The position numbers and the translations under genes were made by a program. Below are positions 1-64,000 of a stretch of 64,000 nucleotides of DNA, piece by piece. Within the stretch, counting starts at the first letter, position 1, and every line of letters starts with the position of its first letter. The notes under the pieces were generated by a model, which saw only the letters and a program-made list of their open reading frames with translations, did not search any database and was not told where the DNA came from. Source of the stretch: Calothrix sp. PCC 7716 (lineage in GTDB: Bacteria; Cyanobacteriota; Cyanobacteriia; Cyanobacteriales; Nostocaceae); contig NZ_AP025018.1 in NCBI RefSeq assembly GCF_019977735.1, positions 8,250,580 to 8,314,579 of the forward strand. Reading direction: 5' to 3'.

Positions 1-39
1 ATCTCAACCACACAATTATACTTTTACGGAGATAAGTAA

Positions 40-291
40 ATGAATAACGAAATTAACACCAACGCAGTTGAACTTTCTTTTGATGAGCTTGATACTGTTG
101 CAGGTGGTCTATCTATTAGCTTAGGTGATATTGGTGGGTTTGCATCAGATGCTTCTAACAGCTTTTCACAGAAGAACCTGGGGGTTGCTCAACAAACCTT
201 TGCAGGTCCTGGTGGTAGCTATACTGCTTCTGTTGTTCAGTTGCAAGATATCAAATCTGGTGCTGGTCAAGCTATTGCTATCGGTTTGTAA
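40..291 (+). CDS. Double-glycine leader bacteriocin-like peptide precursor
   Basis: An 83-residue precursor peptide. The first ~24 residues form an acidic leader ending in the motif FDELDTVAGG, a typical double-glycine cleavage site for peptidase-containing ABC exporters (C39 family). The remaining ~59 residues are rich in Gly, Ser and Ala without Cys, as in the cyanobacterial CTB-type bacteriocin precursors. A GGAG box lies about 10 bp before the ATG. No exporter or modification enzyme is visible in the window, so its partners would be to the left. The leader is clear; the bacteriocin role is inference. It could also be a secreted signalling or structural peptide. Confidence 0.7.
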   Translation: MNNEINTNAVELSFDELDTVAGGLSISLGDIGGFASDASNSFSQKNLGVAQQTFAGPGGSYTASVVQLQDIKSGAGQAIAIGL

Positions 292-343
292 ATATTGACA
301 GAGGGTAGGCGCCGCTTACCCATATTAAAGTTATTTCCTAGGG

Positions 344-399
344 GCGGGCAGGGATGCCCGCTCCACAAGATGGCTCCACAAGATGGCTCTATAAGATTA
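344..399. repeat. Hairpin plus tandem 13-bp repeats
   Basis: Downstream of the peptide gene is an inverted repeat with arms GCGGGCA and TGCCCGC (344-361). Two exact copies of CTCCACAAGATGG follow (361-373, 374-386), then a degenerate third copy (387-399). The hairpin may end transcription of the peptide gene, but no T-run follows. The rest of 400-710 is AT-rich and shows no gene. Confidence 0.5.
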
Positions 400-710
400 C
401 AAAATGGTTTGTAAAGCAATAGTATAAATTCTAAAAAATTTTATTAAAGTTAACCTGATTTTGGCAGCAAAATCAGGCAAAAATATTTTTTAAGTGATAT
501 AATAAATATAACAAGTTTCTAAGATATCATGAACAATCTCCTCAATGCAAGCTCAGGCTTTTAACTTTGTCACTAAAGCGGATATAGGGAAAGCTTACTC
601 TCCCAAATCTGCCTGACTTCATAAATATTAAATCAAATTGCATAACTCAATCAAAGTTAAGATATACGTTTGATGAAAAACGTAATATTTTCTTCGGGTT
701 TTGTGCAATT

Positions 711-1028
711 ATGAAACACATTTTCGGGCTACCGCCGGAATTGAAAGTGAATGCTGTAGTACTTCAATCATACAAAATTATGAACACTATTACAATCCAA
801 TTCGCTGGCTTTTGCGCTCAATCTCCAAAATATACATTCAACTCGCGGGTTGCAATGAAAAGTAATTGTAAACCAAGTAAATGGGCTATCGGTCGAGTTA
901 CTGGATTAAGGATTGATGATGATAATAATTGGAATTATACGATAGTTTTTGACTATCCGCAAGGTTATAGTGATGAACTCACCGAGGATGAATTAGCCGA
1001 CGAAAATGAATTACTCTGCTTAAATTAA
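711..1028 (+). CDS. Hypothetical protein
   Basis: 105 residues, or 82 if the in-frame ATG at 780 is used. The section from MNTITIQFAGF onward looks like the compact, aromatic-rich soluble core, and the first 23 residues are less protein-like. Neither start has a clear ribosome binding site. The C-terminus is acidic (SDELTEDELADENE). I do not recognise a family; it resembles small cyanobacterial unknowns. A strong hairpin follows directly, supporting a monocistronic unit. Confidence 0.55.
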   Translation: MKHIFGLPPELKVNAVVLQSYKIMNTITIQFAGFCAQSPKYTFNSRVAMKSNCKPSKWAIGRVTGLRIDDDNNWNYTIVFDYPQGYSDELTEDELADENELLCLN

Positions 1029-1040
1029 TTTTTTTAACTA

Positions 1041-1074
1041 GAAACCGGGTTTCTCGACTAAGAAACCCGGTTTC
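1041..1074 (+). terminator. Rho-independent terminator-like hairpin
   Basis: Perfect 14-bp inverted repeat: GAAACCGGGTTTCT (1041-1054) and its complement (1061-1074), with a 6-nt loop and then TTTTC. The same GAAACCCGG core recurs near 3825, 7421-7453 and 37890, so it is also a dispersed cyanobacterial short repeat. Confidence 0.65.
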
Positions 1075-1305
1075 TTTTCGTTGGCGCTAAACCAAATAAA
1101 TGTGTTTAAACTTACAAAGTATATTTTACTATAAATAAGGTATAAAATTAGTCTTAAATGTACTAGTAATTAGCTTTGTTTATGTTTAATATAGTAAGTA
1201 TTGTTATTTAGTTTTAAACTAAATAGTAATTTTAATCGCCATTATATTTAGTATTTGCATGGAAGCTCAATAGTCCCATGCAATTTTGCTTTTGAGTGTA
1301 ATTAC

Positions 1306-2334
1306 TCAACTATTTAAATGCGCCGATGGGAGAATAAAATTAAGGCTTTCAGGGTACCATGTATAATCTTTCATGTCGCTGGGCCAGGGAACTTCATTAA
1401 CTTTGGCTATCTGTAAAGTATTTTGGTAAATTTTATTGTACAAAGCAGGAAAATCACCTATTTGAATATTATTTTTAATAAAAGTTTGACGCAGCAATTG
1501 TGTTGTATACATCATATTATGAGCTTCAAAGTTACCTTCTGGAAATATCTGGTCAAATATTAAAAACTTTATATCATCTCGTTTTCGCTTAATTGCTGCT
1601 TGTGGTGTAATTCCAAATTTATTAGGTACAGTATCACCTTCAATGTATACCATAATATAACTCGGACCTTTCACCCAGTTTAAATAACCATTCCCAAAAG
1701 CAAAAACGTTTATCAACTGACTCGCACGCTTTTCCCACTTCTCCTCTAAAATTCGGCGCCTTTTAAAGTCAAATATACCAGCACGCGCATCAATATACTT
1801 CCTTTTTGCTACTCTCAAACCTCTAGCTAGTAAAATAGTACCATGACTATCACTAGAAAAGTTAAGAATAGTGTTGGAGGTAATGGCATGATTAGTTAAA
1901 ATCGCGGTATTGCCAATTACAGGGCTGCCAGATAAATTCAAACGGTCTAATCCTGCATTTATCCAATCAAGGTATTTATTAATAAATCGAATAATCGGAT
2001 GTATCTTACGGTAAGAGGCGTTATTTAAATTTGCAATACCAGTAACGAGAGTCGAAGCATATCTACGACTTCGCTTACTTGACTCGCTTTCACGTTGCCC
2101 TAACCCAGAAATAAATACTGCATACAACTCGCGGTTATCGTTTTCCGGATAATAAACGATTTGACTCGTAATTACACCAAAAGGATTTCCTGATGCAATG
2201 ACGGTGTTAAAGTCAAAAATTTGCTCAGTCTCAGGATTTTGCAACTGTCCATCAAATTTTTTATCAGGAAATATTGCTTCTAGGGGCCAGCGCCACCATT
2301 TAGAGTCTACTTGTCCTGCTTTTGTTTCGCTCAT
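1306..2334 (-). CDS. Hypothetical protein, possible alpha/beta-hydrolase-like fold
   Basis: 342 residues, soluble, no signal peptide. I do not recognise the family. The stretch SSDSHGT (about residue 160) follows a beta-like segment and precedes a helix, as a serine-hydrolase nucleophile elbow would (Sm-x-S-x-G). An upstream hydrophobic strand AVFISGLGQ is also compatible with that fold. The middle is rich in Lys/Arg. The gene faces left and is divergent from the small gene at 2375. About 280 AT-rich bases separate it from the terminator at 1074, with nothing else visible there. The hydrolase idea is weak inference. Confidence 0.6.
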   Translation of the reverse strand: MSETKAGQVDSKWWRWPLEAIFPDKKFDGQLQNPETEQIFDFNTVIASGNPFGVITSQIVYYPENDNRELYAVFISGLGQRESESSKRSRRYASTLVTGIANLNNASYRKIHPIIRFINKYLDWINAGLDRLNLSGSPVIGNTAILTNHAITSNTILNFSSDSHGTILLARGLRVAKRKYIDARAGIFDFKRRRILEEKWEKRASQLINVFAFGNGYLNWVKGPSYIMVYIEGDTVPNKFGITPQAAIKRKRDDIKFLIFDQIFPEGNFEAHNMMYTTQLLRQTFIKNNIQIGDFPALYNKIYQNTLQIAKVNEVPWPSDMKDYTWYPESLNFILPSAHLNS

Positions 2335-2374
2335 ATATACTGTGGTTTGAAATTATACTAGTTTTTTTGTAAGT

Positions 2375-2557
2375 ATGATTATACAAAATCCTTTATCAAA
2401 AAAGTATACCGTTTTAGCGTGCGAATCTAAAGACCAGGAAATTTTAAATGCCTTTCCGGAATTAATTGCTCCTAAGTTGGTTACTTATATAACGATAACA
2501 AGCGCGCCCTGTATAACTATAAAAGGTAGGCGCCTATATATAAATCAACCAGAGTAA
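2375..2557 (+). CDS. Small hypothetical protein
   Basis: 60 residues starting MIIQNPLSKKY, with a soluble beta-rich pattern and no recognised domain. It is 15 bp upstream of the next gene and divergent from the 342-residue gene, so it may be the first gene of a two-gene unit. No strong ribosome binding site is seen. It is real only if the pairing with 2573-2899 is conserved elsewhere. Confidence 0.4.
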   Translation: MIIQNPLSKKYTVLACESKDQEILNAFPELIAPKLVTYITITSAPCITIKGRRLYINQPE

Positions 2558-2572
2558 CTAAAGGAATTTATT

Positions 2573-2899
2573 ATGTCTGACTCAATTAATCCTTTAACAC
2601 CAATTCAAACTAACAACGTTCCATCCCAAGATTTAACAAATTCTTTAACACCACAACAAATGCAACCTAATAACGTTCCACCCAAATTTAGCTTTAGAAC
2701 TGCAATTGTCAAAAACTGGAAAACTACCAGTGTTGGCGTAATTATCTCTTTCACTGGTTTTGTTTCTTTTTCACCTCAAACCTTTGGTGGTCCCGATACA
2801 CCTTTTGTGCAGGTATGTAAGTATGTAACCTCTGGAGGTCTTGCAGCGTTAGGTATTAGCTCGAAAGACTATAACGTCTCAGGTGGTAATGGTAGTTAA
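2573..2899 (+). CDS. Holin-like small membrane protein
   Basis: 108 residues. A Pro/Asn/Gln-rich N-terminal 40 residues repeats the unit LTPxQxxNNVPxxD/KF twice. Then comes a basic NWKTTSVG turn, a hydrophobic segment (about 52-68), a second weakly hydrophobic segment, and the end GISSKDYNVSGG. A terminal KDYNVSGG/KDFNVTGG after a short membrane hairpin is common in small phage holin-like proteins. A GGA box precedes the ATG. No endolysin is next to it, so a holin role is inference; it may be a stray phage-derived gene. Confidence 0.55.
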   Translation: MSDSINPLTPIQTNNVPSQDLTNSLTPQQMQPNNVPPKFSFRTAIVKNWKTTSVGVIISFTGFVSFSPQTFGGPDTPFVQVCKYVTSGGLAALGISSKDYNVSGGNGS

Positions 2900-2999
2900 A
2901 TTGAAACACTTTTCTATCAATGCGTTTTTCGATTCCAATGTGGCAGCATGGATACGAAAATGTGCAAAAATTGAATAATTAGTTTCGATTTGAATTAAA

Positions 3000-3659
3000 A
3001 TGGCAACTTATTTAGTCACAGGCGCCAATCGAGGTATAGGTTTAGAGTACTGCCGTCAGTTAAAAGAACGAGGAGATACTGTAATTGCCGTTTGTCGTTC
3101 TGAAGAAGATGAGTTAAAAAATCTGGGTGTACAAATAGAGCCGAATATAGATATTACGAACGGTGCATCGGTAAATGATTTAGTTAATAGGTTACAGGGC
3201 TTGCATCTCGATGTTTTGATTAATAATGCTGGTATTATCGAACGAGTTAGTCTTGATAATTTAGACTTTGAAAGCATTCGGCGCCAGTTTGAAATAAATG
3301 CACTGGGAACTCTCAGAGTTACAGGCGCCTTGCTTCCGAATTTAAAAAATGGCTCTAAAATAATTATAATGACTAGTCGTATGGGTTCCATTGAAGATAA
3401 CACTTCGGGAGGCTCATACGGTTATCGCATGTCAAAAGTAGCTGTCTCAATGGCAGGAAAGTCTTTATCCATTGATTTAAAACCAAAAGGTATTGCCGTT
3501 GCTATTCTCCACCCCGGACTGGTGCAAACTCGCATGACTGGTTTCAGTGGTATTACTACATCTGAGTCAGTTCAAGGACTTATCAAACGAATTGATGAAT
3601 TAAACCTAGATAATACAGGCACGTTCTGGCATAGTAACGGTGAGATATTACCTTGGTAA
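3000..3659 (+). CDS. Short-chain dehydrogenase/reductase (SDR)
   Basis: 219-residue classical SDR, cytosolic NAD(P)H-dependent oxidoreductase of unknown substrate. It shows the cofactor glycine motif TGANRGIG (residues 7-14), NNAG at about 75, and the catalytic Tyr-Lys in YGYRMSK, with the Ser in MTSRMGS before it. The length and the C-terminal HPGLVQTRMTG match the C-factor-like/CsgA-like subgroup. The gene stands alone, followed by a terminator. Confidence 0.88.
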   Translation: MATYLVTGANRGIGLEYCRQLKERGDTVIAVCRSEEDELKNLGVQIEPNIDITNGASVNDLVNRLQGLHLDVLINNAGIIERVSLDNLDFESIRRQFEINALGTLRVTGALLPNLKNGSKIIIMTSRMGSIEDNTSGGSYGYRMSKVAVSMAGKSLSIDLKPKGIAVAILHPGLVQTRMTGFSGITTSESVQGLIKRIDELNLDNTGTFWHSNGEILPW

Positions 3660-3688
3660 TTAATATATAAATATGAAATAAATATGAA

Positions 3689-3718
3689 AAAGCCGCGAAA
3701 ACAATGCTTCGCGGCTTT
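3689..3718 (+). terminator. Rho-independent terminator of the SDR gene
   Basis: Inverted repeat AAAGCCGCGAA (3689-3699) with TTCGCGGCTTT (3708-3718), loop of 8 nt, ending in a T-rich arm. It sits 30 bp after the SDR stop codon. Confidence 0.75.
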
Positions 3719-4139
3719 CGGTGTGGTGTGAGGAGTTTAACTATCTATTATCATAAAGATTACTTTGAGGGGCGACATACCTGGTAACAGTTTTGGTAAC
3801 AAGATTTTTTTAAATCTCGGAAACCGGGTTTCTAATAGAAACGCGACATATCGTGTCTACGACATACCGCGTCTCTAAAACTTTTTCTTCTTGTCCTTTA
3901 CATCTTCATGGTTGAAAATATTTTTCTACCACGAAGGCACAAATTACATAGAAAAAATCAAACTATTAAGTTCATTCGGTCAACGAAATTCACCTTAATG
4001 GTGAGTGTGTGTACCCTAAAAGTAAAAACCGTGGCTTTTGGGAGGGGTCCACGGCTTTTGGGGTAATGTGAGAAGCATAACTGAAATTCATAATAAGCTT
4101 ATAAATTAGAGCCGTGGCACCGGTAACAGTTTTGGTAAC
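3708..4139. repeat. Duplicated hairpin plus GGTAAC-box module in a gene-free stretch
   Basis: The 540 bases between the SDR gene and arsS hold no credible ORF but two similar modules. Each starts with a GC-rich hairpin ending in GGCTTT (arms to 3718; arms 4029-4034 and 4049-4054), then a G-rich TGTGAGRAG-like stretch, then 65-68 bp later an identical 18-mer GGTAACAGTTTTGGTAAC (3783-3800 and 4122-4139). Possible small RNAs, a recombination relic or a dispersed repeat. The function is unknown. Confidence 0.5.
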
Positions 4140-4198
4140 GGAGACTCAAAAACACCTCTAAGGTGTATAAAGTTTTCCTTTACAATAGTTTACATGAA

Positions 4199-5185
4199 CT
4201 AAAGTAAGGCGCCACCACAACTCGAACCACTTCCAGCAGTACACCCATAACAGTAAGCAGCAGTTTGAACTTCGTTTATTACGTCTAAGTTGCCACTCTC
4301 AAGTAACTTGGCAACCGTCAAAGCTTCTCCATCCTTGCTTTTTGCGGGCAGATTCATCATTTGATTAAAGTCGCAATCGTAAATATTACCTTTATAATCG
4401 ATAGATATTTCGTCACGACACATCAAGTTTCCTACTGTGTCTGGGTTGTAATGTGCTTCCAAAAAATCTAAGTAGGGAGCGTATAGTTTTTTACGTTCTA
4501 AATGTAACTTTGTTCTCCCTACTGGTAAGTTTGTAATTGTGAATAAATTATTGAAGTCAATATTAAAATTGTTTTTCAAAAAACGTTTGTAATCACTTTC
4601 GAGACTTTGTTGGTTAGGCGCCAGAGAAAATTTTTCGGTAGTCGGTAGCAAGGAGTTGTACACTAAATCTAAAATTAAATCAGGCGCCGTACCGTAACCA
4701 AGTCTGTTTAACCATTGCAGTGCATGAATAGAAGCGTCAAAAACACCGTTCCCCCGCATTTTGTCTACGTTGTCTGCCATATAACAGGGTAGTGAAGCTA
4801 CAACTCTGACCTTGTTTTGAACAAAGTATTGGGGAAGGTAGTCAAAACTTTGTTCAAAATAAATAGTCAAATTTGACCTGACTATAACAGACTTATCGTT
4901 TTTTCGAGCTGCCTCAACAAGTGTAGTAAATCCATAATTCATCTCTGGCGCCCCACCAGTCAAGTCAACGATTTTGATTTGTGGGAATTTTTCGATTAAT
5001 TCTACTAAATACTGGCAAATTTCGGGTGATAACTCTTCTGTACGCCTCGGTCCAGCATCAACATGACAATGCGAACAAGCTAAATTACAGCGTTTACCCA
5101 AATTTATTTGCAAAACAGTGATTTGCTGCTTTAAGAGAGGTAATTTTAATTTTTCTTTGAAAGGCGTGATTTTTGAAGTAATCAT
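4199..5185 (-). CDS. arsS: Arsenosugar biosynthesis radical SAM protein ArsS
   Basis: 328 residues. The N-terminal radical SAM site is CNLACSHC (CxxxCxxC, about residues 33-40), followed by HVDAGPRR and the glycine motif DLTGGAPE. The C-terminal half has the family's Cys-rich auxiliary region, including CDFNQMM and the end CYGCTAGSGSSCGG. ArsS proteins are known to attach the 5'-deoxyadenosyl group of SAM to methylated arsenic on the way to arsenosugars. The partner arsM lies 1.2 kb upstream in the same orientation, with an unrelated opposite-strand gene between. The family call is strong. Confidence 0.87.
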   Translation of the reverse strand: MITSKITPFKEKLKLPLLKQQITVLQINLGKRCNLACSHCHVDAGPRRTEELSPEICQYLVELIEKFPQIKIVDLTGGAPEMNYGFTTLVEAARKNDKSVIVRSNLTIYFEQSFDYLPQYFVQNKVRVVASLPCYMADNVDKMRGNGVFDASIHALQWLNRLGYGTAPDLILDLVYNSLLPTTEKFSLAPNQQSLESDYKRFLKNNFNIDFNNLFTITNLPVGRTKLHLERKKLYAPYLDFLEAHYNPDTVGNLMCRDEISIDYKGNIYDCDFNQMMNLPAKSKDGEALTVAKLLESGNLDVINEVQTAAYCYGCTAGSGSSCGGALL

Positions 5186-5454
5186 TTTATTTCAACACAA
5201 TGTACCGTCTCTATATTATCGAATAGCGTTCATGCAATTTTAGACCACATAGAAATATAATTAATCTCTGTCTAAAGAATATTATCGTTCATGTAAATTA
5301 GTTTTTATGTTCGCAAATGTTATGAACAATACTAATCCCTTAATATCTACCTTAGATTAGCATAAAACCGCTCTTGAGATAGAAAGACGATGAAGCTCTT
5401 TAGATTAAAAAGTAAGTAAGTCACTTAACTAAATTAATATCAGGAGCTAGAGTC

Positions 5455-6285
5455 ATGAGCCAAATTTCAAAAAATGACAGTAAATCTAATAGTGCTTCCG
5501 ATGATAACACATCTCAAGGAATTAGAGATATAGGGGTTTTGGCTTTCCTTGCCGTATTAGCGATGTTAACCATAAATAGCGGAGCTTTTGGTTCTAATGA
5601 GAGTATAACATCAAAAATTACTCATACCGCTGAAATTACGGACGAAACTGATGATTTTTCTGGTAAAACTGTGACAGTTAGAAGTAAACCTATTCAACGT
5701 ATTAGTTTACGCTCTTTTGCTGTTACGGATAAACGAGTTGTTGGTGGTAAACCCATTGTGGTTATTAATGCTTCAGGTGTACCCTTTGATTTACCAAAAG
5801 ACGCGAATACAGAAGTTCAGGTGACGGGTCAGGTTCGTGAACTAGATATTCCAAAAATCGAGCGCGATTTTAAATTAAATATACAAGATGAATATTACAA
5901 AGATTACATTAATCAACCTGCAATTATCGCACGCTACATTACGCTAGCTCCTAAACCCGGTCAAGTCGCGACGAATCCCGAACAGTTTTATGGTAAGCGG
6001 GTTGCTATGATGGGTAAAGTCAAAGATATTCAAAGCCCAAATTTATTAAAGTTAGATGATGGCAATTTTATTGGTGGAAAAAATTTACCGATTTTATTTA
6101 GCCAAAAACCAAAAGTCGCAATCAATGAAGGTCAAACTGTAGTAGTTATGGGAAGAGTTAGTCCATTTGTTGCTGCTGATATTCAACGAAATTACAAAAT
6201 GAATTGGAATTCAGACGTAAAAAGACAACTTGAAGCCGAATACGCCAATACTCCTGTATTAATAGCAGAGAATGTGTATCCTTAG
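5455..6285 (+). CDS. Membrane-anchored hypothetical protein with duplicated OB-like domain
   Basis: 276 residues. A Ser/Asn-rich 20-residue start is followed by one transmembrane helix (about 27-45), then a periplasmic or lumenal region. That region seems to contain two related modules: DDFSGKTVTVRSKP...VQVTGQVRE and EQFYGKRVAMMGKV...VVVMGRVSP, each ending in a D/NxQ-EYxxxxxxPxxIA-type helix (DEYYKDYINQPAIIARY and EAEYANTPVLIAENVYP). This pattern fits bacterial OB-fold-like stress proteins. GGAG precedes the ATG. It lies between arsS and arsM on the opposite strand, probably by chance. Confidence 0.65.
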   Translation: MSQISKNDSKSNSASDDNTSQGIRDIGVLAFLAVLAMLTINSGAFGSNESITSKITHTAEITDETDDFSGKTVTVRSKPIQRISLRSFAVTDKRVVGGKPIVVINASGVPFDLPKDANTEVQVTGQVRELDIPKIERDFKLNIQDEYYKDYINQPAIIARYITLAPKPGQVATNPEQFYGKRVAMMGKVKDIQSPNLLKLDDGNFIGGKNLPILFSQKPKVAINEGQTVVVMGRVSPFVAADIQRNYKMNWNSDVKRQLEAEYANTPVLIAENVYP

Positions 6286-6406
6286 TAGATATAAGTGTAG
6301 TGTAGTAATGCAGTGGAAAAAAGTAGTCATAAAATACTTCCTTAGCCAGTATCGCCTTGATGTAGTTTATGACTTTTGTGCCACAATTAGTACATATACG
6401 ATATTT

Positions 6407-7372
6407 CTAGCAACACCCTCCTCCGACGTAATGCCAAGTCGAATCGGTAACTAAAATATCTTTGGGAAGTTTGGATAAATTATTCGCTGTTTTATCACAT
6501 ACTGACATAGGAATTCCTGCTTGTAATATGTGACCGTTTTGATCATCAAAATATTCTTCTGCTCCACTATATATAGCTGTCTTGCCAGTAAATACACAGG
6601 CGCCATCTTCTGGAATAGGTACTTTGAATGATACTGAGTCTAGACTTTCTAACAGCAGGTGTTCCGGTAGATTATAATTACGAGCATCTAATAAACGGTA
6701 TGGGCGCCGTGCCCGAATTTCTACTTGTCCAAAACCAACATCTATAATGCGCTGAATATATTCATCATATGTTAAGGCGCCGGATAAACACATTGCACGC
6801 AACCGTTCATCACGCTGTAAATGTTCTGGTATGGGACGTGTGGCAATAGGGTCACTCATTTGCAGGCGCCCACCCGGTTTCAATACTCGATACGCTTCAC
6901 GCAACGCACGAGTTAAGTCAGATGGTTCAAATATATTAAACAAACAATTTTGTGCGACTATATCTACTGAAGCATCCTCAATAGGTAAATTAAAAGCATC
7001 ACCTTCTCGAATTTCAACAAAACTGGTGTCGAACCAAGAATTTTCTTTTGCCGCAGTTTCTAAATTAATAGACGCAGCTTCACGCATTGCCGCTACAGGG
7101 TCAACTGCAATAACCCCACGTGGACGACGAGAAAAGTAAGCAAACTGTAAAGCTTCCAGTCCACCACCAACACCCACGTATAATACAGTCGGCTGGTTAC
7201 TCAATTCTGTAGGATGTACTGTAGTCCCACAACCATAGTTCATGTCCTGCATCTTACGCGGAACTTTTAAGTCTGGGAACTGTAAAGGTGAACTTTGAAC
7301 ACAGCAAAGCCCGACTTCTGGAGTTTGAGCAACATCACTGTAAAATTGCGCTGCGGTTTCTAGGTAAGTCAT
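6407..7372 (-). CDS. arsM: Arsenite S-adenosylmethionine methyltransferase ArsM
   Basis: 321 residues, a class I SAM methyltransferase. Motif I is VLYVGVGGGLE (about 61-71); the downstream acidic strand is AVDPVAAM. Cysteines in positions typical of the cyanobacterial arsenosugar ArsM group are visible: GLCC near residue 22, YGCGT near 46, NCLFN and AMCLSG. The protein ends in GGGCC, a likely metal-binding tail. It methylates As(III) in the cytosol, and together with arsS makes an arsenosugar pathway. No ArsR-type regulator is adjacent. Confidence 0.88.
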   Translation of the reverse strand: MTYLETAAQFYSDVAQTPEVGLCCVQSSPLQFPDLKVPRKMQDMNYGCGTTVHPTELSNQPTVLYVGVGGGLEALQFAYFSRRPRGVIAVDPVAAMREAASINLETAAKENSWFDTSFVEIREGDAFNLPIEDASVDIVAQNCLFNIFEPSDLTRALREAYRVLKPGGRLQMSDPIATRPIPEHLQRDERLRAMCLSGALTYDEYIQRIIDVGFGQVEIRARRPYRLLDARNYNLPEHLLLESLDSVSFKVPIPEDGACVFTGKTAIYSGAEEYFDDQNGHILQAGIPMSVCDKTANNLSKLPKDILVTDSTWHYVGGGCC

Positions 7373-7420
7373 GAAAATTTTAGATTACTCTTTCTACTCT
7401 ATCAACTTGTACATGTCTTT

Positions 7421-7453
7421 AGAAATCGGGTTTCGATAAAGAAACCCGCTTTC
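7421..7453 (-). terminator. Terminator-like hairpin after the response regulator
   Basis: Imperfect inverted repeat AGAAATCGGGTTTC (7421-7434) against GAAACCCGCTTTC (7441-7453), directly after the response regulator stop and before arsM. It belongs to the same GAAACCCGG repeat family as 1041-1074. Confidence 0.55.
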
Positions 7454-8128
7454 CTATTCACGCAAAACATAACCTACGCCACGCACTGTATGTATTAATC
7501 GTTTTTCGTGTTCAGCTTCGAGCTTGATACGCAAATAACGAATATACACTTCAATGATATTAGAATCACCCATAAATGTATATCCCCAGACAGATTCTAA
7601 AATTCTATCCCGTGATATTACTTGGCGCGGATGTGATATTAAATATTCGAGTAAGTCAAATTCTTTAGTTGTTAATTCTATATTTCTTTCCTTACGTTTT
7701 ACTTGTCGCGTTTTTCGATGCAAGCTCAAGTCTTCAAATAGTAATAGGTCTGGGTCTAATTCTTGTGTCTTTCTTACATGCGCGCGTACTCGTGCAAGCA
7801 AATCATCTGCACTGAACGGTTTAACTACATAATCATCTGCTCCTGCATCCAGTCCTGCTACGCGGTCGCTAACTTCGTCTTTTGCCGTTAACAATATTAC
7901 TGGCACTTGGTCACCAGTCGTTCGTAAACGTCGGCAAATTTCTAACCCTGATAACCCAGGCAACATCCAATCTACTATCACTAAGTCGGGTTGTGACTCG
8001 CGTGCTACATTCAAGCCTGCTACTCCATCATGCTCGACTGTCACTTTATACCCTAGATATCCAAGCTCCATCTCCACAAATCGTGCGAGCTTAACTTCGT
8101 CCTCTACTAATAATATATGGGCTGTCAT
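7454..8128 (-). CDS. OmpR/PhoB-family response regulator
   Basis: 224 residues counted from MTAHILLVEDE; an upstream in-frame ATG at 8164 would add a lysine-rich 12 residues that are not family-like. The receiver domain has the acidic pair ED (8-9), phosphoacceptor Asp in VIVDWMLPG (about 53), and Lys in VVKPFS. The C-terminal winged helix has TTKEFDLLEYL, SRDRILESVWGY and the end VRGVGYVLRE. It is a DNA-binding transcription factor of a two-component system. No histidine kinase is next to it; its partner may be either kinase in this window or one elsewhere. The 414 bases upstream (8165-8578) contain no other gene. Confidence 0.9.
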   Translation of the reverse strand: MTAHILLVEDEVKLARFVEMELGYLGYKVTVEHDGVAGLNVARESQPDLVIVDWMLPGLSGLEICRRLRTTGDQVPVILLTAKDEVSDRVAGLDAGADDYVVKPFSADDLLARVRAHVRKTQELDPDLLLFEDLSLHRKTRQVKRKERNIELTTKEFDLLEYLISHPRQVISRDRILESVWGYTFMGDSNIIEVYIRYLRIKLEAEHEKRLIHTVRGVGYVLRE

Positions 8129-8578
8129 CGATTTTTTCACAGTTTTTTCTTTAATTAACAACACAGACTCATCCGAACTAAAGCAACATTTTTTACATTT
8201 GTTTGACTTTCGATTTGATTTTGGTGTGTTATAATTTACATGCTACTGTAAACGTTAACACTCCAGATTATACAAGCATATTCTGAAACCAATTGATAAG
8301 TTTTGTTGCAATATTATATTGTTTTACTTATTTATGCTTAAAGATTCCTAGCTTCTTCAAAAAGTTAGGAATCTATGACTTTCAAATAGAATTTAAGTAC
8401 AATTTATACCACAATATATCAGTGGTTAAAGGTCTAACGTAAAGCTATAAAATTATTGAAATACTGATTGAAATACTCTGGCTATATTACTGTTGCGCGC
8501 GCTGAGTATAGCTTGTAGAGGTACTTTAGGCTTTCATTACAGTTAACACGAAGTTCTTTCATTAAGTCAAGACAAATA

Positions 8579-8866
8579 CTAACAGTAAGCGCTTACATCT
8601 TCGCCGCAGACATCAGCTAGATAGCATAATGCTTTAAAGCGTAAATAAACGACTTGTTCGTAAAAAGGATTTAACTTGCACATTGGGGGAATATGAAATA
8701 ACTTCTTGCCAAATACTACAACATCACGTTCAAATGGACATTGAGAAGGAATAAGTTTACATAGTTTATGTGCAAATTTTGAGTCTTTAACTTCGATAGA
8801 TTCTAACCACTGACGGATAGGAAAGAGTATATCGTTTTGGCGGTGGAGTTGTGTAAAGGATGTCAT
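8579..8866 (-). CDS. Mo-dependent nitrogenase C-terminal domain protein
   Basis: 95 residues. The pattern IRQWLESIEV, CKLIPSQCPFERDV, LFHIPPMCKLNPFYEQ and LRFKALCYLADVCGEDV is the small Cys-rich domain annotated as the Mo-nitrogenase C-terminal family in cyanobacteria, usually a stand-alone protein of about 90-110 residues. Six cysteines suggest metal or redox binding. The biochemical role is not established. Its presence fits a diazotrophic host. The stretch 8870-9300 downstream has no convincing gene. Confidence 0.8.
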   Translation of the reverse strand: MTSFTQLHRQNDILFPIRQWLESIEVKDSKFAHKLCKLIPSQCPFERDVVVFGKKLFHIPPMCKLNPFYEQVVYLRFKALCYLADVCGEDVSAYC

Positions 8867-9301
8867 AATAGTTCTCAGTAAAGGTTTTTGTGTTTATTTT
8901 TGGTAGTCGGGTTGTTATCCCTTCTATTACTTATATATGTCTATGTTTTTCAACTTATGCATTTTGTCCCTTGTTTTAGGAACAACTCTTACTACAGTTA
9001 CCAAACTTAACTTTCCGGACAGTATGGTAAAATTTGGCAACGGATATAACAAATGTAACGGATAGCTCGCAAAACCGTCGCAAAATCGTAGGTTGGGTGG
9101 AGGCAATAGTTTACGTAGTATGCCGTTATCCGAAGGGTAGGGTAGCTTACATCTTGCACATGCCCGCTTATTGAGAATTAGAGAGCTTGTAATGCTTATT
9201 ATTAGGTAGGGTGGGCGATGGGATGTGTTTCTTAGGAGGTAGGCACAACCCAACATAAATATTAGTATTTAAGTTTATGTAGTAAATAAATACTACTTTA
9301 G

Positions 9302-9505
9302 TTAATTCTGGGGTTGGTTTGCAACGGCCGCTTGTCCTGACTTTTCACGACATGTTAAAAACCTCTCCTTCAAACCCTCTGCTACATATCCGCTAAAATC
9401 ATCCAAGTGAGGAATTATATCATCACTGTCGCAAGCATCTGTTAGTTGTCGAATAGTCGGAACCTCTAGTGGTTTTCCTTGTAGGATTTGCCTTTCTTTC
9501 GTTTA
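9302..9505 (-). pseudogene. Gene fragment lacking a start
   Basis: An open frame without ATG reads ERQILQGKPLEVPTIRQ, then LTDACDSDDIIPHLDDFSG, YVAEGLKERFLTC and ends REKSGQAAVANQPQN. It looks like real protein (good hydrophobic periodicity, balanced composition) but has no start codon and a stop close upstream. I take it as the 3' end of a truncated gene. The family is not recognised. Confidence 0.35.
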
Positions 9506-9594
9506 AAGCATTCCTAAATATGGAGAGGCGCCCCAACTTTCCTCTCTGGCAAAAGCATTGTAGTTTGGAAGTAGTCTTTTACAACAAGCTTTTC

Positions 9595-9882
9595 TCAAAG
9601 GTTTTCCCAAGCAGGAAAAATGGATGCTGTATCTGGCAGAAGCACAAAACAGTTTTTAAGTTGCTCCAGTTCGTATAAAGCATCAGCAAACGATAAACCT
9701 AACCCATTAACTTCTATCGGGCGAGTTGCTACCACCCAAAACTCAATCAGATTTTGCGGTATAATACATAATGTTTCGTCTTGCTCTAACAAAATTCTTA
9801 TTGCTTGAAGTGAAGATTCGTGCATTGGATGAGCCTGTTGGATACTCCGCAATAAAACATTTGTATCAATCAAATAACTCAT
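9595..9882 (-). pseudogene. vapC: Truncated PIN-domain VapC-type toxin
   Basis: 95 residues, against 130-145 for normal VapC. The start MSYLIDTNVLLRS carries the first catalytic Asp, and NLIEFWVVATRP carries the conserved Glu. It stops after FPAWENL, before the region that should carry the remaining acidic residues (the usual HDARLVAAM-like helix and following Asp), so RNase activity is unlikely. It overlaps the antitoxin gene by 4 bp (ATGA), the normal vapBC arrangement. The 120 bases after the stop give no recognisable continuation, so the 3' end was lost rather than only frameshifted. Confidence 0.7.
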
Positions 9883-10154
9883 AGCATTTCATCTTCTCTA
9901 GTATAAATGCTTTCACGGCTAATTGCTTCGTCTGTTAAAAGTGGCGCCTTTATTCGGGAGTGGCTCCTAGCCCAATTTACAAATCTTTCTGCTCGCTCAG
10001 TAGGCGATAGTGTAAGGGGTGTAGGTTGTGGTGATGTGCCTACTAAACTTTCGACTAAAGTTTTCAACAGCGCTTCGACAGATGTCCCCTGAGCTGCGGC
10101 TTGAGCTATTAAGCGTGATTCAATTTCAGGTTCCAGTTCAAGTAAGATAGCCAT
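9879..10154 (-). CDS. vapB: VapB-like ribbon-helix-helix antitoxin
   Basis: 91 residues from MAILLELEPEIESRL; the longer in-frame start at 10184 adds an unlikely FNFWYL peptide. The N-terminal ELEPEIESRLIAQAAAQGTSVEALLKTLVE is a ribbon-helix-helix DNA-binding unit; the C-terminal SRIKAPLLTDEAISRESIYTREDEML is the toxin-binding tail. Its stop overlaps the vapC start. With the toxin truncated, the antitoxin is probably a harmless remnant or a repressor only. Confidence 0.75.
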   Translation of the reverse strand: MAILLELEPEIESRLIAQAAAQGTSVEALLKTLVESLVGTSPQPTPLTLSPTERAERFVNWARSHSRIKAPLLTDEAISRESIYTREDEML

Positions 10155-10733
10155 AATTAAGTACCAAAAATTAAATAAAATCAAAATTTATATAAACTTA
10201 ATCAACTTAATAACGTTCATTATAAACGGTGTTCGATGGAGTGAAAACACAATAATAAGCATATATTGAAATCCTAGTTACTTTCATTCTAGAGTGGCGG
10301 CTTTATTTAATTTTATTTGAGCGATTACTAAAAAGTATAACTTCGTGTGCAACTTACGGACACAAACCTTTTTTCTTATCAGGATAGCGTCCTGGCTTGC
10401 AATCAGCAAAACAAACATGCTTCTGTATCGAGGAAGCTAGCTATTGCCATCTCAATGACTGCTTCTATAGGATACTCAATTGCCGTAGCGCGGGCAATTA
10501 AGGTAGCTTGAATTCTTTCAGTCCGACGTTCCAACCCGGATTTTAGCATCGGCTTTATTAAGTTGCTCTTTTTGTTTTGCTTGCATTGCTTTACTGTGTA
10601 CTTGGAATTTGGACGTTAGTTTCCCTGCGGGACATTCCGTGAACGCACTCGCGCTCCACCCAACCTACCTACCATCTATCCGTTACATCCGTTGCCCACT
10701 TGACTTTGTTGTAAACTTCACGTTACACTATTT
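10155..10733. other. Gene-poor stretch with decayed coding remnants
   Basis: About 580 bases without an intact gene. Around 10209-10237 are two partial copies of the TetR operator (AATAACGTTCATTATAA and a GTTCGATGG half). On the minus strand around 10370-10580 short broken frames such as LNKADAKIRVGTSDRK suggest an old, heavily decayed gene. From 10600 to 10700 the sequence resembles dispersed cyanobacterial intergenic repeats. Confidence 0.4.
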
Positions 10734-10753
10734 TATAACGAGCGTTCAATATA
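10734..10753. promoter_or_regulatory. TetR operator, site 1 (autoregulation)
   Basis: 20-bp imperfect palindrome TATAACGAGCGTTCAATATA, 14 bp before the tetR ATG. It matches sites at 13025-13042 and 21880-21899 (consensus TATAACRAACGTTCGWTATA). Its position over the start region fits autorepression. Confidence 0.7.
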
Positions 10754-10767
10754 AAAAATTATGTATT

Positions 10768-11349
10768 ATGCCAAAGATAGTAGACCACGATTTGTACCGT
10801 AAGGAGTTACTGAGTAAGTGTTTTGACTTGTTTGCTGCTAAGGGGTATGGGTCGATAACGATGCGTGAAATTGCGAAGGAGTTAAATGTTTCGACGGGGA
10901 CTCTATATCACTATTTTCCCAATAAAAAGGCTTTATTTGAGCAGTTGGTAGAAGATATGGTACAGAATGAGCTTTCTATTGCAACTGCGGAGTGGGAGAC
11001 GTTAAAGACTCGACAGGAACGCGCGTCCGCTTTGGGTAAGTATTTAAATGGTAATCTTGATTATCATATTAAAAGTAGTTATTTAATGATTGATTTTTCA
11101 CAGCATCAAGATTCTGAAGGTTATATAGATAGTGAATTTTGGCGCCGTTTATGCGACCGTTATCAAGGTGCCATTTATGACTTTTTAGGTGTAGAAGACC
11201 GCGCACTTGCTGATTTTATCATGTGTTTTGTTGATGGAGTGATTTTGGAGAGGTTACTTGGTATAAATACGATTGATGTTGTTGAACAATGTACGCTGAT
11301 GGGTAAGATGGTTGATGCTTATTTAGAAAAGTATGGTTTTAATTCATAG
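10768..11349 (+). CDS. TetR-family transcriptional regulator
   Basis: 193 residues from MPKIVDHDLYRKELLSK. The start at 10768 is chosen because the sequence before it in this frame is repeat-like and contains the operator. Helix-turn-helix: YGSITMREIAKELNVSTGTLYHYFPNKKALFEQ (about 24-56, family signature). The C-terminal ligand domain is all helical and unassigned. The operator lies in its own leader and before the GNAT-devC and devA genes, so it very likely represses an export system and is released by a small molecule. It may share a transcript with devB. Confidence 0.9.
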   Translation: MPKIVDHDLYRKELLSKCFDLFAAKGYGSITMREIAKELNVSTGTLYHYFPNKKALFEQLVEDMVQNELSIATAEWETLKTRQERASALGKYLNGNLDYHIKSSYLMIDFSQHQDSEGYIDSEFWRRLCDRYQGAIYDFLGVEDRALADFIMCFVDGVILERLLGINTIDVVEQCTLMGKMVDAYLEKYGFNS

Positions 11350-11358
11350 GAGTTTATT

Positions 11359-11421
11359 ATGATAAGTCAGCTGATTCCTGTTGTTTATTTTTTGGTGGAA
11401 CGATTTTTTAAAGAGGATTGA
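11359..11421 (+). CDS. Possible 20-residue peptide after tetR
   Basis: A tiny frame reading MISQLIPVVYFLVERFFKED, with a good AGGAG box 5 bp upstream that overlaps the tetR stop. It is amphipathic and hydrophobic in the middle. The strong ribosome site is the only support; it may be translated, or be the start of a degraded gene. Confidence 0.25.
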   Translation: MISQLIPVVYFLVERFFKED

Positions 11422-11463
11422 ACCACAAAGACACCTTATCCGTTAACGTAAGCGTAAACGCAG

Positions 11464-11511
11464 TTTTCCCGTAGGGTAGCTTTCCCGCAGGGTAGTTTTC
11501 CCGAAGGGTAG
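11464..11511. repeat. Three tandem TTTCCCGNAGGGTAG repeats
   Basis: Three adjacent 15-16-bp units TTTTCCCGTAGGGTAG, TTTCCCGCAGGGTAG and TTTTCCCGAAGGGTAG. Each contains a small palindrome (CCCGNAGGG). Single copies occur near 9130 and 22815. This is a dispersed short tandem repeat of the cyanobacterial type; the surrounding 11422-11613 has no gene. Confidence 0.6.
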
Positions 11512-11613
11512 GGTAGGACACAAAGAAAGAAGGAAAGAAGAGAGGAATTTTTGGGAATTATAGTAGAGACGCGATGTTCCTCGCGTCTGTACATCTATAT
11601 ATAGAGGGGAAGT

Positions 11614-13005
11614 ATGAGTTTTAAAGTATCTCTCAAGTCTTTTAATGGTTGGATGGTTGGAATGATGCTTGCCGCTACTGCTGCTACTGGTGGTGTATTA
11701 TATTATGGCACCCAGCAGTTTGGTTTAAGTGGTAAGCCTGTTGAAAAGCCTGTTGAATTACCTCCTGTTACGAAAGTTAGTGCTTTAGGGCGCCTAGAAC
11801 CTGAAGCTGAAATAATTAAGTTATCGGCGCCTATCCCTTTAGATGGTGATAGAGTAGCTAGGGTGTTGGTGAAAGAAGGTGAGACGGTTAAACAAAGTCA
11901 GGTTGTTGCTGTATTAGATTCAAGAGCTAGATTACAGGATGCTTTACTCGTTGCTCAAAAACAAGTCAGTATGGCAGAGGCAAAATTGGCACAAGTACAA
12001 GCTGGCGCCAAAACTGGACAAATTCAAGCTCAAAAAGCTACAGTAGCTAGGCTAAAAGCTCAATCTGTTGGTGATAAGGTTGGACAACAAGAAATTATTG
12101 CTCGGTTAGAAGCTCAATGGCAAGGTGATAAACAAGCACAGTTAGAAAATATCGCTCGGTTAGAAGCACAAGCACAAGGTGATAGACAAGCACAACTTGC
12201 CACTATTAGTAGGTTGGAAGCTGAGTTGAATAATGCAAATTCGGAATTAGGACGTTATCAACAACTATATAATGAAGGGGCAATCTCAATTTCGCTGTTC
12301 GATGGTAAACGGTTGAGTGTGGAAACTGCGAAACAGCAACTTAACGAAGCTCAAGCTGTGTTGAAAAGGATTGATACTACTTCCCTTAGAGAAATTAGTG
12401 AAGCGAAAGCTGTTTTGCGACGTATTGATGCAACTAATAGTAAACAGGTTAGTGAAGCAAGAGTTGCGCTAAATCGAATTAACGCAACTGGCAATGAACA
12501 AATTAGCGAGGCTCAAGCTACATTAAATAGTATCGCTGAAGTTCGCCCTGTGGATGTTCAAGCTGCACAAACTGAAGTTGATAATGCTATCGCTGCTACT
12601 AAACGTGCAGAAACTGAATTAGAACAATCTTACATTCGGGCGCCAAATCATGGACAAATTCTCAAAATTCATACCCGTCCTGGAGAAAAGATTGGTGATA
12701 ACGGAATTGCAGATTTGGCACAAACGAGTCAAATGGTAGCAATTGCTGAAGTTTATCAAAGCGATATTGCTAAAATTAAACTTGGACAAACGGCTAAGGT
12801 AACAGGACAAGCGTTCCAAGGTGAAGTCAAAGGCACTGTATCACAAATTGGCTTACAAGTGAACCGTCAAAACACTTTTGCTAACCAACCAGGAGAAAAC
12901 CTCGACCGTCGTGTCGTCGAAGTCAAAATTCGTATAGACCCTGAAGATAACTCCCGTGTCGCTGGGTTGACTAATTTACAAGTTCAAACTTCGATTGATT
13001 TGTAA
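11614..13005 (+). CDS. devB: DevB-type membrane fusion protein of an ABC exporter
   Basis: 463 residues, HlyD/RND-MFP superfamily. One N-terminal transmembrane helix (about 14-34), then the conserved SALGRLEPEAEIIKLSAP start of DevB proteins, a split lipoyl-like domain (VARVLVKEGETVKQSQVVAVLDS and SYIRAPNHGQILKIHTRPGEKI), and between them a long coiled coil (about 105-330) with internal repeats of RLEAQ-GDKQAQ. Such proteins bridge an inner-membrane ABC pump to a TolC-like channel. In heterocyst formers DevBCA exports envelope glycolipids; this copy is a paralog under TetR control, so the substrate is open. GGGGA precedes the ATG. It shares a direction with tetR. Confidence 0.88.
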   Translation: MSFKVSLKSFNGWMVGMMLAATAATGGVLYYGTQQFGLSGKPVEKPVELPPVTKVSALGRLEPEAEIIKLSAPIPLDGDRVARVLVKEGETVKQSQVVAVLDSRARLQDALLVAQKQVSMAEAKLAQVQAGAKTGQIQAQKATVARLKAQSVGDKVGQQEIIARLEAQWQGDKQAQLENIARLEAQAQGDRQAQLATISRLEAELNNANSELGRYQQLYNEGAISISLFDGKRLSVETAKQQLNEAQAVLKRIDTTSLREISEAKAVLRRIDATNSKQVSEARVALNRINATGNEQISEAQATLNSIAEVRPVDVQAAQTEVDNAIAATKRAETELEQSYIRAPNHGQILKIHTRPGEKIGDNGIADLAQTSQMVAIAEVYQSDIAKIKLGQTAKVTGQAFQGEVKGTVSQIGLQVNRQNTFANQPGENLDRRVVEVKIRIDPEDNSRVAGLTNLQVQTSIDL

Positions 13006-13024
13006 CGTTTTATTACTCTAATTC

Positions 13025-13042
13025 ATAACGAATGTTCGTTAT
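13025..13042. promoter_or_regulatory. TetR operator, site 2
   Basis: Near-perfect palindrome with 8-bp arms ATAACGAA and TTCGTTAT around a TG centre, 18 bp before the GNAT start. It is the most symmetric of the three sites and so likely the strongest. It implies a separate regulated promoter for GNAT-devC. Confidence 0.75.
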
Positions 13043-13059
13043 AAAGAAGGAAGTCAAAT

Positions 13060-13674
13060 ATGCAAGCAACAATAACTAAGCTTGAAAGATCACAAGTCAA
13101 CCAAGCTATCAAAGTTTTAGGTCATGCTTTTCGTCAAGACCCCATTTTTAATTATTTGCTGTCAGATAATTCTACTAATGCGCTCTTGTGGTTACTTCGT
13201 GTTGCTTTGAGACATAGCCATTCTTATAACCATACTTATATAACTACTACCAATACTGGTGAATTACAAGGTGTTGCATCTTGGATACCCCCCGAAGGTT
13301 CTGGTGGCAGTGTTACACGTATATTACAAGCAGGCGCCTTAATTTTACCGTTCAAACTGGGAATATCAAGGTTTTCACGCGCGCTTTCTTGGTCTTGGGC
13401 AATGGAAGAACTGCATAAACGCAATATGTCGTCAAAACCTCATTGGTATTTATCGCTGTTGGGTGTTTCACCAAGTTGTCAAGGATGTGGAATAGGTAGT
13501 TTATTAATTGAACCGATATTGAAACAAGCTTATAGTGACGGGTTGCCAATTTATTTGGAAACTTCAACCGAACTCGCTGTACGGTTTTATCAAAAGCATG
13601 GGTTTAAGGTTGTTTGGGGTGGTGAGTTATTAAAAGGTAGTCCTTATTTGTGGGCAATGGAAAGGGTGGCATAA
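13060..13674 (+). CDS. GNAT-family N-acetyltransferase
   Basis: 204 residues. The acetyl-CoA binding motif A is WYLSLLGVSPSCQGCGIGSLLIEPILKQA (about 129-157, with the Q-x-x-G-x-G/A turn), followed by LPIYLETSTELAVRFYQKHGFKVV, the usual motif B. It is related to the RimI-like enzymes often encoded near drug exporters. It lies 2 bp upstream of devC and downstream of the operator, so the two are probably one transcript. A detoxifying acetylation of the exported compound is a reasonable guess. Confidence 0.85.
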   Translation: MQATITKLERSQVNQAIKVLGHAFRQDPIFNYLLSDNSTNALLWLLRVALRHSHSYNHTYITTTNTGELQGVASWIPPEGSGGSVTRILQAGALILPFKLGISRFSRALSWSWAMEELHKRNMSSKPHWYLSLLGVSPSCQGCGIGSLLIEPILKQAYSDGLPIYLETSTELAVRFYQKHGFKVVWGGELLKGSPYLWAMERVA

Positions 13675-13676
13675 TT

Positions 13677-14843
13677 ATGAGATTATTTAGTAAGAAAAAA
13701 ACACCGTTAGCTTGGCGCCAGTTGATGAAAGAAAAAACTCGTCTTGCTATTGCGGTAGCGGGAATTGCGTTTGCTGATATATTAATGTTAATTCAGATGG
13801 GGTTTGAAGGCGCCTTATATGATGCTTCGATACAACCGCATCGTAACCTACAAGCTGATTTAGTGTTGATTGACCCGCAAATGCAAACTTTATTTTCGGT
13901 AAAAGATTTTGCGCGGGAACGATTATATCAAACTTTGGCGTATGATGGTGTTGAGTCGGTAACTCCAGTATATATTTCCACCGGACAATGGCGTAATCCG
14001 CAAACTCGTTTGGAAAGGGCTATTTTGGTATGGGGTGTTGACCCAACTAAACCAACGTTCAAAATGCCAGAAGTGAATAAGCGACTCGAAAGCATTAAAC
14101 CGTTAAATAGTGTGTTGTTTGATATTGCGGGTCGTCCTGACTATGGTGTTAATAGTGATGAGTTTAAGAAAACTAACAGGTTTGATACCGAGTTGAACGG
14201 TAAAGCTATTAATGTGACTGGTTTGTTTGTAAATGGCGCCTCGTTTGCAGCAGATGGTAATGTAATTACGAGTGAATCTACATTTATGCAGCTTTTTCCA
14301 AGTAGCAAACCAGAAAAAATAGCTGTTGGGTTGATTAACTTGAAAGATAATGCCAATATTCTCAGGGTGCAAAAACAGCTTGCTGCATCTTTACCCAAAG
14401 ATGTTTCGGTACTGACTACCGAAGAGTTTGCCCAAATTGAAAAGAAATATTGGGCAGAAGGTACAGCAATAGGATTTATTTTCGGTTTGGGTGTCAGTGT
14501 CGGGTTTATTGTGGGAATTGTAATTGTCTATCAAATTCTTTATTCTGATGTTTCAGAACATTTACCTGAGTACGCAACACTCAAAGCAATGGGATATACA
14601 GATGGTTTTCTGCTGCGGGTTTTGATACAAGAGTCGTTGCTTTTAGCTGTTCTAGGTTATATACCTAGTTTTATTGCTGCTATTGGATTATATAGTCTTG
14701 CTGCTGGCGCCACAATGTTACCGATTGCCATGACGGTGGAACGTGCAATTAATGTTTTTGTTTTAACTGTAGCTATGTGTAGTATTTCTGGTGCTATTGC
14801 GATGCGAAAGTTACAATCTGCTGACCCTGCCGATATTTTTTAA
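13677..14843 (+). CDS. devC: DevC-type ABC exporter permease
   Basis: 388 residues from MRLFSKKKTPLAWRQLMKEKTRL; the longer frame from 13650 overlaps the GNAT gene and is rejected. Architecture of the MacB/DevC (FtsX-like) family: one N-terminal membrane helix (about 20-40), a large periplasmic domain (about 45-270) and three C-terminal membrane helices, with PEYATLKAMGY as the coupling region before the last two. It works with DevB and the ATPase DevA encoded at 21.9 kb. Its stop overlaps the convergent gene at 14840 by a few bases. Confidence 0.9.
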   Translation: MRLFSKKKTPLAWRQLMKEKTRLAIAVAGIAFADILMLIQMGFEGALYDASIQPHRNLQADLVLIDPQMQTLFSVKDFARERLYQTLAYDGVESVTPVYISTGQWRNPQTRLERAILVWGVDPTKPTFKMPEVNKRLESIKPLNSVLFDIAGRPDYGVNSDEFKKTNRFDTELNGKAINVTGLFVNGASFAADGNVITSESTFMQLFPSSKPEKIAVGLINLKDNANILRVQKQLAASLPKDVSVLTTEEFAQIEKKYWAEGTAIGFIFGLGVSVGFIVGIVIVYQILYSDVSEHLPEYATLKAMGYTDGFLLRVLIQESLLLAVLGYIPSFIAAIGLYSLAAGATMLPIAMTVERAINVFVLTVAMCSISGAIAMRKLQSADPADIF

Positions 14844-15523
14844 CTTTTGCGGATGGATACTAGTTGCAAGTCAATTTCGTTGCCTATCATTTGATAGTTA
14901 TAAGTCACTAAGAAAGATTGATTATATTTTCTGGAGTTGGGAACATATAATGTTGCTAACAAAGTTAATTGGTAGTTTGTCATTTTAAGTAAGTATTGAT
15001 TTCTATAAAAATCAATTACTACTCTATCTTGGTGTCTCAAAAACTTGACATTGCATGAATTGATGAGATAATCAAGTATATCATTCTGAAGTCGATTATA
15101 TATGTTAACTTGGGCGCCGTTTACACTAACTAGACAAGCATCGCGTGGCGCCCATCTACCATTATAAGTGATTAAGGCTACTTGTGAATCAGCCCGCCAA
15201 TTTGTAGTAATATTACCAAAACCTTGAGGACTACCACTACAAGAATAAAGGCTTGCAACTGGCTTATCACCTCGTATATCATACAAATAGTTTCTGGTTC
15301 TATTAGAATTAGTATTCTGACCCCATACTACTGTATATCGTGAATTTGGCGATATTAAATATTCTCGATGAAAGTCATATAGATAATATTTTGTGATTGC
15401 ACGTGCATTTTGACGCATAACCTGAGATTGTGTTCTTTTGGCTTCAACTTTTGCGTTTGGATTTATAATCAAGACAGCCAAAAATAAGAAACTCAAAGAA
15501 ACTCTAAGCACTGTTTTAAGCAT
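14840..15523 (-). CDS. Secreted hypothetical protein
   Basis: 227 residues with a signal peptide: MLKTVLRVSLSFLFLAVLIINPNAKVEAK, cleavage likely after VEA. The mature part is basic and rich in Tyr and Asn, without recognised motifs; the pattern of short beta strands (YTVVWGQ, SQVALITYNGRW, CLVSVNGAQVNIY) could be a small beta-propeller or beta-sandwich. It is convergent with devC. About 400 AT-rich bases (15524-15925) lie upstream with only short inverted repeats such as AATCAATCGTTGATT. Confidence 0.6.
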   Translation of the reverse strand: MLKTVLRVSLSFLFLAVLIINPNAKVEAKRTQSQVMRQNARAITKYYLYDFHREYLISPNSRYTVVWGQNTNSNRTRNYLYDIRGDKPVASLYSCSGSPQGFGNITTNWRADSQVALITYNGRWAPRDACLVSVNGAQVNIYNRLQNDILDYLINSCNVKFLRHQDRVVIDFYRNQYLLKMTNYQLTLLATLYVPNSRKYNQSFLVTYNYQMIGNEIDLQLVSIRKS

Positions 15524-15925
15524 ATTTACTTTGTCTAATATTTATTTAGCTTTTAACTGTATCTTATTTTCATCTTATCCGGTTTACTTAAACAATTAAG
15601 TGATACATCAAACAATGAATTTATTGTTTAAAAAGCAATATTAATCAACTGTTGAGGCACCGATAAAACTATGATTACTCTTTATTAATCAATCGTTGAT
15701 TGCAGACATAAAGTAGTAAAAACCTGATTTATTCTTAACTACCTCTTAATTTCTCTGTATAATTTTTAAAGTAAATTAGATATGGGTTTCAGTTATGTAA
15801 TTTTTATATATAGAATTTATGTGTTAATACTAGTAGTGTTTGGGTAAGTTAATGACCGTAAATCTAAAAAAATCAAATGTTAGTGAAATTTAGTTGTATC
15901 TATTGGATGTGTAGAGGAAAACAAA

Positions 15926-16429
15926 ATGTTTGACAACTTACTTCCACCTTTAAATGAGCATAATTTACCGTATCCAGACACAATACATCCTATTGTTGTT
16001 CACTTCGTAATCGCGATGGTTTTATTTGCTGTAATTTGTGATTTTGTGGGTTTGGCAACTCGGAATTATAAACTTTATGAGGTGAGTTGGTGGAACATGT
16101 GTTTCGCCACGGTTTCGATATTTATTGCGATTATATTTGGTCAAATCGAAGCTGGTCTATCTTTGGCATACGATGCAGTAGAACCTGTATTGAATTTACA
16201 TACTTTGATCGGTTGGTCGCTGTCGGGAATTATTGCAGCTATTACAGGATGGCGTTATATTATTCGGTTACGTGACCCTTTGAGAGTACCTACTTCTTAT
16301 TTAGCTGTTGGATTAGTTTTAACTGTCATTGTTTGCTTTCAAGTTTACCTTGGGGATAAGTTAGTTTGGGTGTATGGACTACATACGCAACCAGTTGTAG
16401 AAGCTATAAAACAAGGGGTTTTGCAATGA
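15926..16429 (+). CDS. DUF2231-like membrane protein, oxidase operon
   Basis: 167 residues, four predicted membrane helices. The start LPYPDTIHPIVVHFVIAMVLFAVICD, with a His pair in a helix, is typical of the DUF2231-type membrane proteins that bind heme or accompany oxidases. It is the first of an apparent five-gene operon with the terminal oxidase, and its TGA overlaps the ATG of the paralogous next gene. GGAAA precedes the ATG. A role in electron delivery or assembly is inference from context. Confidence 0.75.
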   Translation: MFDNLLPPLNEHNLPYPDTIHPIVVHFVIAMVLFAVICDFVGLATRNYKLYEVSWWNMCFATVSIFIAIIFGQIEAGLSLAYDAVEPVLNLHTLIGWSLSGIIAAITGWRYIIRLRDPLRVPTSYLAVGLVLTVIVCFQVYLGDKLVWVYGLHTQPVVEAIKQGVLQ

Positions 16430-17031
16430 ATCATGGTTTGATTGAACAAATTAAATCACAACTTGGCGCCAATGGGTTGCCTTATGCAATACCAATTCAT
16501 CCCAATTTGGTGCATTTAACATTGGGATTATTTATTGTAGCAGTAACTTTTGATATTGTCGGCGCCTTTTATGTGTTGGAAAAGCCAGTTTTTAAATTTT
16601 TGGCAATTCCTGCGACTCGTGCGAGCTTGTTCGATGTTGGTTGGTACAATATGCTCGCTTGTGCAATTATTACGTTTTTTACAGTCGCAGCAGGTTTTTA
16701 CGAAATTATGCTGGCACAACCATCAGCTGATATTAAGAGCGCTTGGGGTTTACAAGCTTTTGAAACTATGCTTTGGCATGGTGTTGGTGGTGTTGTTTTA
16801 CTAACGCTAATTGTTGTCATGACGGTTTGGCGAGGGTTTCAGCGCTACGTATGGCGTAAAGACCGAGGACAACAAGTTCAGTGGAGTTATTTAGCTGTGG
16901 GATTGGTGATTATGTTTTTGATGTATCTTCATGGTACATTAGGCGCCCATTTAGCTGGTGAGTTTGGTGTTCACAATACCGCTGTTAGGTTATTGCGGAT
17001 GGGTGAAGATGTTAATGCGGTGTTGAAATAA
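16426..17031 (+). CDS. Second DUF2231-like membrane protein, oxidase operon
   Basis: 201 residues from MNHGLIEQIKSQL; the longer frame start at 16366 lies inside the preceding gene. Four membrane helices with LPYAIPIHPNLVHLTLGLFIVAV, clearly homologous to the start of the preceding protein, plus extra histidines (WHGVGG, LHGTLGAHLAGEFGVHN). ATGA overlap upstream and 2 bp to coxB downstream show tight co-translation. Two such genes before coxBAC is an arrangement I associate with cyanobacterial alternative oxidase operons. Confidence 0.75.
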   Translation: MNHGLIEQIKSQLGANGLPYAIPIHPNLVHLTLGLFIVAVTFDIVGAFYVLEKPVFKFLAIPATRASLFDVGWYNMLACAIITFFTVAAGFYEIMLAQPSADIKSAWGLQAFETMLWHGVGGVVLLTLIVVMTVWRGFQRYVWRKDRGQQVQWSYLAVGLVIMFLMYLHGTLGAHLAGEFGVHNTAVRLLRMGEDVNAVLK

Positions 17032-17033
17032 TT

Positions 17034-17933
17034 ATGAAAATTCGTACTATTGTAACCTTGATTATTGTTACATTAGCTTTGAGTGCTGTGAGTTTATGGA
17101 TGGGAAATTTGTCACATTCTTGGTTTCCACCCCAAGCAACAGCAGAGTCTTTACTAATTGATGATTTGTTTAGCTTTTTGGTGACGTTGGGGACTTTTAT
17201 CTTTTTCGGAGTGACGGGTACTCTTACTTATTCAGTTCTGTTTCAACGTGCAGGTAAATATGATATTAGTGACGGGCCTCCAATTGAGGGGAACGTCAAA
17301 TTAGAAATTATTTGGACTGCAATTCCTTTTTTCTTGGTGATTTGGATAGGCGCCTATAGCTATCAAATATACGACCAAATGGGAATTATTGGACCGATGG
17401 AACATGTACATCTAATGCAGTCCGCAGAAGCTGCTTCGATGGATACACCATCTAAGAAAATTACAGAAGTAGAAGTCATTGCCAAACAGTGGTCTTGGGA
17501 GTTTCGCTATAAAGGCGCCAATGTTAGTAGTACAGAGTTACATTTACCTAGCGCGCAACGAGTTCGCTTGAAGTTGACTTCTGCTGATGTAATACACGGG
17601 TTGTATATTCCAGCTTTTAGATTGAAGCAAGATATTATTCCTCAAGAAGTTATAGATTTTGAATTTACTCCTATACGTGTGGGTAAATATCGTCTTCGTG
17701 ATTCCCAATTTAGCGGGACTTATTTTGCGGCAATGCAAACCAATGTAGTTGTGGAAACACCTGAAGATTTTAGTACTTGGTTAGTTCAGGCAGCGAAACT
17801 TGAGCCAAAACCTTCATATAATCAGGCTTTTGCTGAGTATGAACAGCAAAGTAAACAAGCTATAAAAGGTTGGAATAGTGTGTCACCTGCTACACCTCCA
17901 ATTGTTAATTATCCCAGTCAGCAAGAAAGCTAA
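17034..17933 (+). CDS. coxB: Oxidase subunit II without CuA (ARTO type)
   Basis: 299 residues. N-terminal membrane helices (about 5-24, 42-66, 92-112), then the cupredoxin domain: EVEVIAKQWSWEFRYKGA, VIHGLYIPAFRLKQDIIP, and GKYRLRDSQFSGTYFAAM. In CuA-containing subunit II that last segment carries a CxxxC pair; here the positions are Ser/Gln/Phe, so no CuA site can form. Loss of CuA marks the alternative respiratory terminal oxidases of cyanobacteria, which accept electrons differently from aa3 oxidases and include heterocyst-linked enzymes. It follows the membrane genes by 2 bp and precedes coxA by 2 bp. Confidence 0.9.
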   Translation: MKIRTIVTLIIVTLALSAVSLWMGNLSHSWFPPQATAESLLIDDLFSFLVTLGTFIFFGVTGTLTYSVLFQRAGKYDISDGPPIEGNVKLEIIWTAIPFFLVIWIGAYSYQIYDQMGIIGPMEHVHLMQSAEAASMDTPSKKITEVEVIAKQWSWEFRYKGANVSSTELHLPSAQRVRLKLTSADVIHGLYIPAFRLKQDIIPQEVIDFEFTPIRVGKYRLRDSQFSGTYFAAMQTNVVVETPEDFSTWLVQAAKLEPKPSYNQAFAEYEQQSKQAIKGWNSVSPATPPIVNYPSQQES

Positions 17934-17935
17934 TT

Positions 17936-19591
17936 ATGACAATTTTAGAAAATATTGAAGGGCATAAAGAACACCATCCACCTTTGACGACGTGGAAGAC
18001 TTATTTTAGCTTTAGTACTGACCATAAGGTAATTGGTATTCAATATATAGTTACGGCATTTGTGTTTTTTCTTGTGGGTGGAATTTTCGCGATGATTATT
18101 CGCGGAGAGTTAATAACTCCCGAATCTGACTTGGTTGACCGTACTGTTTACAATGCCATGTTTACGATGCATGGTACGGTGATGTTATTTCTGTGGACGT
18201 TTCCTGTTTTAGCTGGTCTGGCTAATTACCTTGTACCACTAATGATAGGCGCCCGTGATATGGCATTTCCAAGATTGAATGCTGTGGCGTTTTGGATGGT
18301 GCCGATATTCGGTATTATTCTGATGGCAAGTTTTCTGTTACCTTCAGGGCCAGCACAAGCGGGATGGTGGTCTTATCCTCCTGTCAGTTTACAAAACCCT
18401 AGTGGGAATTTAATTAACGGTCAATTTTTATGGTTGGTGGCAGTGGCATTATCGGGGGTTTCTTCAATAATGGGCGCCGTAAATATTGTCACCACCATCT
18501 TTAAAATGCGGGCGCCGGGAATGACGTTCTTCCGAATGCCTGCATATGTTTGGACGGTTCTTAGTGCCCAAATTATTCAGTTATTTGGATTACCTGCACT
18601 GACAGCCGGGGCAGTAATGTTACTGTGTGACCTCTGTTTTGGCACAGCATTCTTTGACCCTGCGAAAGGTGGCAGTCCAGTATTATATCAACACTTCTTT
18701 TGGTTTTATTCACATCCCGCAGTCTACGTAATAATACTGCCAATTTTCGGTATTTTCTCGGAAATTTTTCCAGTTTACGCCAGAAAGCCGTTATTTGGAT
18801 ACAGAGTAGTTGCCGTATCATCCCTCATTATTACAGGGTTGAGTGCAGTTGTTTGGGTTCACCACATGTTTGCTAGTGGAACACCAAACTGGATGCGAAT
18901 GCTATTCATGTTTTCGACGATGTTAATTTCCGTCCCCACTGGCATTAAAGTATTTGCTTGGGTAGCAACGGTTTGGGGTGGTAAACTCCGACTTGACACT
19001 CCAATGCTATTTGCACTGGGTGGATTAGTAATGTTTGTATTTTCGGGCATTACAGGTATTATGCTTGCCGCAGTACCCGTTGATATTCATGTTAATAACA
19101 CCTATTTTGTCGTCGGTCACTTCCACTACGTTATATACGGCGCCACTGTCATGGGAGTGTATGCTGCTATATACCACTGGTTCCCTAAAATGACCGGACG
19201 GATGTACTACGAAGGATTAGGAAAACTACACTTTGCATTAACATTTATTGGCGCCAATCTTAACTTTTTTCCAATGCACCCGTTAGGTTTACAAGGAATG
19301 CCACGTCGGGTAGCTTCATACGACCCAGAGTATGCATTTTGGAATGTGATAGCTTCTTTAGGAGCATTTTTACTAGGAATGTCCACACTACCATTCATCT
19401 TAAACATGGTAAGTTCCTGCGTAAACGGTAAATTAGCAGGTGATAACCCTTGGAGAGCAATAGGTTTAGAGTGGTTAATTTCCTCACCTCCACCAGTAGA
19501 AAACTTTGAAGAACTCCCCATAGTTATCTCAGAACCATATGGTTATGGTAAAAACGAACCACTCGTAGAAAACGGCGCCAATCTTAAATAA
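17936..19591 (+). CDS. coxA: Heme-copper oxidase subunit I, A2-like
   Basis: 551 residues, twelve membrane helices. Heme a ligand His in FTMHGTVMLFLW; CuB/Tyr region FWFYSHPAVYVIILP; CuB His pair VWVHHMFASG; heme ligands VDIHVNNTYFVVGHFHYVIYG. The K/D-channel glutamate of the usual GHPEVY is replaced: the motif reads YSHPAVY, the tyrosine-serine signature of A2-type oxidases. This is the catalytic O2-reducing subunit in the thylakoid or cytoplasmic membrane. It forms an operon with coxB and coxC. Confidence 0.95.
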   Translation: MTILENIEGHKEHHPPLTTWKTYFSFSTDHKVIGIQYIVTAFVFFLVGGIFAMIIRGELITPESDLVDRTVYNAMFTMHGTVMLFLWTFPVLAGLANYLVPLMIGARDMAFPRLNAVAFWMVPIFGIILMASFLLPSGPAQAGWWSYPPVSLQNPSGNLINGQFLWLVAVALSGVSSIMGAVNIVTTIFKMRAPGMTFFRMPAYVWTVLSAQIIQLFGLPALTAGAVMLLCDLCFGTAFFDPAKGGSPVLYQHFFWFYSHPAVYVIILPIFGIFSEIFPVYARKPLFGYRVVAVSSLIITGLSAVVWVHHMFASGTPNWMRMLFMFSTMLISVPTGIKVFAWVATVWGGKLRLDTPMLFALGGLVMFVFSGITGIMLAAVPVDIHVNNTYFVVGHFHYVIYGATVMGVYAAIYHWFPKMTGRMYYEGLGKLHFALTFIGANLNFFPMHPLGLQGMPRRVASYDPEYAFWNVIASLGAFLLGMSTLPFILNMVSSCVNGKLAGDNPWRAIGLEWLISSPPPVENFEELPIVISEPYGYGKNEPLVENGANLK

Positions 19592-19614
19592 CCTCTTTTC
19601 TCTGTGAACTCTGC

Positions 19615-19655
19615 GTCTCTGTGGTAAATAAATCTTTTTTCCTCACCACAGAGAC
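19615..19655. repeat. Inverted repeat between coxA and coxC
   Basis: Perfect 11-bp arms GTCTCTGTGGT (19615-19625) and ACCACAGAGAC (19645-19655), embedded in a dispersed 'protein-coding-like' repeat (CTCTGTGAACTCTGCGTCTCTGTGG). It may attenuate transcription into coxC. The gap between coxA and coxC is otherwise empty. Confidence 0.5.
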
Positions 19656-19693
19656 ACAGGGGACACAGAGAGTAACTAAAAAGTAATATAAAA

Positions 19694-20278
19694 ATGGAAA
19701 CAACAGCATCAGAACATATTCAGCATTCCCACGACTCTGAAGCAAATAGCATGTTTGGCTTCATCGTGTTTCTACTTTCCGAAAGCGTTATTTTCTTAAG
19801 TTTGTTCGCAGGATATATAGTCTACAAAACAACAACAACAAACTGGTTGCCTACAGGTGTAGAAGGATTAGAAATTAAAGAACCTGGAATAAATACAGTC
19901 ATTCTTGTAACCAGCAGTTTTGTTATATATATAGCCGAACTTTTCCTCGCACGTAAAAACCTTTGGGGTTTTCGCGCGTTTTTACTTCTCACAATGATGA
20001 TGGGAAGTTATTTTCTATACGGTCAAGCAGTCGAATGGCAAGGACTGAATTTTGGGTTTACATCTGGAGTATTTGGTGGAACGTTTTATTTACTCACAGG
20101 TTTCCACGGACTGCACGTTTTCACAGGTGTTTTATTACAGTTCATGGTCTTAATTCGTTCTTTTATTCCTGGTAACTACGATAAGGGTCACTTTGGTGTT
20201 GCAGCAACTTCGCTATTTTGGCACTTCGTCGATGTAATTTGGATTATTTTGTTTAGCTTAATTTATTTGTGGCAATAG
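19694..20278 (+). CDS. coxC: Heme-copper oxidase subunit III
   Basis: 194 residues, five membrane helices, the short form of subunit III. Signatures include LSESVIFLSLFAGYIVYK, FTSGVFGGTFYLLTGFHGLHVFTGVLLQ and the final HFVDVIWIILFSLIYLW. It sits 102 bp after coxA, the only sizeable gap in the operon, and 9 bp before the GMC oxidoreductase gene. Confidence 0.92.
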   Translation: METTASEHIQHSHDSEANSMFGFIVFLLSESVIFLSLFAGYIVYKTTTTNWLPTGVEGLEIKEPGINTVILVTSSFVIYIAELFLARKNLWGFRAFLLLTMMMGSYFLYGQAVEWQGLNFGFTSGVFGGTFYLLTGFHGLHVFTGVLLQFMVLIRSFIPGNYDKGHFGVAATSLFWHFVDVIWIILFSLIYLWQ

Positions 20279-20287
20279 GAAACTTAT

Positions 20288-21775
20288 ATGATTATCGATG
20301 ACCAATATTATGATGTGATTATAGTTGGTACAGGCGCCGGTGGTGGAACGATAGCACAAAAACTGGCGCCAACTGGTAAGAAAATTCTGATTTTGGAAAG
20401 AGGTGGTTTTTTAGCTCCCGAAGAACAACTTCAAGGTGGCGAAGTTTTTAAAAAAGAACGTTATCGTGCTAACGAAGAATGGTACGATAAAGATGGTGAG
20501 CCGTTTTTTCCTCAAACTAGTTACTCGGTCGGTGGTGACACCAAGACTTACAGTGCTGAACTGTTACGAATGCGAGAAAAAGATTTTGAGCAGGTACAGC
20601 ACCAAGATGGTATTTCTCCTGAATGGTCAATCAAATATAAAGACTTGGCGCCATATTACAACGAAGCTGAAAAGCTTTATAATGTCGGTGGTCAAACTGG
20701 AGAAGACCCTACCGAACCACCTCGCACTCAAGAATATTTACATCCAGCAGTAAATCACGAACCTCAAGTTCAAGAAATTTGCAATATAGTATCCAAACAA
20801 GGATTAAATCCATCGCATCTACCTTTAGAGGTAAATCAAGATAGCGATACTAGACCAGGAATTGCAACCGTCAAAAACTATCCTAACGTCACCCTTAAAA
20901 CCGACGCATTTGTAAGCTTTCTACATACTAGCCCCAGCGGAAGAGAAGTAAAAGCAGTCGAAGCGCAAATAGGTACACAATCATATTTATTTTTCGCCCA
21001 TATTGTTATTCTAGCTTGCGGCGCCGTCAACTCGGCAGCATTACTATTGCGTTCACACAACGAAAAACACCCTCACGGACTAGCGAACAGTTCCGACCAA
21101 GTGGGACGCAATTTTATGAAACACTTAATGACATCTATAGTACAACTACGTCCCACTACAAATTCGGGTATATTTCCCAAAACAGTTTGTATCAATGATT
21201 TTTACTGGGGAGATAAAAACTTCCCCTTCCCAATGGGTAGTATTCACAACACAGGTGGTCTTCTTCAAAATGTCATGTTTGCAGAGTCTCCACCTTTATT
21301 ATCTGGTTTAGCCAAACTTATGCCTGGTTTCGGTTTACGACAACTAGCTATTCGTTCTATAGGTTGGTGGTTACAAACCGAAGACTTACCAGACCCAAAC
21401 AACCGAGTTAGACTAAAAAACTCAAAACTCTATTTGGAATATACCTCTAACAACACCGAAGCACACGACCGTTTGATTTATCGCTGGTTAGATACACTCA
21501 AAACAGTAGACCGCGTTATGAATAATCCCTTATCGCGTGGCGCCTATCCCCGTGCAGAGGCGCCTTTAAATGTAATTGCACACCAGTCAGGTACATGTCG
21601 CTTTGGTGAAGACCCTAGAACATCAGTTCTAAACCTCAACTGTCGCGCGCACGATGTAAATAACTTATATATAGTTGACGCCAGCTTCTTCCCATCCAAC
21701 CCAGCAACTAGTCCCTCACTTACAGTAATTGCAAATGCTCTCAGAGTCGGAGAACATTTAATTACAAATCTATAA
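20288..21775 (+). CDS. GMC-family FAD oxidoreductase
   Basis: 495 residues. FAD-binding start DVIIVGTGAGGGTIAQKLA (about 9-27) and the acidic strand ILILERGG; substrate region with WSIKYKDLAPYYNEAEKLYNVGG; C-terminal GMC signature AHQSGTCRFGEDPRTSVLNLNC and the closing NLYIVDASFFPSNPATSPSLTVIANALR. It probably oxidises an alcohol or sugar alcohol in the cytosol. AGGAAA lies before the ATG and it follows coxC by 9 bp, so it is likely co-transcribed with the oxidase, perhaps feeding electrons to quinone. The substrate is unknown. Confidence 0.88.
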   Translation: MIIDDQYYDVIIVGTGAGGGTIAQKLAPTGKKILILERGGFLAPEEQLQGGEVFKKERYRANEEWYDKDGEPFFPQTSYSVGGDTKTYSAELLRMREKDFEQVQHQDGISPEWSIKYKDLAPYYNEAEKLYNVGGQTGEDPTEPPRTQEYLHPAVNHEPQVQEICNIVSKQGLNPSHLPLEVNQDSDTRPGIATVKNYPNVTLKTDAFVSFLHTSPSGREVKAVEAQIGTQSYLFFAHIVILACGAVNSAALLLRSHNEKHPHGLANSSDQVGRNFMKHLMTSIVQLRPTTNSGIFPKTVCINDFYWGDKNFPFPMGSIHNTGGLLQNVMFAESPPLLSGLAKLMPGFGLRQLAIRSIGWWLQTEDLPDPNNRVRLKNSKLYLEYTSNNTEAHDRLIYRWLDTLKTVDRVMNNPLSRGAYPRAEAPLNVIAHQSGTCRFGEDPRTSVLNLNCRAHDVNNLYIVDASFFPSNPATSPSLTVIANALRVGEHLITNL

Positions 21776-21879
21776 TCTTGTGGGATGGGCATCCTGCCCG
21801 AGCTGGGATTGTTGTAAGGTGGGCACTGCCCACCCTACTCTCGACTTGACGCGACTTTGTATAATAAGTTAAATTGATT

Positions 21880-21899
21880 TATAACAAACGTTCGATATA
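21880..21899. promoter_or_regulatory. TetR operator, site 3
   Basis: TATAACAAACGTTCGATATA, an imperfect 20-bp palindrome 12 bp before devA. It is the same site as at 10734 and 13025. The 100 bases before it carry two small GGGCA/TGCCC hairpins (21783-21799, 21823-21836) that probably end the oxidase-GMC transcript. Confidence 0.75.
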
Positions 21900-21911
21900 A
21901 TAAGTGCGATT

Positions 21912-22637
21912 ATGCAAACACATCAGCTTGGTGAAGAGAGTGTGATATCAATACAAGATTTAAACCATTATTTTGGGGAAGGCGCCTTACGTAAGCAAGC
22001 ATTATTTGATATAAATTTGGAAATCAACAAAGGTGAAATAATCATTATGACGGGACCTAGTGGTTCTGGAAAGACGACGCTTTTGACGTTGATGGGTGGT
22101 TTGCGTTCAGCGCAGTCGGGTAGTTTGAGGATATTGGAACAAGAGATATGCGGCGCCAGTAAAAAGCAGTTAACTTCGTTACGTCGTAATATTGGCTACA
22201 TATTCCAAGCGCATAATCTGATGACGTTTTTAACGGCAAAAGAAAACGTGCGGATGTCATTAGAGTTGCACTCGGAGTACCTAGACCAAGATATAGATGC
22301 TTTAGCTGTGAATATGTTAGAGATGGTAGGCTTAGGTAATCGTGTTGATTATTATCCCGAAAGTTTATCGGGAGGGCAAAAGCAGCGTGTAGCAATCGCG
22401 CGGGCATTAGCGAGTCATCCTAAAATAGTACTAGCAGATGAACCAACAGCCGCGTTAGACAAAAAATCGGGACGTGATGTCGTAGAACTGATGCAAAAAC
22501 TCGCCAAAGAACAAGGCTGTACAATTTTGTTAGTCACCCACGACAACCGTATTTTAGACATTGCCGACAGAATTGTATATATGGAAGACGGCAAGCTGGT
22601 TAGTGATGGTATTGATGCCGCAGCCAAAGTTAAATAA
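21912..22637 (+). CDS. devA: DevA-type ABC exporter ATPase
   Basis: 241 residues, complete nucleotide-binding domain: Walker A GPSGSGKTT (about 47-55), Q-loop GYIFQAHNLMTFLTA, signature LSGGQKQRVAIARALA, Walker B KIVLADEPTAALD, and the H-switch LLVTHD. It is closest to the LolD/MacB/DevA type. It supplies energy to the DevB-DevC pair encoded 7-10 kb upstream, and the shared operator ties the loci. The oxidase operon stands between them, so the dev cluster seems to have been split. Confidence 0.92.
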   Translation: MQTHQLGEESVISIQDLNHYFGEGALRKQALFDINLEINKGEIIIMTGPSGSGKTTLLTLMGGLRSAQSGSLRILEQEICGASKKQLTSLRRNIGYIFQAHNLMTFLTAKENVRMSLELHSEYLDQDIDALAVNMLEMVGLGNRVDYYPESLSGGQKQRVAIARALASHPKIVLADEPTAALDKKSGRDVVELMQKLAKEQGCTILLVTHDNRILDIADRIVYMEDGKLVSDGIDAAAKVK

Positions 22638-22692
22638 ATTATCTTGCTTTGTAGAATAAGCTATGCTATACTCAACAAGTTGCGAAAAATTC

Positions 22693-22766
22693 GGACGTAT
22701 AGCTCAGTTGGTTAGAGTACATCCTTGACATGGATGGGGTCACTGGTTCGAATCCAGTTACGTCCA
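22693..22766 (+). tRNA. tRNA-Val (GAC)
   Basis: 74-nt cloverleaf: acceptor GGACGTA pairs with TACGTCC, D stem GCTC/GAGT, anticodon stem CATCC/GGATG around loop TTGACAT (anticodon GAC), T stem ACTGG/CCAGT with loop TTCGAAT, discriminator A. The 3' CCA is not encoded. Stretches 22767-23025 hold only a TTTCCCGAAGGGTAG repeat and broken sequence. Confidence 0.93.
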
Positions 22767-23025
22767 TAAATTTATACCTTAATATATGTCATGCTGAGGT
22801 ACGTTAACGAAGTTTTCCCGAAGGGTAGCATCTTTGTACATTAACTAATTATTTGTCACTGTCCAAACTTCAGTACTAACTGTTTTAAAGTAGTGTATAA
22901 TACTAGCTACTGCCGCTTACTGAGGTTATTTTCTAGCTCGGCGCCACCCCAAGCAAATATTTGATACAAACTTGACTGTATAGTAGTTAAAATAACACAT
23001 AAGTACTTATCGTTTATAAAGGTTT

Positions 23026-23148
23026 GTGTCAGTACTAACTATCTATCAACGTTTAGATGCACTTCTGCCCAAGTTGCAAGACCCTCGTTTGTTAAAAAAT
23101 CGTGGTATTGGCAACGAGATTGGCACCTTAGATTTTATTTTCATCTAA
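23026..23148 (+). pseudogene. brxB: BrxB fragment (BREX-1 remnant)
   Basis: A 40-residue frame with GTG start: SVLTIYQRLDALLPKLQDPR, then LLKNRGIGNEIGTLDFIF and a stop. The pattern 'L..LL..L.DP..L..RG.GNEI' is the N-terminus of the DUF1788 protein BrxB. Only about a fifth of the gene remains. The brxC gene that should follow is absent. Confidence 0.6.
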
Positions 23149-23258
23149 ACAGAAATATTTGTTACCAGGCACCGAAACTGTTGTTGGAAACTTTATAAGA
23201 TGTGGAAGAATATCTAGTTATATCTAGTTACATATTTACTTATAAACCCAACTCTACT

Positions 23259-23430
23259 ATGAACCGCAGTGCTATTAAAAACTTTGCCATTTGGGCACGT
23301 CGCTACCTTCGCGAACAAGTAACCGCGCGCGCGACCCAGTACGGTATTACACGCAACAACATCATAGAAGCACAAGCGGTTACAGGGAGCAATGTATTAA
23401 GTGTAACCTTGTATTACAATGCTTCCATTT
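23259..23430 (+). pseudogene. pglX: PglX N-terminal fragment (BREX-1 remnant)
   Basis: Starts MNRSAIKNFAIWARRYLRE and continues QVTARATQYGITRNNIIEAQ, the N-terminal signature of the BREX-1 adenine methyltransferase PglX, a protein of about 1,200 residues. After about 50 residues the frame passes into PglZ sequence (LVFWYDPEQ), so nearly all of pglX is deleted and its 5' end is fused to pglZ. Confidence 0.7.
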
Positions 23431-23436
23431 TACCCA

Positions 23437-24125
23437 AATTAGTGTTTTGGTACGACCCTGAGCAATAATTTACCAGTGTCTTCAACGAACTGCAACTCGA
23501 CGGCGCCGAAAAAATCCAACTCGCTGATACCCCTTTTACTGTAAAATATAGTTTACTATCCAACAGCCCAACCAAAATTTTCTACTATACGCACCATTTG
23601 CCGAACCAGACCCCCAAGATAACTGGTTGTTTGATATTCAAAAAAGCGGTTTAACTTTCTCTACAGACCCCGCTGCTTTAATATATGCTGATTTAGGGTT
23701 ACGTCAGCGTCGTTTAGAACAGGTCATCAACTCACATCTAAAATTCTTCAGTAACCGCAAGCGCAAAGAAGCTTTGGAGGCAATGCGAATTTCTCCTGAT
23801 AGCGATGAACGCGCGTTGCTTATCGCTATGCTTTCGGTTATTGTGCGTTTAAAGGTGCCCGATGCTGGTTTGGTTATTCGTCGTGTGCTAATGGCTGGTT
23901 TATTAGAGTCAGATAATACGCTTTGGTCAGAAATAGAAAATTTTGTCTCCGCAGAAGCATTTTGGGAAATAGTTCAAGAATATACTGACTTTCCCAAACA
24001 AAACCCCAGTTTAAACAAGTTATTTGTTCATTTACTCGTTACCCACTTCGATAAATCACTACGCGGCGCCATTCCCAAAAAGTTAGTAAACTTAGTTATA
24101 GTCCCTGGACAACGTGCTTATGCTT
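23437..24125 (+). pseudogene. pglZ: PglZ fragment, frameshifted (BREX-1 remnant)
   Basis: Begins LVFWYDPEQ, hits a stop, and continues in another frame as FNELQLDGAEKIQLADTPF, TVKYSLLSNSPTKIF and then, again shifted, NWLFDIQKSGLTFSTDPAAL. From 23627 a 160-residue open stretch matches the N-terminal region of the BREX-1 alkaline-phosphatase-like protein PglZ (helical part with FFSNRKRKEALEAM). It ends abruptly at PGQRAYAFM. At least two frameshifts, and the C-terminal phosphatase domain is missing. Confidence 0.7.
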
Positions 24126-24127
24126 TT

Positions 24128-24254
24128 ATGTTCCTACACAAAAGAAGATGTTCGTGATGCGCTAGTTTACGCAATGCGAGTTCGACGACGAGTCAAGGAA
24201 CAACTCAAAAAAATTGGCGGGATGGAATTTTACGATGTCCATTTTAGCTACATT
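24128..24254 (+). pseudogene. brxL: BrxL C-terminal fragment (BREX-1 remnant)
   Basis: Reads YTKEDVRDALVYAMRVRRRV then KEQLKKIGGMEFYDVHFSYI, the conserved end of the Lon-like BREX protein BrxL. It directly follows the pglZ break in a different frame, in the order expected for BREX-1 (pglZ then brxL). The sequence then runs into the inverted brxA remnant. Confidence 0.7.
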
Positions 24255-24551
24255 CGTAAAAGACGATGTTCCCGCAGAACTAAGAAAAGAATAGTGTATC
24301 TACGAATATCAGTATTACCAGTAGCAATTAACTTAACGTAATCGGATGGTACTTGGGTAAGCCGTTTAAATATTGTAGAGAGCGCGCGTGTACGCGAAAC
24401 TTGAGAGCGTAATTGAAACAAATCTTCTACCAAAACAGAGTAACGAATATCATTCTCAGTCGCTCCTTGATGCATCAACGAAAGCTTCCGTTACAGTTTC
24501 CGTCAACGCAAAAGCATGATTAGTACGAGCAGCATAAGCGGTTTCGGTCAT
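24255..24551 (-). pseudogene. brxA: BrxA (DUF1819) remnant, inverted and frameshifted
   Basis: On the minus strand a start MTETAYAARTNHAFALTETV runs to AFVDASRS and a stop. After a one-base shift the frame GATENDIRYSVLVEDLFQLR continues to LIATGNTDIRRYTILFLVLR and EHRLLR, the pattern of BrxA (DUF1819). It is the first gene of BREX-1 operons, here inverted and joined to the end of brxL. The 330 bases that follow (24552-24884) contain a GGGCAGTGCCC hairpin near 24730 and no gene. Confidence 0.65.
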
Positions 24552-24884
24552 AGTGAAAAACAAAAGCTCAGATGCAAACACACAGATAATGACAGTTTAT
24601 ACTATGAACGACAAGCTTCTACCAAAAAGGCGCCGCAACCAACTGTATAATGCGAACCACCACGGCGCCGTTCTTCTCCTGGTACGCCTTCAGTATAAAC
24701 ACTAGGGGTAATATGTTAAAAATTGTATGGTGGGCAGTGCCCACCTTACCACACAGGCAAGGATGCGTATGTTACAACCTCTTAAAATATTCCTTAAGCG
24801 GTATATGTAGACATGGGCGATGCATATAGAATAGTATGCTAACCTCGTGTAATTAGTCTACATTGCTTTTTAGCATATTACGCG

Positions 24885-26099
24885 ATGCGAATTTATAGTA
24901 ATTCGCTTTTAATTGGGAGAGTAGCTGTGAGTCGAATTTTGTTACTCCTAGATGATAGACAAAACAGGCACCTGTTAGTGAATACTTTGGCACAAACCAA
25001 TGAAATAGTGGCGCCAGAAGGGTTATCTAGTAAGGAATTAGAAAAGTTAATACAGCAACCCTTTGATTTATGTATTTTGTGCAGCGTGATGTTAAAACGC
25101 TATCGTCAAGCACTACACGCACGTAAAGAAGCTGAATATCCCATTGTTTTACCATATTTACTTGTTATTACCCAAAAGCAGCTAAGAATAATAAATTATA
25201 ATTCGCTACACAGTATAGATGAGCTAATTACAATACCAATAGTGAAACGTGAGTTGCTTTTGAGAGTAGAAGTTTTATTGAGGTCACGCTTGTTATCGCA
25301 GCAGATGCATACAGCAAATAAAAAGCTATTAATGGAAATTGAACAGATACGCTGTTTGGAAACAGATATTCGTTCATCTTTAGAACGTGAACGTACATTA
25401 AATGAACTAAAGTCTCGGTTTGTGTCGATGGTGTCGCATGAGTTTCGTTCACCCTTACAAGTCATTTTATCTTCTTCGCAAATCATTGAGCAGCATGGTG
25501 ATAGGCTTTCTTTAGAAAAAAAACAGCAGTTTTTTCAACATATTAAAGCTAATGTTAAGAAAATGAATCAATTGTTAAATAATGTTTTAACGATTGGTGA
25601 GGTTGATTTAAAAATGTTGAAAGCGGATATTAAGCCAATTAACTTATCTGATTTTTCGCGTGATTTAATTGAAGAAATTTGCCTCACATCAGAACAGCAT
25701 CGCAAAATTGCATTTAAGTTTTATGGTGGTTATAACGATGTATATGTTAATGAAAATTTAATTCGTCACATTCTCATTAACTTGCTTTCTAACGCAGTTA
25801 AGTATTCATCTCCTGAAAACGACATTAATTTTACTTTACGTTGTCAAGATGGTGAAGCGATTTTTACAATTCAAGACAAAGGTATTGGTATTCCTCGCGA
25901 AGATAAAGAAAAACTATTTGGTTTATTTCAACGTGCTAGCAATGCTAAAGATATTCCTGGTACAGGGTTAGGACTTGCTATTGTGAAAAAATGTGTTGAT
26001 TTGTATGCTGGTTCACTTGAACTAGAAAGTGAAGTAGGCGCCGGAACAACAGTGACGGTAAAATTACCAATACCTCAACCCGCACCTGTTTATCGATAG
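24885..26099 (+). CDS. Sensor histidine kinase with pseudo-receiver domain
   Basis: 404 residues, no membrane helix, so cytosolic. Residues ~15-125 resemble a receiver fold (VSRILLLLDDRQNRHLL, CILCSVMLKRYRQ, LITIPIVKRELLLRVEVLL) but the phosphoacceptor Asp is replaced (DLCILCSV). Then a coiled linker, HisKA with the phospho-His in FVSMVSHEFRSPLQVI, and HATPase boxes NLLSNAVKY (N), DKGIGIP (G1), GTGLGLAIV (G2). The domain order is that of cyanobacterial hybrid kinases with a degenerate N-terminal receiver, which may sense a partner protein. An alternative GTG start at 24927 begins directly at the receiver fold. Confidence 0.88.
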   Translation: MRIYSNSLLIGRVAVSRILLLLDDRQNRHLLVNTLAQTNEIVAPEGLSSKELEKLIQQPFDLCILCSVMLKRYRQALHARKEAEYPIVLPYLLVITQKQLRIINYNSLHSIDELITIPIVKRELLLRVEVLLRSRLLSQQMHTANKKLLMEIEQIRCLETDIRSSLERERTLNELKSRFVSMVSHEFRSPLQVILSSSQIIEQHGDRLSLEKKQQFFQHIKANVKKMNQLLNNVLTIGEVDLKMLKADIKPINLSDFSRDLIEEICLTSEQHRKIAFKFYGGYNDVYVNENLIRHILINLLSNAVKYSSPENDINFTLRCQDGEAIFTIQDKGIGIPREDKEKLFGLFQRASNAKDIPGTGLGLAIVKKCVDLYAGSLELESEVGAGTTVTVKLPIPQPAPVYR

Positions 26100-26123
26100 G
26101 GCGCCTAAATGACTCTAGAATCA

Positions 26124-26462
26124 TTAAGGTTCAATAAGCTTAAAGCCCCAAGGCTTGATGACGCTGAGAGCTATTTCTCGGTCTATACCTTCATATACTT
26201 CCCATTCGGAGTTTTTGTCTTTGGGATGTCCCTCACCAACGTGACCTGCAACTTTGATAATGGGCAAACCAGCTAAACGGTTACGCTCCATTTCCTTTGT
26301 AAGTGGTAATTTAATTATATGACCTCTAAACTTGGAGGTGCTTTCTTTGGCTACAACTTCACGAACGAGACAGATATCACCAGCAGTTCCCCAAGTAGTT
26401 TCGTAAATGTAAAGGAACGATATATAGGTTTTTGGTTTAATGGCTCTTCTAAGAACTTCCAT
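26124..26462 (-). CDS. Hypothetical protein
   Basis: 112 residues, soluble, mixed alpha/beta, with no recognised motif. It is convergent with the kinase gene, 24 bp apart. Segments such as HIIKLPLTKEMERNRLAGLPIIKVAGHVG read as an ordinary folded protein. It carries no GGCGCC site and has a plain start at the end of an AT-rich leader. Function unknown. Confidence 0.55.
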   Translation of the reverse strand: MEVLRRAIKPKTYISFLYIYETTWGTAGDICLVREVVAKESTSKFRGHIIKLPLTKEMERNRLAGLPIIKVAGHVGEGHPKDKNSEWEVYEGIDREIALSVIKPWGFKLIEP

Positions 26463-26624
26463 TATATATAATCCTGAAATGAGGCACGAAATATATTTTC
26501 ATAATAAATACTAGCAGATTGTTACTGTCTCCGCCTCTTGGTTTCTGCCTGTATTTTAAATTACTTATGAAAAAAGGCTAGTTTTGAGGCTAGCCATTTT
26601 AAATATTAATGATTGAAATCTGGA

Positions 26625-29900
<3,276 letters not shown>

Positions 29901-30262
29901 TCACTTAAATAGCGATTTAGTCAAAATCACTTCAAGATTCTAGCACAAAAGCCTTAATGACGACCGTAGGGCAATTTGATAGTGATTTTATTAAGGGGGT
30001 ACACCCCACCTCTATTAACTCATCGATTGCCTTGATATTTTCGTCGCATCAACCAGTAGCGCTCTTGACTATATCTATTATAGTAAATTTGTATTAAATA
30101 AGCAGCTATTGCCTATTCTACGTAATAAATTGGAATAAAAGAGCAGAATATTAAATTTTAGCTAAAATTTAAGGATTGATTAACGAATTACTGTAAGTTA
30201 AACAGAGCGCATAAATATTTTGTTCTCAAAGATTATCCCATAGTTTGCGTAGATTTTGCATT

Positions 30263-31162
30263 ATGACCGAATTCAAATTAATAGTCATATGTGGTGCAAC
30301 AGCGACTGGGAAATCTGGCTTGGCGTTAGAATTAGCAACACGACTCAACACCATAATTATTAGTGCAGACTCACGTCTAGTTTACCGTGAGTTTGATATT
30401 GGTACCGCCAAACCCACACCATCAGAGCTTGCAATGGTACCCCACTATATGATTGATATCTGCGACCCACTTGACACAATGACAGTTGCAGATTATCAAG
30501 ACCAAGTTCACAACTTAATACAAACCTTTAAAGAAACAACCCCTCTCTTAGTCGGTGGTACAGGTTTATATATAAAATCAATCGTACAGGGTATGAAAAT
30601 ACCAAGAGTGGCGCCGAACAATAACTTAAGAACCCAACTAGTAGAAACATTCACTCAAAGTCAACTATACGCAATGCTGCTGCAAGTAGACTCAACTGCC
30701 GCATCAAAAATCCATCCTAACGACTCAGTACGAACCCTTAGAGCATTAGAAGTATTTTATATTACAGGTATACCAATATCAAAACAACAAGGAGAAAACC
30801 CTCCTTCCTACCCCATCCTGCAAATAGGTTTAGATAGCAACCCTACGCATTTAACACAGCGCATTACTCAACGTACCGAAAAAATGATAGAAGACGGATT
30901 TATAGCAGAAGTCGAATATTTATCTTCTAAATACGGCGCCGACCTACCACTATTGAATACACTAGGCTATCAAGAAATTCGACAATACTTAGCAGGCAAA
31001 ATTCCTCTGTCAAGAGCTAAAGAGTTAACAGTACTACACACCCGACAATTTGCCAAAAGACAACGAACATGGTTTCATGCATATCCAGAAATTGAATGGT
31101 TTGACATTCAATCACCTAACCTCGATGAGCAAATATGGCAGAGAGTACAAAAATTCTTATGA
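30263..31162 (+). CDS. miaA: tRNA dimethylallyltransferase MiaA
   Basis: 299 residues from MTEFKLIVICGATATGKSG; the six residues before it in frame are rejected. P-loop GATATGKS, the substrate motif SADSRLVYREFDIGTAKP, and LLVGGTGLYIKSI are visible. It prenylates A37 of tRNAs that read UNN codons. One oddity: the usual DSRQVY reads DSRLVY here, a Gln to Leu change beside the tRNA site. The stop overlaps the start of the next gene. Confidence 0.92.
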   Translation: MTEFKLIVICGATATGKSGLALELATRLNTIIISADSRLVYREFDIGTAKPTPSELAMVPHYMIDICDPLDTMTVADYQDQVHNLIQTFKETTPLLVGGTGLYIKSIVQGMKIPRVAPNNNLRTQLVETFTQSQLYAMLLQVDSTAASKIHPNDSVRTLRALEVFYITGIPISKQQGENPPSYPILQIGLDSNPTHLTQRITQRTEKMIEDGFIAEVEYLSSKYGADLPLLNTLGYQEIRQYLAGKIPLSRAKELTVLHTRQFAKRQRTWFHAYPEIEWFDIQSPNLDEQIWQRVQKFL

Positions 31163-31881
31163 ATATTATAACATTAATCTCTATTAGTCTTAACTTGCTA
31201 GCATTTATATTAGCTTGTTTCTTGACCATTAAAAACGGAGGAATAGATTATTGGCGCCAAAAACTTTCTAATATAAACATCTCTAATATATCAGATGTAC
31301 ACAACCCACCATATTACATACATAAAACGAGTCAATTTGAAATATTGCCAATAAAACTTAACACAATAATTTTTCTTGGAGACAGTATAACCGATGAAGG
31401 AGAATGGACAGAGTTGTTAGAAAAGCCGAACATTCAGAACCGTGGTATATCTGGTGACACCACAGAGAGAATATTAAGGCGCCTAGATACAATTATCAAA
31501 AATTATCCCAAACAAATATTTCTCATGGTTGGTATTAATGACTTACACATGCTCAAAAAAACAGTGGAAGCAACAGTAGAGGGGTATAAAAAAATCTTAA
31601 ACCAGTTTCGAGAAAAATTACCTAACACTCAAGTGTATATTCAAAGCGTCTTACCTGTGAACAATAATATCTACTTGTATTGGGCAGATAACCAGAAAGT
31701 TATAGACTTGAATAAAGAGTTACAAAACTTAGCACTACAGTATAACTATAAATATATAGATATACATTCTCATCTATTAGATACACAGCAACAACTCGGC
31801 GCCGAGTTTACGAGTGATGGACTACATTTAAATGGGAAAGGGTATTTAATTTGGAAAAAAGTTATAAAGGACAGTTTGTAA
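31159..31881 (+). CDS. Membrane-anchored SGNH/GDSL hydrolase
   Basis: 240 residues from MNIITLISISLNLLAFILACF; the upstream in-frame start lies inside miaA. One N-terminal anchor (about 3-24), then the esterase domain: block I IIFLGDSITDEGEW (catalytic Ser), block III MVGINDL (Gly/Asn of the oxyanion hole), block V TSDGLHLNGKGY (catalytic Asp and His). It is likely an extracytoplasmic esterase or acetylhydrolase. ATGA overlap with miaA indicates co-translation. Confidence 0.85.
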   Translation: MNIITLISISLNLLAFILACFLTIKNGGIDYWRQKLSNINISNISDVHNPPYYIHKTSQFEILPIKLNTIIFLGDSITDEGEWTELLEKPNIQNRGISGDTTERILRRLDTIIKNYPKQIFLMVGINDLHMLKKTVEATVEGYKKILNQFREKLPNTQVYIQSVLPVNNNIYLYWADNQKVIDLNKELQNLALQYNYKYIDIHSHLLDTQQQLGAEFTSDGLHLNGKGYLIWKKVIKDSL

Positions 31882-31919
31882 TCTGTCCTACAAAATAACA
31901 TAGATATTATACCGAATCG

Positions 31920-32174
31920 TTATTGAACGTTAAATAGCGTGTTATTATAATATCTTTTCATCAAGCTTTCATAAGTTTTTGTAATTTTGGCTTGCTCCGT
32001 TTGTCGGTCAGCCAATTTGATGATAAATATAAATGGCACAAAAAATAAAACTAAGCCTAAAAATGCACCTAACCCAATCACCAAAAAGCAAGCAATCAAC
32101 CCATAAATTAACTGTGATGTATAATTAGTCGCAGGTGCCGCTGTTACATCACCACAACCTTCTAAGTTACGATA
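31920..32174 (-). CDS. Small membrane protein
   Basis: 84 residues from MYRNLEGCGDVTAAPA (a start at 32207 would add 11). A soluble N-terminus is followed by a long hydrophobic segment that could form two helices (about 27-65: QLIYGLIACFLVIGLGAFLG, VLFFVPFIFIIKLA), then a basic amphipathic tail. The family is not recognised. It is convergent with the SGNH hydrolase gene. Confidence 0.5.
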   Translation of the reverse strand, partial: YRNLEGCGDVTAAPATNYTSQLIYGLIACFLVIGLGAFLGLVLFFVPFIFIIKLADRQTEQAKITKTYESLMKRYYNNTLFNVQ

Positions 32175-32278
32175 CATATATGATTGGGTTAAAAATAAAA
32201 AATACACTTAACATCGTTATCATATCCTCTTACCTAGGGGAGACAGTGTTAAAAAGCTAACAAGTATTAAAAATTATA

Positions 32279-32305
32279 GTTTTGTGCGCCATTGGCGCAC
32301 AAAAC
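32279..32305. terminator. Perfect 12-bp hairpin before a kinase gene
   Basis: GTTTTGTGCGCC and GGCGCACAAAAC around ATT, only 26 bp before the ATG of the histidine kinase at 32331. The very short loop and T/A flanks make it a good bidirectional terminator. Being in the leader, it may also be a transcription or translation control element of the kinase. Confidence 0.55.
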
Positions 32306-32330
32306 AAAATATGTGTGTAATAAATAAATT

Positions 32331-33560
32331 ATGTTTACCCGTAGTCGTCGTAACCTAGCTTACTTGTTTGCTCTGCCAATGGGTAGTATCCTTGTTGTCT
32401 TTGCAGGGGTTGCTTATTATTTGGGAGTTGAGCAGGAACTAAAGGTATTTGATGAGACTTTGTTCAATAGAGCTAAAGCTGTTGTAAATCAAGCGCGTTA
32501 CTCTGGAGGCGCCTTACAATATAACTTAGATAGCTCTGTACTCTTAAATGGTGATTCTAAGGATATACGCTTATATGATAGTCAACGCGAATTAATTGAG
32601 CATCGTGGAAAAAAAGCGGAGCGTGTATTACTTGTATCCCCAGGTTTTCGGACGATATATATAAGTCAAACAAAACAGCGTTTGAGACAAGCAACGCTGG
32701 CAGTTCACAAAAATAAATATTTATTGATTGGATATATACAAATAAATGCTCCATTAACATCGCTAGAAGAAAGACTCAATCGTTATAGATTGTTTTTAGC
32801 TGTTGGTGTACCTATTACTTTTATCATCATTGGAATAACAGGATGGTATTTGGGGGGACTAGCGATGCAACCAACTCGTCGAGCTTACGAGCAGTTACAA
32901 CGCTTTACTGCTGATGCTTCTCATGAACTACGGGCGCCTATTGCTGCAATGTTAAGTAATGCCCAAGTTGCCCTCATACCACCATACGACGAAACCGAGC
33001 AACAATTTAGATTACAGAATATCATCAAAACAGCCAAGTCTATGAGTAGCTTGGTTAGTAACTTACTATTTTTATCACGCCATGAAGGCACCTTAAATTT
33101 AGATAGCTTACCCAATGTCAACCTTGTTGAAGTCTTAAAAACACTCGAAAAAGAATATCAATTTCAAAATAATCATTCTAATCTAACAGTACAACTACCA
33201 GAAAAACCCATATATATCAAAGCCGATGCTGATTTATTAAAACACGCTGTTATTAACCTGCTAGATAACGCCTTTAAATATACTCCCAATCATAAAATAG
33301 TAGAATTAAAACTATTATCACAGCCACACGGCGCCATTATCGAAGTCAAAGATAACGGTATCGGTATTCCCCAAGAAGACTTGCCGCATATATTTGAAAG
33401 ATTTTACCGTGTGGACAAAGCTAGAACTAGAAACTCAGGAGGGTTTGGTTTAGGGTTAGCAATAGTCAAGCAAATAGTACAAGCGCATCAAGGAAAAATA
33501 ACAGTAAATAGCATTGTAGAGAATGGTTCTACTTTTCAAATTAAATTACCCATAGCATAA
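32331..33560 (+). CDS. Membrane sensor histidine kinase
   Basis: 409 residues. Two membrane helices (about 10-29 and 156-178) enclose a ~125-residue periplasmic sensor. Then HisKA with phospho-His in FTADASHELRAPIAAML, N box NLLDNAFKYTPN, G1 DNGIGIP, F box FERFYRVDKARTR, G2 GFGLGLAIVKQ. It is a standard EnvZ/PhoR-like sensor. No response regulator gene is adjacent, so its partner is unknown. Confidence 0.92.
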   Translation: MFTRSRRNLAYLFALPMGSILVVFAGVAYYLGVEQELKVFDETLFNRAKAVVNQARYSGGALQYNLDSSVLLNGDSKDIRLYDSQRELIEHRGKKAERVLLVSPGFRTIYISQTKQRLRQATLAVHKNKYLLIGYIQINAPLTSLEERLNRYRLFLAVGVPITFIIIGITGWYLGGLAMQPTRRAYEQLQRFTADASHELRAPIAAMLSNAQVALIPPYDETEQQFRLQNIIKTAKSMSSLVSNLLFLSRHEGTLNLDSLPNVNLVEVLKTLEKEYQFQNNHSNLTVQLPEKPIYIKADADLLKHAVINLLDNAFKYTPNHKIVELKLLSQPHGAIIEVKDNGIGIPQEDLPHIFERFYRVDKARTRNSGGFGLGLAIVKQIVQAHQGKITVNSIVENGSTFQIKLPIA

Positions 33561-33565
33561 AATGT

Positions 33566-33589
33566 AGCACAGGCTTTCTGGCCTGTGCT
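33566..33589. terminator. Bidirectional terminator
   Basis: AGCACAGGC (33566-33574) and GCCTGTGCT (33581-33589) with a 6-nt loop and T/A-rich flanks, between the convergent kinase and hydrolase genes. Confidence 0.75.
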
Positions 33590-33593
33590 TTAA

Positions 33594-34526
33594 TTATATT
33601 GTTGAAACCCAATCTTTAATAAGTGCATTCACTTGGTCTGGTATTTCGTCATGAGGACAGTGACCAGCATTTAGAAAATGTTCGCTTAAATTTGGGTAAT
33701 AACGACGAAACTGTTTAGAGCGTTCGCGAGCATTCATCCAAGGGTCAGCTTCTCCCCATAATATAAGTAATGGGCAAGTTAATTGTTTTAATAAGATATC
33801 AACCTTTTCGCCTTGGGGAGTGCTGAACATCGAAGCGAAAACATCAAAGGCGCCTTCATCACACGATGGACGATATATATCTTCTACTAATTGGTCGGTG
33901 ATAGCACTTTTATCGAGATATACTTTTTCAAGGGTTTGTCGAATTACCCAACGCTGACGTGAGTATTGAAACATCAAAAATTGAGCAAATGGCTGTTTGA
34001 ATATTAACTTTGCAATATCTCCAAACAATTTTTGCACCATATCAGGTTGTTTGGGCGGTTGAATTTCGCTTTGTACAGCTTCGCTTTGTGAAGATGACTG
34101 AGTATCACTAAATGGCCCAGCACTGTTAAGTAGTATTAACCCCGCTGCTGCATCTGGACGCTGTGCAGCTAGACATAAAGAAGCATAACCACCAAGTGAG
34201 TTACCAGCAAGAACAGCTTTATTACCAATAACCTGGGTAATAAAATCATAAAGTTGGTCACGCCACAAATTACCGCTATACTCTAACTTAGGTTTAGCCG
34301 ACCTACCATAACCAAGTAAGTCGATAGCATATACCTCATAGCTACGCGAAAGCTCTGCGATATTTTTGCGCCAATGGTCAGTAGAGGCGCCGAAACCATG
34401 TACTAATAATAAAGCTGGTTGTCCAACACGTTTTTCTCCAGCTTGGACATAATAAACATTATGTCCTCGCCATTGCCAATACTTGCCAGGAATAGAAGAG
34501 GTAGGATATACCGTAGCTGCCTGCAT
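33594..34526 (-). CDS. Alpha/beta hydrolase
   Basis: 310 residues from MQAATVYPTSSIPGKYWQWRG. Features are the oxyanion strand LLLVHGFGASTDHWR, nucleophile elbow AGNSLGGYAS (Ser), acid in LLILWGEADPW and His in NAGHCPHDEIPDQ. It resembles plant and cyanobacterial pheophytinase-like/haloalkane-dehalogenase-like hydrolases with an insertion (about 150-180, Ser/Gln-rich). The substrate is not known. Confidence 0.85.
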   Translation of the reverse strand: MQAATVYPTSSIPGKYWQWRGHNVYYVQAGEKRVGQPALLLVHGFGASTDHWRKNIAELSRSYEVYAIDLLGYGRSAKPKLEYSGNLWRDQLYDFITQVIGNKAVLAGNSLGGYASLCLAAQRPDAAAGLILLNSAGPFSDTQSSSQSEAVQSEIQPPKQPDMVQKLFGDIAKLIFKQPFAQFLMFQYSRQRWVIRQTLEKVYLDKSAITDQLVEDIYRPSCDEGAFDVFASMFSTPQGEKVDILLKQLTCPLLILWGEADPWMNARERSKQFRRYYPNLSEHFLNAGHCPHDEIPDQVNALIKDWVSTI

Positions 34527-34613
34527 AATTAAGAAATGTAAAGTCACCTTTAACAATCTTAAACTTTTTAGACTACAGGCAAGATACGGAATAACACACC
34601 TTGCATGGAGAGT

Positions 34614-35240
34614 TTATCGCAAATTAGCAGGAACCTCTTTAGGAATAGTCCAGAAGTAAACCGTCCGACCATTAACGTTAGCAGTTTGCTCAGGTTTCCA
34701 GTCACCCATATCAAAAGCGTGAGAAACTATACGAGTACCTGGTTTAAGCTGTTTAAACAACTGTGGTCGCAATTTGACATTAAGTTCTGGTAGCAAATAT
34801 AGTGTCACTACCGTAGCTTTGCTGAAATCACTTTTAAATAAATCTTGTTGAAGGAACGTAACCTTATCGCTTACACCTTCTTTTTTCGCATTTGCGTTAG
34901 CTTCTTTAATACGTTCGGGGTCAATATCTATACCAGTTCCCCTAGTGCCAAACCTTTTTGCCGCAGTAATAGGAATTCTACCGTCACCGCTGCCAAGGTC
35001 AAACAAAATATCATTTTTTCCGACTTTAGCCATTTCTAACATTTTGTCTACAACCTCTGGTGGTGTTGGTACATAAACCACATCAGGGGTACGTTCTTTA
35101 GGCTTTAGAGGCGCCGTCTGCTGTACTTCTTGTGCATTTGTTGTAGGCGCCTGAGCTACGTTTTTTGAGTCAACTTGTTGTGTGCAGCTAGCTAAAAGTA
35201 AGCTACTTACACCTAAAGTTGCGAGTAAAGTTCTGAACAT
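34614..35240 (-). CDS. Lipoprotein SAM-dependent methyltransferase
   Basis: 208 residues. Signal peptide with lipobox LLLASC (Cys at about 19), then a Gln/Pro-rich linker and a class I methyltransferase core: DILFDLGSGDGRIPITAAK (motif I), GTGIDIDPERI, DKVTFLQQDLF and TLYLLPELN. An exported, lipid-anchored methyltransferase is unusual because SAM is cytosolic; the same combination occurs in other cyanobacteria. It follows the permease gene at 35275 in the same direction with a 34-bp gap. Confidence 0.8.
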   Translation of the reverse strand: MFRTLLATLGVSSLLLASCTQQVDSKNVAQAPTTNAQEVQQTAPLKPKERTPDVVYVPTPPEVVDKMLEMAKVGKNDILFDLGSGDGRIPITAAKRFGTRGTGIDIDPERIKEANANAKKEGVSDKVTFLQQDLFKSDFSKATVVTLYLLPELNVKLRPQLFKQLKPGTRIVSHAFDMGDWKPEQTANVNGRTVYFWTIPKEVPANLR

Positions 35241-35274
35241 AATGTTTGATAAGGGGGGAAAAGGTCAAAATGAA

Positions 35275-36606
35275 TTATTGCTTATTACCTAAAAGCAATA
35301 TGGGAACTCCAGTTAACAAGACCAAAACACCGACAGTACCGCCTATACCCGTATAGTTAATGCTGGAGTACAGCAAGTAGGCACACGTGGCACAAAATAG
35401 TAGAGGGATAATGGGATAAAGCGGTACCTTGAAAGGACGTTCAATTTCTGGCTCACGATGACGCAGTACGAATAAGGCAATACCAGACAGAAGGAAAAAG
35501 AACCAAAATACTGGCGCCGTATATTCGACCATTGTCTTAAAGCCGTTACGAGTTATGGCGCCAAGTATTATAAGTAAAAGAGCGATGCCAGCTTGTACCA
35601 AGAGAGCATTCGCAGGTGTACTCTTACTACTCCAGCGACCAAGGAAAGCAAATTTACGAAAATCTTGTCCAAGTGCATAGTTACTGCGGGCGCCTGTAAA
35701 GATAGTGGCGTTTGCCGCACCCAATGCAGAAACAGCAATTAGAAAACTGAGAAACTTCGCTCCGCCTTCACCTAAAGCACGACGCATCAAATCAGCAGCA
35801 GGCGCCTTAGAATTTGCCATATCTACCATACCCAAACCGTGCAAATATGCCAGATTAATTAATAGATAGATAACTGTGATGATGGCGATACTTCCTAATA
35901 ATACCTTTACCATATTACGCCGTGCGCCGCGTACCTCCGCAGAGAGATATGCAGCTTCATTCCATCCACCGTAAGTTAGCAATACAAACACCATTGCTAA
36001 CCCAAAAGTAGTAGTTTGGTCAGGAGCAGGTGCCGTACTTGCTCCTTCGGCAGTAGCAAAAAAAATACCAACACCAATAACAAGCAATAAACCTAAAACT
36101 TTAGCAGCAGTCAGAAGATTTTGTGTCCATCTACCTGAATTAATGCCTATAACGTTTAAAAACGTCAGCACTACAACCGCCAAAACAGCATAAATATCCG
36201 CAGAATATTCTCCTAAAGGTAAAAGCTGTGCAGTATAATCTCCAAACACAAAACCTAGCAAAGCAATTGAACCCGTTTGAACAACCGCCATACGTGCCCA
36301 AGCAAATAGAAATGCCAGCTTGTCACCAAATGCGCGATGTATGTAATGATAAGTCCCACCCGCATGGGGGAATGTAGTTGCTAACTCCGCATAACACAAG
36401 GCGCCGACTAAAGACATTATTCCACCCAGCAACCAAGCAGTTAGTGCAACTTGTGCATTTGCTGTATTAGCCGCAACTAAAGCAGGTGTCTCGAAAATGC
36501 CTACACCAACAACCATTCCCACTATCAAAGCGCCCGCATCAACAGTAGAAAGCGTTGGCTTTGGAGTAGATATTTCTGACTCAGACAGTGTAGTTTTTGA
36601 TGCCAT
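35275..36606 (-). CDS. APC-family amino acid permease
   Basis: 443 residues, about 12 membrane helices. The N-terminal GALIVGMVVGVGIFETPALVA is the helix I glycine motif of APC transporters, and ELATTFPHAGGTYHYIHRAFG and LTYGGWNEAAYLSAEV are typical. It is a proton- or exchange-driven amino acid importer in the plasma membrane. It probably shares a transcript with the methyltransferase downstream. Confidence 0.9.
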   Translation of the reverse strand: MASKTTLSESEISTPKPTLSTVDAGALIVGMVVGVGIFETPALVAANTANAQVALTAWLLGGIMSLVGALCYAELATTFPHAGGTYHYIHRAFGDKLAFLFAWARMAVVQTGSIALLGFVFGDYTAQLLPLGEYSADIYAVLAVVVLTFLNVIGINSGRWTQNLLTAAKVLGLLLVIGVGIFFATAEGASTAPAPDQTTTFGLAMVFVLLTYGGWNEAAYLSAEVRGARRNMVKVLLGSIAIITVIYLLINLAYLHGLGMVDMANSKAPAADLMRRALGEGGAKFLSFLIAVSALGAANATIFTGARSNYALGQDFRKFAFLGRWSSKSTPANALLVQAGIALLLIILGAITRNGFKTMVEYTAPVFWFFFLLSGIALFVLRHREPEIERPFKVPLYPIIPLLFCATCAYLLYSSINYTGIGGTVGVLVLLTGVPILLLGNKQ

Positions 36607-36957
36607 AACATTTATTGGGATGGTTTTACTGATAACGCTCAGATACAGCAGAAACTCTAGTATTATTCAAATTTTAATAATCAATACGTTTTTATTTATA
36701 TACATTTTTCAACAAATGGGTGTGTATAAAAAAATAGCACCAGTGCCAGTGTTTGCTTGACAGGTCAAGACATACTCATACGTTCGTACATTATCAAGTA
36801 TTCAAAACTTTGATAAATCCCCCATGAAAGTTTTATGAAAACATTTTAATAATTTCTTTATATATTTTGCGAAGTTTTTTTATTCAAATAAATATTACTT
36901 TAGGAGGATGCGTTTTTAAAATACCTTATATATTACATCACGTGCCAAAATAGAATG

Positions 36958-37051
36958 ATATCATGTCCGGTTGATTACCCGCCCCGGTAGAGACGTTACA
37001 TGTAACGTCGATACATCGTTTTTATTACGGTTATGCTAGCGGACATGATAT
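36958..37051. promoter_or_regulatory. Paired operator half-sites before the HxlR gene
   Basis: A 12-bp sequence ATATCATGTCCG (36958-36969) is repeated inverted as CGGACATGATAT (37040-37051), 24 bp before the HxlR ATG. Between them lies a GACGTTACATGTAACGTC palindrome (36992-37009). This nested symmetry in an otherwise empty 470-bp region looks like regulator binding sites. Confidence 0.55.
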
Positions 37052-37075
37052 GAGTAGTAAACACATAACAACACT

Positions 37076-37411
37076 ATGCATATCGACTCTGAAAACCATG
37101 CCCGACTCACTTGTGAAGTCGAATCAACAATAAAAGTGATAGGAGGACGTTGGAAAGTTTTGATTATTCGTGAACTAATGACAGTCAAACGCTTTGGCGA
37201 ACTACAGCGCGCGTTACCTGGAATAACTCAAAAAATGTTGACTCAACAACTGCGCGAACTCGAAGACAACGGTATTGTTAGGCGCCAAGTTTACCCACAA
37301 ATCCCGCCAAAAGTAGAATATTCGTTAACACCGCTCGGAGAAACGCTCAAACCCCTCCTCTATGCAATGCACGAATGGGGTGTAAAATATTTACAACAAA
37401 AAAATCAATAA
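37076..37411 (+). CDS. HxlR-family winged-helix regulator
   Basis: 111 residues: TCEVESTIKVIGGRWKVLIIRELMTVKRFGELQ, followed by ITQKMLTQQLRELEDNGIVRR and EYSLTPLGETLKPLL, the standard HxlR signature. Only one N-terminal Cys is seen (residue 14 region), so redox sensing is possible but not shown. It probably binds the paired sites upstream; its target may be itself or the divergent permease. Confidence 0.9.
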   Translation: MHIDSENHARLTCEVESTIKVIGGRWKVLIIRELMTVKRFGELQRALPGITQKMLTQQLRELEDNGIVRRQVYPQIPPKVEYSLTPLGETLKPLLYAMHEWGVKYLQQKNQ

Positions 37412-37425
37412 CTATATAATTTATA

Positions 37426-37827
37426 TCAATTCTCCAAACCTTCCAAATATTCAATTGCTGCATCTAACTGAGATGGATACCCTTGAGAAAAACTTTCAAA
37501 CCAAAGTCCCTCTGGAGAAAGCGGTTCTAACTCAGATAACCAAACTTGCGCTTGCTGCTTTAAAGCATCATGCTTTTTCTGCCGCTCCTCTAACACACGA
37601 ATACGCTCTGCTTCAAGTTCTTGCTGTCGTTGTAACTCTACTGCTAAATCTTTCTCATCAAAATCAGCTTTGACATCAGCCAACAGTTTATCTAGACCAA
37701 TCGGTTTATCTGATGATACAACATTATTAAATGTACGTATGTTCGGACGCTGTGATTGAGATTGTGATTTAGGCGCCTGTGTGTATTCGTTCTGAATTTC
37801 AGCCAGTAGCTTATCAATTTCATCCAT
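37426..37827 (-). CDS. Slr1339-like stress protein
   Basis: 133 residues, highly charged. Start MDEIDKLLAEIQNEY, a Gln/Ser-rich linker, a repeat of the first motif at GLDKLLADVKADF, then a coiled coil (ELQRQQELEAERIRVLEERQ) and the end PSQLDAAIEYLEGLE. This layout matches cyanobacterial proteins annotated as the salt-stress Slr1339 family. The molecular role is unknown. It is convergent with the HxlR gene. Confidence 0.65.
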   Translation of the reverse strand: MDEIDKLLAEIQNEYTQAPKSQSQSQRPNIRTFNNVVSSDKPIGLDKLLADVKADFDEKDLAVELQRQQELEAERIRVLEERQKKHDALKQQAQVWLSELEPLSPEGLWFESFSQGYPSQLDAAIEYLEGLEN

Positions 37828-38134
37828 ATGGTGATGAATATTATTTATTTAAAAGATATTGAGTGCTATTCATCACTATAACCAAAGAAACCCGGTTTAT
37901 AAGTGTTTCTCAGATTTGACATAACTTTACATTCCTTGCCAAATACAAATTCAATGTTAAGTTAGACTAATGAAATGTATAAAGGATATCAATATGATTT
38001 TTTAACCTATGTCTCTACGTAAGCGACTTTGGCTATGTAATTTATTAATGAGTCAGAACGAAGAATTTAAAGTCTTAAATGTATTTGTGTACGTGTTGAG
38101 TGCTATTTATTTAACGCAGTAAGGATAGATAAAT

Positions 38135-38371
38135 ATGAGTTACATGCAGGTAATGTTAGATTTCATTACATGTAAGTTTCCGTTTTGGGGAACATGTAAT
38201 TTTCAGTTTGAGCCAGAAACGAAAACAATATTCATTCAATGCTTAAATTCTGAAGGGAGAGCAAAAATACTCGCAGATGCGTCGAGAATATCAGCATTAG
38301 ATATTAATGTCGAGCAATTTATTATTACAGTTCCGCAATATTCAGATATTATTATTTCTCAGATTCGGTAA
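38135..38371 (+). CDS. Small hypothetical protein
   Basis: 78 residues with two Cys in ITCKFPFWGTCNFQF, then a beta-rich C-terminal half (TIFIQCLNSEG, QFIITVPQYSDIIIS). AAGGA lies 12 bp before the ATG. No family recognised. It precedes the carotenoid-protein genes by 150 bp and may or may not be linked to them. The 300 bases before it are AT-rich and empty. Confidence 0.5.
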   Translation: MSYMQVMLDFITCKFPFWGTCNFQFEPETKTIFIQCLNSEGRAKILADASRISALDINVEQFIITVPQYSDIIISQIR

Positions 38372-38524
38372 ATCTATCGCGAGTAGTGTATATCAGCCTA
38401 TTCAAGGTTGATATACATTGTTATTCTTTTGGATGGCACCACATATGTCTTGAGTAGGGTTATTCGCAAATGATGTTTTGATAATTTGACATTATCAGAG
38501 TATAAATACCAATCGGAGGGAATC

Positions 38525-39016
38525 ATGACCTATACTCAAAGCCCTAACCAAGAGATTAATCAAGTAGCGCAGGCTTTTAGCGGCTTAGAAGTAGATGACC
38601 AACTAGCGTTGTTTTGGTTTGTTTACAAAGAAATGGGTAGTTCTATCACCCCTGCTGCTCCAGGTGCCAGTACAGCTTCAGATGCAATTGCTGAAGGTCT
38701 GTTTAACCAAGTAAAAGAATTATCTCATGAAGAGCAGCTACAAATTCAAAGAGATCTGATAAATAAAGCAGATACTCAATTAAGCCGTCAGTATGGTTCT
38801 TTAAGCGATACAACAAAACTATTGTTCTGGTACTTGCTCGCTCAAGGTATGGATAATGGAACAATTATCCCAATGCCCGAAAATTATGGACTTTCCAGTT
38901 CTGCTCAAGAAGTGTTTGACCAAATCAAACAAAAAGAATTTGAACAACAAATGACCATTTTCCGTGACTATGTAGCACCAATGGGCGCCGAAGCGAAGCC
39001 CGGTGCAGAAATTTAG
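38525..39016 (+). CDS. Helical carotenoid protein (OCP N-terminal-domain homolog)
   Basis: 163 residues from MTYTQSPNQEINQVAQ, with GGAGGG 6 bp before the ATG; a longer in-frame start is ignored. It is all helical and matches the N-terminal domain of the orange carotenoid protein: AFSGLEVDDQLALFWFVYKEMG, LFNQVKELSHEEQLQIQRDLI and SLSDTTKLLFWYLLAQGMDNGTIIPMP. Stand-alone versions (HCPs) bind a keto-carotenoid and quench singlet oxygen or phycobilisome energy. No C-terminal domain (CTDH) gene is adjacent. Confidence 0.88.
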   Translation: MTYTQSPNQEINQVAQAFSGLEVDDQLALFWFVYKEMGSSITPAAPGASTASDAIAEGLFNQVKELSHEEQLQIQRDLINKADTQLSRQYGSLSDTTKLLFWYLLAQGMDNGTIIPMPENYGLSSSAQEVFDQIKQKEFEQQMTIFRDYVAPMGAEAKPGAEI

Positions 39017-39221
39017 ACTTTTATAGCGTGAAGCGGGGAAAGGAAAACCTTTCTCCAACTTCGCGTCTACCTAAAGGTATATAAATATATTTCTACCTTT
39101 TAATAGTGAAGCTAGAAGCTTACATTTTCTAGTGTAGTAGCAAGTACGACATTTACAAGGCAGTAATTATTAAATTGTCGTATACAAAAGCAAATAAAGA
39201 ATCAAATAATTGGAGGTTGTG

Positions 39222-39740
39222 ATGACTTTTGCAGATGTAAAAAACGTACAGACTGTTATATTGAAATACCGCGCATTAAGTGCTGACGATAAGTTGACCG
39301 TTTTAGCTCAACTATATGGAGAAGTAGCAGCAGAAATAGCTCCGACTATTTCTCAGAGCAATGTAACTGATGACGCTGCTACGAATTTAGTTAAGCAAAT
39401 TCAGCAAATGGCTTCAGAACAACAGGTTGATGCTTTACGTGGGTTAGTGGAAGGTAAACAAAGCGACGGAGAAACTGTACTCGATGAGCATCCCACCAAA
39501 GCGCTAGGTGAACTTTTTACAGGTGGTGAGAAAAGCACTTCATTTTCCAGCAAGGAATATGACTCGTTAAGTACTGACTCTCGACTATTTTTCTGGTTTC
39601 AAATAGCTCAAAACCTAGGAAAATCAGTTGTTGGTATACCTGATGACCATATGCCAAATGAACAAGTTTCTGAAGTGTTAGATTTAATTGGAACTCCTGA
39701 AGTTGAAGACTTGGTATCTTTGTTGAAGAAAGCACTGTAG
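39222..39740 (+). CDS. Second OCP-N/HCP-like carotenoid protein
   Basis: 172 residues from MTFADVKNVQTVILKYRAL, with GGAGG 6 bp before the ATG. It has the same fold as its neighbour but is diverged: LSADDKLTVLAQLYGEVA, LVKQIQQMASEQQVDALRGLVEG, YDSLSTDSRLFFWFQIAQNLGKSVVGIP. It is probably an HCP of another clade with its own carotenoid preference. A 205-bp gap with its own leader separates it from the first copy. A terminator follows. Confidence 0.82.
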   Translation: MTFADVKNVQTVILKYRALSADDKLTVLAQLYGEVAAEIAPTISQSNVTDDAATNLVKQIQQMASEQQVDALRGLVEGKQSDGETVLDEHPTKALGELFTGGEKSTSFSSKEYDSLSTDSRLFFWFQIAQNLGKSVVGIPDDHMPNEQVSEVLDLIGTPEVEDLVSLLKKAL

Positions 39741-39752
39741 TTAAATTTATAT

Positions 39753-39780
39753 AAACCGGGTTTGTAGTATTACCCGGTTT
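39753..39780 (+). terminator. Terminator after the second carotenoid gene
   Basis: AAACCGGG (39753-39760) and CCCGGTTT (39773-39780), followed by TTC. It lies between convergent genes and can serve both. Confidence 0.7.
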
Positions 39781-39781
39781 T

Positions 39782-40435
39782 TCATTGTGCTTTAGCTATA
39801 ATTTTAAAGGCTGGAGGGGCGCCGCTAAAAACGGTATTATAAACTAACCAGCCACTTTTTGTTTTTTGCAAGTAATTAGTTTGTGGGACATCGGAAGCTG
39901 GAGATTTTGCCAGTAATTCATTTGATTCAAGCGAAAATATTTTATGACTCCAAGTTTCTGTTAAATCTACCTTTGCAGTAGAGCCATCTGAGCTAATTTG
40001 AAAATTATGAAAAACTTGTTTCCGCAATTTGGAATAAATATAAGTTTTATGAGATTTTAGCTCCGAAACAAATTTTTGCTTTCTCTGTAGTTCTTCCCCT
40101 ATGTATGCTTTGCTAAGTACATCAGAATTTAAAGACTGATTTACTTCTCTATCGATATCATCAGCGTTTTTTATAGCATTTTTGAGTTCATCAATCTTTT
40201 TCTCAGCTTCCCGTCCATCTTCTGGTTTAATAGTAATTAAATTTTGTTGCGGTGTTTGAGCAGCAGCTTGACTTAATGCAAAAGATGTAGCTAACGTAGC
40301 CGTAGTACGACTAGCAATGTTTTCAGATGTATCTGTATTAACTTTTTTCGATTCAAGGCTTTTACAACTACTTAGTAGTAAGGCGATGGAGGTTGCGTAA
40401 AAACAAGTGTAGATAACATGGCGCCTAATCTTCAT
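39782..40435 (-). CDS. Lipoprotein with IMS/ARC6-like domain
   Basis: 217 residues. Signal with lipobox LLLSSC (Cys at about 24), an Ala/Gln/Thr-rich linker, a coiled stretch (REAEKKIDELKNAIKNADD), and a C-terminal NTF2-like part: KAYIGEELQRKQKFVSELKS, FQISSDGSTAKVDLTETWSH, YLQKTKSGWLVYN. That order resembles the IMS (DUF4101) domain of ARC6-type and stress proteins in cyanobacteria. It is anchored outside the plasma membrane. Domain call tentative. Confidence 0.65.
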   Translation of the reverse strand: MKIRRHVIYTCFYATSIALLLSSCKSLESKKVNTDTSENIASRTTATLATSFALSQAAAQTPQQNLITIKPEDGREAEKKIDELKNAIKNADDIDREVNQSLNSDVLSKAYIGEELQRKQKFVSELKSHKTYIYSKLRKQVFHNFQISSDGSTAKVDLTETWSHKIFSLESNELLAKSPASDVPQTNYLQKTKSGWLVYNTVFSGAPPAFKIIAKAQ

Positions 40436-40703
40436 CGTGATTCCCCCTGATTTAGCTTAACGCTATATAATCAAAACTATTTTATGCGTGCGGGCAAATG
40501 ATTCTTATTTGCATAATAAAGTATAAATACTCATGTATATGTTAAGTGTTATTAAACTACAATCAAATTTTTAATAATGATTGTTAATACAACTCAAGAT
40601 TTTGGCGCCGAAAACCACTATAAGGTTAAGAATTTCTAAAATTCAGTCAGGAGCATCCAGATTACGCCCTGATAAAAGAAATTCTTATGCTATATTGTTA
40701 TAC

Positions 40704-40775
40704 GGGTGACTAGCTCAATGGTAGAGCATAGGACTCTTAATCCTCAGGTTTTGGGTTCGAGTCCCAAGTCACCCA
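40704..40775 (+). tRNA. tRNA-Lys (CTT)
   Basis: 72-nt cloverleaf: acceptor GGGTGAC/GTCACCC, D stem GCTC/GAGC, anticodon loop CTCTTAA (anticodon CTT), T stem TTGGG/CCCAA with loop TTCGAGT, discriminator A. One mismatch at the top of the anticodon stem. It is the integration target of the element to the right; its 3' part is rebuilt by the att core, so the tRNA stays intact. Confidence 0.93.
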
Positions 40776-40777
40776 CT
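40734..40777. other. attL, 44-bp core in tRNA-Lys
   Basis: From the anticodon loop to two bases past the tRNA end; identical to 60067-60110 except A at 40746 versus T at 60079 (tRNA variable-loop position 44). This is the classic target of tyrosine integrases. Confidence 0.9.
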
Positions 40778-40801
40778 GATTTTACGCTTGTATCCGTATA
40801 A

Positions 40802-40834
40802 ATCTGACGAAAATCTGACGAGAACTTGACGAAA
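40802..40834. repeat. Three tandem 11-bp repeats beside attL
   Basis: ATCTGACGAAA, ATCTGACGAGA and ACTTGACGAAA lie head to tail 25 bp inside the element. Spacing of one helical turn and proximity to the core suggest arm-type integrase or excisionase sites. Confidence 0.6.
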
Positions 40835-40971
40835 CCACCCCTTGATAACCACGGTTTTAATGTGTTTCAGGTGACATACAGACGATTTTTTGGTAGCTTC
40901 AGTATTTTTACTAAAGTTAGTATCTTTTTTTGCGCGTAAAAAGGAATAGTACAAGAAAATTGTTAAAAACT

Positions 40972-41304
40972 ATGGCTGAACCAACGCTTGCCCAAGTATT
41001 CGGCACCAATGCCTCGCAAACTGCAACGGAACTAATAATTTCTAAAGTTGATTTAGCTACAGTTGGCTTAACTGCTAGTGCTGACAATACAGGAGAGTCT
41101 TTAATAACAGCTATATTGCTTTTATCAGAAATCGAACTAAATGAGACAAAGCAAGAGACTAACCCCGATATTCAAATAACGATTGTTAAATCCAATCAAC
41201 CATCAATTGTTAGCAGGAATAATCAGAACTATAGACAACTAACAATCAGCGTAGACTTGCAAACACCTGATACTGGTTCAGGCATCGACCCCGATAATTA
41301 CTAA
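40972..41304 (+). CDS. Element protein, possible virion component
   Basis: 110 residues from MAEPTLAQVFGTNASQTATE; a TTG start 42 bp upstream is less likely. It is beta-rich after residue 20, acidic, and has no membrane segment. It shares the theme 'FGTNASQTATELIISKVDL' with the protein two genes on (FGINAKQSTSNIIIRKADL), so the two are paralogs. First gene of a rightward block whose members overlap or nearly touch. I do not know the family; structural role inferred from position. Confidence 0.6.
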   Translation: MAEPTLAQVFGTNASQTATELIISKVDLATVGLTASADNTGESLITAILLLSEIELNETKQETNPDIQITIVKSNQPSIVSRNNQNYRQLTISVDLQTPDTGSGIDPDNY

Positions 41305-41305
41305 C

Positions 41306-42079
41306 ATGGCAGTAGCTACTAGGATTGATTCAGCATTAGCAGCTACTATCACCCAAACTAGCCTAGTGAATGCCCTTATTACTGCTTTCACTAATGCGGG
41401 TTATAGTGCTGCTTTCGATAATTACACTTCTGGAACCGACAGAGTATTAATTTATAGATTCGATGCGGATGCAAGTAAGACTTTTGGCAGTAACTTTTTA
41501 AGGATAAGAGTTACTACTGCTTTAGTAATTAACGTGACCATTGGGACAGCTTTTAACACAAGTACTAAAGCTTTGAGTAATGGAAGTACAGAAATAGTAT
41601 TTACGGCTTTAAGCACTACAGTAAATATTAATTTTACAGCTTTAAACGCTGGTAGCGAAGCAAGGTTAGTGTTACTTACTCAGGGTGCTACTTTTATCCC
41701 ATTGGGCATGATTATTCCCGCTAATCGCCCTAGTTGGTGGAATTTGGATAGTTGGAATTATGGATTTATATTTATAGCTTCTGCTATGAGCGTAATCAGA
41801 AGCAGTTCTATCAGTCCTTATTCAAACTCGGATTATGAAATTTTTTCTTCTACTAGATTGAGTGCAATAAATACTCAAACTAATAGGAGGGATGTTTTAA
41901 CGGGATTAATATTACTTACTCAGAGCAACGCTGGTGTTGCTGGCAAAACCTCTGATGATTTGGGTATCGCCGCTGCTACGGGTTCCGCACGATTTGACAC
42001 CTTAAGCTTTCCTGATAATACACAGCAATTTTTATTAGTAAATACTGGTACAAGTGGCTTCGCGGTGAGGGTTAATTGA
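41306..42079 (+). CDS. Element protein, possible virion surface or capsid component
   Basis: 257 residues. The N-terminal helix (TQTSLVNALITAFTNAGY) is followed by SGTDRVLIYRFDADASKTFGS and a long run of alternating beta strands rich in Thr, Ser and Asn, with RPSWWNLDSWNYGFIF in the middle. That composition is typical of viral structural proteins, and the size would suit a jelly-roll capsid protein. It is separated from the previous gene by one base and overlaps the next. Not recognised by family. Confidence 0.6.
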   Translation: MAVATRIDSALAATITQTSLVNALITAFTNAGYSAAFDNYTSGTDRVLIYRFDADASKTFGSNFLRIRVTTALVINVTIGTAFNTSTKALSNGSTEIVFTALSTTVNINFTALNAGSEARLVLLTQGATFIPLGMIIPANRPSWWNLDSWNYGFIFIASAMSVIRSSSISPYSNSDYEIFSSTRLSAINTQTNRRDVLTGLILLTQSNAGVAGKTSDDLGIAAATGSARFDTLSFPDNTQQFLLVNTGTSGFAVRVN

Positions 42080-42528
42080 TGTACTCAAGCAGCAAGATTA
42101 ATCAAGTAACTACTAGGAGCTTAATCGCTCCGAGTATTTCTTCAAAGGTAGTTAGTGGTGTACTAACTAGAGTAATAGCTACATTTACAAATTTACCTAA
42201 GTATATAAATTACTTAACCGAATTTCAGGCAATATTCGGTATTAATGCCAAGCAATCAACAAGTAATATCATTATCCGCAAAGCCGACTTATTAATTAAC
42301 GCATCTTCTAATAACTCAGCACAAGGCTTATTAGTTTGCTTATTAGTAAATAGCATCAAAGTTAATTTAGTAAACAACACTAAATTTAATTCTAGACTCT
42401 GGAATACAAGCATTTCAGGAGGAATTATTTTAAATCAAGTAATCATTGATTTATTTAATCCACTTGTAACGCTTGATGGGGAAGAATACGAACAAGTAAA
42501 CACTGTGTTAAATCTGATGGATTATTGA
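42079..42528 (+). CDS. Element protein, paralog of the first block gene
   Basis: 149 residues from the ATG at 42079, inside the previous TGA. The core FQAIFGINAKQSTSNIIIRKADLLI followed by QGLLVCLLVNSIKVNLV parallels the 110-residue protein (VFGTNASQTATELIISKVDLAT, SLITAILLLSEIELN). Both end with a strand pair ending EEYEQVNTVLNL or NYRQLTISVDL. Probably paired structural subunits. Confidence 0.6.
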   Translation: MYSSSKINQVTTRSLIAPSISSKVVSGVLTRVIATFTNLPKYINYLTEFQAIFGINAKQSTSNIIIRKADLLINASSNNSAQGLLVCLLVNSIKVNLVNNTKFNSRLWNTSISGGIILNQVIIDLFNPLVTLDGEEYEQVNTVLNLMDY

Positions 42529-42530
42529 TT

Positions 42531-43151
42531 ATGGGTATACATTGCAAAATTGGTGAATCTGCCAAAGTTTTCTATACTTTTGGTGATGACCCCAAAAAAG
42601 AATTTATTTATCATGCGGGTACTGCACCAATCGAAGTAGTAACAGGTAAAGAAGATAACCCAAATATAACGGGTGAGATGTACGCTTGGAACTTTTCTAC
42701 ATCCGCTAATCCTAGAACTACTTTAGAACAGATGCCCTTTGCTGCAAAAGGTAAATTAACTGGCTTTAGGGTTGAGAGATTAATTAATACGGCTACCATA
42801 GCAGAAGTTGAGTATGGAAATTGGGAATGTAGTTTTTTAGATGGGGATGGAAATAGACAATTCGGTTCTGCTGTTGGTTATTACCCCAACGATACGCCAA
42901 AGCTAGTCAAATTACTAAGAAGAGAAGAACCCCTAGACTCTGACTTTTGTAAGTTAGAGGTCAAGACATTTACAGGGGAAACAATGTTTAAAGTTACTGG
43001 TAAATGTCCAGTAGTTTACCGTGTAGCTTGCCTCAACTGCCCAGAAGGTGAGATTGAATGCACCAAATCTTCTTATCCTGGTTATTGCTGTATACCATGT
43101 CAAGATACAGCTAGTCGTATTAGAAACTTAGGAGCTAAAGTAAATGGCTGA
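42531..43151 (+). CDS. Element protein with Cys-rich C-terminus
   Basis: 206 residues from MGIHCKIGESAKVFYTFG. The N-terminal two thirds are beta-rich (WNFSTSANPRTTLEQ, KGKLTGFRVERLI). The last 45 residues hold nine cysteines: CPVVYRVACLNCPEGEIEC and SSYPGYCCIPCQD, as in disulphide- or metal-stabilised receptor-binding or spike domains. Its stop overlaps the next start by 8 bp. Role unknown; an extracellular or surface domain is likely. Confidence 0.6.
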   Translation: MGIHCKIGESAKVFYTFGDDPKKEFIYHAGTAPIEVVTGKEDNPNITGEMYAWNFSTSANPRTTLEQMPFAAKGKLTGFRVERLINTATIAEVEYGNWECSFLDGDGNRQFGSAVGYYPNDTPKLVKLLRREEPLDSDFCKLEVKTFTGETMFKVTGKCPVVYRVACLNCPEGEIECTKSSYPGYCCIPCQDTASRIRNLGAKVNG

Positions 43152-43440
43152 ATGTAAGGATATTGATAAGGCTCTACAAGAATTAGGTGGAAAGATAGAT
43201 GGTTTTAACGATAGGCTTAAAAACCTTGATGATAGGCTTAAAAAGGCTGAAAAATGCTGTAATAACAAGACAAAGCAAGAAGAGGGAAAAGGTGATGACT
43301 TAACAGATATTTTAAGGAGATTAGCTAAATTAGAAGATGTGGTAAATAAGATTGCAGCCTACATCGAGAGTTTAGAGAATGCCATTAAAGCAGCAATAAC
43401 CCCGTTAAAAGTATTAGTTAGTCTATTTAATGTTTTTTAA
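43144..43440 (+). CDS. Small coiled-coil element protein
   Basis: 98 residues, mostly heptad-like (LQELGGKIDGFNDRLKNLDD, RLKKAEKCC, DILRRLAKLEDVVNKIAAYI). A short repeat NDRLKNLDDRLKK is visible, as is a CC pair near residue 39. The hydrophobic end ALKAAITPLKVLVSLFNVF-like segment may touch the membrane. It may form trimers with the Cys-rich protein encoded just before. Confidence 0.55.
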   Translation: MAECKDIDKALQELGGKIDGFNDRLKNLDDRLKKAEKCCNNKTKQEEGKGDDLTDILRRLAKLEDVVNKIAAYIESLENAIKAAITPLKVLVSLFNVF

Positions 43441-43481
43441 ATAGTTAAACAAAATTTTAAACATTTATTTATAGGTAATAT

Positions 43482-45887
43482 ATGGGATTGGGTAGAGTAT
43501 CAATACCTAGCAATTCGTCATTTGAACAAACGGCTAGAGTGTTAAATGACTTAGTTCGTAAAATGCCTAAAGCTACCGAAGCTGTTAAGGATGCCGCTAA
43601 ACTGCGTGATGGTTTAACCGATGTTACTAAGCGGGTGAAACAAGCAAAAGAAGCGGCTGATAAAGGTTCTCAATTAGCTAAGAATGCACAACAGGAAATT
43701 AACAAATTAAAAAATTTGGGCAAAGACGTTAAAAAAGCTAAAGACGCTATTGATAACTTAAAAGCTGGTAAGTGGGCTAAAATCGGTGGTAGATTTGCTA
43801 GCTTTATGAACTTACTTACGTCAGCTTTGTCAATTTTTGGCGTAGTTTTAGGTTTTGGTAATTTATGGCTAACTAGTCAAGTTAACGAGTCTCAAATTAG
43901 GCAATTTGAACTAACGGGTAGAGAGTTTGCTATTCAATTTAAATTAATTCAAAAATCTTATTCTAGATTAAAAAATTTAGAAGATGGTTTCAAAAAGCTA
44001 AAGGGTGATTTAGACGCTACTAAAAAAACTTTGTATGGTGATGTTCAAAACTTACTTACAAACTTGCCTAAAGTCCGTAAGACAGCGAATGACGCACTTT
44101 ATGAGGTGCGAGCAGGTAGAAAAATACTTGAAGCTAAAATTGTTGATGCTGCCAAAAAAGGAAATGATGCTTTATACGAGGTGCGAGCAGGTAGAGCCAA
44201 GCTTGAGGCTCAACTAGCTACAATCAAAAAACAAGCTAACGACGCACTATTTGAAACGAGGCAAGGTAGGGTAAAGATTGATGCTAATTTACAAGCACAG
44301 TCAACTAGGTTAAATACTTTAGCTACAAGGGTCGGTTCTGTAGAGAGTGAGCTTAAACTTATTAAACCAACTACACCTAATGCCCCTAATCAAAACAATA
44401 GTGATGTAGTTCGTAAAATGGACTTTCCTAACTTAATTAGGCAAAATGCACAAACTATTAACGCCGTTATTGAGCCTTACACCGTAAAAACAGTAGATGG
44501 TAAATTAGAATCTTTTAGAAAGGGTTTTGATAGTAAACTAAACCAAAAACTTGATAGAGATAAACTTATTACCGAAATACAACAAAAATCTGGCGATATT
44601 CTTAGGATTATTACACCCGCAATTAATTCTACAATTGCTCCTGTCGCTGCATCTGTTAAAGGTCTAGAATTAGCAGTGCCTAACCTAGCTCAAGGCGTTG
44701 GCAATTTGGCTCAAAATGTGGGGGGTTTAAAAGCTGATGTAAATAACCTTACTCGTAGAGTTGAAAGGCAAGAAATAGAGAACAGCAAACAAGCTCTTGA
44801 TATTGAAACATTAAAAACAAGAACAAGGGAGCAAGAGAAGGTGAACGCTGAGGGTAATAAAAAGCTTGATGACTTACTTAAATGGACTTTAGGTATATCA
44901 CCAGCACTAGCGCTTATACCGCGCAAAACAGCTGATTTAATTAATCCAAATATCCCTAATATCAATCAAATTGGTCAAGCAGTACGGAATAATACACCAT
45001 CAACTTGTCGTTTTTCTGAGGCGCCAATCTATGCCGCAGCAGGTCAAGTAAACGCTCATAGCACTGCTTTGGATGTTGTCCAAACAGGGTTAATTACAGC
45101 CAATACCGGAATCGTTACCAATATAAACAATACTGCTAACACGATAAATACAAAATTAGGCGCACAGTTAACGGGTGGTATTGGCGGATTCCTTACTAAC
45201 TTCTTAGCAAGGTTTAATAAAGTTGCAGAATGGCTGCATCTTGACCGTGCGCTTAATATTCTCATTTGGTGGCAAACTTTACACAATGGCGCCATGCTAA
45301 GTAATAACATTTTTCAAACAATGGTATCCGGACTTAATAACGTACTTGCGTTTATTGGGATAAAAGATGCTGAAGGAAATAATTTAGACATTGGCTCGGT
45401 TGTTGGTAAAGCTTACGTAGATATGTTAAAAACCGCACTAGGCGAACAAACGTACAACAATCTAAATTCTACATGGAATAAAGCAAATAGAACATATCAA
45501 GCTGTTAGTAATGCTTTAAGTAATATTACAAGCATGTTTAATTCTGTTTTTGGTATTTTTAATATTATTGGGAACCGGATATCAAAAATTGCAAACGCTC
45601 TTAGATGGTTTGGGACAGTTGCTGATAATGCCTACACTTACATGAGTGAAACTAACAACTTTGGTAATCCAATTATTGATAACTTAACTAAAGCTAGTGA
45701 AGCTGTAGGCTCCTTTGAAACAGTGACTTCTGAAGTTTTAAACGTTAAAGTTCAGGGGGAAGAATTACTAAAAAATACCGATGAGATTAAAAAGAACATT
45801 AATATTTTTGAAAATTCTCAAGAAGCTAAAGACGTGCTAGAAAAAAGTAAAAATAAAGAACCGGAAGTAGGTGATGATGATGTCTAA
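43482..45887 (+). CDS. Long coiled-coil protein with membrane segments (virion fibre or tape-like)
   Basis: 801 residues, the largest structural candidate. Coiled coil at about 10-95, a hydrophobic segment at about 106-130 (SFMNLLTSALSIFGVVLGFG), then a long coiled coil to about 460 with three repeats NDALYEVRAGRKILEA, NDALYEVRAGRAKLEA, NDALFETRQGRVKIDA. The C-terminal third has hydrophobic helices (ALNILIWWQTLHNGAMLS, GIFNIIGNRI) and a charged tail. It could span the virion membrane, be a tape-measure analogue or an ejection protein. It lacks Cys except one. Confidence 0.6.
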   Translation: MGLGRVSIPSNSSFEQTARVLNDLVRKMPKATEAVKDAAKLRDGLTDVTKRVKQAKEAADKGSQLAKNAQQEINKLKNLGKDVKKAKDAIDNLKAGKWAKIGGRFASFMNLLTSALSIFGVVLGFGNLWLTSQVNESQIRQFELTGREFAIQFKLIQKSYSRLKNLEDGFKKLKGDLDATKKTLYGDVQNLLTNLPKVRKTANDALYEVRAGRKILEAKIVDAAKKGNDALYEVRAGRAKLEAQLATIKKQANDALFETRQGRVKIDANLQAQSTRLNTLATRVGSVESELKLIKPTTPNAPNQNNSDVVRKMDFPNLIRQNAQTINAVIEPYTVKTVDGKLESFRKGFDSKLNQKLDRDKLITEIQQKSGDILRIITPAINSTIAPVAASVKGLELAVPNLAQGVGNLAQNVGGLKADVNNLTRRVERQEIENSKQALDIETLKTRTREQEKVNAEGNKKLDDLLKWTLGISPALALIPRKTADLINPNIPNINQIGQAVRNNTPSTCRFSEAPIYAAAGQVNAHSTALDVVQTGLITANTGIVTNINNTANTINTKLGAQLTGGIGGFLTNFLARFNKVAEWLHLDRALNILIWWQTLHNGAMLSNNIFQTMVSGLNNVLAFIGIKDAEGNNLDIGSVVGKAYVDMLKTALGEQTYNNLNSTWNKANRTYQAVSNALSNITSMFNSVFGIFNIIGNRISKIANALRWFGTVADNAYTYMSETNNFGNPIIDNLTKASEAVGSFETVTSEVLNVKVQGEELLKNTDEIKKNINIFENSQEAKDVLEKSKNKEPEVGDDDV

Positions 45888-46518
45888 ATACAATTTCGAT
45901 AAATTTAAAAAGAAATTTCGTAAAGTTCATAACTTACAGGTGCAACGAGCTATTAAAATAGCTAAGGATGAAAAAGTAAAAAATACCAAGCTAAGTTTAT
46001 TAACTGATTGCCTAATCGATGCAAATGATACGGCTCAAATGTTGCTTCTCAAATCTCATTTCTTTTGGACTAACTTAGGAAACTTAAATAATAAAATTGA
46101 TGCCGTTGCTAGTATTCCAGTCTCTTGGGTAATTACACCGGGAAGTAGTATCCCTCAGCTTGCAATAGTCTTTAGAGCAAAGGAGGCGAAACGTAGCGGA
46201 AACTATACCATCTATATTCCGCATTACAACGGGAACCGCAATCCTGTTATAAAGCCTTATACGAAAGGAGAGTATGGCTATGTATTTGAATGTAAAGACA
46301 ATTCAAAAATGATTATTTATGCCAATTCTCACAAGTCAGCAGAGGCATACATAAAAAATAACCTCTTGGAATACGTGGATAAGCGCTTTTTACCAGGAAT
46401 AGGTAAACCTATTAAAAGAGCAGGTATCAAAAAAAATACAATGCAACCGTACAGGGCTGACTTTTACCCCAATGGAGCAAGTGAGGGAGAGCGCCCAATC
46501 TGGCGTCATTATTTCTAA
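45880..46518 (+). CDS. Basic element protein
   Basis: 212 residues. Four in-frame start codons (GTG then three ATG, 45871-45882) precede SKYNFDKFKKKFRKVHN; the last gives the best spacing to GGAAGTAGG. A very basic N-terminal helix is followed by a mixed domain with NYTIYIPHYNGNRNPVIKPY and ENSKMIIYANSHKSAEAYI-like patterns. It ends RPIWRHYF. It overlaps the previous gene by 8 bp. Unknown; the basic helix suggests nucleic acid or membrane contact. Confidence 0.55.
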   Translation: MSKYNFDKFKKKFRKVHNLQVQRAIKIAKDEKVKNTKLSLLTDCLIDANDTAQMLLLKSHFFWTNLGNLNNKIDAVASIPVSWVITPGSSIPQLAIVFRAKEAKRSGNYTIYIPHYNGNRNPVIKPYTKGEYGYVFECKDNSKMIIYANSHKSAEAYIKNNLLEYVDKRFLPGIGKPIKRAGIKKNTMQPYRADFYPNGASEGERPIWRHYF

Positions 46519-46524
46519 AAAGAT

Positions 46525-46546
46525 GCGCGGATATATATATCCGCGC
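46525..46546. terminator. Perfect 22-bp palindrome
   Basis: GCGCGG, ten alternating A/T, CCGCGC: fully self-complementary, seven bases after a stop codon, followed by GGGTTTG. It is likely a terminator dividing the structural block, though the missing loop and weak T-run leave room for a protein or resolution site. Confidence 0.5.
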
Positions 46547-46659
46547 GGGGTTTGATAAACATTTGTATGTATTTTCTACAGTGTCAAAAGGATTGTGGCG
46601 ATTTTATAGTCAAAGAGTCAAACAATTTTGTTGTAACTATTTTTCTTTAAAGGTAGATT

Positions 46660-46902
46660 ATGCCAGCACCAATTACAGGAAACGATATTAAGTCCACTCA
46701 CAAATCAGCAGCGCTATTAGAAGTCGCCATGAGTCTTCAAGCTTCTGAATTTGCTGTACCGGAAGAAACCCGCCCAAACAACATAACTGTAACTTTTGAT
46801 GCTGAAGCTAGAACAGCATCAGTTACAGCTACATTGCCAGTTACTTTTACTGCTGATGTTGATGGTAAACCCGTTATTGCCGCTACTGATTACATCCCAT
46901 AA
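46660..46902 (+). CDS. Small element protein
   Basis: 80 residues, acidic, no Cys, no Trp. Two parts: a helix (TGNDIKSTHKSAALLEVAMS) and a beta hairpin region (ITVTFDAEARTASVTATLPV, TFTADVDGKPV). AAAGG lies 7 bp before the ATG, after a 140-bp leader with the palindrome, so this gene has its own strong expression signals. Such an isolated small gene with a good ribosome site could be an abundant virion protein. Unknown family. Confidence 0.55.
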   Translation: MPAPITGNDIKSTHKSAALLEVAMSLQASEFAVPEETRPNNITVTFDAEARTASVTATLPVTFTADVDGKPVIAATDYIP

Positions 46903-46916
46903 TTTTTTAAAACAAT

Positions 46917-47366
46917 ATGGCAACTAAAGGCCCAACTAAAGGCGGTCGGATTCTGGTTAAGCTTCCCTTTGGTGAAACTCAAAAGGAAAGCTCAAAAGAA
47001 AACGCCAAAAGTCAATACGTAGCAATCAAAGAAAACGTAGCGAAAGCTCTAGGTTTTAAACCAGTTGATAAAATGCCTACGGTACAAGTCAAAGCAAAAA
47101 TTGGTAAAGGTAATGCTGAGGTTACAATTACCCGTCTTGTTAGAGGCGCCTATAAACGACGTTCCGTAAAATTGCTTTTTAAATCTCAAAAAAGTATTGG
47201 TGGTAAGTCTGTCAAGACTGTAAGTCTTCCCTTACCGAGTGGTGTAACAATGGCAGATGTTGCTAAATACTTTAATGAAGGGGCAGGAAAAGCGGCAGGA
47301 GTATCAGGAATGGTGACGCCAGATGGTATTAAGGTTCAGTGGGACACCATTAGTATCAAGAAATAA
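46917..47366 (+). CDS. Basic element protein, possible capsid component
   Basis: 149 residues, Lys-rich, with alternating strands (GGRILVKLPFGE, AEVTITRLVRGAYKRRSVKL, KSVKTVSLPLPSGVTMADV). No Cys, Trp or membrane segment. It follows the 80-residue gene by 14 bp and shares its stop with the next start (TAATGG). Size and composition suit a DNA-facing capsid or nucleoid-type protein, but this is inference only. Confidence 0.55.
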   Translation: MATKGPTKGGRILVKLPFGETQKESSKENAKSQYVAIKENVAKALGFKPVDKMPTVQVKAKIGKGNAEVTITRLVRGAYKRRSVKLLFKSQKSIGGKSVKTVSLPLPSGVTMADVAKYFNEGAGKAAGVSGMVTPDGIKVQWDTISIKK

Positions 47367-47845
47367 TGGCTCGCTTAAAGCTTAGTCCTAAAAACTGGCG
47401 ATTGATAAAAAACGTTAATCGTTTAGCTCGTCAGTTTCCAAGCGGCGCTCAATGGGTACCAATTCCACCAGATATATTTAAGATATCAGTACCACTTTGC
47501 ATAGTACTGATATCAGCACCTGAAGCTAAATATAATTGGTGGTTTGCTGGATGGGTTAAGGCTTACTTATACAGTGGCGCGTTTGTAAGCCGCCAACTGA
47601 TAGGGATTAAAGATTGGCGATTGGGGATTGACCGTGCTGAGATTATTGATTTTAGGTTTTATGAAGCTAATCAATATGCTTTAGAAATTTCTTTCCCCAA
47701 ATGGCATCGAAAAATTAAATATCAGGTGTGGGAGTACACGGGAACTCTTACTGATGCCACAGATACTGATATACAGCGTGTGCTTGCTCAATTAGCAAGT
47801 ATTGAAAAAAAGGTCAACGATATTTCTGAGTTTGGGCGTTCATGA
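47366..47845 (+). CDS. Element protein, Trp-rich
   Basis: 159 residues. A basic start (KLSPKNWRLIKNVNRLARQF) is followed by VPLCIVLISAPEAKYNWWFAG, a run with many aromatics (nine Trp overall), and a C-terminal coiled end (DIQRVLAQLASIEKKVNDIS). Overlaps both neighbours by 1-4 bp. Family not recognised; a baseplate-, vertex- or membrane-associated role is possible. Confidence 0.55.
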   Translation: MARLKLSPKNWRLIKNVNRLARQFPSGAQWVPIPPDIFKISVPLCIVLISAPEAKYNWWFAGWVKAYLYSGAFVSRQLIGIKDWRLGIDRAEIIDFRFYEANQYALEISFPKWHRKIKYQVWEYTGTLTDATDTDIQRVLAQLASIEKKVNDISEFGRS

Positions 47846-48552
47846 GTTGGCGTTCTTTGGGTCGATACATTCTTAATAAAAACTGGCAGTACACCAATCC
47901 GGTACAAGGTGAGATATTTAGGATTAAAAGCGGATTAATAACTAGCGCTTCTAATCAATATTTAAAAGGGGCAATATCTTCTATTGTTATTGATGAAAAT
48001 AAAAAAATTAATTTATTTGATTCAAAACGACTTAGTTACCGAATAGAACCTGAAATTTTTACTTTTTATTTTCCCATTGGTTTAGGAGACCAGCGAGTAG
48101 GAATTAAACGACTTGATGACACTAATTTAATATGGACTATCGAACTAGAAGTACTTAATGTTGATGCTCAAGACTATGATTTTGACAGACTTTTAACACA
48201 ATTTGGAGATAGGATTTTATCTTTTATGTCAGTATATAATCGTGGTGTTTCTTTTACTCCTCATACTCCGGCTAGCGCTAGATTTGAGTTGGTGGCAAGA
48301 GAAAAGAAAAAAATTCTTGATGCAAATAGCAAGAGACGTAACTTAACCTTAAGTAATGGAAGTTCCTTAGTTTTAGTCTGTGACGGGTTTTTAGAAAACG
48401 GTTCACCTAAAACAGTGCTTTATACTTTGCAGCCAAATGAAGAGTATAACTTTCCTGTTAATAACGGACTTTATCAAGGAGAAATTCACTTTATGAATCT
48501 GACTGATTCAAAAGCGAATATTTCTTACATTGAATACAATGCGGCTGTTTAA
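47842..48552 (+). CDS. Element protein, beta-rich
   Basis: 236 residues. Begins SWRSLGRYILNKNWQY; the body is alternating strands with phrases such as PEIFTFYFPIGLGDQRVGI and LIWTIELEVLNVDAQDYDFD. The C-terminal third (LSNGSSLVLVCDGFLENG, TVLYTLQPNEEYNFPV, LYQGEIHFMN) looks like a carbohydrate-binding-like beta sandwich. ATGA overlap with the previous gene. Likely a virion surface or adsorption protein by inference. Confidence 0.55.
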   Translation: MSWRSLGRYILNKNWQYTNPVQGEIFRIKSGLITSASNQYLKGAISSIVIDENKKINLFDSKRLSYRIEPEIFTFYFPIGLGDQRVGIKRLDDTNLIWTIELEVLNVDAQDYDFDRLLTQFGDRILSFMSVYNRGVSFTPHTPASARFELVAREKKKILDANSKRRNLTLSNGSSLVLVCDGFLENGSPKTVLYTLQPNEEYNFPVNNGLYQGEIHFMNLTDSKANISYIEYNAAV

Positions 48553-48612
48553 TTACATCTAAGAAGTTGTAATTCTAGTTTATACACAGTTTACATTGTT
48601 TCAATAAAATTT

Positions 48613-48930
48613 ATGAAGCTGCTTGAAATCATGCAGCTAGCAACTGCAACTATTACTTTAGTTGCAGTTATTTGGCACATTGCAGAAATGAAAAGCCAAA
48701 TTATTAAATACACAGATACTGTAGTTGCTAGCTTGCATAATCGTATTTACGACAATGATAAAAAGTTTGAAGTTTTTGTAACTCGGTTTGAAGAACGCAA
48801 AGAGTTTGTAAATTATCAATTACATGGTTTAGATGAGAAGCTAAATCATAAATTTCAAAGGTTGATGGATGAGATACAGACCTTAAAACTTGAAATAAAA
48901 GATTTAAAAAGAAATGAAGATAGCAATTGA
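48613..48930 (+). CDS. Membrane-anchored coiled-coil protein before the amidase
   Basis: 105 residues. One membrane helix (about 8-26, LATATITLVAVIWHIAEM) then a continuous charged coiled coil to the end (QLHGLDEKLNHKFQRLMDEI, QTLKLEIKDLKRNEDS). Topology resembles small lysis-accessory or spanin-like proteins. It overlaps the amidase gene by 17 bp, placing it in the lysis cassette. Confidence 0.65.
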   Translation: MKLLEIMQLATATITLVAVIWHIAEMKSQIIKYTDTVVASLHNRIYDNDKKFEVFVTRFEERKEFVNYQLHGLDEKLNHKFQRLMDEIQTLKLEIKDLKRNEDSN

Positions 48931-49441
48931 TATTGGACATAACGTTGCACCTGATGGCGGTGCCGTTGGTTTTGGAAACGAAAATTGGATGAATACCTCA
49001 ATCGGTACTCATTTAATATCAATGCTTAAAAAGGCAGGTGTAGAAGTAATCGCTTGTAAACCAATAACCGCTTCTTCTGTGCGCGATAGTTTGCGTAAGA
49101 GAGTAAGCAAGGCTAATGCTGAAAAGTGTGATTACTATATTTCAATACATCACAATGCGGGTAAAGGAAAAGGCTGTGAGGTTTTTTATACGTCACCTGA
49201 TGGTTTAAAATTAGCGACTCCGATTACTAACTGTATTTCTTCACTAGGTTTTAATAACCGTGGAGCTAAATGTAGTGATGAATATTTTGTTCTCAATCAC
49301 ACTAAGATGCCTGCTGTAATCGTAGAAACATGCTTTGTTGATACTCAATCTGATGTTGAATTGTGGAATAAGTTAGGAGCCGAGAAAATAGCGCGTGCAA
49401 TTTATGACGGATTGAATACCGCCCTTAAGTTTGCAAAATGA
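48914..49441 (+). CDS. N-acetylmuramoyl-L-alanine amidase (endolysin)
   Basis: 175 residues, a single Amidase_3 domain without signal peptide or binding repeats. Zinc ligands: His in IAIDIGHNVAPDGGAVG (about 8), Glu near 24, His in YYISIHHNAGKGKG (about 79), and catalytic Glu in PAVIVETCFVD (about 140). It cuts the amide bond between N-acetylmuramic acid and the stem peptide. Lack of a signal fits an endolysin released by a holin, and a holin-like gene follows with ATGA overlap. Confidence 0.9.
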   Translation: MKIAIDIGHNVAPDGGAVGFGNENWMNTSIGTHLISMLKKAGVEVIACKPITASSVRDSLRKRVSKANAEKCDYYISIHHNAGKGKGCEVFYTSPDGLKLATPITNCISSLGFNNRGAKCSDEYFVLNHTKMPAVIVETCFVDTQSDVELWNKLGAEKIARAIYDGLNTALKFAK

Positions 49442-49602
49442 AAAATCTATCTCTTCCCTCTCTCCTGGTTTTAATTGTTGTTACTGGTGTGGCTGCTGTG
49501 GCAATTCTAGATGGTGTTTACCGTAAAGATTTTATGCAGTTGGCTACTGCTGTTGTTACAGGCTATTTCGCTCATCTACAAGCGCCGCGACGTGAACAAT
49601 GA
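49438..49602 (+). CDS. Holin-like two-helix membrane protein
   Basis: 54 residues: a short polar start, helix 1 LPSLLVLIVVTGVAAVAI (about 6-24), a turn with DGVYRKDF, helix 2 MQLATAVVTGYFAHL (about 33-47), then a basic tail QAPRREQ. The two-helix hairpin with a basic end is a class II-like holin pattern. ATG overlaps the amidase stop and its own TGA overlaps the next ATG, so translation is coupled on both sides. Confidence 0.72.
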   Translation: MKNLSLPSLLVLIVVTGVAAVAILDGVYRKDFMQLATAVVTGYFAHLQAPRREQ

Positions 49603-49802
49603 GAAACAGAGTGTTACCAACCGATGTAGTTTTTACACAACCACGGCAGCGAGGCGCCGGCTGTCTTTGTTCCCGGTGTTTACTTCCGATTGTTAGTGAA
49701 GAACCAGTTAAATCAAAAAGCAAAAGGCTAAAAGGTGAAATGCGTTATCACTCTAGGTGCTGGAAGTTAAACACCTCGTCACAGGCGCTGCGATTAAAAT
49801 AA
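49599..49802 (+). CDS. Small zinc-finger-like protein
   Basis: 67 residues. CLCSRC (about 22-27) and a later HSRC give a possible Cx2C...HxxC zinc site. The rest is basic (KSKSKRLKGE). It overlaps the holin-like gene by 4 bp (ATGA). Unknown function; possibly nucleic-acid binding. Confidence 0.45.
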   Translation: MRNRVLPTDVVFTQPRQRGAGCLCSRCLLPIVSEEPVKSKSKRLKGEMRYHSRCWKLNTSSQALRLK

Positions 49803-49822
49803 GTTAGTTTTACCCTAATACC

Positions 49823-49915
49823 ATGAACTCTCCAATAGACCTTGACCCCATACTTTGTTTTTTACTTGTTGTTTGGTTTGTTGCTACCGTGAACTTAGTA
49901 AGCAAACTTAAGTAA
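49823..49915 (+). CDS. 30-residue single-pass membrane peptide
   Basis: A frame reading MNSPIDLDPILCFLLVVWF then VATVNLVSKLK: one membrane helix with a basic end. It has no clear ribosome site but lies 20 bp after the zinc-finger gene in the lysis block, so it could be a second small holin, antiholin or leader peptide. From 49916 to 50021 is a short spacer with a GGCGCC and convergent ends. Confidence 0.35.
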   Translation: MNSPIDLDPILCFLLVVWFVATVNLVSKLK

Positions 49916-50021
49916 TCCACACATAGCGGTATCACGTTACAGCGAATACGATGAATAATACATTCATACGTTTTGCTCTATACGCGATGGTTCGGCGCCT
50001 TATCGATGCAAGGCGCTGATT

Positions 50022-52328
50022 TTATTTTTGTATTTCCCAGTTTTCAGGACTGTGTACAAAAATCGCTTTACCTGTTGGAGATTCAAACAACCAACTACCT
50101 TTAAGTGGGTTGGCGGGTGATACCTTTATTTGAATCAAAGTACAGTCTTTGATTGATTCATAAGTACCAAGACCTTTTAAAACTTGCACGGTGTATTTAA
50201 ATTGAGCATTCCAGGTATCGACTATTGCCTGTAACCCTTGCACAACTTGTTTTTTATTACCAAGCATTTGTTCTTCTATTTCATACCCATCTGGAAAAGC
50301 AACTTTAAAATCCCAAACTTTATCGTTAATGGGGGTAGCGTTAACCTGAATGGTTCCTTGAGTGGATGGTAATTTTATACATATAGGTTTGAGTTGCTTT
50401 TTCTTTCCCTCCTCGATGACGGGTGAGGGGTTAGACTCTTCACCCCCCCCGTTTTTGGTCAAAATAGGTGTTTTTGATCGGTCGTGATCAGTCCTGATCA
50501 CTCCGGTGTTTTTTTCTTCAGAGTCCTTATCTGGTGCAGCTTCTGACTCCTCCTCTTCTACCTTTTTCAAATTTTCGCCTGAATCCACTTTTTTCCCCTC
50601 TTGATTTTTTTCTGTGTTTTGGGTGGAATCGTCTGTAACTGGCTCTGTATCAGCATTTGGGTAGGACTGATCGGGACTGATCACCTTCGATCGGTAAGAA
50701 CTTTGGTGCGTAGGTTCATCAAAATCTATAAAGTATAGATTTTTACGAGCTTTATCCGTTATTACTTCTAAAACGCTTATCAACCCGTCGCTAGCTAGAC
50801 GGTTTAAACAACGGCGTGTACTTCCAGTGGCTGTTTCTGTCTCGTGTGCAATTTCTTCGGCTTCAAACCGAACACCGCGATTATCTTGTAAAAACCTTAA
50901 GATGCGTGCCTTTACTGGCTCATCGCTGGTATCACGTTGGTTAATTTCTCCTGTGCAGGACAGAGAAAAATCTTCTGCATTAAAAAATAGGTTGTAAGAA
51001 CATGGGAACCGTCTAGACCGTGATTTTTGAATTTCTAGGATTTTTTCTTGCTCGTTGGCACCGGGTTCTGTACTGCGCTTCAAGCATAAAACTTCTGAAA
51101 CACTATTAAATATCGCCTTTGTGCCCCTACTACCACCTTCACCGTTACTGTGGTGGATTAGCCCAACTGTTACCCCGTATTCTGCTGCAATTTGGGTAAT
51201 TTCCAACAGAGGACGGGCATAAGCTGTCTCATTCTCTGAAAAAATGCTGTTGCGGTTGGCGGTTGTTATGGAATCGATAATGACCAAATCGGGTTGAAAC
51301 TCCTCAATATCTCTTACCAATTGGGGCACATTATCCATAGTCCACCCACGACGGTATCTAAAGTGTTCGCTGTTGAATCCTGGTTCAAAAAAGCCCCTAC
51401 GTTGCAATGCTTGCCGCATATCATAGGGTGATTCGTCATCCTGGTAAATTAACACTTTACGAGATTTAGCTGTTATAGCAAACTGATTCCAGTCTTTTCC
51501 CTCTATTAAGCAATAAGCTAAATCGTAAAGTAATTTAGTTTTACCAACTCCCCCTAATGCGTGAATTAAAAAAGTAGTGTTAGCAGGAATAATACCGTGT
51601 ACTAACCATTCTCTAGTATCTGTTTTGCAATCCATATTTAAAGCCTCTAGAGTTTTTAATGGGCCGCTTGCTGCTTCACATAGCGACTTAATATATAGAA
51701 ATTCAAGGTCTTGTAATCTCTTACCGCAAGTCTTAGCTAGCTTTTGGAGTTTATAAAGCTTAAGCCCTGGACTGGATACGGTACGCTCGATATTTTTAAT
51801 AGATGCCATTAAATTGTTATATTCTTTCTCGTCTCTATCACCTCCTTTTAATCCGTAATCTTCTATAGAGGTAAACTTTTCTTCAGTTATTCGTACTAAA
51901 TCGGCTATCTCTAAGTGAGGGTCGTGACCACGTTCTAAAGTCTCATTAGCAAGAAGTATTATCTGGCGCCTTAAATAGTCTTCAAGTAACAGTTTGGCTG
52001 TCTCATCTACACCTAATGCTGAAACTTTGGCTTCAAATAATCGGGTTAGGTTAGTCAACCCGCCAACACGGCGTAGGTTTCCACGTTGCTCTAAAAACCT
52101 TATGACAGTTGGTAAGCATACGGTTGTACCCTGCTTACATAAGTTGAGCGCAGCGCGGTAAATATCTTGATGTATTTCTAGGTAAAATGCCTCGACTGGT
52201 AGAATGTCCCTAACCAGGGTAATTGCTTGAGGGTCAAGTAGTATAGAACCTAGTACTGATTCTTCAGCCTCTAGATTGTGAGGGGGCATTCTGTCCGTAA
52301 ATGTTCCAAAAGTTAATGCATTTACCAT
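50022..52328 (-). CDS. DnaB-N/RepA-like replicative helicase fusion
   Basis: 768 residues. Part 1 (about 12-150) is a DnaB N-terminal domain: PPHNLEAEESVLGSILLD and FYLEIHQDIYRAALNLC. Part 2 (about 235-440) is a RecA/RepA-like ATPase: Walker A IHALGGVGKTKLL, Walker B PDLVIIDSITTAN, then GLIHHSNGEGGSRGTKAI. Part 3 is a winged helix (RILRFLQDNRGVRFEAEEIA). A charged linker of ~110 residues and a separate C-terminal domain (about 650-768) follow. It should unwind or load at the element's origin. Oddities: an 8-G tract in the coding strand (50443-50450) and TGATC-type palindromes at 50466-50500 and 50668-50700. Confidence 0.85.
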   Translation of the reverse strand: MVNALTFGTFTDRMPPHNLEAEESVLGSILLDPQAITLVRDILPVEAFYLEIHQDIYRAALNLCKQGTTVCLPTVIRFLEQRGNLRRVGGLTNLTRLFEAKVSALGVDETAKLLLEDYLRRQIILLANETLERGHDPHLEIADLVRITEEKFTSIEDYGLKGGDRDEKEYNNLMASIKNIERTVSSPGLKLYKLQKLAKTCGKRLQDLEFLYIKSLCEAASGPLKTLEALNMDCKTDTREWLVHGIIPANTTFLIHALGGVGKTKLLYDLAYCLIEGKDWNQFAITAKSRKVLIYQDDESPYDMRQALQRRGFFEPGFNSEHFRYRRGWTMDNVPQLVRDIEEFQPDLVIIDSITTANRNSIFSENETAYARPLLEITQIAAEYGVTVGLIHHSNGEGGSRGTKAIFNSVSEVLCLKRSTEPGANEQEKILEIQKSRSRRFPCSYNLFFNAEDFSLSCTGEINQRDTSDEPVKARILRFLQDNRGVRFEAEEIAHETETATGSTRRCLNRLASDGLISVLEVITDKARKNLYFIDFDEPTHQSSYRSKVISPDQSYPNADTEPVTDDSTQNTEKNQEGKKVDSGENLKKVEEEESEAAPDKDSEEKNTGVIRTDHDRSKTPILTKNGGGEESNPSPVIEEGKKKQLKPICIKLPSTQGTIQVNATPINDKVWDFKVAFPDGYEIEEQMLGNKKQVVQGLQAIVDTWNAQFKYTVQVLKGLGTYESIKDCTLIQIKVSPANPLKGSWLFESPTGKAIFVHSPENWEIQK

Positions 52329-52468
52329 GATTTTTTAATCTCCATCTACTGTTTTTGTGTTTTAATAGAGGTAACGAAAATCGATTTTTCAATCATTTTG
52401 TAACCCTTAAATGAGTCGAAAGACTTGTTTTTTTTTGATGTATACTTCGACACAATTAACCTACATGA

Positions 52469-52681
52469 TTAAAACCGAGATACTAGGTCTCTAAGTGTTT
52501 TTAATGACTCCCTCTCTTTTTTAATGCGAATACAAAGACTATTCTCTTCAGGGTTTTCGCATTTTACGTGTGCGTAATCATCAGCCAGTTCTTGTAACAA
52601 CAAGTTGTGTTGATGCAAATGAAATTTAATTGCGTTTATGTATCGCTCAATACGTAGCAGTCGTTTTTCTTCTTCAGTCAT
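52469..52681 (-). CDS. Small coiled-coil protein upstream of the helicase
   Basis: 70 residues, helical: MTEEEKRLLRIERYINAIKF followed by LLLQELADDYAHVKCENPE and KERESLKTLRDLVSRF. It overlaps nothing but lies 2 bp after the next-upstream gene, so both are co-transcribed toward the helicase. Likely a small replication or regulatory accessory; family unknown. Confidence 0.5.
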   Translation of the reverse strand: MTEEEKRLLRIERYINAIKFHLHQHNLLLQELADDYAHVKCENPEENSLCIRIKKERESLKTLRDLVSRF

Positions 52682-52683
52682 GG

Positions 52684-53013
52684 TTAAAAGGGGATATCGT
52701 CTTCAATTTCCATTAAGTCGTCCACGGAGCAGGCTTTTGTAGCTTCTGTAAATCTTGCAGCGGCTACATAGGTTACGTAATAAGTAGGTTCAGGTATAAA
52801 GAATGAAGCACTTACTACTAGTTTTGCAGAAGCATGTTTTTGATAAACTACGTTGACCTTGATAATACGAGTAAAACCTATTCGGAAAGACTCAAAGCCT
52901 GAGTCGTGCATTGCAGCCCACACCCAAAAACGGATGTTATTTACTAATCGCTTCACTTTTTCTGCTGTTCTAGCGGTTTGGGCATTGTTCAAAATAATAG
53001 ACGTTTGTTTCAT
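52684..53013 (-). CDS. Element hypothetical protein
   Basis: 109 residues: a helical basic start (NNAQTARTAEKVKRLVNNIR), a central beta region (RIGFTRIIKVNVVYQKHAS, AKLVVSASFFIPEPTYYVTY) and an acidic end (VDDLMEIEDDIPF). The acidic DDIPF tail is what single-stranded-DNA-binding proteins use to recruit partners, and the fold could be OB-like, so an SSB analogue for the helicase is possible. Not recognised by family. Confidence 0.5.
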   Translation of the reverse strand: MKQTSIILNNAQTARTAEKVKRLVNNIRFWVWAAMHDSGFESFRIGFTRIIKVNVVYQKHASAKLVVSASFFIPEPTYYVTYVAAARFTEATKACSVDDLMEIEDDIPF

Positions 53014-53083
53014 ATCGATATTTGGGAAAGATATTAATAACCAGCTAGTAACTGGTTATTAACTTTTTTTTTGGAGCAAATGT

Positions 53084-53383
53084 ATGAATTTGAATGATAA
53101 CGATGTACTCGATTTAGAAAAATCCCCTCGGCTGGGTGCTAATGCCACTTGTAAAATCAGTGAGCTTCATCAGGGATTACGGTCTAGATTTAGTGCCAGC
53201 AATGGGGCTGAGAGTCCTGATTTTCAGTTTTTCAAGGATGGTGTTGAATGTAAGCTTTTATCTGCTAACGGTGGAGGCTGGCAGAAGGGCAAGCTTAAGT
53301 ATCAACTTGTGTTTATCCCAGATGAGGCAACACCAGAAATAACAGATGCAGTTATGGGTGGACACAGAACAGACCAGTATTAA
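53084..53383 (+). CDS. KGK-domain protein
   Basis: 99 residues. The signature GGGWQKGKLKYQLVFIPDE (about 66-84) is that of the KGK family, small proteins found almost only in cyanobacteria, often near mobile or calcium-related genes. Function unknown. It is divergent from the helicase operon and convergent with the ribbon-helix-helix gene, with a strong terminator after it. GGAG precedes the ATG. Confidence 0.72.
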   Translation: MNLNDNDVLDLEKSPRLGANATCKISELHQGLRSRFSASNGAESPDFQFFKDGVECKLLSANGGGWQKGKLKYQLVFIPDEATPEITDAVMGGHRTDQY

Positions 53384-53425
53384 AATATTTTTCTCTTGAC
53401 GGTAGAATTTTTCAAAGCAAAACGA

Positions 53426-53453
53426 AACCGTCTTACCTTTTGGTAAGACGGTT
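53426..53453. terminator. Bidirectional terminator
   Basis: AACCGTCTTACC (53426-53437) and GGTAAGACGGTT (53442-53453) around TTTT: a perfect 12-bp stem between convergent genes. Confidence 0.8.
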
Positions 53454-53570
53454 ATTCAATATCTTTATTTGCATTCAGTAAATTGCGTAGAGTGACCAAT
53501 CGGCTGAATGTTTTTTTTAATTTTTCTGTCCTATTTTCTGACTCACTAAGTTGTTCTTGAACTTCTTCTA

Positions 53571-53774
53571 TTAAATCGCCAATAACTTCCCCAGAATTTT
53601 CTCTTCCTGGGTTGCCAATGGTATCTTGCCCCTCCCTATCCTCTCTACAAACTCCGAACGACTGTACCCCATTGACTCCGCTAACGTATCCAGACCCTGA
53701 ATGCCTGTCAGGGTAAGGCTCATAGCGACTGTCTTTTTGATTTCCCCGTATTCCAGGTGTTTTGTTTTCTTCAT
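53571..53774 (-). CDS. Ribbon-helix-helix regulator, possibly frameshifted
   Basis: 67 residues: a basic start, then VAMSLTLTGIQGLDTLAESM and GYSRSEFVERIGRGKIPL, the MetJ/Arc-type fold common in cyanobacterial plasmid and phage repressors. It ends LGKLLAI. In another frame the DNA directly continues as a good coiled coil (GEVIGDLIEEVQEQLSESEN to 53452). A shift of -1 at GGGGAAG would give a ~105-residue RHH-coiled-coil protein. Four operator-like boxes lie just upstream, so it is likely the element's repressor, autoregulated. Confidence 0.7.
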   Translation of the reverse strand: MKKTKHLEYGEIKKTVAMSLTLTGIQGLDTLAESMGYSRSEFVERIGRGKIPLATQEEKILGKLLAI

Positions 53775-53793
53775 TATGAATAATCATGGCACT

Positions 53794-53872
53794 TCCTATA
53801 TAGGATAGCAAGATTCTATATACAATATTCTATATAGCATGTTACCATTCGATTGTCACATCCTATATAGGA
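53794..53872. promoter_or_regulatory. Four TTCTATATAGxA operator boxes
   Basis: Boxes at 53794-53805 and 53861-53872 are perfect palindromes TCCTATATAGGA; 53814-53825 (TTCTATATACAA) and 53828-53839 (TTCTATATAGCA) are degenerate. They lie 20-100 bp upstream of the RHH gene in the region divergent to the 54154 gene. Multiple short palindromes are what ribbon-helix-helix repressors bind. Confidence 0.72.
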
Positions 53873-53924
53873 TGTTGAGATATTAAAAAAGCGAACACTA
53901 ACAAGAGACCAATAGAAGCGAGTC

Positions 53925-54053
53925 GGCGCCTATATGCCGAAGCAGTCCTTGTATAGCTAGTACCCAAGAGTCGATAGCGAAAACTTGTAGCGTGACCGAG
54001 TAAAGGCTGAAGAGGCGCCTGTATGCCACAGTCTGTCAGTACAAGCTAGTACC
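53925..54053. repeat. Two 40-bp imperfect repeats 89 bp apart
   Basis: Copies 53925-53964 and 54014-54053 both begin GGCGCCTRTATGCC and end AGCTAGTACC, with variable middles. A further pair AAAGCCTCAA (54105-54114, 54126-54135) follows. The region 53875-54150 has no ORF and looks structured; it may encode an RNA or be an origin or packaging site. Confidence 0.5.
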
Positions 54054-54153
54054 GAAGTAGTACATAGTCATAAAAAGCCACTCAATGGAGGAAATTGGAT
54101 TTAGAAAGCCTCAATACGAACACTAAAAGCCTCAAATATCCCTACGTCTATAT

Positions 54154-54462
54154 ATGACCTCAACACGGATAGTACTGCCATCAAGGCACAAACCGTTTGC
54201 TGAAGAACTGTTGCAGGTCACAGGTATAGATTCTCTGTCTAACCTGTTCGTTATTCTCCTAACTCGTTACGGAAGTCATCTAAAAACGAGTTGGAATATA
54301 TCTCAAACAGTTACAGAAACTATCACTCAGCCAAATATTACGGCGCCAACTCCACCAGCAACAACAGCGAAAATTTATAGTTTTCCAGAACCAGAAACCT
54401 ATGAGGTAGAAGTTATTGACCCAGTAATCGCTAGAATCGCGGGCTTAGTGGACAGGTTTTAA
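54154..54462 (+). CDS. Element hypothetical protein
   Basis: 102 residues. STRIVLPSRHKPFAEELLQV then TGIDSLSNLFVILLTRYGSH looks like a short DNA-binding or adaptor domain (strand plus two helices, possibly another ribbon-helix-helix), followed by a Pro/Thr-rich linker and PEPETYEVEVIDPVIARI. It is the first gene of the rightward membrane-ATPase module and is divergent from the repressor gene, so it may be under its control. Confidence 0.5.
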   Translation: MTSTRIVLPSRHKPFAEELLQVTGIDSLSNLFVILLTRYGSHLKTSWNISQTVTETITQPNITAPTPPATTAKIYSFPEPETYEVEVIDPVIARIAGLVDRF

Positions 54463-54463
54463 A

Positions 54464-54496
54464 AGCAACCACCTACCCTCAATAGTGGCGGTTGCT
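54464..54496 (+). terminator. Hairpin between two module genes
   Basis: AGCAACCACC (54464-54473) and GGCGGTTGCT (54487-54496), one mismatch, no T-run. It probably tunes rather than ends transcription. Confidence 0.45.
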
Positions 54497-54537
54497 CTGC
54501 CTACCATCCAAAAATAATAGACACAAGGATTTTACCA

Positions 54538-54825
54538 ATGACTAAACCAGTTGGCTACTACACTAACTACACTCCAGGAGATGAAGGGCTTCTGGCTGAA
54601 ATGCAAGAAACTTTCGGTTCACAGTTTGAAGCGCTTAATAATTCTCAACGCTTCTGGATGATAATGTCCCTTGCTGAAATTTTCTCAGATGAGAATGATG
54701 TCAAAAACGAACACGATGAGGACGTGCAAAACTCAATTGAACGATTTGAAGAACTAACCGAGTCTGACCGTATCGGTTTGATGGAAGCGTTGGTAGCGCA
54801 AGCTCGACACTTTGGGAGGTTCTAA
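54538..54825 (+). CDS. Acidic element protein
   Basis: 95 residues, strongly acidic (SDENDVKNEHDEDVQNSIER). Phrases EALNNSQRFWMIMSLAEIFS and ELTESDRIGLMEALVAQARH are helical. No membrane segment. A small soluble partner; its stop abuts the TTG start of the next gene. Family not recognised. ACAAGGA precedes the ATG. Confidence 0.5.
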   Translation: MTKPVGYYTNYTPGDEGLLAEMQETFGSQFEALNNSQRFWMIMSLAEIFSDENDVKNEHDEDVQNSIERFEELTESDRIGLMEALVAQARHFGRF

Positions 54826-55320
54826 TTGATTAATAAAAAGACTTGGCGTAAGCACAAAACAGAAATAGTCTTTGTAGCAGCTGCCTTGATTGCCGCAATC
54901 GCTGGGCATAAAGACATTCAAAATAGTATGCAGTCTCTAAGCCAAGAGCGAGCGCGAATTGCCATTAAATCGGCTGAAGAGCGTCGCATCGAACAATCTC
55001 AAGAGCTAGCCAGAAACAAAGCAGCAATTGCACAACAGCGCTACAAAGACGGTTGTACTATTGTCGTTGCTGTAAACTCCCCTAGAAGCCTCGCCACGTT
55101 GGTAGAAGGTGAGACAGTATACGACCGTACTAGTAAAAAACCTTTACCCAGTGGAACAGTTGTATGTGATGGCAATGGGAATACTGGAATACTATCACCA
55201 GATAAAAACGGCGTTCCGGTAGTTTCTGACATGGCTTTTACTGGCAACCGAGAACTAGCAATTGAGCAAGTACGCAAAATACGTGGTGCAAAAGTTTACT
55301 ACTATACCCCGGAGAAATAA
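54826..55320 (+). CDS. Single-pass membrane protein of the ATPase module
   Basis: 164 residues, TTG start directly after the previous stop, with GGAGG 9 bp upstream. One membrane helix (about 13-27, VFVAAALIAAIAG), an Arg/Gln-rich coiled coil (about 30-70), and a C-terminal beta domain (about 75-164: CTIVVAVNSPRSLATLVEGE, GTVVCDGNGNTGILSPDK). The end RKIRGAKVYYYTPEK is followed directly by the next ATG. Possibly a periplasmic or virion-membrane component working with the ATPase. Confidence 0.55.
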   Translation: MINKKTWRKHKTEIVFVAAALIAAIAGHKDIQNSMQSLSQERARIAIKSAEERRIEQSQELARNKAAIAQQRYKDGCTIVVAVNSPRSLATLVEGETVYDRTSKKPLPSGTVVCDGNGNTGILSPDKNGVPVVSDMAFTGNRELAIEQVRKIRGAKVYYYTPEK

Positions 55321-56055
55321 ATGCCTGTATCTAAAAAAGGAACGGGAACGGCTAGCGGTGGTGCAGGGTGGACTTATTACAATGCCTCTGCCTCTAATAA
55401 CGTTCCTAAAAACTGGTTCCGTGTTCTGTGGTTTTTTCTACTACTTTCAATGGTGGTAATCGCGGTCGTTAACATCAAACCTTACGTTGATGCCGCTCAA
55501 GCTCTGGGCGTAACCATTGTTGATGCAACATTTATTAGGCTTGTATCTGTAATTCCTGTAGTTAACGCAATAGCTAGCTTATTAGGAGTTGGCGTAGCTT
55601 GGGTAGTTGGTACGGTACTTTGGGGAACATTCCAAATAATTGAACTATTACCCGTTATTATGTTCAACCACCCTGGTTTTCTAGAAGAAGTAATTAAGGA
55701 TGCCGAACAAAACAGTAAATACCAAATAAAGGAGGATGAAGACCCAACAGTAGCTAATCTGAAAAAAGCTTATAATAAGCTACCTGTAAGCTTTTTAGAG
55801 AACTTAGGTAAAATTAGACTAGTTGCTTACGTAATTGACTTTTGTATATGTTTTTGGCGTTATTCACCTGTAGCGAGTGGTAAAATAACCGATTTCTTTT
55901 ACTTCTCAGTTACTGGGCAATGGCAAAAAATCAATACAAACAACTTAATTTTAGCAATCGTTACTTTGTTTGGAGTCGAAATAGCACTTAACTTACTTCT
56001 ATGGGTAGGAAAGCTAGCATTTACCGCAAAGCGCGCTTCTGAACCAAGACGTTAA
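55321..56055 (+). CDS. Polytopic membrane protein of the ATPase module
   Basis: 244 residues with about four membrane helices: 38-55 (WFFLLLSMVVIAVVNI), 72-95, 92-115 (LLGVGVAWVVGTVLW) and 218-236 (AIVTLFGVEIALNLLLWVG). The Gly/Ser-rich N-terminus and a cytosolic central part (EDPTVANLKKAYNKLPVSFL) stand out. Starts immediately after the previous stop; a terminator follows. It could form the membrane base for the HerA/FtsK-like ATPase. No match to VirB6 or other named families that I can defend. Confidence 0.55.
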   Translation: MPVSKKGTGTASGGAGWTYYNASASNNVPKNWFRVLWFFLLLSMVVIAVVNIKPYVDAAQALGVTIVDATFIRLVSVIPVVNAIASLLGVGVAWVVGTVLWGTFQIIELLPVIMFNHPGFLEEVIKDAEQNSKYQIKEDEDPTVANLKKAYNKLPVSFLENLGKIRLVAYVIDFCICFWRYSPVASGKITDFFYFSVTGQWQKINTNNLILAIVTLFGVEIALNLLLWVGKLAFTAKRASEPRR

Positions 56056-56068
56056 AAACTTATATTAT

Positions 56069-56092
56069 CCCCTTCAGTAGCTACTGGAGGGG
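56069..56092 (+). terminator. Intrinsic terminator
   Basis: CCCCTTCAGTAG followed directly by CTACTGGAGGGG and CTTTTTAT: near-perfect stem (one G-T pair) with a T-run, 14 bp after the membrane-protein stop. The ATPase gene begins 20 bp later, so read-through must be partial. Confidence 0.75.
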
Positions 56093-56111
56093 CTTTTTAT
56101 GGAGGTTTACA

Positions 56112-57581
56112 ATGACACGTTTTAATCCTGCTAAACAACACCAATCAGCAATTAACTGGAGTGTGATAGCTTACCAAACAGCCGACAACGACAAAGCGGC
56201 CCAAACTCTAGTAATCGGATTGGTTATTGGTGTAGCCATTGCTGGCACATCTCCGCTACTTGGCGCCGCAATAGGAGCTTACTTTGTCGTAAAGGGGATA
56301 CAAAAAGCCTCTAATGCTGATAAAAATAAGAAATACATCAGAAGTTCAGGGTGTGTAGCCCATGTACTTGAAGGTGGTAATTTTCGCGCTTACCTTGACC
56401 AAAATGGTGAAGCGCAAGTACTAGCAGAACTACAGTATGCAGAACGTGAGAATCTAGCTTTTTCAGAGGAGGCGATAGACTTTTATGAGGAAAAGGGAAC
56501 ACAGACAGCGACTCTACAACAGGTGCCAACAGAAAAGACAATCTCGACCATGCCTCAAGAAATAAACATCATTGAGGAAATGACAGTAAGAATTACCAAT
56601 ACTGCCATTATCGGGATTCCTGGAAGTGGAAAGGGGATGATAATTAGTAACGCTGTACGCGAAGCTAAAAAGAAACATCCGGACTTAAAAGTATTCGTTA
56701 TAGACCCTAAAAACGACCCTAAAGAACTAGGATACTTTGGCGAATGCGACGTAGTAAAAAGGTTTGCGTGTATGGATGCTAAACCTAGTGCGGTAGCAGT
56801 TTGGGCAGAATGTTGTTTTGACGATTATGTAGTGTATGCACTTCAAAACACTAAAACGTTACTATTCATAGATGAAGGGACAATGCTAGGTAATAAATTG
56901 CATCAAGCTAAGTCAACCTTACTTATTGATAAGCTTACATCTTATACTTCTGGAGGTGATTCAACAGGCAGAAATGTTTGGTTTGCTATGCAATCTCCTT
57001 TCGTTGCAGGGGGCTTAAATCTCTCAATATTTAGTCAAATGACTAGTATCGTTATTGCATTTCAAGAAAATATTGGTGCTTTAGCTCAATGGAAGTCAGC
57101 CAAGATTTTTAAATCTTTATCCCTAGATGTAGTAGCTGATTTAATTGAAAAGTCCAGTACTGGTAGAGCGGTTTACTTTGGTAAAACAGGGCAATGGTAC
57201 GCAATGCCAAAATTAAACAATTACTCAGGTTACGACCGCGATTCACGCCAATATTTACCCGGTTTTACTCAACAATCAGAAACGACAACTAGTAATTTAG
57301 ACGCTGTAACCAAGCTTGAAAACAGCTTAAATTCTGGTTCAAATACCAGCAGTGAACTATCTAGTAACGCTCAACTTATCCTTATCTGGATTATCAACAA
57401 TCGCTCAGATAAATTGATAAAATTCAAAGGTAAAGAAGGTCGAGATATGGGTTTTATCAAGTTTCTTAGCGAGAATAAAATAGACGCTGAAACTAGAGAT
57501 AAAACAATTGAGGAGCTAGTAAACACAAAAAAAATTGATATTTCTCCAGAAGGTGATTCTATCCAATTACTTGATACTTGA
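56112..57581 (+). CDS. HerA/FtsK-superfamily membrane ATPase
   Basis: 489 residues. Two close membrane helices (about 34-62, LVIGLVIGVAIAG and AAIGAYFVVKGI), a linker, then the ATPase: Walker A IIGIPGSGKGMII (about 172-184), acidic strand VFVIDPKNDPKE, Walker B TLLFIDEGTM, and the superfamily glutamine in VWFAMQSPF. Walker A ends GKG where GKS/T is normal. The C-terminus (about 405-489) looks like a winged helix. Relatives pump DNA: packaging ATPases of membrane-containing viruses, FtsK, and conjugative coupling proteins. No relaxase is present, so viral DNA packaging or extrusion is the favoured reading. Confidence 0.78.
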   Translation: MTRFNPAKQHQSAINWSVIAYQTADNDKAAQTLVIGLVIGVAIAGTSPLLGAAIGAYFVVKGIQKASNADKNKKYIRSSGCVAHVLEGGNFRAYLDQNGEAQVLAELQYAERENLAFSEEAIDFYEEKGTQTATLQQVPTEKTISTMPQEINIIEEMTVRITNTAIIGIPGSGKGMIISNAVREAKKKHPDLKVFVIDPKNDPKELGYFGECDVVKRFACMDAKPSAVAVWAECCFDDYVVYALQNTKTLLFIDEGTMLGNKLHQAKSTLLIDKLTSYTSGGDSTGRNVWFAMQSPFVAGGLNLSIFSQMTSIVIAFQENIGALAQWKSAKIFKSLSLDVVADLIEKSSTGRAVYFGKTGQWYAMPKLNNYSGYDRDSRQYLPGFTQQSETTTSNLDAVTKLENSLNSGSNTSSELSSNAQLILIWIINNRSDKLIKFKGKEGRDMGFIKFLSENKIDAETRDKTIEELVNTKKIDISPEGDSIQLLDT

Positions 57582-57585
57582 AATA

Positions 57586-57745
57586 AAGGTGTGAGGTGTG
57601 ATAGTAGTGTAAAAACCAGGTGTGGGACAGGGTAACACCTTCACACCTCACACCTTCACACCACCTCACACCCTAGTGTTCATAAGGGTTACACCTCCCA
57701 CACTAGTGTTACCAAATATCGGTAAGTGTTACCAAGGTGTGAAAA
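57586..57745. repeat. Iteron-like TCACACC repeats and 16-bp inverted repeat
   Basis: AAGGTGTGAGGTGTGA (57586-57601) is exactly inverted at 57641-57656. TCACACC occurs in direct orientation at 57641, 57648, 57656 and 57666. CTAGTGTT occurs at 57673 and 57703, and AGTGTTACCAA at 57705-57715 and 57725-57735; a last GGTGTGA lies at 57735-57741. The 196-bp gap has no ORF. This density of repeats resembles a replication origin or packaging signal. Confidence 0.7.
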
Positions 57746-57777
57746 TAACTTTTCATTTTTGGAGGTAATAAAATAAT

Positions 57778-58026
57778 TTGGAACCTATTAAATGTCCAAT
57801 GTGTTTAAGCAGTAATTGCTTTGAACAAATTGATGGCTATTACCACTGCAATGATTGCTATAAAGTTTGGAGAAATAGTGATGAATATGAAGAGGAACCT
57901 TATTTTGAGGAAGAAGAGGTATTAGGGGACGATAATTGTCCTAGCTGTGGAGCAGATTCAATGCATATCAAATGGTACAGTTCTTTAGGCTGTTCTATTT
58001 GCGAAATTTGTGAGTACGAGATTTAA
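57778..58026 (+). CDS. Double zinc-ribbon protein
   Basis: 82 residues, TTG start with GGAGG 12 bp upstream. Two zinc ribbons: CPMC...YHCNDC (about 5-26) and CPSC...CEIC (about 57-78), joined by an acidic linker (EYEEEPYFEEEEVLGDD). It overlaps the exonuclease gene's longer frame but not its likely start. A small nucleic-acid-binding or regulatory protein. Confidence 0.6.
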   Translation: MEPIKCPMCLSSNCFEQIDGYYHCNDCYKVWRNSDEYEEEPYFEEEEVLGDDNCPSCGADSMHIKWYSSLGCSICEICEYEI

Positions 58027-58039
58027 TATAGGGAGAATT

Positions 58040-58624
58040 ATGCCTGATTTTACTGCTGATAAAGAGAACTCTATTCAATGGGCTAAATCAATTTTACATA
58101 GTGGTGAGTGGTGCATTTTAGACTCAGAAACTACAGGGTTAGGAATCAATTCTCAAATAATCCAAGTTGGGATTATTACAGATTCCGGTGAAGAGTGGCA
58201 AAGCTTCGTAAAGCCGACTATATCAATTAGTGAAGAAGCAACAGAAATACACGGAATAACTTTTGAAGATGTAGAAGAGGCGCCTTATTTTGAACAGGTA
58301 TTTATTGATTTGTGGAAAATTGTTAAAAACCGGAGTGTTATAATTTTTAACGCTGAAAACGAATTAAAATTTATTAGACAATCAATGAGGGCTAGAGGGA
58401 TACAGATAGCATTCCCAACAAGTGATAAAAGAAAATGCCGAATATTTAGCAATGGCGGCTCAATTCACTGCGCTATGCAAATGTATTCTCAGTACATGGG
58501 AGAGTGGAACGAACAATACGGTAACTACAGATGGCAGAAGTTACCAGGTGGAGACCATTCAGCTTTAGGAGATTGTAAGGCGACGTTGGAATTAATTAAA
58601 AAGATGGCAGAAGACAATATTTAA
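58040..58624 (+). CDS. DEDDh 3'-5' exonuclease (DnaQ-like)
   Basis: 194 residues from MPDFTADKENSIQWAK, chosen because GGGAGA lies 5 bp before it; the frame start at 58010 is inside the zinc-ribbon gene. Exo I CILDSETTGLG (Asp and Glu), Exo II region HGITFEDV and VIIFNAENELKFI, Exo III HSALGDCKATLEL (His and Asp, DEDDh type). It may proofread, trim ends or degrade host DNA or RNA for the element. A polymerase is not encoded here. Confidence 0.85.
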   Translation: MPDFTADKENSIQWAKSILHSGEWCILDSETTGLGINSQIIQVGIITDSGEEWQSFVKPTISISEEATEIHGITFEDVEEAPYFEQVFIDLWKIVKNRSVIIFNAENELKFIRQSMRARGIQIAFPTSDKRKCRIFSNGGSIHCAMQMYSQYMGEWNEQYGNYRWQKLPGGDHSALGDCKATLELIKKMAEDNI

Positions 58625-58830
58625 TGAATGAGCAATCAGAAATTGAGATATTAACTATTGAAAGGAGATGCCCGAATTGTAGTGAAGATGATATTCACTA
58701 TATAACTTACGAAACTGATAATTTAATATACTTTCAATGCCTAAACTGCGGTTGGGAGAAAGAATATAAATTATCAGACTTTCTTGCTAATGGTTTTTAT
58801 CCAGAAGGATATACAGGACAAAATGGATAA
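58624..58830 (+). CDS. Zinc-ribbon protein
   Basis: 68 residues. CPNC (about 15-18) and CLNC (about 39-42) form one ribbon (RRCPNCSEDDIHYITY, YFQCLNCGWEKEYK). Start overlaps the exonuclease stop (TAATG), so the two are translationally coupled. Possibly a cofactor of the exonuclease or a small regulator of the integrase, whose gene follows after 6 bp. Confidence 0.58.
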   Translation: MNEQSEIEILTIERRCPNCSEDDIHYITYETDNLIYFQCLNCGWEKEYKLSDFLANGFYPEGYTGQNG

Positions 58831-58836
58831 ATTGCA

Positions 58837-59979
58837 ATGGTTGACGTTGACAAGCTGATATTACAAGCTAACGAACGGCTTAAATATACTGGTGTATCTG
58901 TAAAGCGCGAAGGTAAACGCCTGGTACTTCGCGCCGGTTTCCCAAATAAACCAAACGGCGCCAAGTGCAACCGATTAAGCCTCGGTTGGCACGTTACACC
59001 AGAACTAATAAAACGTGCTGAATCGCTAGCTCGTAAAATTAGCGGTCAAATTGATTTAGGTGAGTTTGACTGGTGCGACTACATAAAAACACCAAACGTT
59101 AATCAACAGGCGCCACTATCAAAAAAATCATCATTGATTTTGACAGCGGGGGAGTGGGTAGCGCGTTACGAGAAAAATTATTTTGACCGACGCGCGCGTA
59201 ACCAAAAGTCAGAAGTTACTTGGCGAGTCGAATATCATACGGTGTTCAAGCAACTACCCCAAAATAAACCCTTGACAGCGGATATAATGCTTCAGCTAGC
59301 GCTAAAAATGGCACCAGATACTAGAGGTCGAAAGCGCTATTGTACGTCGTTATCCAGTTTGGCTAGGTTTGCGGGTATTGAAGTGGATTTGATGCAGTAT
59401 GCAGGCAAATACGGCATCAACAGTACTAAGCCAAAAATAATTCCTCCTGACATCGACATCGCTAAATATTTCTATACGGTTTCACACCCTGGTTGGCAAT
59501 GGATTTATGGAATGATAGCAACTTTTGGTTTACGTAATTACGAGCCATTTAGAGTAGATTTTGATTCATTTTTGAGAGACCCAGAAACGTGTGTTGTCAC
59601 AGATAGTAAAACCGGGAAACCGCGAATAGTTAAGCCGTTCTATCCGGAATGGGTAGAACATTTTAACTTGATTGACATCAAACTTCCTGAACTATCGCTC
59701 AAACGTTCTAATAGCGACCTGGGAACAGAAGCGTCAAAATTTTTTAGGAATACGGTTAAATTACCTTTTACACTGTTGCCGATTCGACATGCTTGGGCTA
59801 TCAGAACTTTGGTATTTGGGCTAGACATCTCATGGGCTGCAAAAATGATGGGTCATAGCGTGGAGATACACAGTAAGGTTTATCATCATTGGATAGATGC
59901 CAAATTTCAGATGGAGGCACACGCGCGAGTAACAGGCAATCCAGACCGCCCCCGTCCACCTTTGATGCTTGACACCTAG
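58837..59979 (+). CDS. Tyrosine site-specific integrase
   Basis: 380 residues. An N-terminal arm/core-binding region (VSVKREGKRLVLRAGFPNKP) and a C-terminal catalytic domain: first Arg in IATFGLRNYEPFRVDF, Arg in LLPIRHAWAIRTLVFG, His in KMMGHSVEIHSKVYHHW with Tyr as nucleophile. This is the phage-type integrase group common in cyanobacterial islands. It lies 88 bp from attR, at the end opposite tRNA-Lys, and should recombine the 44-bp core. Confidence 0.88.
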   Translation: MVDVDKLILQANERLKYTGVSVKREGKRLVLRAGFPNKPNGAKCNRLSLGWHVTPELIKRAESLARKISGQIDLGEFDWCDYIKTPNVNQQAPLSKKSSLILTAGEWVARYEKNYFDRRARNQKSEVTWRVEYHTVFKQLPQNKPLTADIMLQLALKMAPDTRGRKRYCTSLSSLARFAGIEVDLMQYAGKYGINSTKPKIIPPDIDIAKYFYTVSHPGWQWIYGMIATFGLRNYEPFRVDFDSFLRDPETCVVTDSKTGKPRIVKPFYPEWVEHFNLIDIKLPELSLKRSNSDLGTEASKFFRNTVKLPFTLLPIRHAWAIRTLVFGLDISWAAKMMGHSVEIHSKVYHHWIDAKFQMEAHARVTGNPDRPRPPLMLDT

Positions 59980-60007
59980 AAGCGAAGATAAATTCTCCTA
60001 TCTCTCA

Positions 60008-60034
60008 CCCGTCGGTTCTCAGTACACTGACGGG
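60008..60034 (+). terminator. Terminator after the integrase
   Basis: CCCGTC (60008-60013) and GACGGG (60029-60034) followed by TTTTAT. It isolates the integrase transcript from attR. Confidence 0.65.
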
Positions 60035-60066
60035 TTTTATGTTGTAAAAATTTTCAGTAAGTGAGT

Positions 60067-60110
60067 CTCTTAATCCTCTGGTTTTGGGTTCGAGTCCCAA
60101 GTCACCCACT
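60067..60110. other. attR, partial tRNA-Lys copy
   Basis: 44 bases matching the 3' part of tRNA-Lys with one difference (T at 60079). Lacks the acceptor 5' strand and D arm, so it is not a tRNA gene. It marks the right end of the element. Confidence 0.92.
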
Positions 60111-60243
60111 TAAAACTTCATACTTATCCTTTACGCTAGCGTAAAATGTGGCATAAGTAAATGTGTCGCTACATGTAGTTAAGCCTCTAACTTTACGGCG
60201 CCTCTGCTAAGTTAGTTACCCCAATCGGGGGTGTAAGGGGCAA

Positions 60244-61788
60244 TTATTCTTTAGAATAAGCCGACATGTCAGCAAGAATTAGCTGTTGAGTAGAGAGATA
60301 CCCGTTAACAAGCTTTCTTTTACCCGCATTGTCTAGACTCTCTAACTGCCATTTTCTACCGTTGCCGCCGACAACATAATAAAGTTCTTTGGTAGCGTCG
60401 CCTTTTATGTGAACATATTCATTTACATTTATTCCACCATAGACAACATGACCTGTATTCCCTTGCGTTAACTTCTGAATATTACTTTGTTGAACAACTG
60501 GTGGTTTTTTTGGCTGTACTTTGGGCGGTTCCTGTTTTTGTTCTATGGGTGGTTCAACTACTGGGGGCTTTGTTTCTACTTCCTTGGGTGGTTCCTGTTG
60601 TTCAATAACGGTAACGATTGGTTCATTACTCTTTAATTCACCTAACAGCACTTGTGAATATGTAGGAATATCATCGTGTGTACCTTCACCTCTAAGAATT
60701 ATTTCACCTATGATGCATGATTGGTGTTTATCGTTATAACCGCGCTTAACTTTCCACCCTAAATCATTGCAATACTTAACGAAAAAATCAGAGAACTTGT
60801 TTAAAGTAACAGGTGTTCTATTAGCGTCTTTACAGGCATTTACATATGACGGATAGAGCATACTTAAATGTTGGAGAACAGGAGAATCATGCTTTTGTAA
60901 TCGAATTTCTTGCCATTCTATTGCTCCATGAGTGTCTGGTTGAATTGGTACTAGCAACCAAATGTAAGTTTCCTGAATTAGATTTTTAACGTCTTTTTCG
61001 TTTTGCTGTTGTTTAGTTGTGGCTTGATTAGTTTGAAATACGTCTAAGTTCAATGATTCTTTTTCTTGAATAATCGAGTTCCATGCTAAGTACTGACATA
61101 CATTTTTTTCAAGTAGCTCTAGCTTGGAAGAGTCCGGCGCCAAGAACAGCAGCATTTACAATAGCGAGGACTGGCGCCTTTGCTATTTAATATTTCGTCA
61201 GCTTGAATTAGTGCTAAAGTATCATCCTCTTTGGCTTTATGGGGGTGCTGTGGTGCCAACACAACTAAACGTACTGAGTTATCATCTGGGACATCAGAAG
61301 TTGAACTAGGCGCCATATGCACACCAGCAAACTCTCCCCGCTGTTTATCTGCCCTCAACCGACGAATAATTTCTTCCCAAACTTTATCTGTGTCTTGTTG
61401 AATTTGCTCCGCGCGGTCTTGGGCAAGTCGGGTAACACTAGGTTGGGTGGAAAACCAATAACGAGTATTATCTATATATAAATGGGTTGCTTGGTCGGTG
61501 AGACGGCGTAAGGCATCACCAAATGTAGAAACACTTTCTCCTGGTTGAACACAACCAAGTTTGATACGACGGTCTTCCAAACCACGATTTGCTGCTCGTA
61601 AAGTTGGGGCAGAACCAAGATATATTGTACGGGCAACGCGACGACAAGCTGAGTCTCGTTCGCGATTACTTAAAGCCAAAGTCCAATTTACTGCCAAGGC
61701 GATAATGATCTGCAACAAGCTCTTGATTTTTGGGAACAAGTAAAGTATCGAAAATATCAGGAAAAATATGACCTATTGAACGACGCAT
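60244..61788 (-). pseudogene. DUF499 defence-associated ATPase, frameshifted and truncated
   Basis: Three minus-strand frames make one protein. From 61788: MRRSIGHIFPDIFDTLLVPK and NQELVADHYRLGSKL; then in a second frame (61739-61160) LALSNRERDSACRRVARTIY, LGSAPTLRAANRGLEDRRIK and WFSTQPSVTRLAQDRAEQIQ; then in the third frame, from 61155, LLFLAPDSSKLELLEKNVCQ, YLAWNSIIQEKESLNLD and YIWLLVPIQPDTHG. This is the order of DUF499 proteins, large ATPases found beside DUF1156 methylases and helicases in anti-phage loci. At least two frameshifts, and the N-terminal P-loop part is gone. A Pro/Glu-rich linker precedes a final domain (~225-303 of the last frame). Confidence 0.75.
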
Positions 61789-61964
61789 AATAAACGTATA
61801 CAAGCTTAGTAAAGATTCTTATTCTTATGCTCTAAATCAGAAAATCTTTATACCTGTGGCGCCTGTAAATAATCAACTACAAAGCTAAAACACTGTAGCT
61901 CCAATTATGGTATTTTTGAACCATCTAAAAAACCGTATTATGCAATACAACTTTCGCTCGTTGC

Positions 61965-62180
61965 TTGGGTCTGGGAGATATGAGAGATAGAGACATTTTT
62001 GAGAACCAGTTACCTGAGCGTTTAAAAGATGAATTGAATTTAGCTAAGAAACTTGGTGTTAAACCACTTAAAATAGGAGAGTCTGGATTTGATAATGTAA
62101 TCAACGAAGGAACTATCAAGTGGGCAGTGACGACAGATGGGGAGTTAGTGATAATTCTCTATATAGTAGGTAACAATTAA
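61965..62180 (+). pseudogene. Short gene fragment
   Basis: 71 residues: DRDIFENQLPERLKDELNLA then KKLGVKPLKIGESGFDNVIN and WAVTTDGELVIIL. It reads like one domain of a larger protein, perhaps a toxin-type C-terminal domain. A second scrap, VISVLLESGEIIPRVELGTW, follows at 62190-62280 in another frame. Probably a decayed gene. Confidence 0.35.
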
Positions 62181-62352
62181 AAATCGCTTGAAGGTAATCT
62201 CTGTGTTGCTTGAGAGCGGTGAAATTATTCCACGAGTTGAACTTGGCACTTGGCTTGCTTTACGAAATAAACTACCTTAAAGTTTGTTATTGCACCTGAT
62301 AATCAAATCAATTATCAATTATCTGACTACGTGATTCAACAATGAGGCATTT

Positions 62353-62547
62353 ATGAATAAAAATAGATTTCCAGCAGATTGGGATGGGCAAAGAGTCCGT
62401 GGAGTTATTGCTCATTATGAGGAACAAACAGAAGAACAGGCAACCTTAGAAGATGAAGCAGCTTTGAAGAATCAAACTGAAACAGTTATGGAGGTCAAGA
62501 GCGAGTTAATGCCTGTTATTAGTAAATTGAAAAAAGAGGAGATCTAG
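62353..62547 (+). CDS. Small hypothetical protein before a TA pair
   Basis: 64 residues, acidic: NRFPADWDGQRVRGVIAHYE, then EQTEEQATLEDEAALKNQ and EVKSELMPVISKLKKEEI. The FPxxWDxxRVxxVIxHYExQTEE pattern recurs in many small cyanobacterial proteins near toxin-antitoxin genes. It lies 43 bp before the DUF433 gene and could be an antitoxin of its own or a third TA component. Confidence 0.55.
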   Translation: MNKNRFPADWDGQRVRGVIAHYEEQTEEQATLEDEAALKNQTETVMEVKSELMPVISKLKKEEI

Positions 62548-62590
62548 TAAAACCTGGATAATAGTAAATAAAGTATTGTAGGAAAAATTT

Positions 62591-62833
62591 ATGTTGAGTT
62601 TAGATAGAATTACATTTAACCCGCGCATTATGGGCGGACAAGCTTGTATTCGAGGAATGCGGATTCCTGTCTCGTTATTAGTAAATTTAGTTGCTAATGG
62701 GAAACCACAAGAAGAAATTTTAGAAGAATATCCTGATTTGGAACAAGAAGATATTCGCCAGTCTCTGTTATACGCAGCGTGGTTGACTCAAGAACGGATT
62801 TATGAATTTAAGATAGCTGAACAAGTTTTATGA
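62591..62833 (+). CDS. DUF433 antitoxin-like protein
   Basis: 80 residues: LDRITFNPRIMGGQACIRGMRIPVSLLVNLVANG is the DUF433 winged-helix signature, with the end DLEQEDIRQSLLYAAWL. In cyanobacteria it pairs with DUF5615 PIN-like proteins as a type II toxin-antitoxin system. AGGA precedes the ATG; the stop overlaps the toxin ATG (ATGA). Confidence 0.88.
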   Translation: MLSLDRITFNPRIMGGQACIRGMRIPVSLLVNLVANGKPQEEILEEYPDLEQEDIRQSLLYAAWLTQERIYEFKIAEQVL

Positions 62834-63192
62834 AATTTTTGGCGGATATGGGAATTTCATTACGCACTGTAGCTTGGTTGCGTGATGCTGGCTATGATAC
62901 TGTGCATTTACGTGATGAAGGTTTACAACAGTTGCCAGATGATGAGATTTTGATTAAAGCCCGTATTGAAGGAAGAATTTTGCTAACTGTAGATTTGGAC
63001 TTTGCTCAACTTTTGGCAGTCAGCGGGGAACTACTGCCTAGTGTTATTTTATTTAGGTTAGGAAATAAGAATTACAATGCAATTAATGAACGTTTGACAG
63101 AGGTTTTAAGGCAATGTCAGGAAGATTTAGAAGCTGGTTCAATTATTTCTGTAACTAATGAAACGTTTCGGGTTAGGAGATTACCTATATAG
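62830..63192 (+). CDS. DUF5615 PIN-like toxin
   Basis: 120 residues, full length. Start KFLADMGISLRTVAWLRDAG (first acidic residue at about 5), DEGLQQLPDDEILIKARIEGR, and RILLTVDLDFAQLLAV with the acidic cluster of the PIN-like fold. It is predicted as an RNase restrained by the DUF433 protein. Unlike the vapC at 9.6 kb this pair looks intact. Confidence 0.85.
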   Translation: MKFLADMGISLRTVAWLRDAGYDTVHLRDEGLQQLPDDEILIKARIEGRILLTVDLDFAQLLAVSGELLPSVILFRLGNKNYNAINERLTEVLRQCQEDLEAGSIISVTNETFRVRRLPI

Positions 63193-63296
63193 AAGACTCA
63201 AATATAGGATAAAAATAGAATATCATAACAAGTAGTAGAATAGATCGAGCAAATGCTTGGGTTCCACCAGACTTGTTGTTGGCGCCAGCTTACTCA

Positions 63297-63614
63297 TCAG
63301 CATAAATAGCATTGCTTCATACTGTGTAACTTAATATTTGATATATCTTTCCCTAATAAGCGATGTAGTAAACCAATGGGTACAATTAAGGCGCCACCAA
63401 CTATAACTGGTGGTAATGGTGATAATTTACGCTCTTGTTCGAGTTCGCTTAAACGTTGCTGTAAGCGCATTTGAAGTTCATCCGCGCGTTGACGTGCCTT
63501 TTCTGAGTTTATTTTGGCGTTTGCTTTGCCTGCTGCTTCTTGGGTTTTGAGTTCACTCGCGCGAAAGTCCCAGTAATTTATTTCTTTTGTTAATCTATCT
63601 TTAACAGCTATCAT
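63297..63614 (-). pseudogene. Helicase C-terminal scrap of a defence locus
   Basis: 105 residues: IAVKDRLTKEINYWDFRASEL, a basic coiled coil (AKINSEKARQRADELQMRLQ, QRLSELEQERKLSPLPPVIV) and GGALIVPIGLL. This resembles the tail region of large SNF2-type helicases that occur with DUF1156/DUF499 proteins. Its ATG overlaps the transposase stop (ATGA), but the first ~80% of the helicase is missing, so I read it as a remnant joined to the transposase end, not a designed gene. Confidence 0.55.
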
Positions 63615-64000
63615 TGTTCTATTGGTTCTTCTATTTCTACTTGAGCTTCTACAACCTGAATTTTTTGATTGTTATTTTTGTTTTCTTCATGTCTTGTCGG
63701 TGGTGTTTCAACACGCTCTTGTTCGGAACGACGACGTTCTGCTTTAGTTTTATTCTTTTTATTTTTCAAAAAATTCCTGCGCCTAATAGCTTCTTCAAGA
63801 ATTGAAACGTTATTAATTCCTTTACCACTAACCTCAGCTTTTTGACGCGCATACTTAACTTCTTCAATAGAAAGCCTTTCAGATTCCAATCCAATGGCAT
63901 AAGCACGCGCTAAAAATACTTCTTTGTTATTTTTACTACCGTATACCAAGACTAAAGTAATATCTCTGGGGTCATACCTTAAGATAACTTTTTCCCCTGC
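63611..64000 (-). CDS. TnsB-like (Mu/Tn7-type) transposase, C-terminal part, cut by window edge
   Basis: The 3' 129 codons, running off the right edge. GEKVILRYDPRDITLVLVYG is the Mu-transposase C-terminal beta-barrel signature; then FLARAYAIGLESERLSIEEV and a basic tail (RNFLKNKKNKTKAERRRSEQ) with an acidic end EEPIEQ, as in TnsB proteins of cyanobacterial Tn7-like elements, where the tail recruits TnsC. A tnsC gene should follow in this direction but does not; a helicase scrap does. The catalytic DDE domain lies outside the window. Confidence 0.72.
   Translation of the reverse strand, partial: AGEKVILRYDPRDITLVLVYGSKNNKEVFLARAYAIGLESERLSIEEVKYARQKAEVSGKGINNVSILEEAIRRRNFLKNKKNKTKAERRRSEQERVETPPTRHEENKNNNQKIQVVEAQVEIEEPIEQ

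What the first reader, a model, noticed from the sequence alone, without database searches (positions are those of the whole stretch)
40734..60110. Undescribed temperate virus-like element, possibly non-tailed
A clean 19.3-kb insertion in tRNA-Lys carries integrase, repressor, DnaB-like helicase, amidase, a holin-like gene and a HerA/FtsK ATPase with membrane partners. I find no large terminase, portal, HK97 capsid, tail tube, tape measure or relaxase. Known membrane-containing viruses (tectivirus-, corticovirus- and sphaerolipovirus-like) use HerA/FtsK-type packaging ATPases and encode small jelly-roll capsids and lytic enzymes; the size fits. If right, this would be a new group infecting filamentous cyanobacteria.
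Basis: partly seen in the sequence, partly recalled or inferred. Interest (0 to 1): 0.88.

Follow-up and report, generated by a model that had tools for sequence, protein, structure and literature searches.

The report
Unnamed cyanobacterial virus-like integrated element family
A 19.3-kb mobile element sits in a lysine-tRNA gene of a filamentous cyanobacterium and belongs to an unnamed family of integrated elements; it likely builds an unusual virus-like particle, because it carries a conserved block of unknown genes and lysis-type genes but no recognisable tailed-phage head genes.

Summary
A 44-nt repeat (1 mismatch) bounds 19,333 bp in tRNA-Lys(CTT), and a same-genus genome has the two flanks joined at one such site. 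Integrase, amidase, DnaB-N/AAA_25 protein and RNase_T exonuclease are real. No terminase, portal, HK97 capsid or relaxase matched in Pfam or PHROGs. The element belongs to a family found only in cyanobacteria in one scan of 84,980 species genomes (60 loci) and not found in IMG/VR or phage records by the queries tried. Its core is a conserved block F-G-[small coat-like genes]-J of unknown proteins.

The proposed membrane-virus reading is only partly supported. The ATPase block also occurs on plasmids that lack the late block and inside a terminase-bearing element; one relative (G120) has no canonical P-loop protein at that place. It is therefore poor evidence for a packaging motor. Particle architecture is unresolved: non-tailed virus, or tail-like particle without its own head.

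The parts
40704..40776 (+). tRNA-Lys(ctt), integration target
   Evidence: ARAGORN
40734..40777 (+). left attachment repeat (44 nt)
   Evidence: joined site in G003
60067..60110 (+). right attachment repeat (44 nt, 1 mismatch)
40930..41304 (+). A: small late-block protein, paralogue of C (ATG start gives 110 aa)
   Evidence: A/C family in 47 of 91 fetched regions
41306..42079 (+). B: 257-aa protein, unknown
   Evidence: family in 15 of 91 regions; no significant Pfam/PHROG hit
42076..42528 (+). C: 150-aa paralogue of A
   Evidence: same HMM family as A
42525..43151 (+). D: 208-aa protein with Cys-rich C-terminus, unknown
   Evidence: family in 40 of 91 regions; no phage hit
43144..43440 (+). 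E: 98-aa coiled coil
   Evidence: many weak coiled-coil family hits
43482..45887 (+). F: 801-aa coiled-coil protein with N-terminal hydrophobic segment and conserved C-terminal domain; hallmark of the family
45871..46518 (+). G: conserved alpha/beta protein, no fold match
   Evidence: family in 73 of 91 regions; 271 proteins; model of a relative
46660..46902 (+). H: small protein in the coat-like slot
   Evidence: slot comparison
46917..47366 (+). I: basic small protein in the coat-like slot
47366..47845 (+). J: conserved 159-aa protein
   Evidence: family in 56 of 91 regions; alignment
47842..48552 (+). K: end-of-module protein
   Evidence: HMM family in 26 of 91 regions
48613..48930 (+). L: hydrophobic segment + coiled-coil protein at end of module
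48914..49441 (+). amidase_3, endolysin-like
   Evidence: Pfam 7.4e-31; PHROG 4.1e-53
49438..49602 (+). holin-like 54-aa membrane protein
   Evidence: one hydrophobic segment; Pfam holin 0.017
50022..52328 (-). replication-type protein: DnaB N-domain + AAA_25
53571..53774 (-). candidate repressor (67 aa)
   Evidence: PHROG 0.047; conserved frame
54538..54825 (+). V: 95-aa partner gene
54826..55320 (+). W: 164-aa partner; hydrophobic segment passes the threshold in the G015 relative, not in the window copy
55321..56055 (+). X: 244-aa protein with 4 hydrophobic segments
56112..57581 (+). Y: P-loop-like ATPase with N-terminal hydrophobic segment (FtsK/HerA-like by one homologue's Pfam model)
58010..58624 (+). 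RNase_T / DNA polymerase exonuclease-subunit-like protein
   Evidence: Pfam 9.7e-14; PHROG 1.7e-31
58837..59979 (+). integrase

Best explanation
The 19.3-kb segment is a tRNA-Lys-integrated mobile element of a family found so far only in cyanobacteria, and it likely behaves as a temperate virus whose conserved late block (A-B-C-D-E-F-G-[H,I]-J-K) would build a particle unlike the tailed-phage head. Shown: exact ends, joined site in a relative, integrase, DnaB-type protein, amidase, and a largely collinear late block in many loci. Inferred: in the lysogen a small repressor keeps the late block off; after induction the integrase excises the circle, the DnaB-type protein replicates it, the late proteins assemble, and holin-like protein plus amidase open the cell. 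Proposed but untested: F is a trimeric stalk or tape-measure-like rod, the small slot proteins (H/I and their counterparts, duplicated in some relatives) are the repeating coat or tube, and K or lectin-like end genes contact the next host. How DNA enters the particle is not known; the membrane ATPase block is a candidate DNA pump but is shared with plasmids and with a terminase-bearing element, so it may serve DNA transfer or maintenance instead.
For: Ends and joined site. Relatives with the same kind of ends: 18.3 kb in tRNA-Lys(ctt) in G015; 17.0 kb between duplicated integrases in G015b, ending in the sequence that is the tRNA-Phe 3' end in G006 (no tRNA gene in the 60 kb fetched); in G006 two 20.3-kb copies in tandem in tRNA-Phe with three 47-nt sites; in G005 a tandem repeat with period 15,393 bp (14,122 bp of match in the stretch compared). 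Late block: F in 34 of 150 relatives' genomes and at 60 loci, all cyanobacteria by record title; of 29 loci with enough flank, G in 29, directly downstream of F in 27, J in 22, an integrase in 23, a DnaB-type gene or the genes c19/c20 (role guessed) in 19. Lysis: endolysin PHROG 4.1e-53. Adhesion-like end genes in relatives: laminin-G lectin 4.9e-18 in G015, PHROG tail protein 0.0026 in G006. No terminase, portal or HK97 match; in the delimited relative G015 every protein over 200 aa belongs to F, G, X, the ATPase, DnaB-type, integrase or lectin families, so a terminase or portal could hide only among F, G or X.
Against: No particle, induction or free circular form was seen. No late protein has a recognised virion fold; PDB profile searches gave no hit below E 0.05 except coiled-coil hits for F. 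Amidase was found in only 5 of the 29 loci, so this lysis enzyme is not general. G120 has no canonical P-loop protein beside the block. Weak tail hits for F (PHROG tape measure 6.7e-10 in 1 of 25 members, tail protein in 7 of 25) and a minor-head hit for E (6.8e-5), all in coiled-coil stretches, fit a tail-like particle as well as a new virion. No CRISPR-like array was found around the four short matches checked.
Confidence: 0.5

Rival explanations
1. A head-less element: the late block makes a phage-tail-like particle, and the DNA travels, if at all, in capsids of a helper phage (a satellite that brings its own tail).
For: F resembles tail proteins weakly; the middle of F in one relative matches tail-fibre-type proteins; no terminase, portal or capsid match; a terminase-bearing element lies 1.5 Mb away in the same genome.
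Against: Terminase_6N was found in only 3 of the 34 genomes with F among 150, about what chance gives; other terminase families were looked for only in the window's own genome. No tail tube or baseplate family matched the late proteins, and the relative's slot-protein model has no tail-tube match among the rows shown. Collagen-like stretches inside F in 14 of 72 proteins (duplicates included) would be odd for a tape measure (recalled knowledge).
Confidence: 0.25
2. A membrane-containing icosahedral virus with jelly-roll capsid and FtsK/HerA packaging ATPase.
For: Size, integrase, amidase, ATPase with hydrophobic segment and a polytopic partner; no tailed-phage head genes.
Against: The ATPase block is shared with a plasmid lacking the late block and with a terminase-bearing element; the G and slot-protein models gave no jelly-roll match.
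Confidence: 0.12
3. A conjugative or mobilisable element (FtsK/TraB-like double-strand DNA transfer along or between filaments); the late block makes a surface appendage.
For: The ATPase block on a small plasmid without late genes and a c39-type ATPase on a 9.1-kb integrated element with integrase and DnaB-type gene but no late block (G003:C24).
Against: No relaxase match; the only type IV secretion hit is E at 0.031, one of 41 weak coiled-coil hits; endolysin- and holin-like genes; the late block occurs without a recognisable ATPase in G120.
Confidence: 0.1

Closest known systems
Temperate tailed phages (Caudoviricetes)
   Same: tRNA integration, integrase, replication-type protein, late block, endolysin and holin-like gene
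   Different: no terminase, portal or HK97 capsid match; late proteins unmatched in PHROGs apart from weak and coiled-coil hits
Tectivirus-, corticovirus- and sphaerolipovirus-like viruses
   Different: no jelly-roll protein found; ATPase block not tied to the late block
Inoviruses (Zot/pI morphogenesis ATPase; features recalled)
   Same: membrane-anchored P-loop ATPase
   Different: no Zot match, larger, endolysin present, different gene order
Phage satellites, including tycheposons (seen in a search listing and one review passage)
   Same: integrated elements without a full phage gene set
   Different: carries a large late block of its own; sequences of known satellites were not compared here
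Actinomycete integrative conjugative elements with TraB (recalled)
   Same: small integrated element with integrase, replication-type gene and FtsK-like ATPase
   Different: late block and endolysin have no counterpart there (recalled)

Membership tests
Caudoviricetes | large terminase | tested here: not met
   no match among 30 scanned frames in Pfam and PHROGs; PF04466, PF03354, PF03237 not in the element by six-frame search of the genome
Caudoviricetes | portal and HK97-fold capsid | tested here: not met
   no Pfam or PHROG match
Caudoviricetes | tail with tape-measure protein | tested here: inconclusive
   F: tape-measure or tail PHROGs in a minority of 25 members
Tectivirus/corticovirus/sphaerolipovirus-like | single or double jelly-roll capsid protein | tested here: inconclusive
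Tectivirus/corticovirus/sphaerolipovirus-like | FtsK/HerA packaging ATPase | tested here: inconclusive
   P-loop-like ATPase present, PF01580 on one homologue, but shared with plasmids and a terminase-bearing element
Inoviridae | Zot/pI-type ATPase | tested here: not met
   no Zot match in Pfam or PHROGs
Integrative conjugative or mobilisable element | relaxase | tested here: not met
   no match in Pfam
AICE/TraB-type element | FtsK-like dsDNA transfer protein acting alone | not testable with these tools
   function needs a mating assay
Phage satellite | dependence on a helper phage | not testable with these tools
   indirect only: Terminase_6N in 3 of 34 genomes with F

The most novel reading that the evidence does not exclude
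A new realm-level kind of virus: a temperate dsDNA virus of filamentous cyanobacteria whose virion is built from F (a trimeric stalk, collagen-bearing in some relatives), G and small slot proteins unrelated to HK97 or jelly-roll capsids, and which the IMG/VR and phage-record searches made here did not find.
Probability: 0.3. Interest if true: 0.9.

Novelty: new variant of a known kind. Interest (0 to 1): 0.66.

Why it matters
If it makes particles, a common group of integrated viruses of filamentous cyanobacteria (F in 34 of 150 relatives' genomes, against the one terminase family Terminase_6N in 12 of the same 150) is missing from the phage collections searched here, and its capsid would be new. 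If it makes tails only, it would be a satellite type that brings tails rather than capsids. Either is directly testable in culturable strains.
Full report
Observation. The segment 40734-60110 is bounded by a 44-nt direct repeat with one mismatch; the left copy is the 3' end of a tRNA-Lys(ctt) gene. In a genome of the same genus, G003 (by contig name and length Dulcicalothrix desertica PCC 7102), the left flank (1,277 nt, 94%) and the first part of the right flank (85%) lie side by side at a single copy of the site. The insertion is therefore 19,333 bp with exact ends. In G003 a second site lies about 9 kb away, followed by a short stretch like the window's left element end, so this tRNA seems to collect elements.

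Gene content. Recognisable genes are integrase, amidase, DnaB-N/AAA_25 protein, KGK-domain protein, and an RNase_T exonuclease. Thirty reading frames (29 called genes and one alternative frame) were scanned against Pfam and PHROGs; no terminase, portal, HK97, Zot or relaxase appeared. Weak head- or tail-named PHROG hits did appear: E to a minor head protein (6.8e-5) and F to a tail protein (2.1e-5), both coiled coils, a 70-aa gene to a head-morphogenesis family (0.011) and the ATPase to a tail tube family (0.061). Six-frame searches of the whole host genome with three terminase models found one terminase, 1.5 Mb away.

The family. Proteins related to F were sought with patterns from a 14-sequence alignment in one genome for each of 84,980 species: 60 loci, all cyanobacterial by record title, mostly Nostocales but also Leptolyngbya-like, Oculatella, Pleurocapsa, Symploca, Nodosilinea and a Thermosynechococcaceae bin. 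Only two short patterns were used, so distant relatives elsewhere could be missed. F was found in 34 of 150 relatives' genomes and in the protein database in 40 proteins, the window's own included, G in 271, with no functional name among the 120 rows shown. In 91 fetched regions, chosen because they hold F or the ATPase and partly overlapping, F was in 78, G in 73, J in 56, A/C in 47, the small gene c15 in 45 and D in 40. For a fairer count I used 29 of 61 loci (the window and the 60) with an F frame of at least 500 aa and at least 6 kb upstream and 5 kb downstream; 11 of the 61 had no such F frame, the window region as cut fell just short upstream, and two of the 29 are tandem copies in one contig: G in 29, directly downstream of F in 27, J in 22, integrase in 23, DnaB-type or c19/c20 gene in 19 (DnaB-type in 7; the role of c19 and c20 is guessed), amidase in 5, ATPase family c39 in 6 (two of these lack the P-loop) and the window's ATPase family in 1.

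Mobility. Delimited relatives: G015 18,338 bp between 44-nt copies of a tRNA-Lys(ctt) end, G015b 17,046 bp between duplicated integrases ending in the sequence that is the tRNA-Phe end in G006, G006 two 20,327-bp copies in tandem with three 47-nt sites in tRNA-Phe (its late genes F and G are replaced by others), G005 a tandem repeat of period 15,393 bp. Less certain: G167 18,261 bp (20-nt repeat, same gene order as the window) and G120 16,484 bp (40-nt repeat). For others searched in the same way no convincing end repeat was found. Two copies in G040 share a 7.3-kb late block at 99.3% while their replication-type genes are 71% alike, which points to exchange of the late block as a unit.

Late proteins. 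F has a hydrophobic segment between residues 50 and 151 in 22 of 30 members listed, a long coiled coil, and a conserved C-terminal third. 26 of 72 F proteins carry a motif like NDALYEVRxGR and 14 of 72 carry collagen-like stretches (duplicates included). The slot between G and J holds one or more small proteins that differ between elements and are duplicated in some, as one would expect of a coat or tube; this is inference. A relative's slot protein (mean pLDDT 79) and a relative's G (88) gave no convincing fold match. End genes in relatives include a laminin-G lectin. Together with endolysin- and holin-like genes in the window these suggest a released particle that meets a new host.

The ATPase. 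The 489-aa protein has a hydrophobic segment at 28-56, a P-loop-like GSGKG (glycine where serine or threonine is usual) and a DE pair kept in the alignment. Beside it W and X were found in 7 of 9 relatives' regions mapped, not in G009 and G032. The same block is on a 17.3-kb circular plasmid of Scytonema sp. HK-05 without any of the late families F, G or J, and in G005:C13 between genes collinear with the host's terminase-bearing element; in G049 it lies beside terminase and tail-like genes ('tail-like' is my reading of the sequences). At this place other relatives have other proteins: c39-type ATPases with canonical Walker A in G005, G035, G127, G040a, a 432-aa Walker A protein in G015b, a 411-aa protein in G167 with weak HerA-type hits (DUF87 0.029) but no canonical Walker A, and no such ATPase in G120. 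So the block looks like a membrane module of several kinds of cyanobacterial mobile element, not a mark of one virion type.

Helper question. Terminase_6N is in 12 of 150 genomes (10 over the family's cut-off); 3 of these are among the 34 with F, and 34 x 12 / 150 gives 2.7 by chance. This speaks against a resident helper of that terminase type, not against helpers from outside or with other terminases.

Verdict. A real, widespread family of virus-like integrated elements without a name in the sources searched; the particle type is open.

Noticed in passing
window 54538-57581; AP018200, G005:C13, G049: The V-W-X-ATPase block or parts of it are shared by integrated elements, plasmids and terminase-bearing elements of filamentous cyanobacteria; its function is unknown and could be DNA transfer or maintenance in multicellular filaments.
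   Followed up: partly
L135 3702-12829 (G003:C24): A 9.1-kb element at the same tRNA-Lys with integrase, c39-type ATPase and DnaB-type gene but no late block.
   Followed up: partly
L060 and L061 (G040): Late blocks 99.3% identical over 7.3 kb beside replication-type genes only 71% alike: the late block seems to move as a unit.
   Followed up: partly
window 60111-60220: The right flank follows the tRNA directly in G003, within the stretch before a second site, so the window's right side may be older accreted DNA.
   Followed up: no
G000:C1 about 9.83-9.87 Mb (L180, L181): A separate terminase-bearing, tailed-phage-like element in the same genome.
   Followed up: partly
L056 (HT-58-2 plasmid CP019638, 15.6 kb): A plasmid with ParA/ParB-like genes (names recalled), F, G and a truncated A, plus a 1,664-aa protein with a GTHF motif that recalls MACPF (recalled, not tested).
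   Followed up: no
window 59493-59535: A 43-nt stretch of the integrase gene matches at 84-93% in many family genomes: read as a conserved integrase motif.
   Followed up: partly
P0002, 19,504-base contig: One of the closest full-length homologues of the ATPase (90%) is on a contig almost exactly the element's size; it may be the free element.
   Followed up: no
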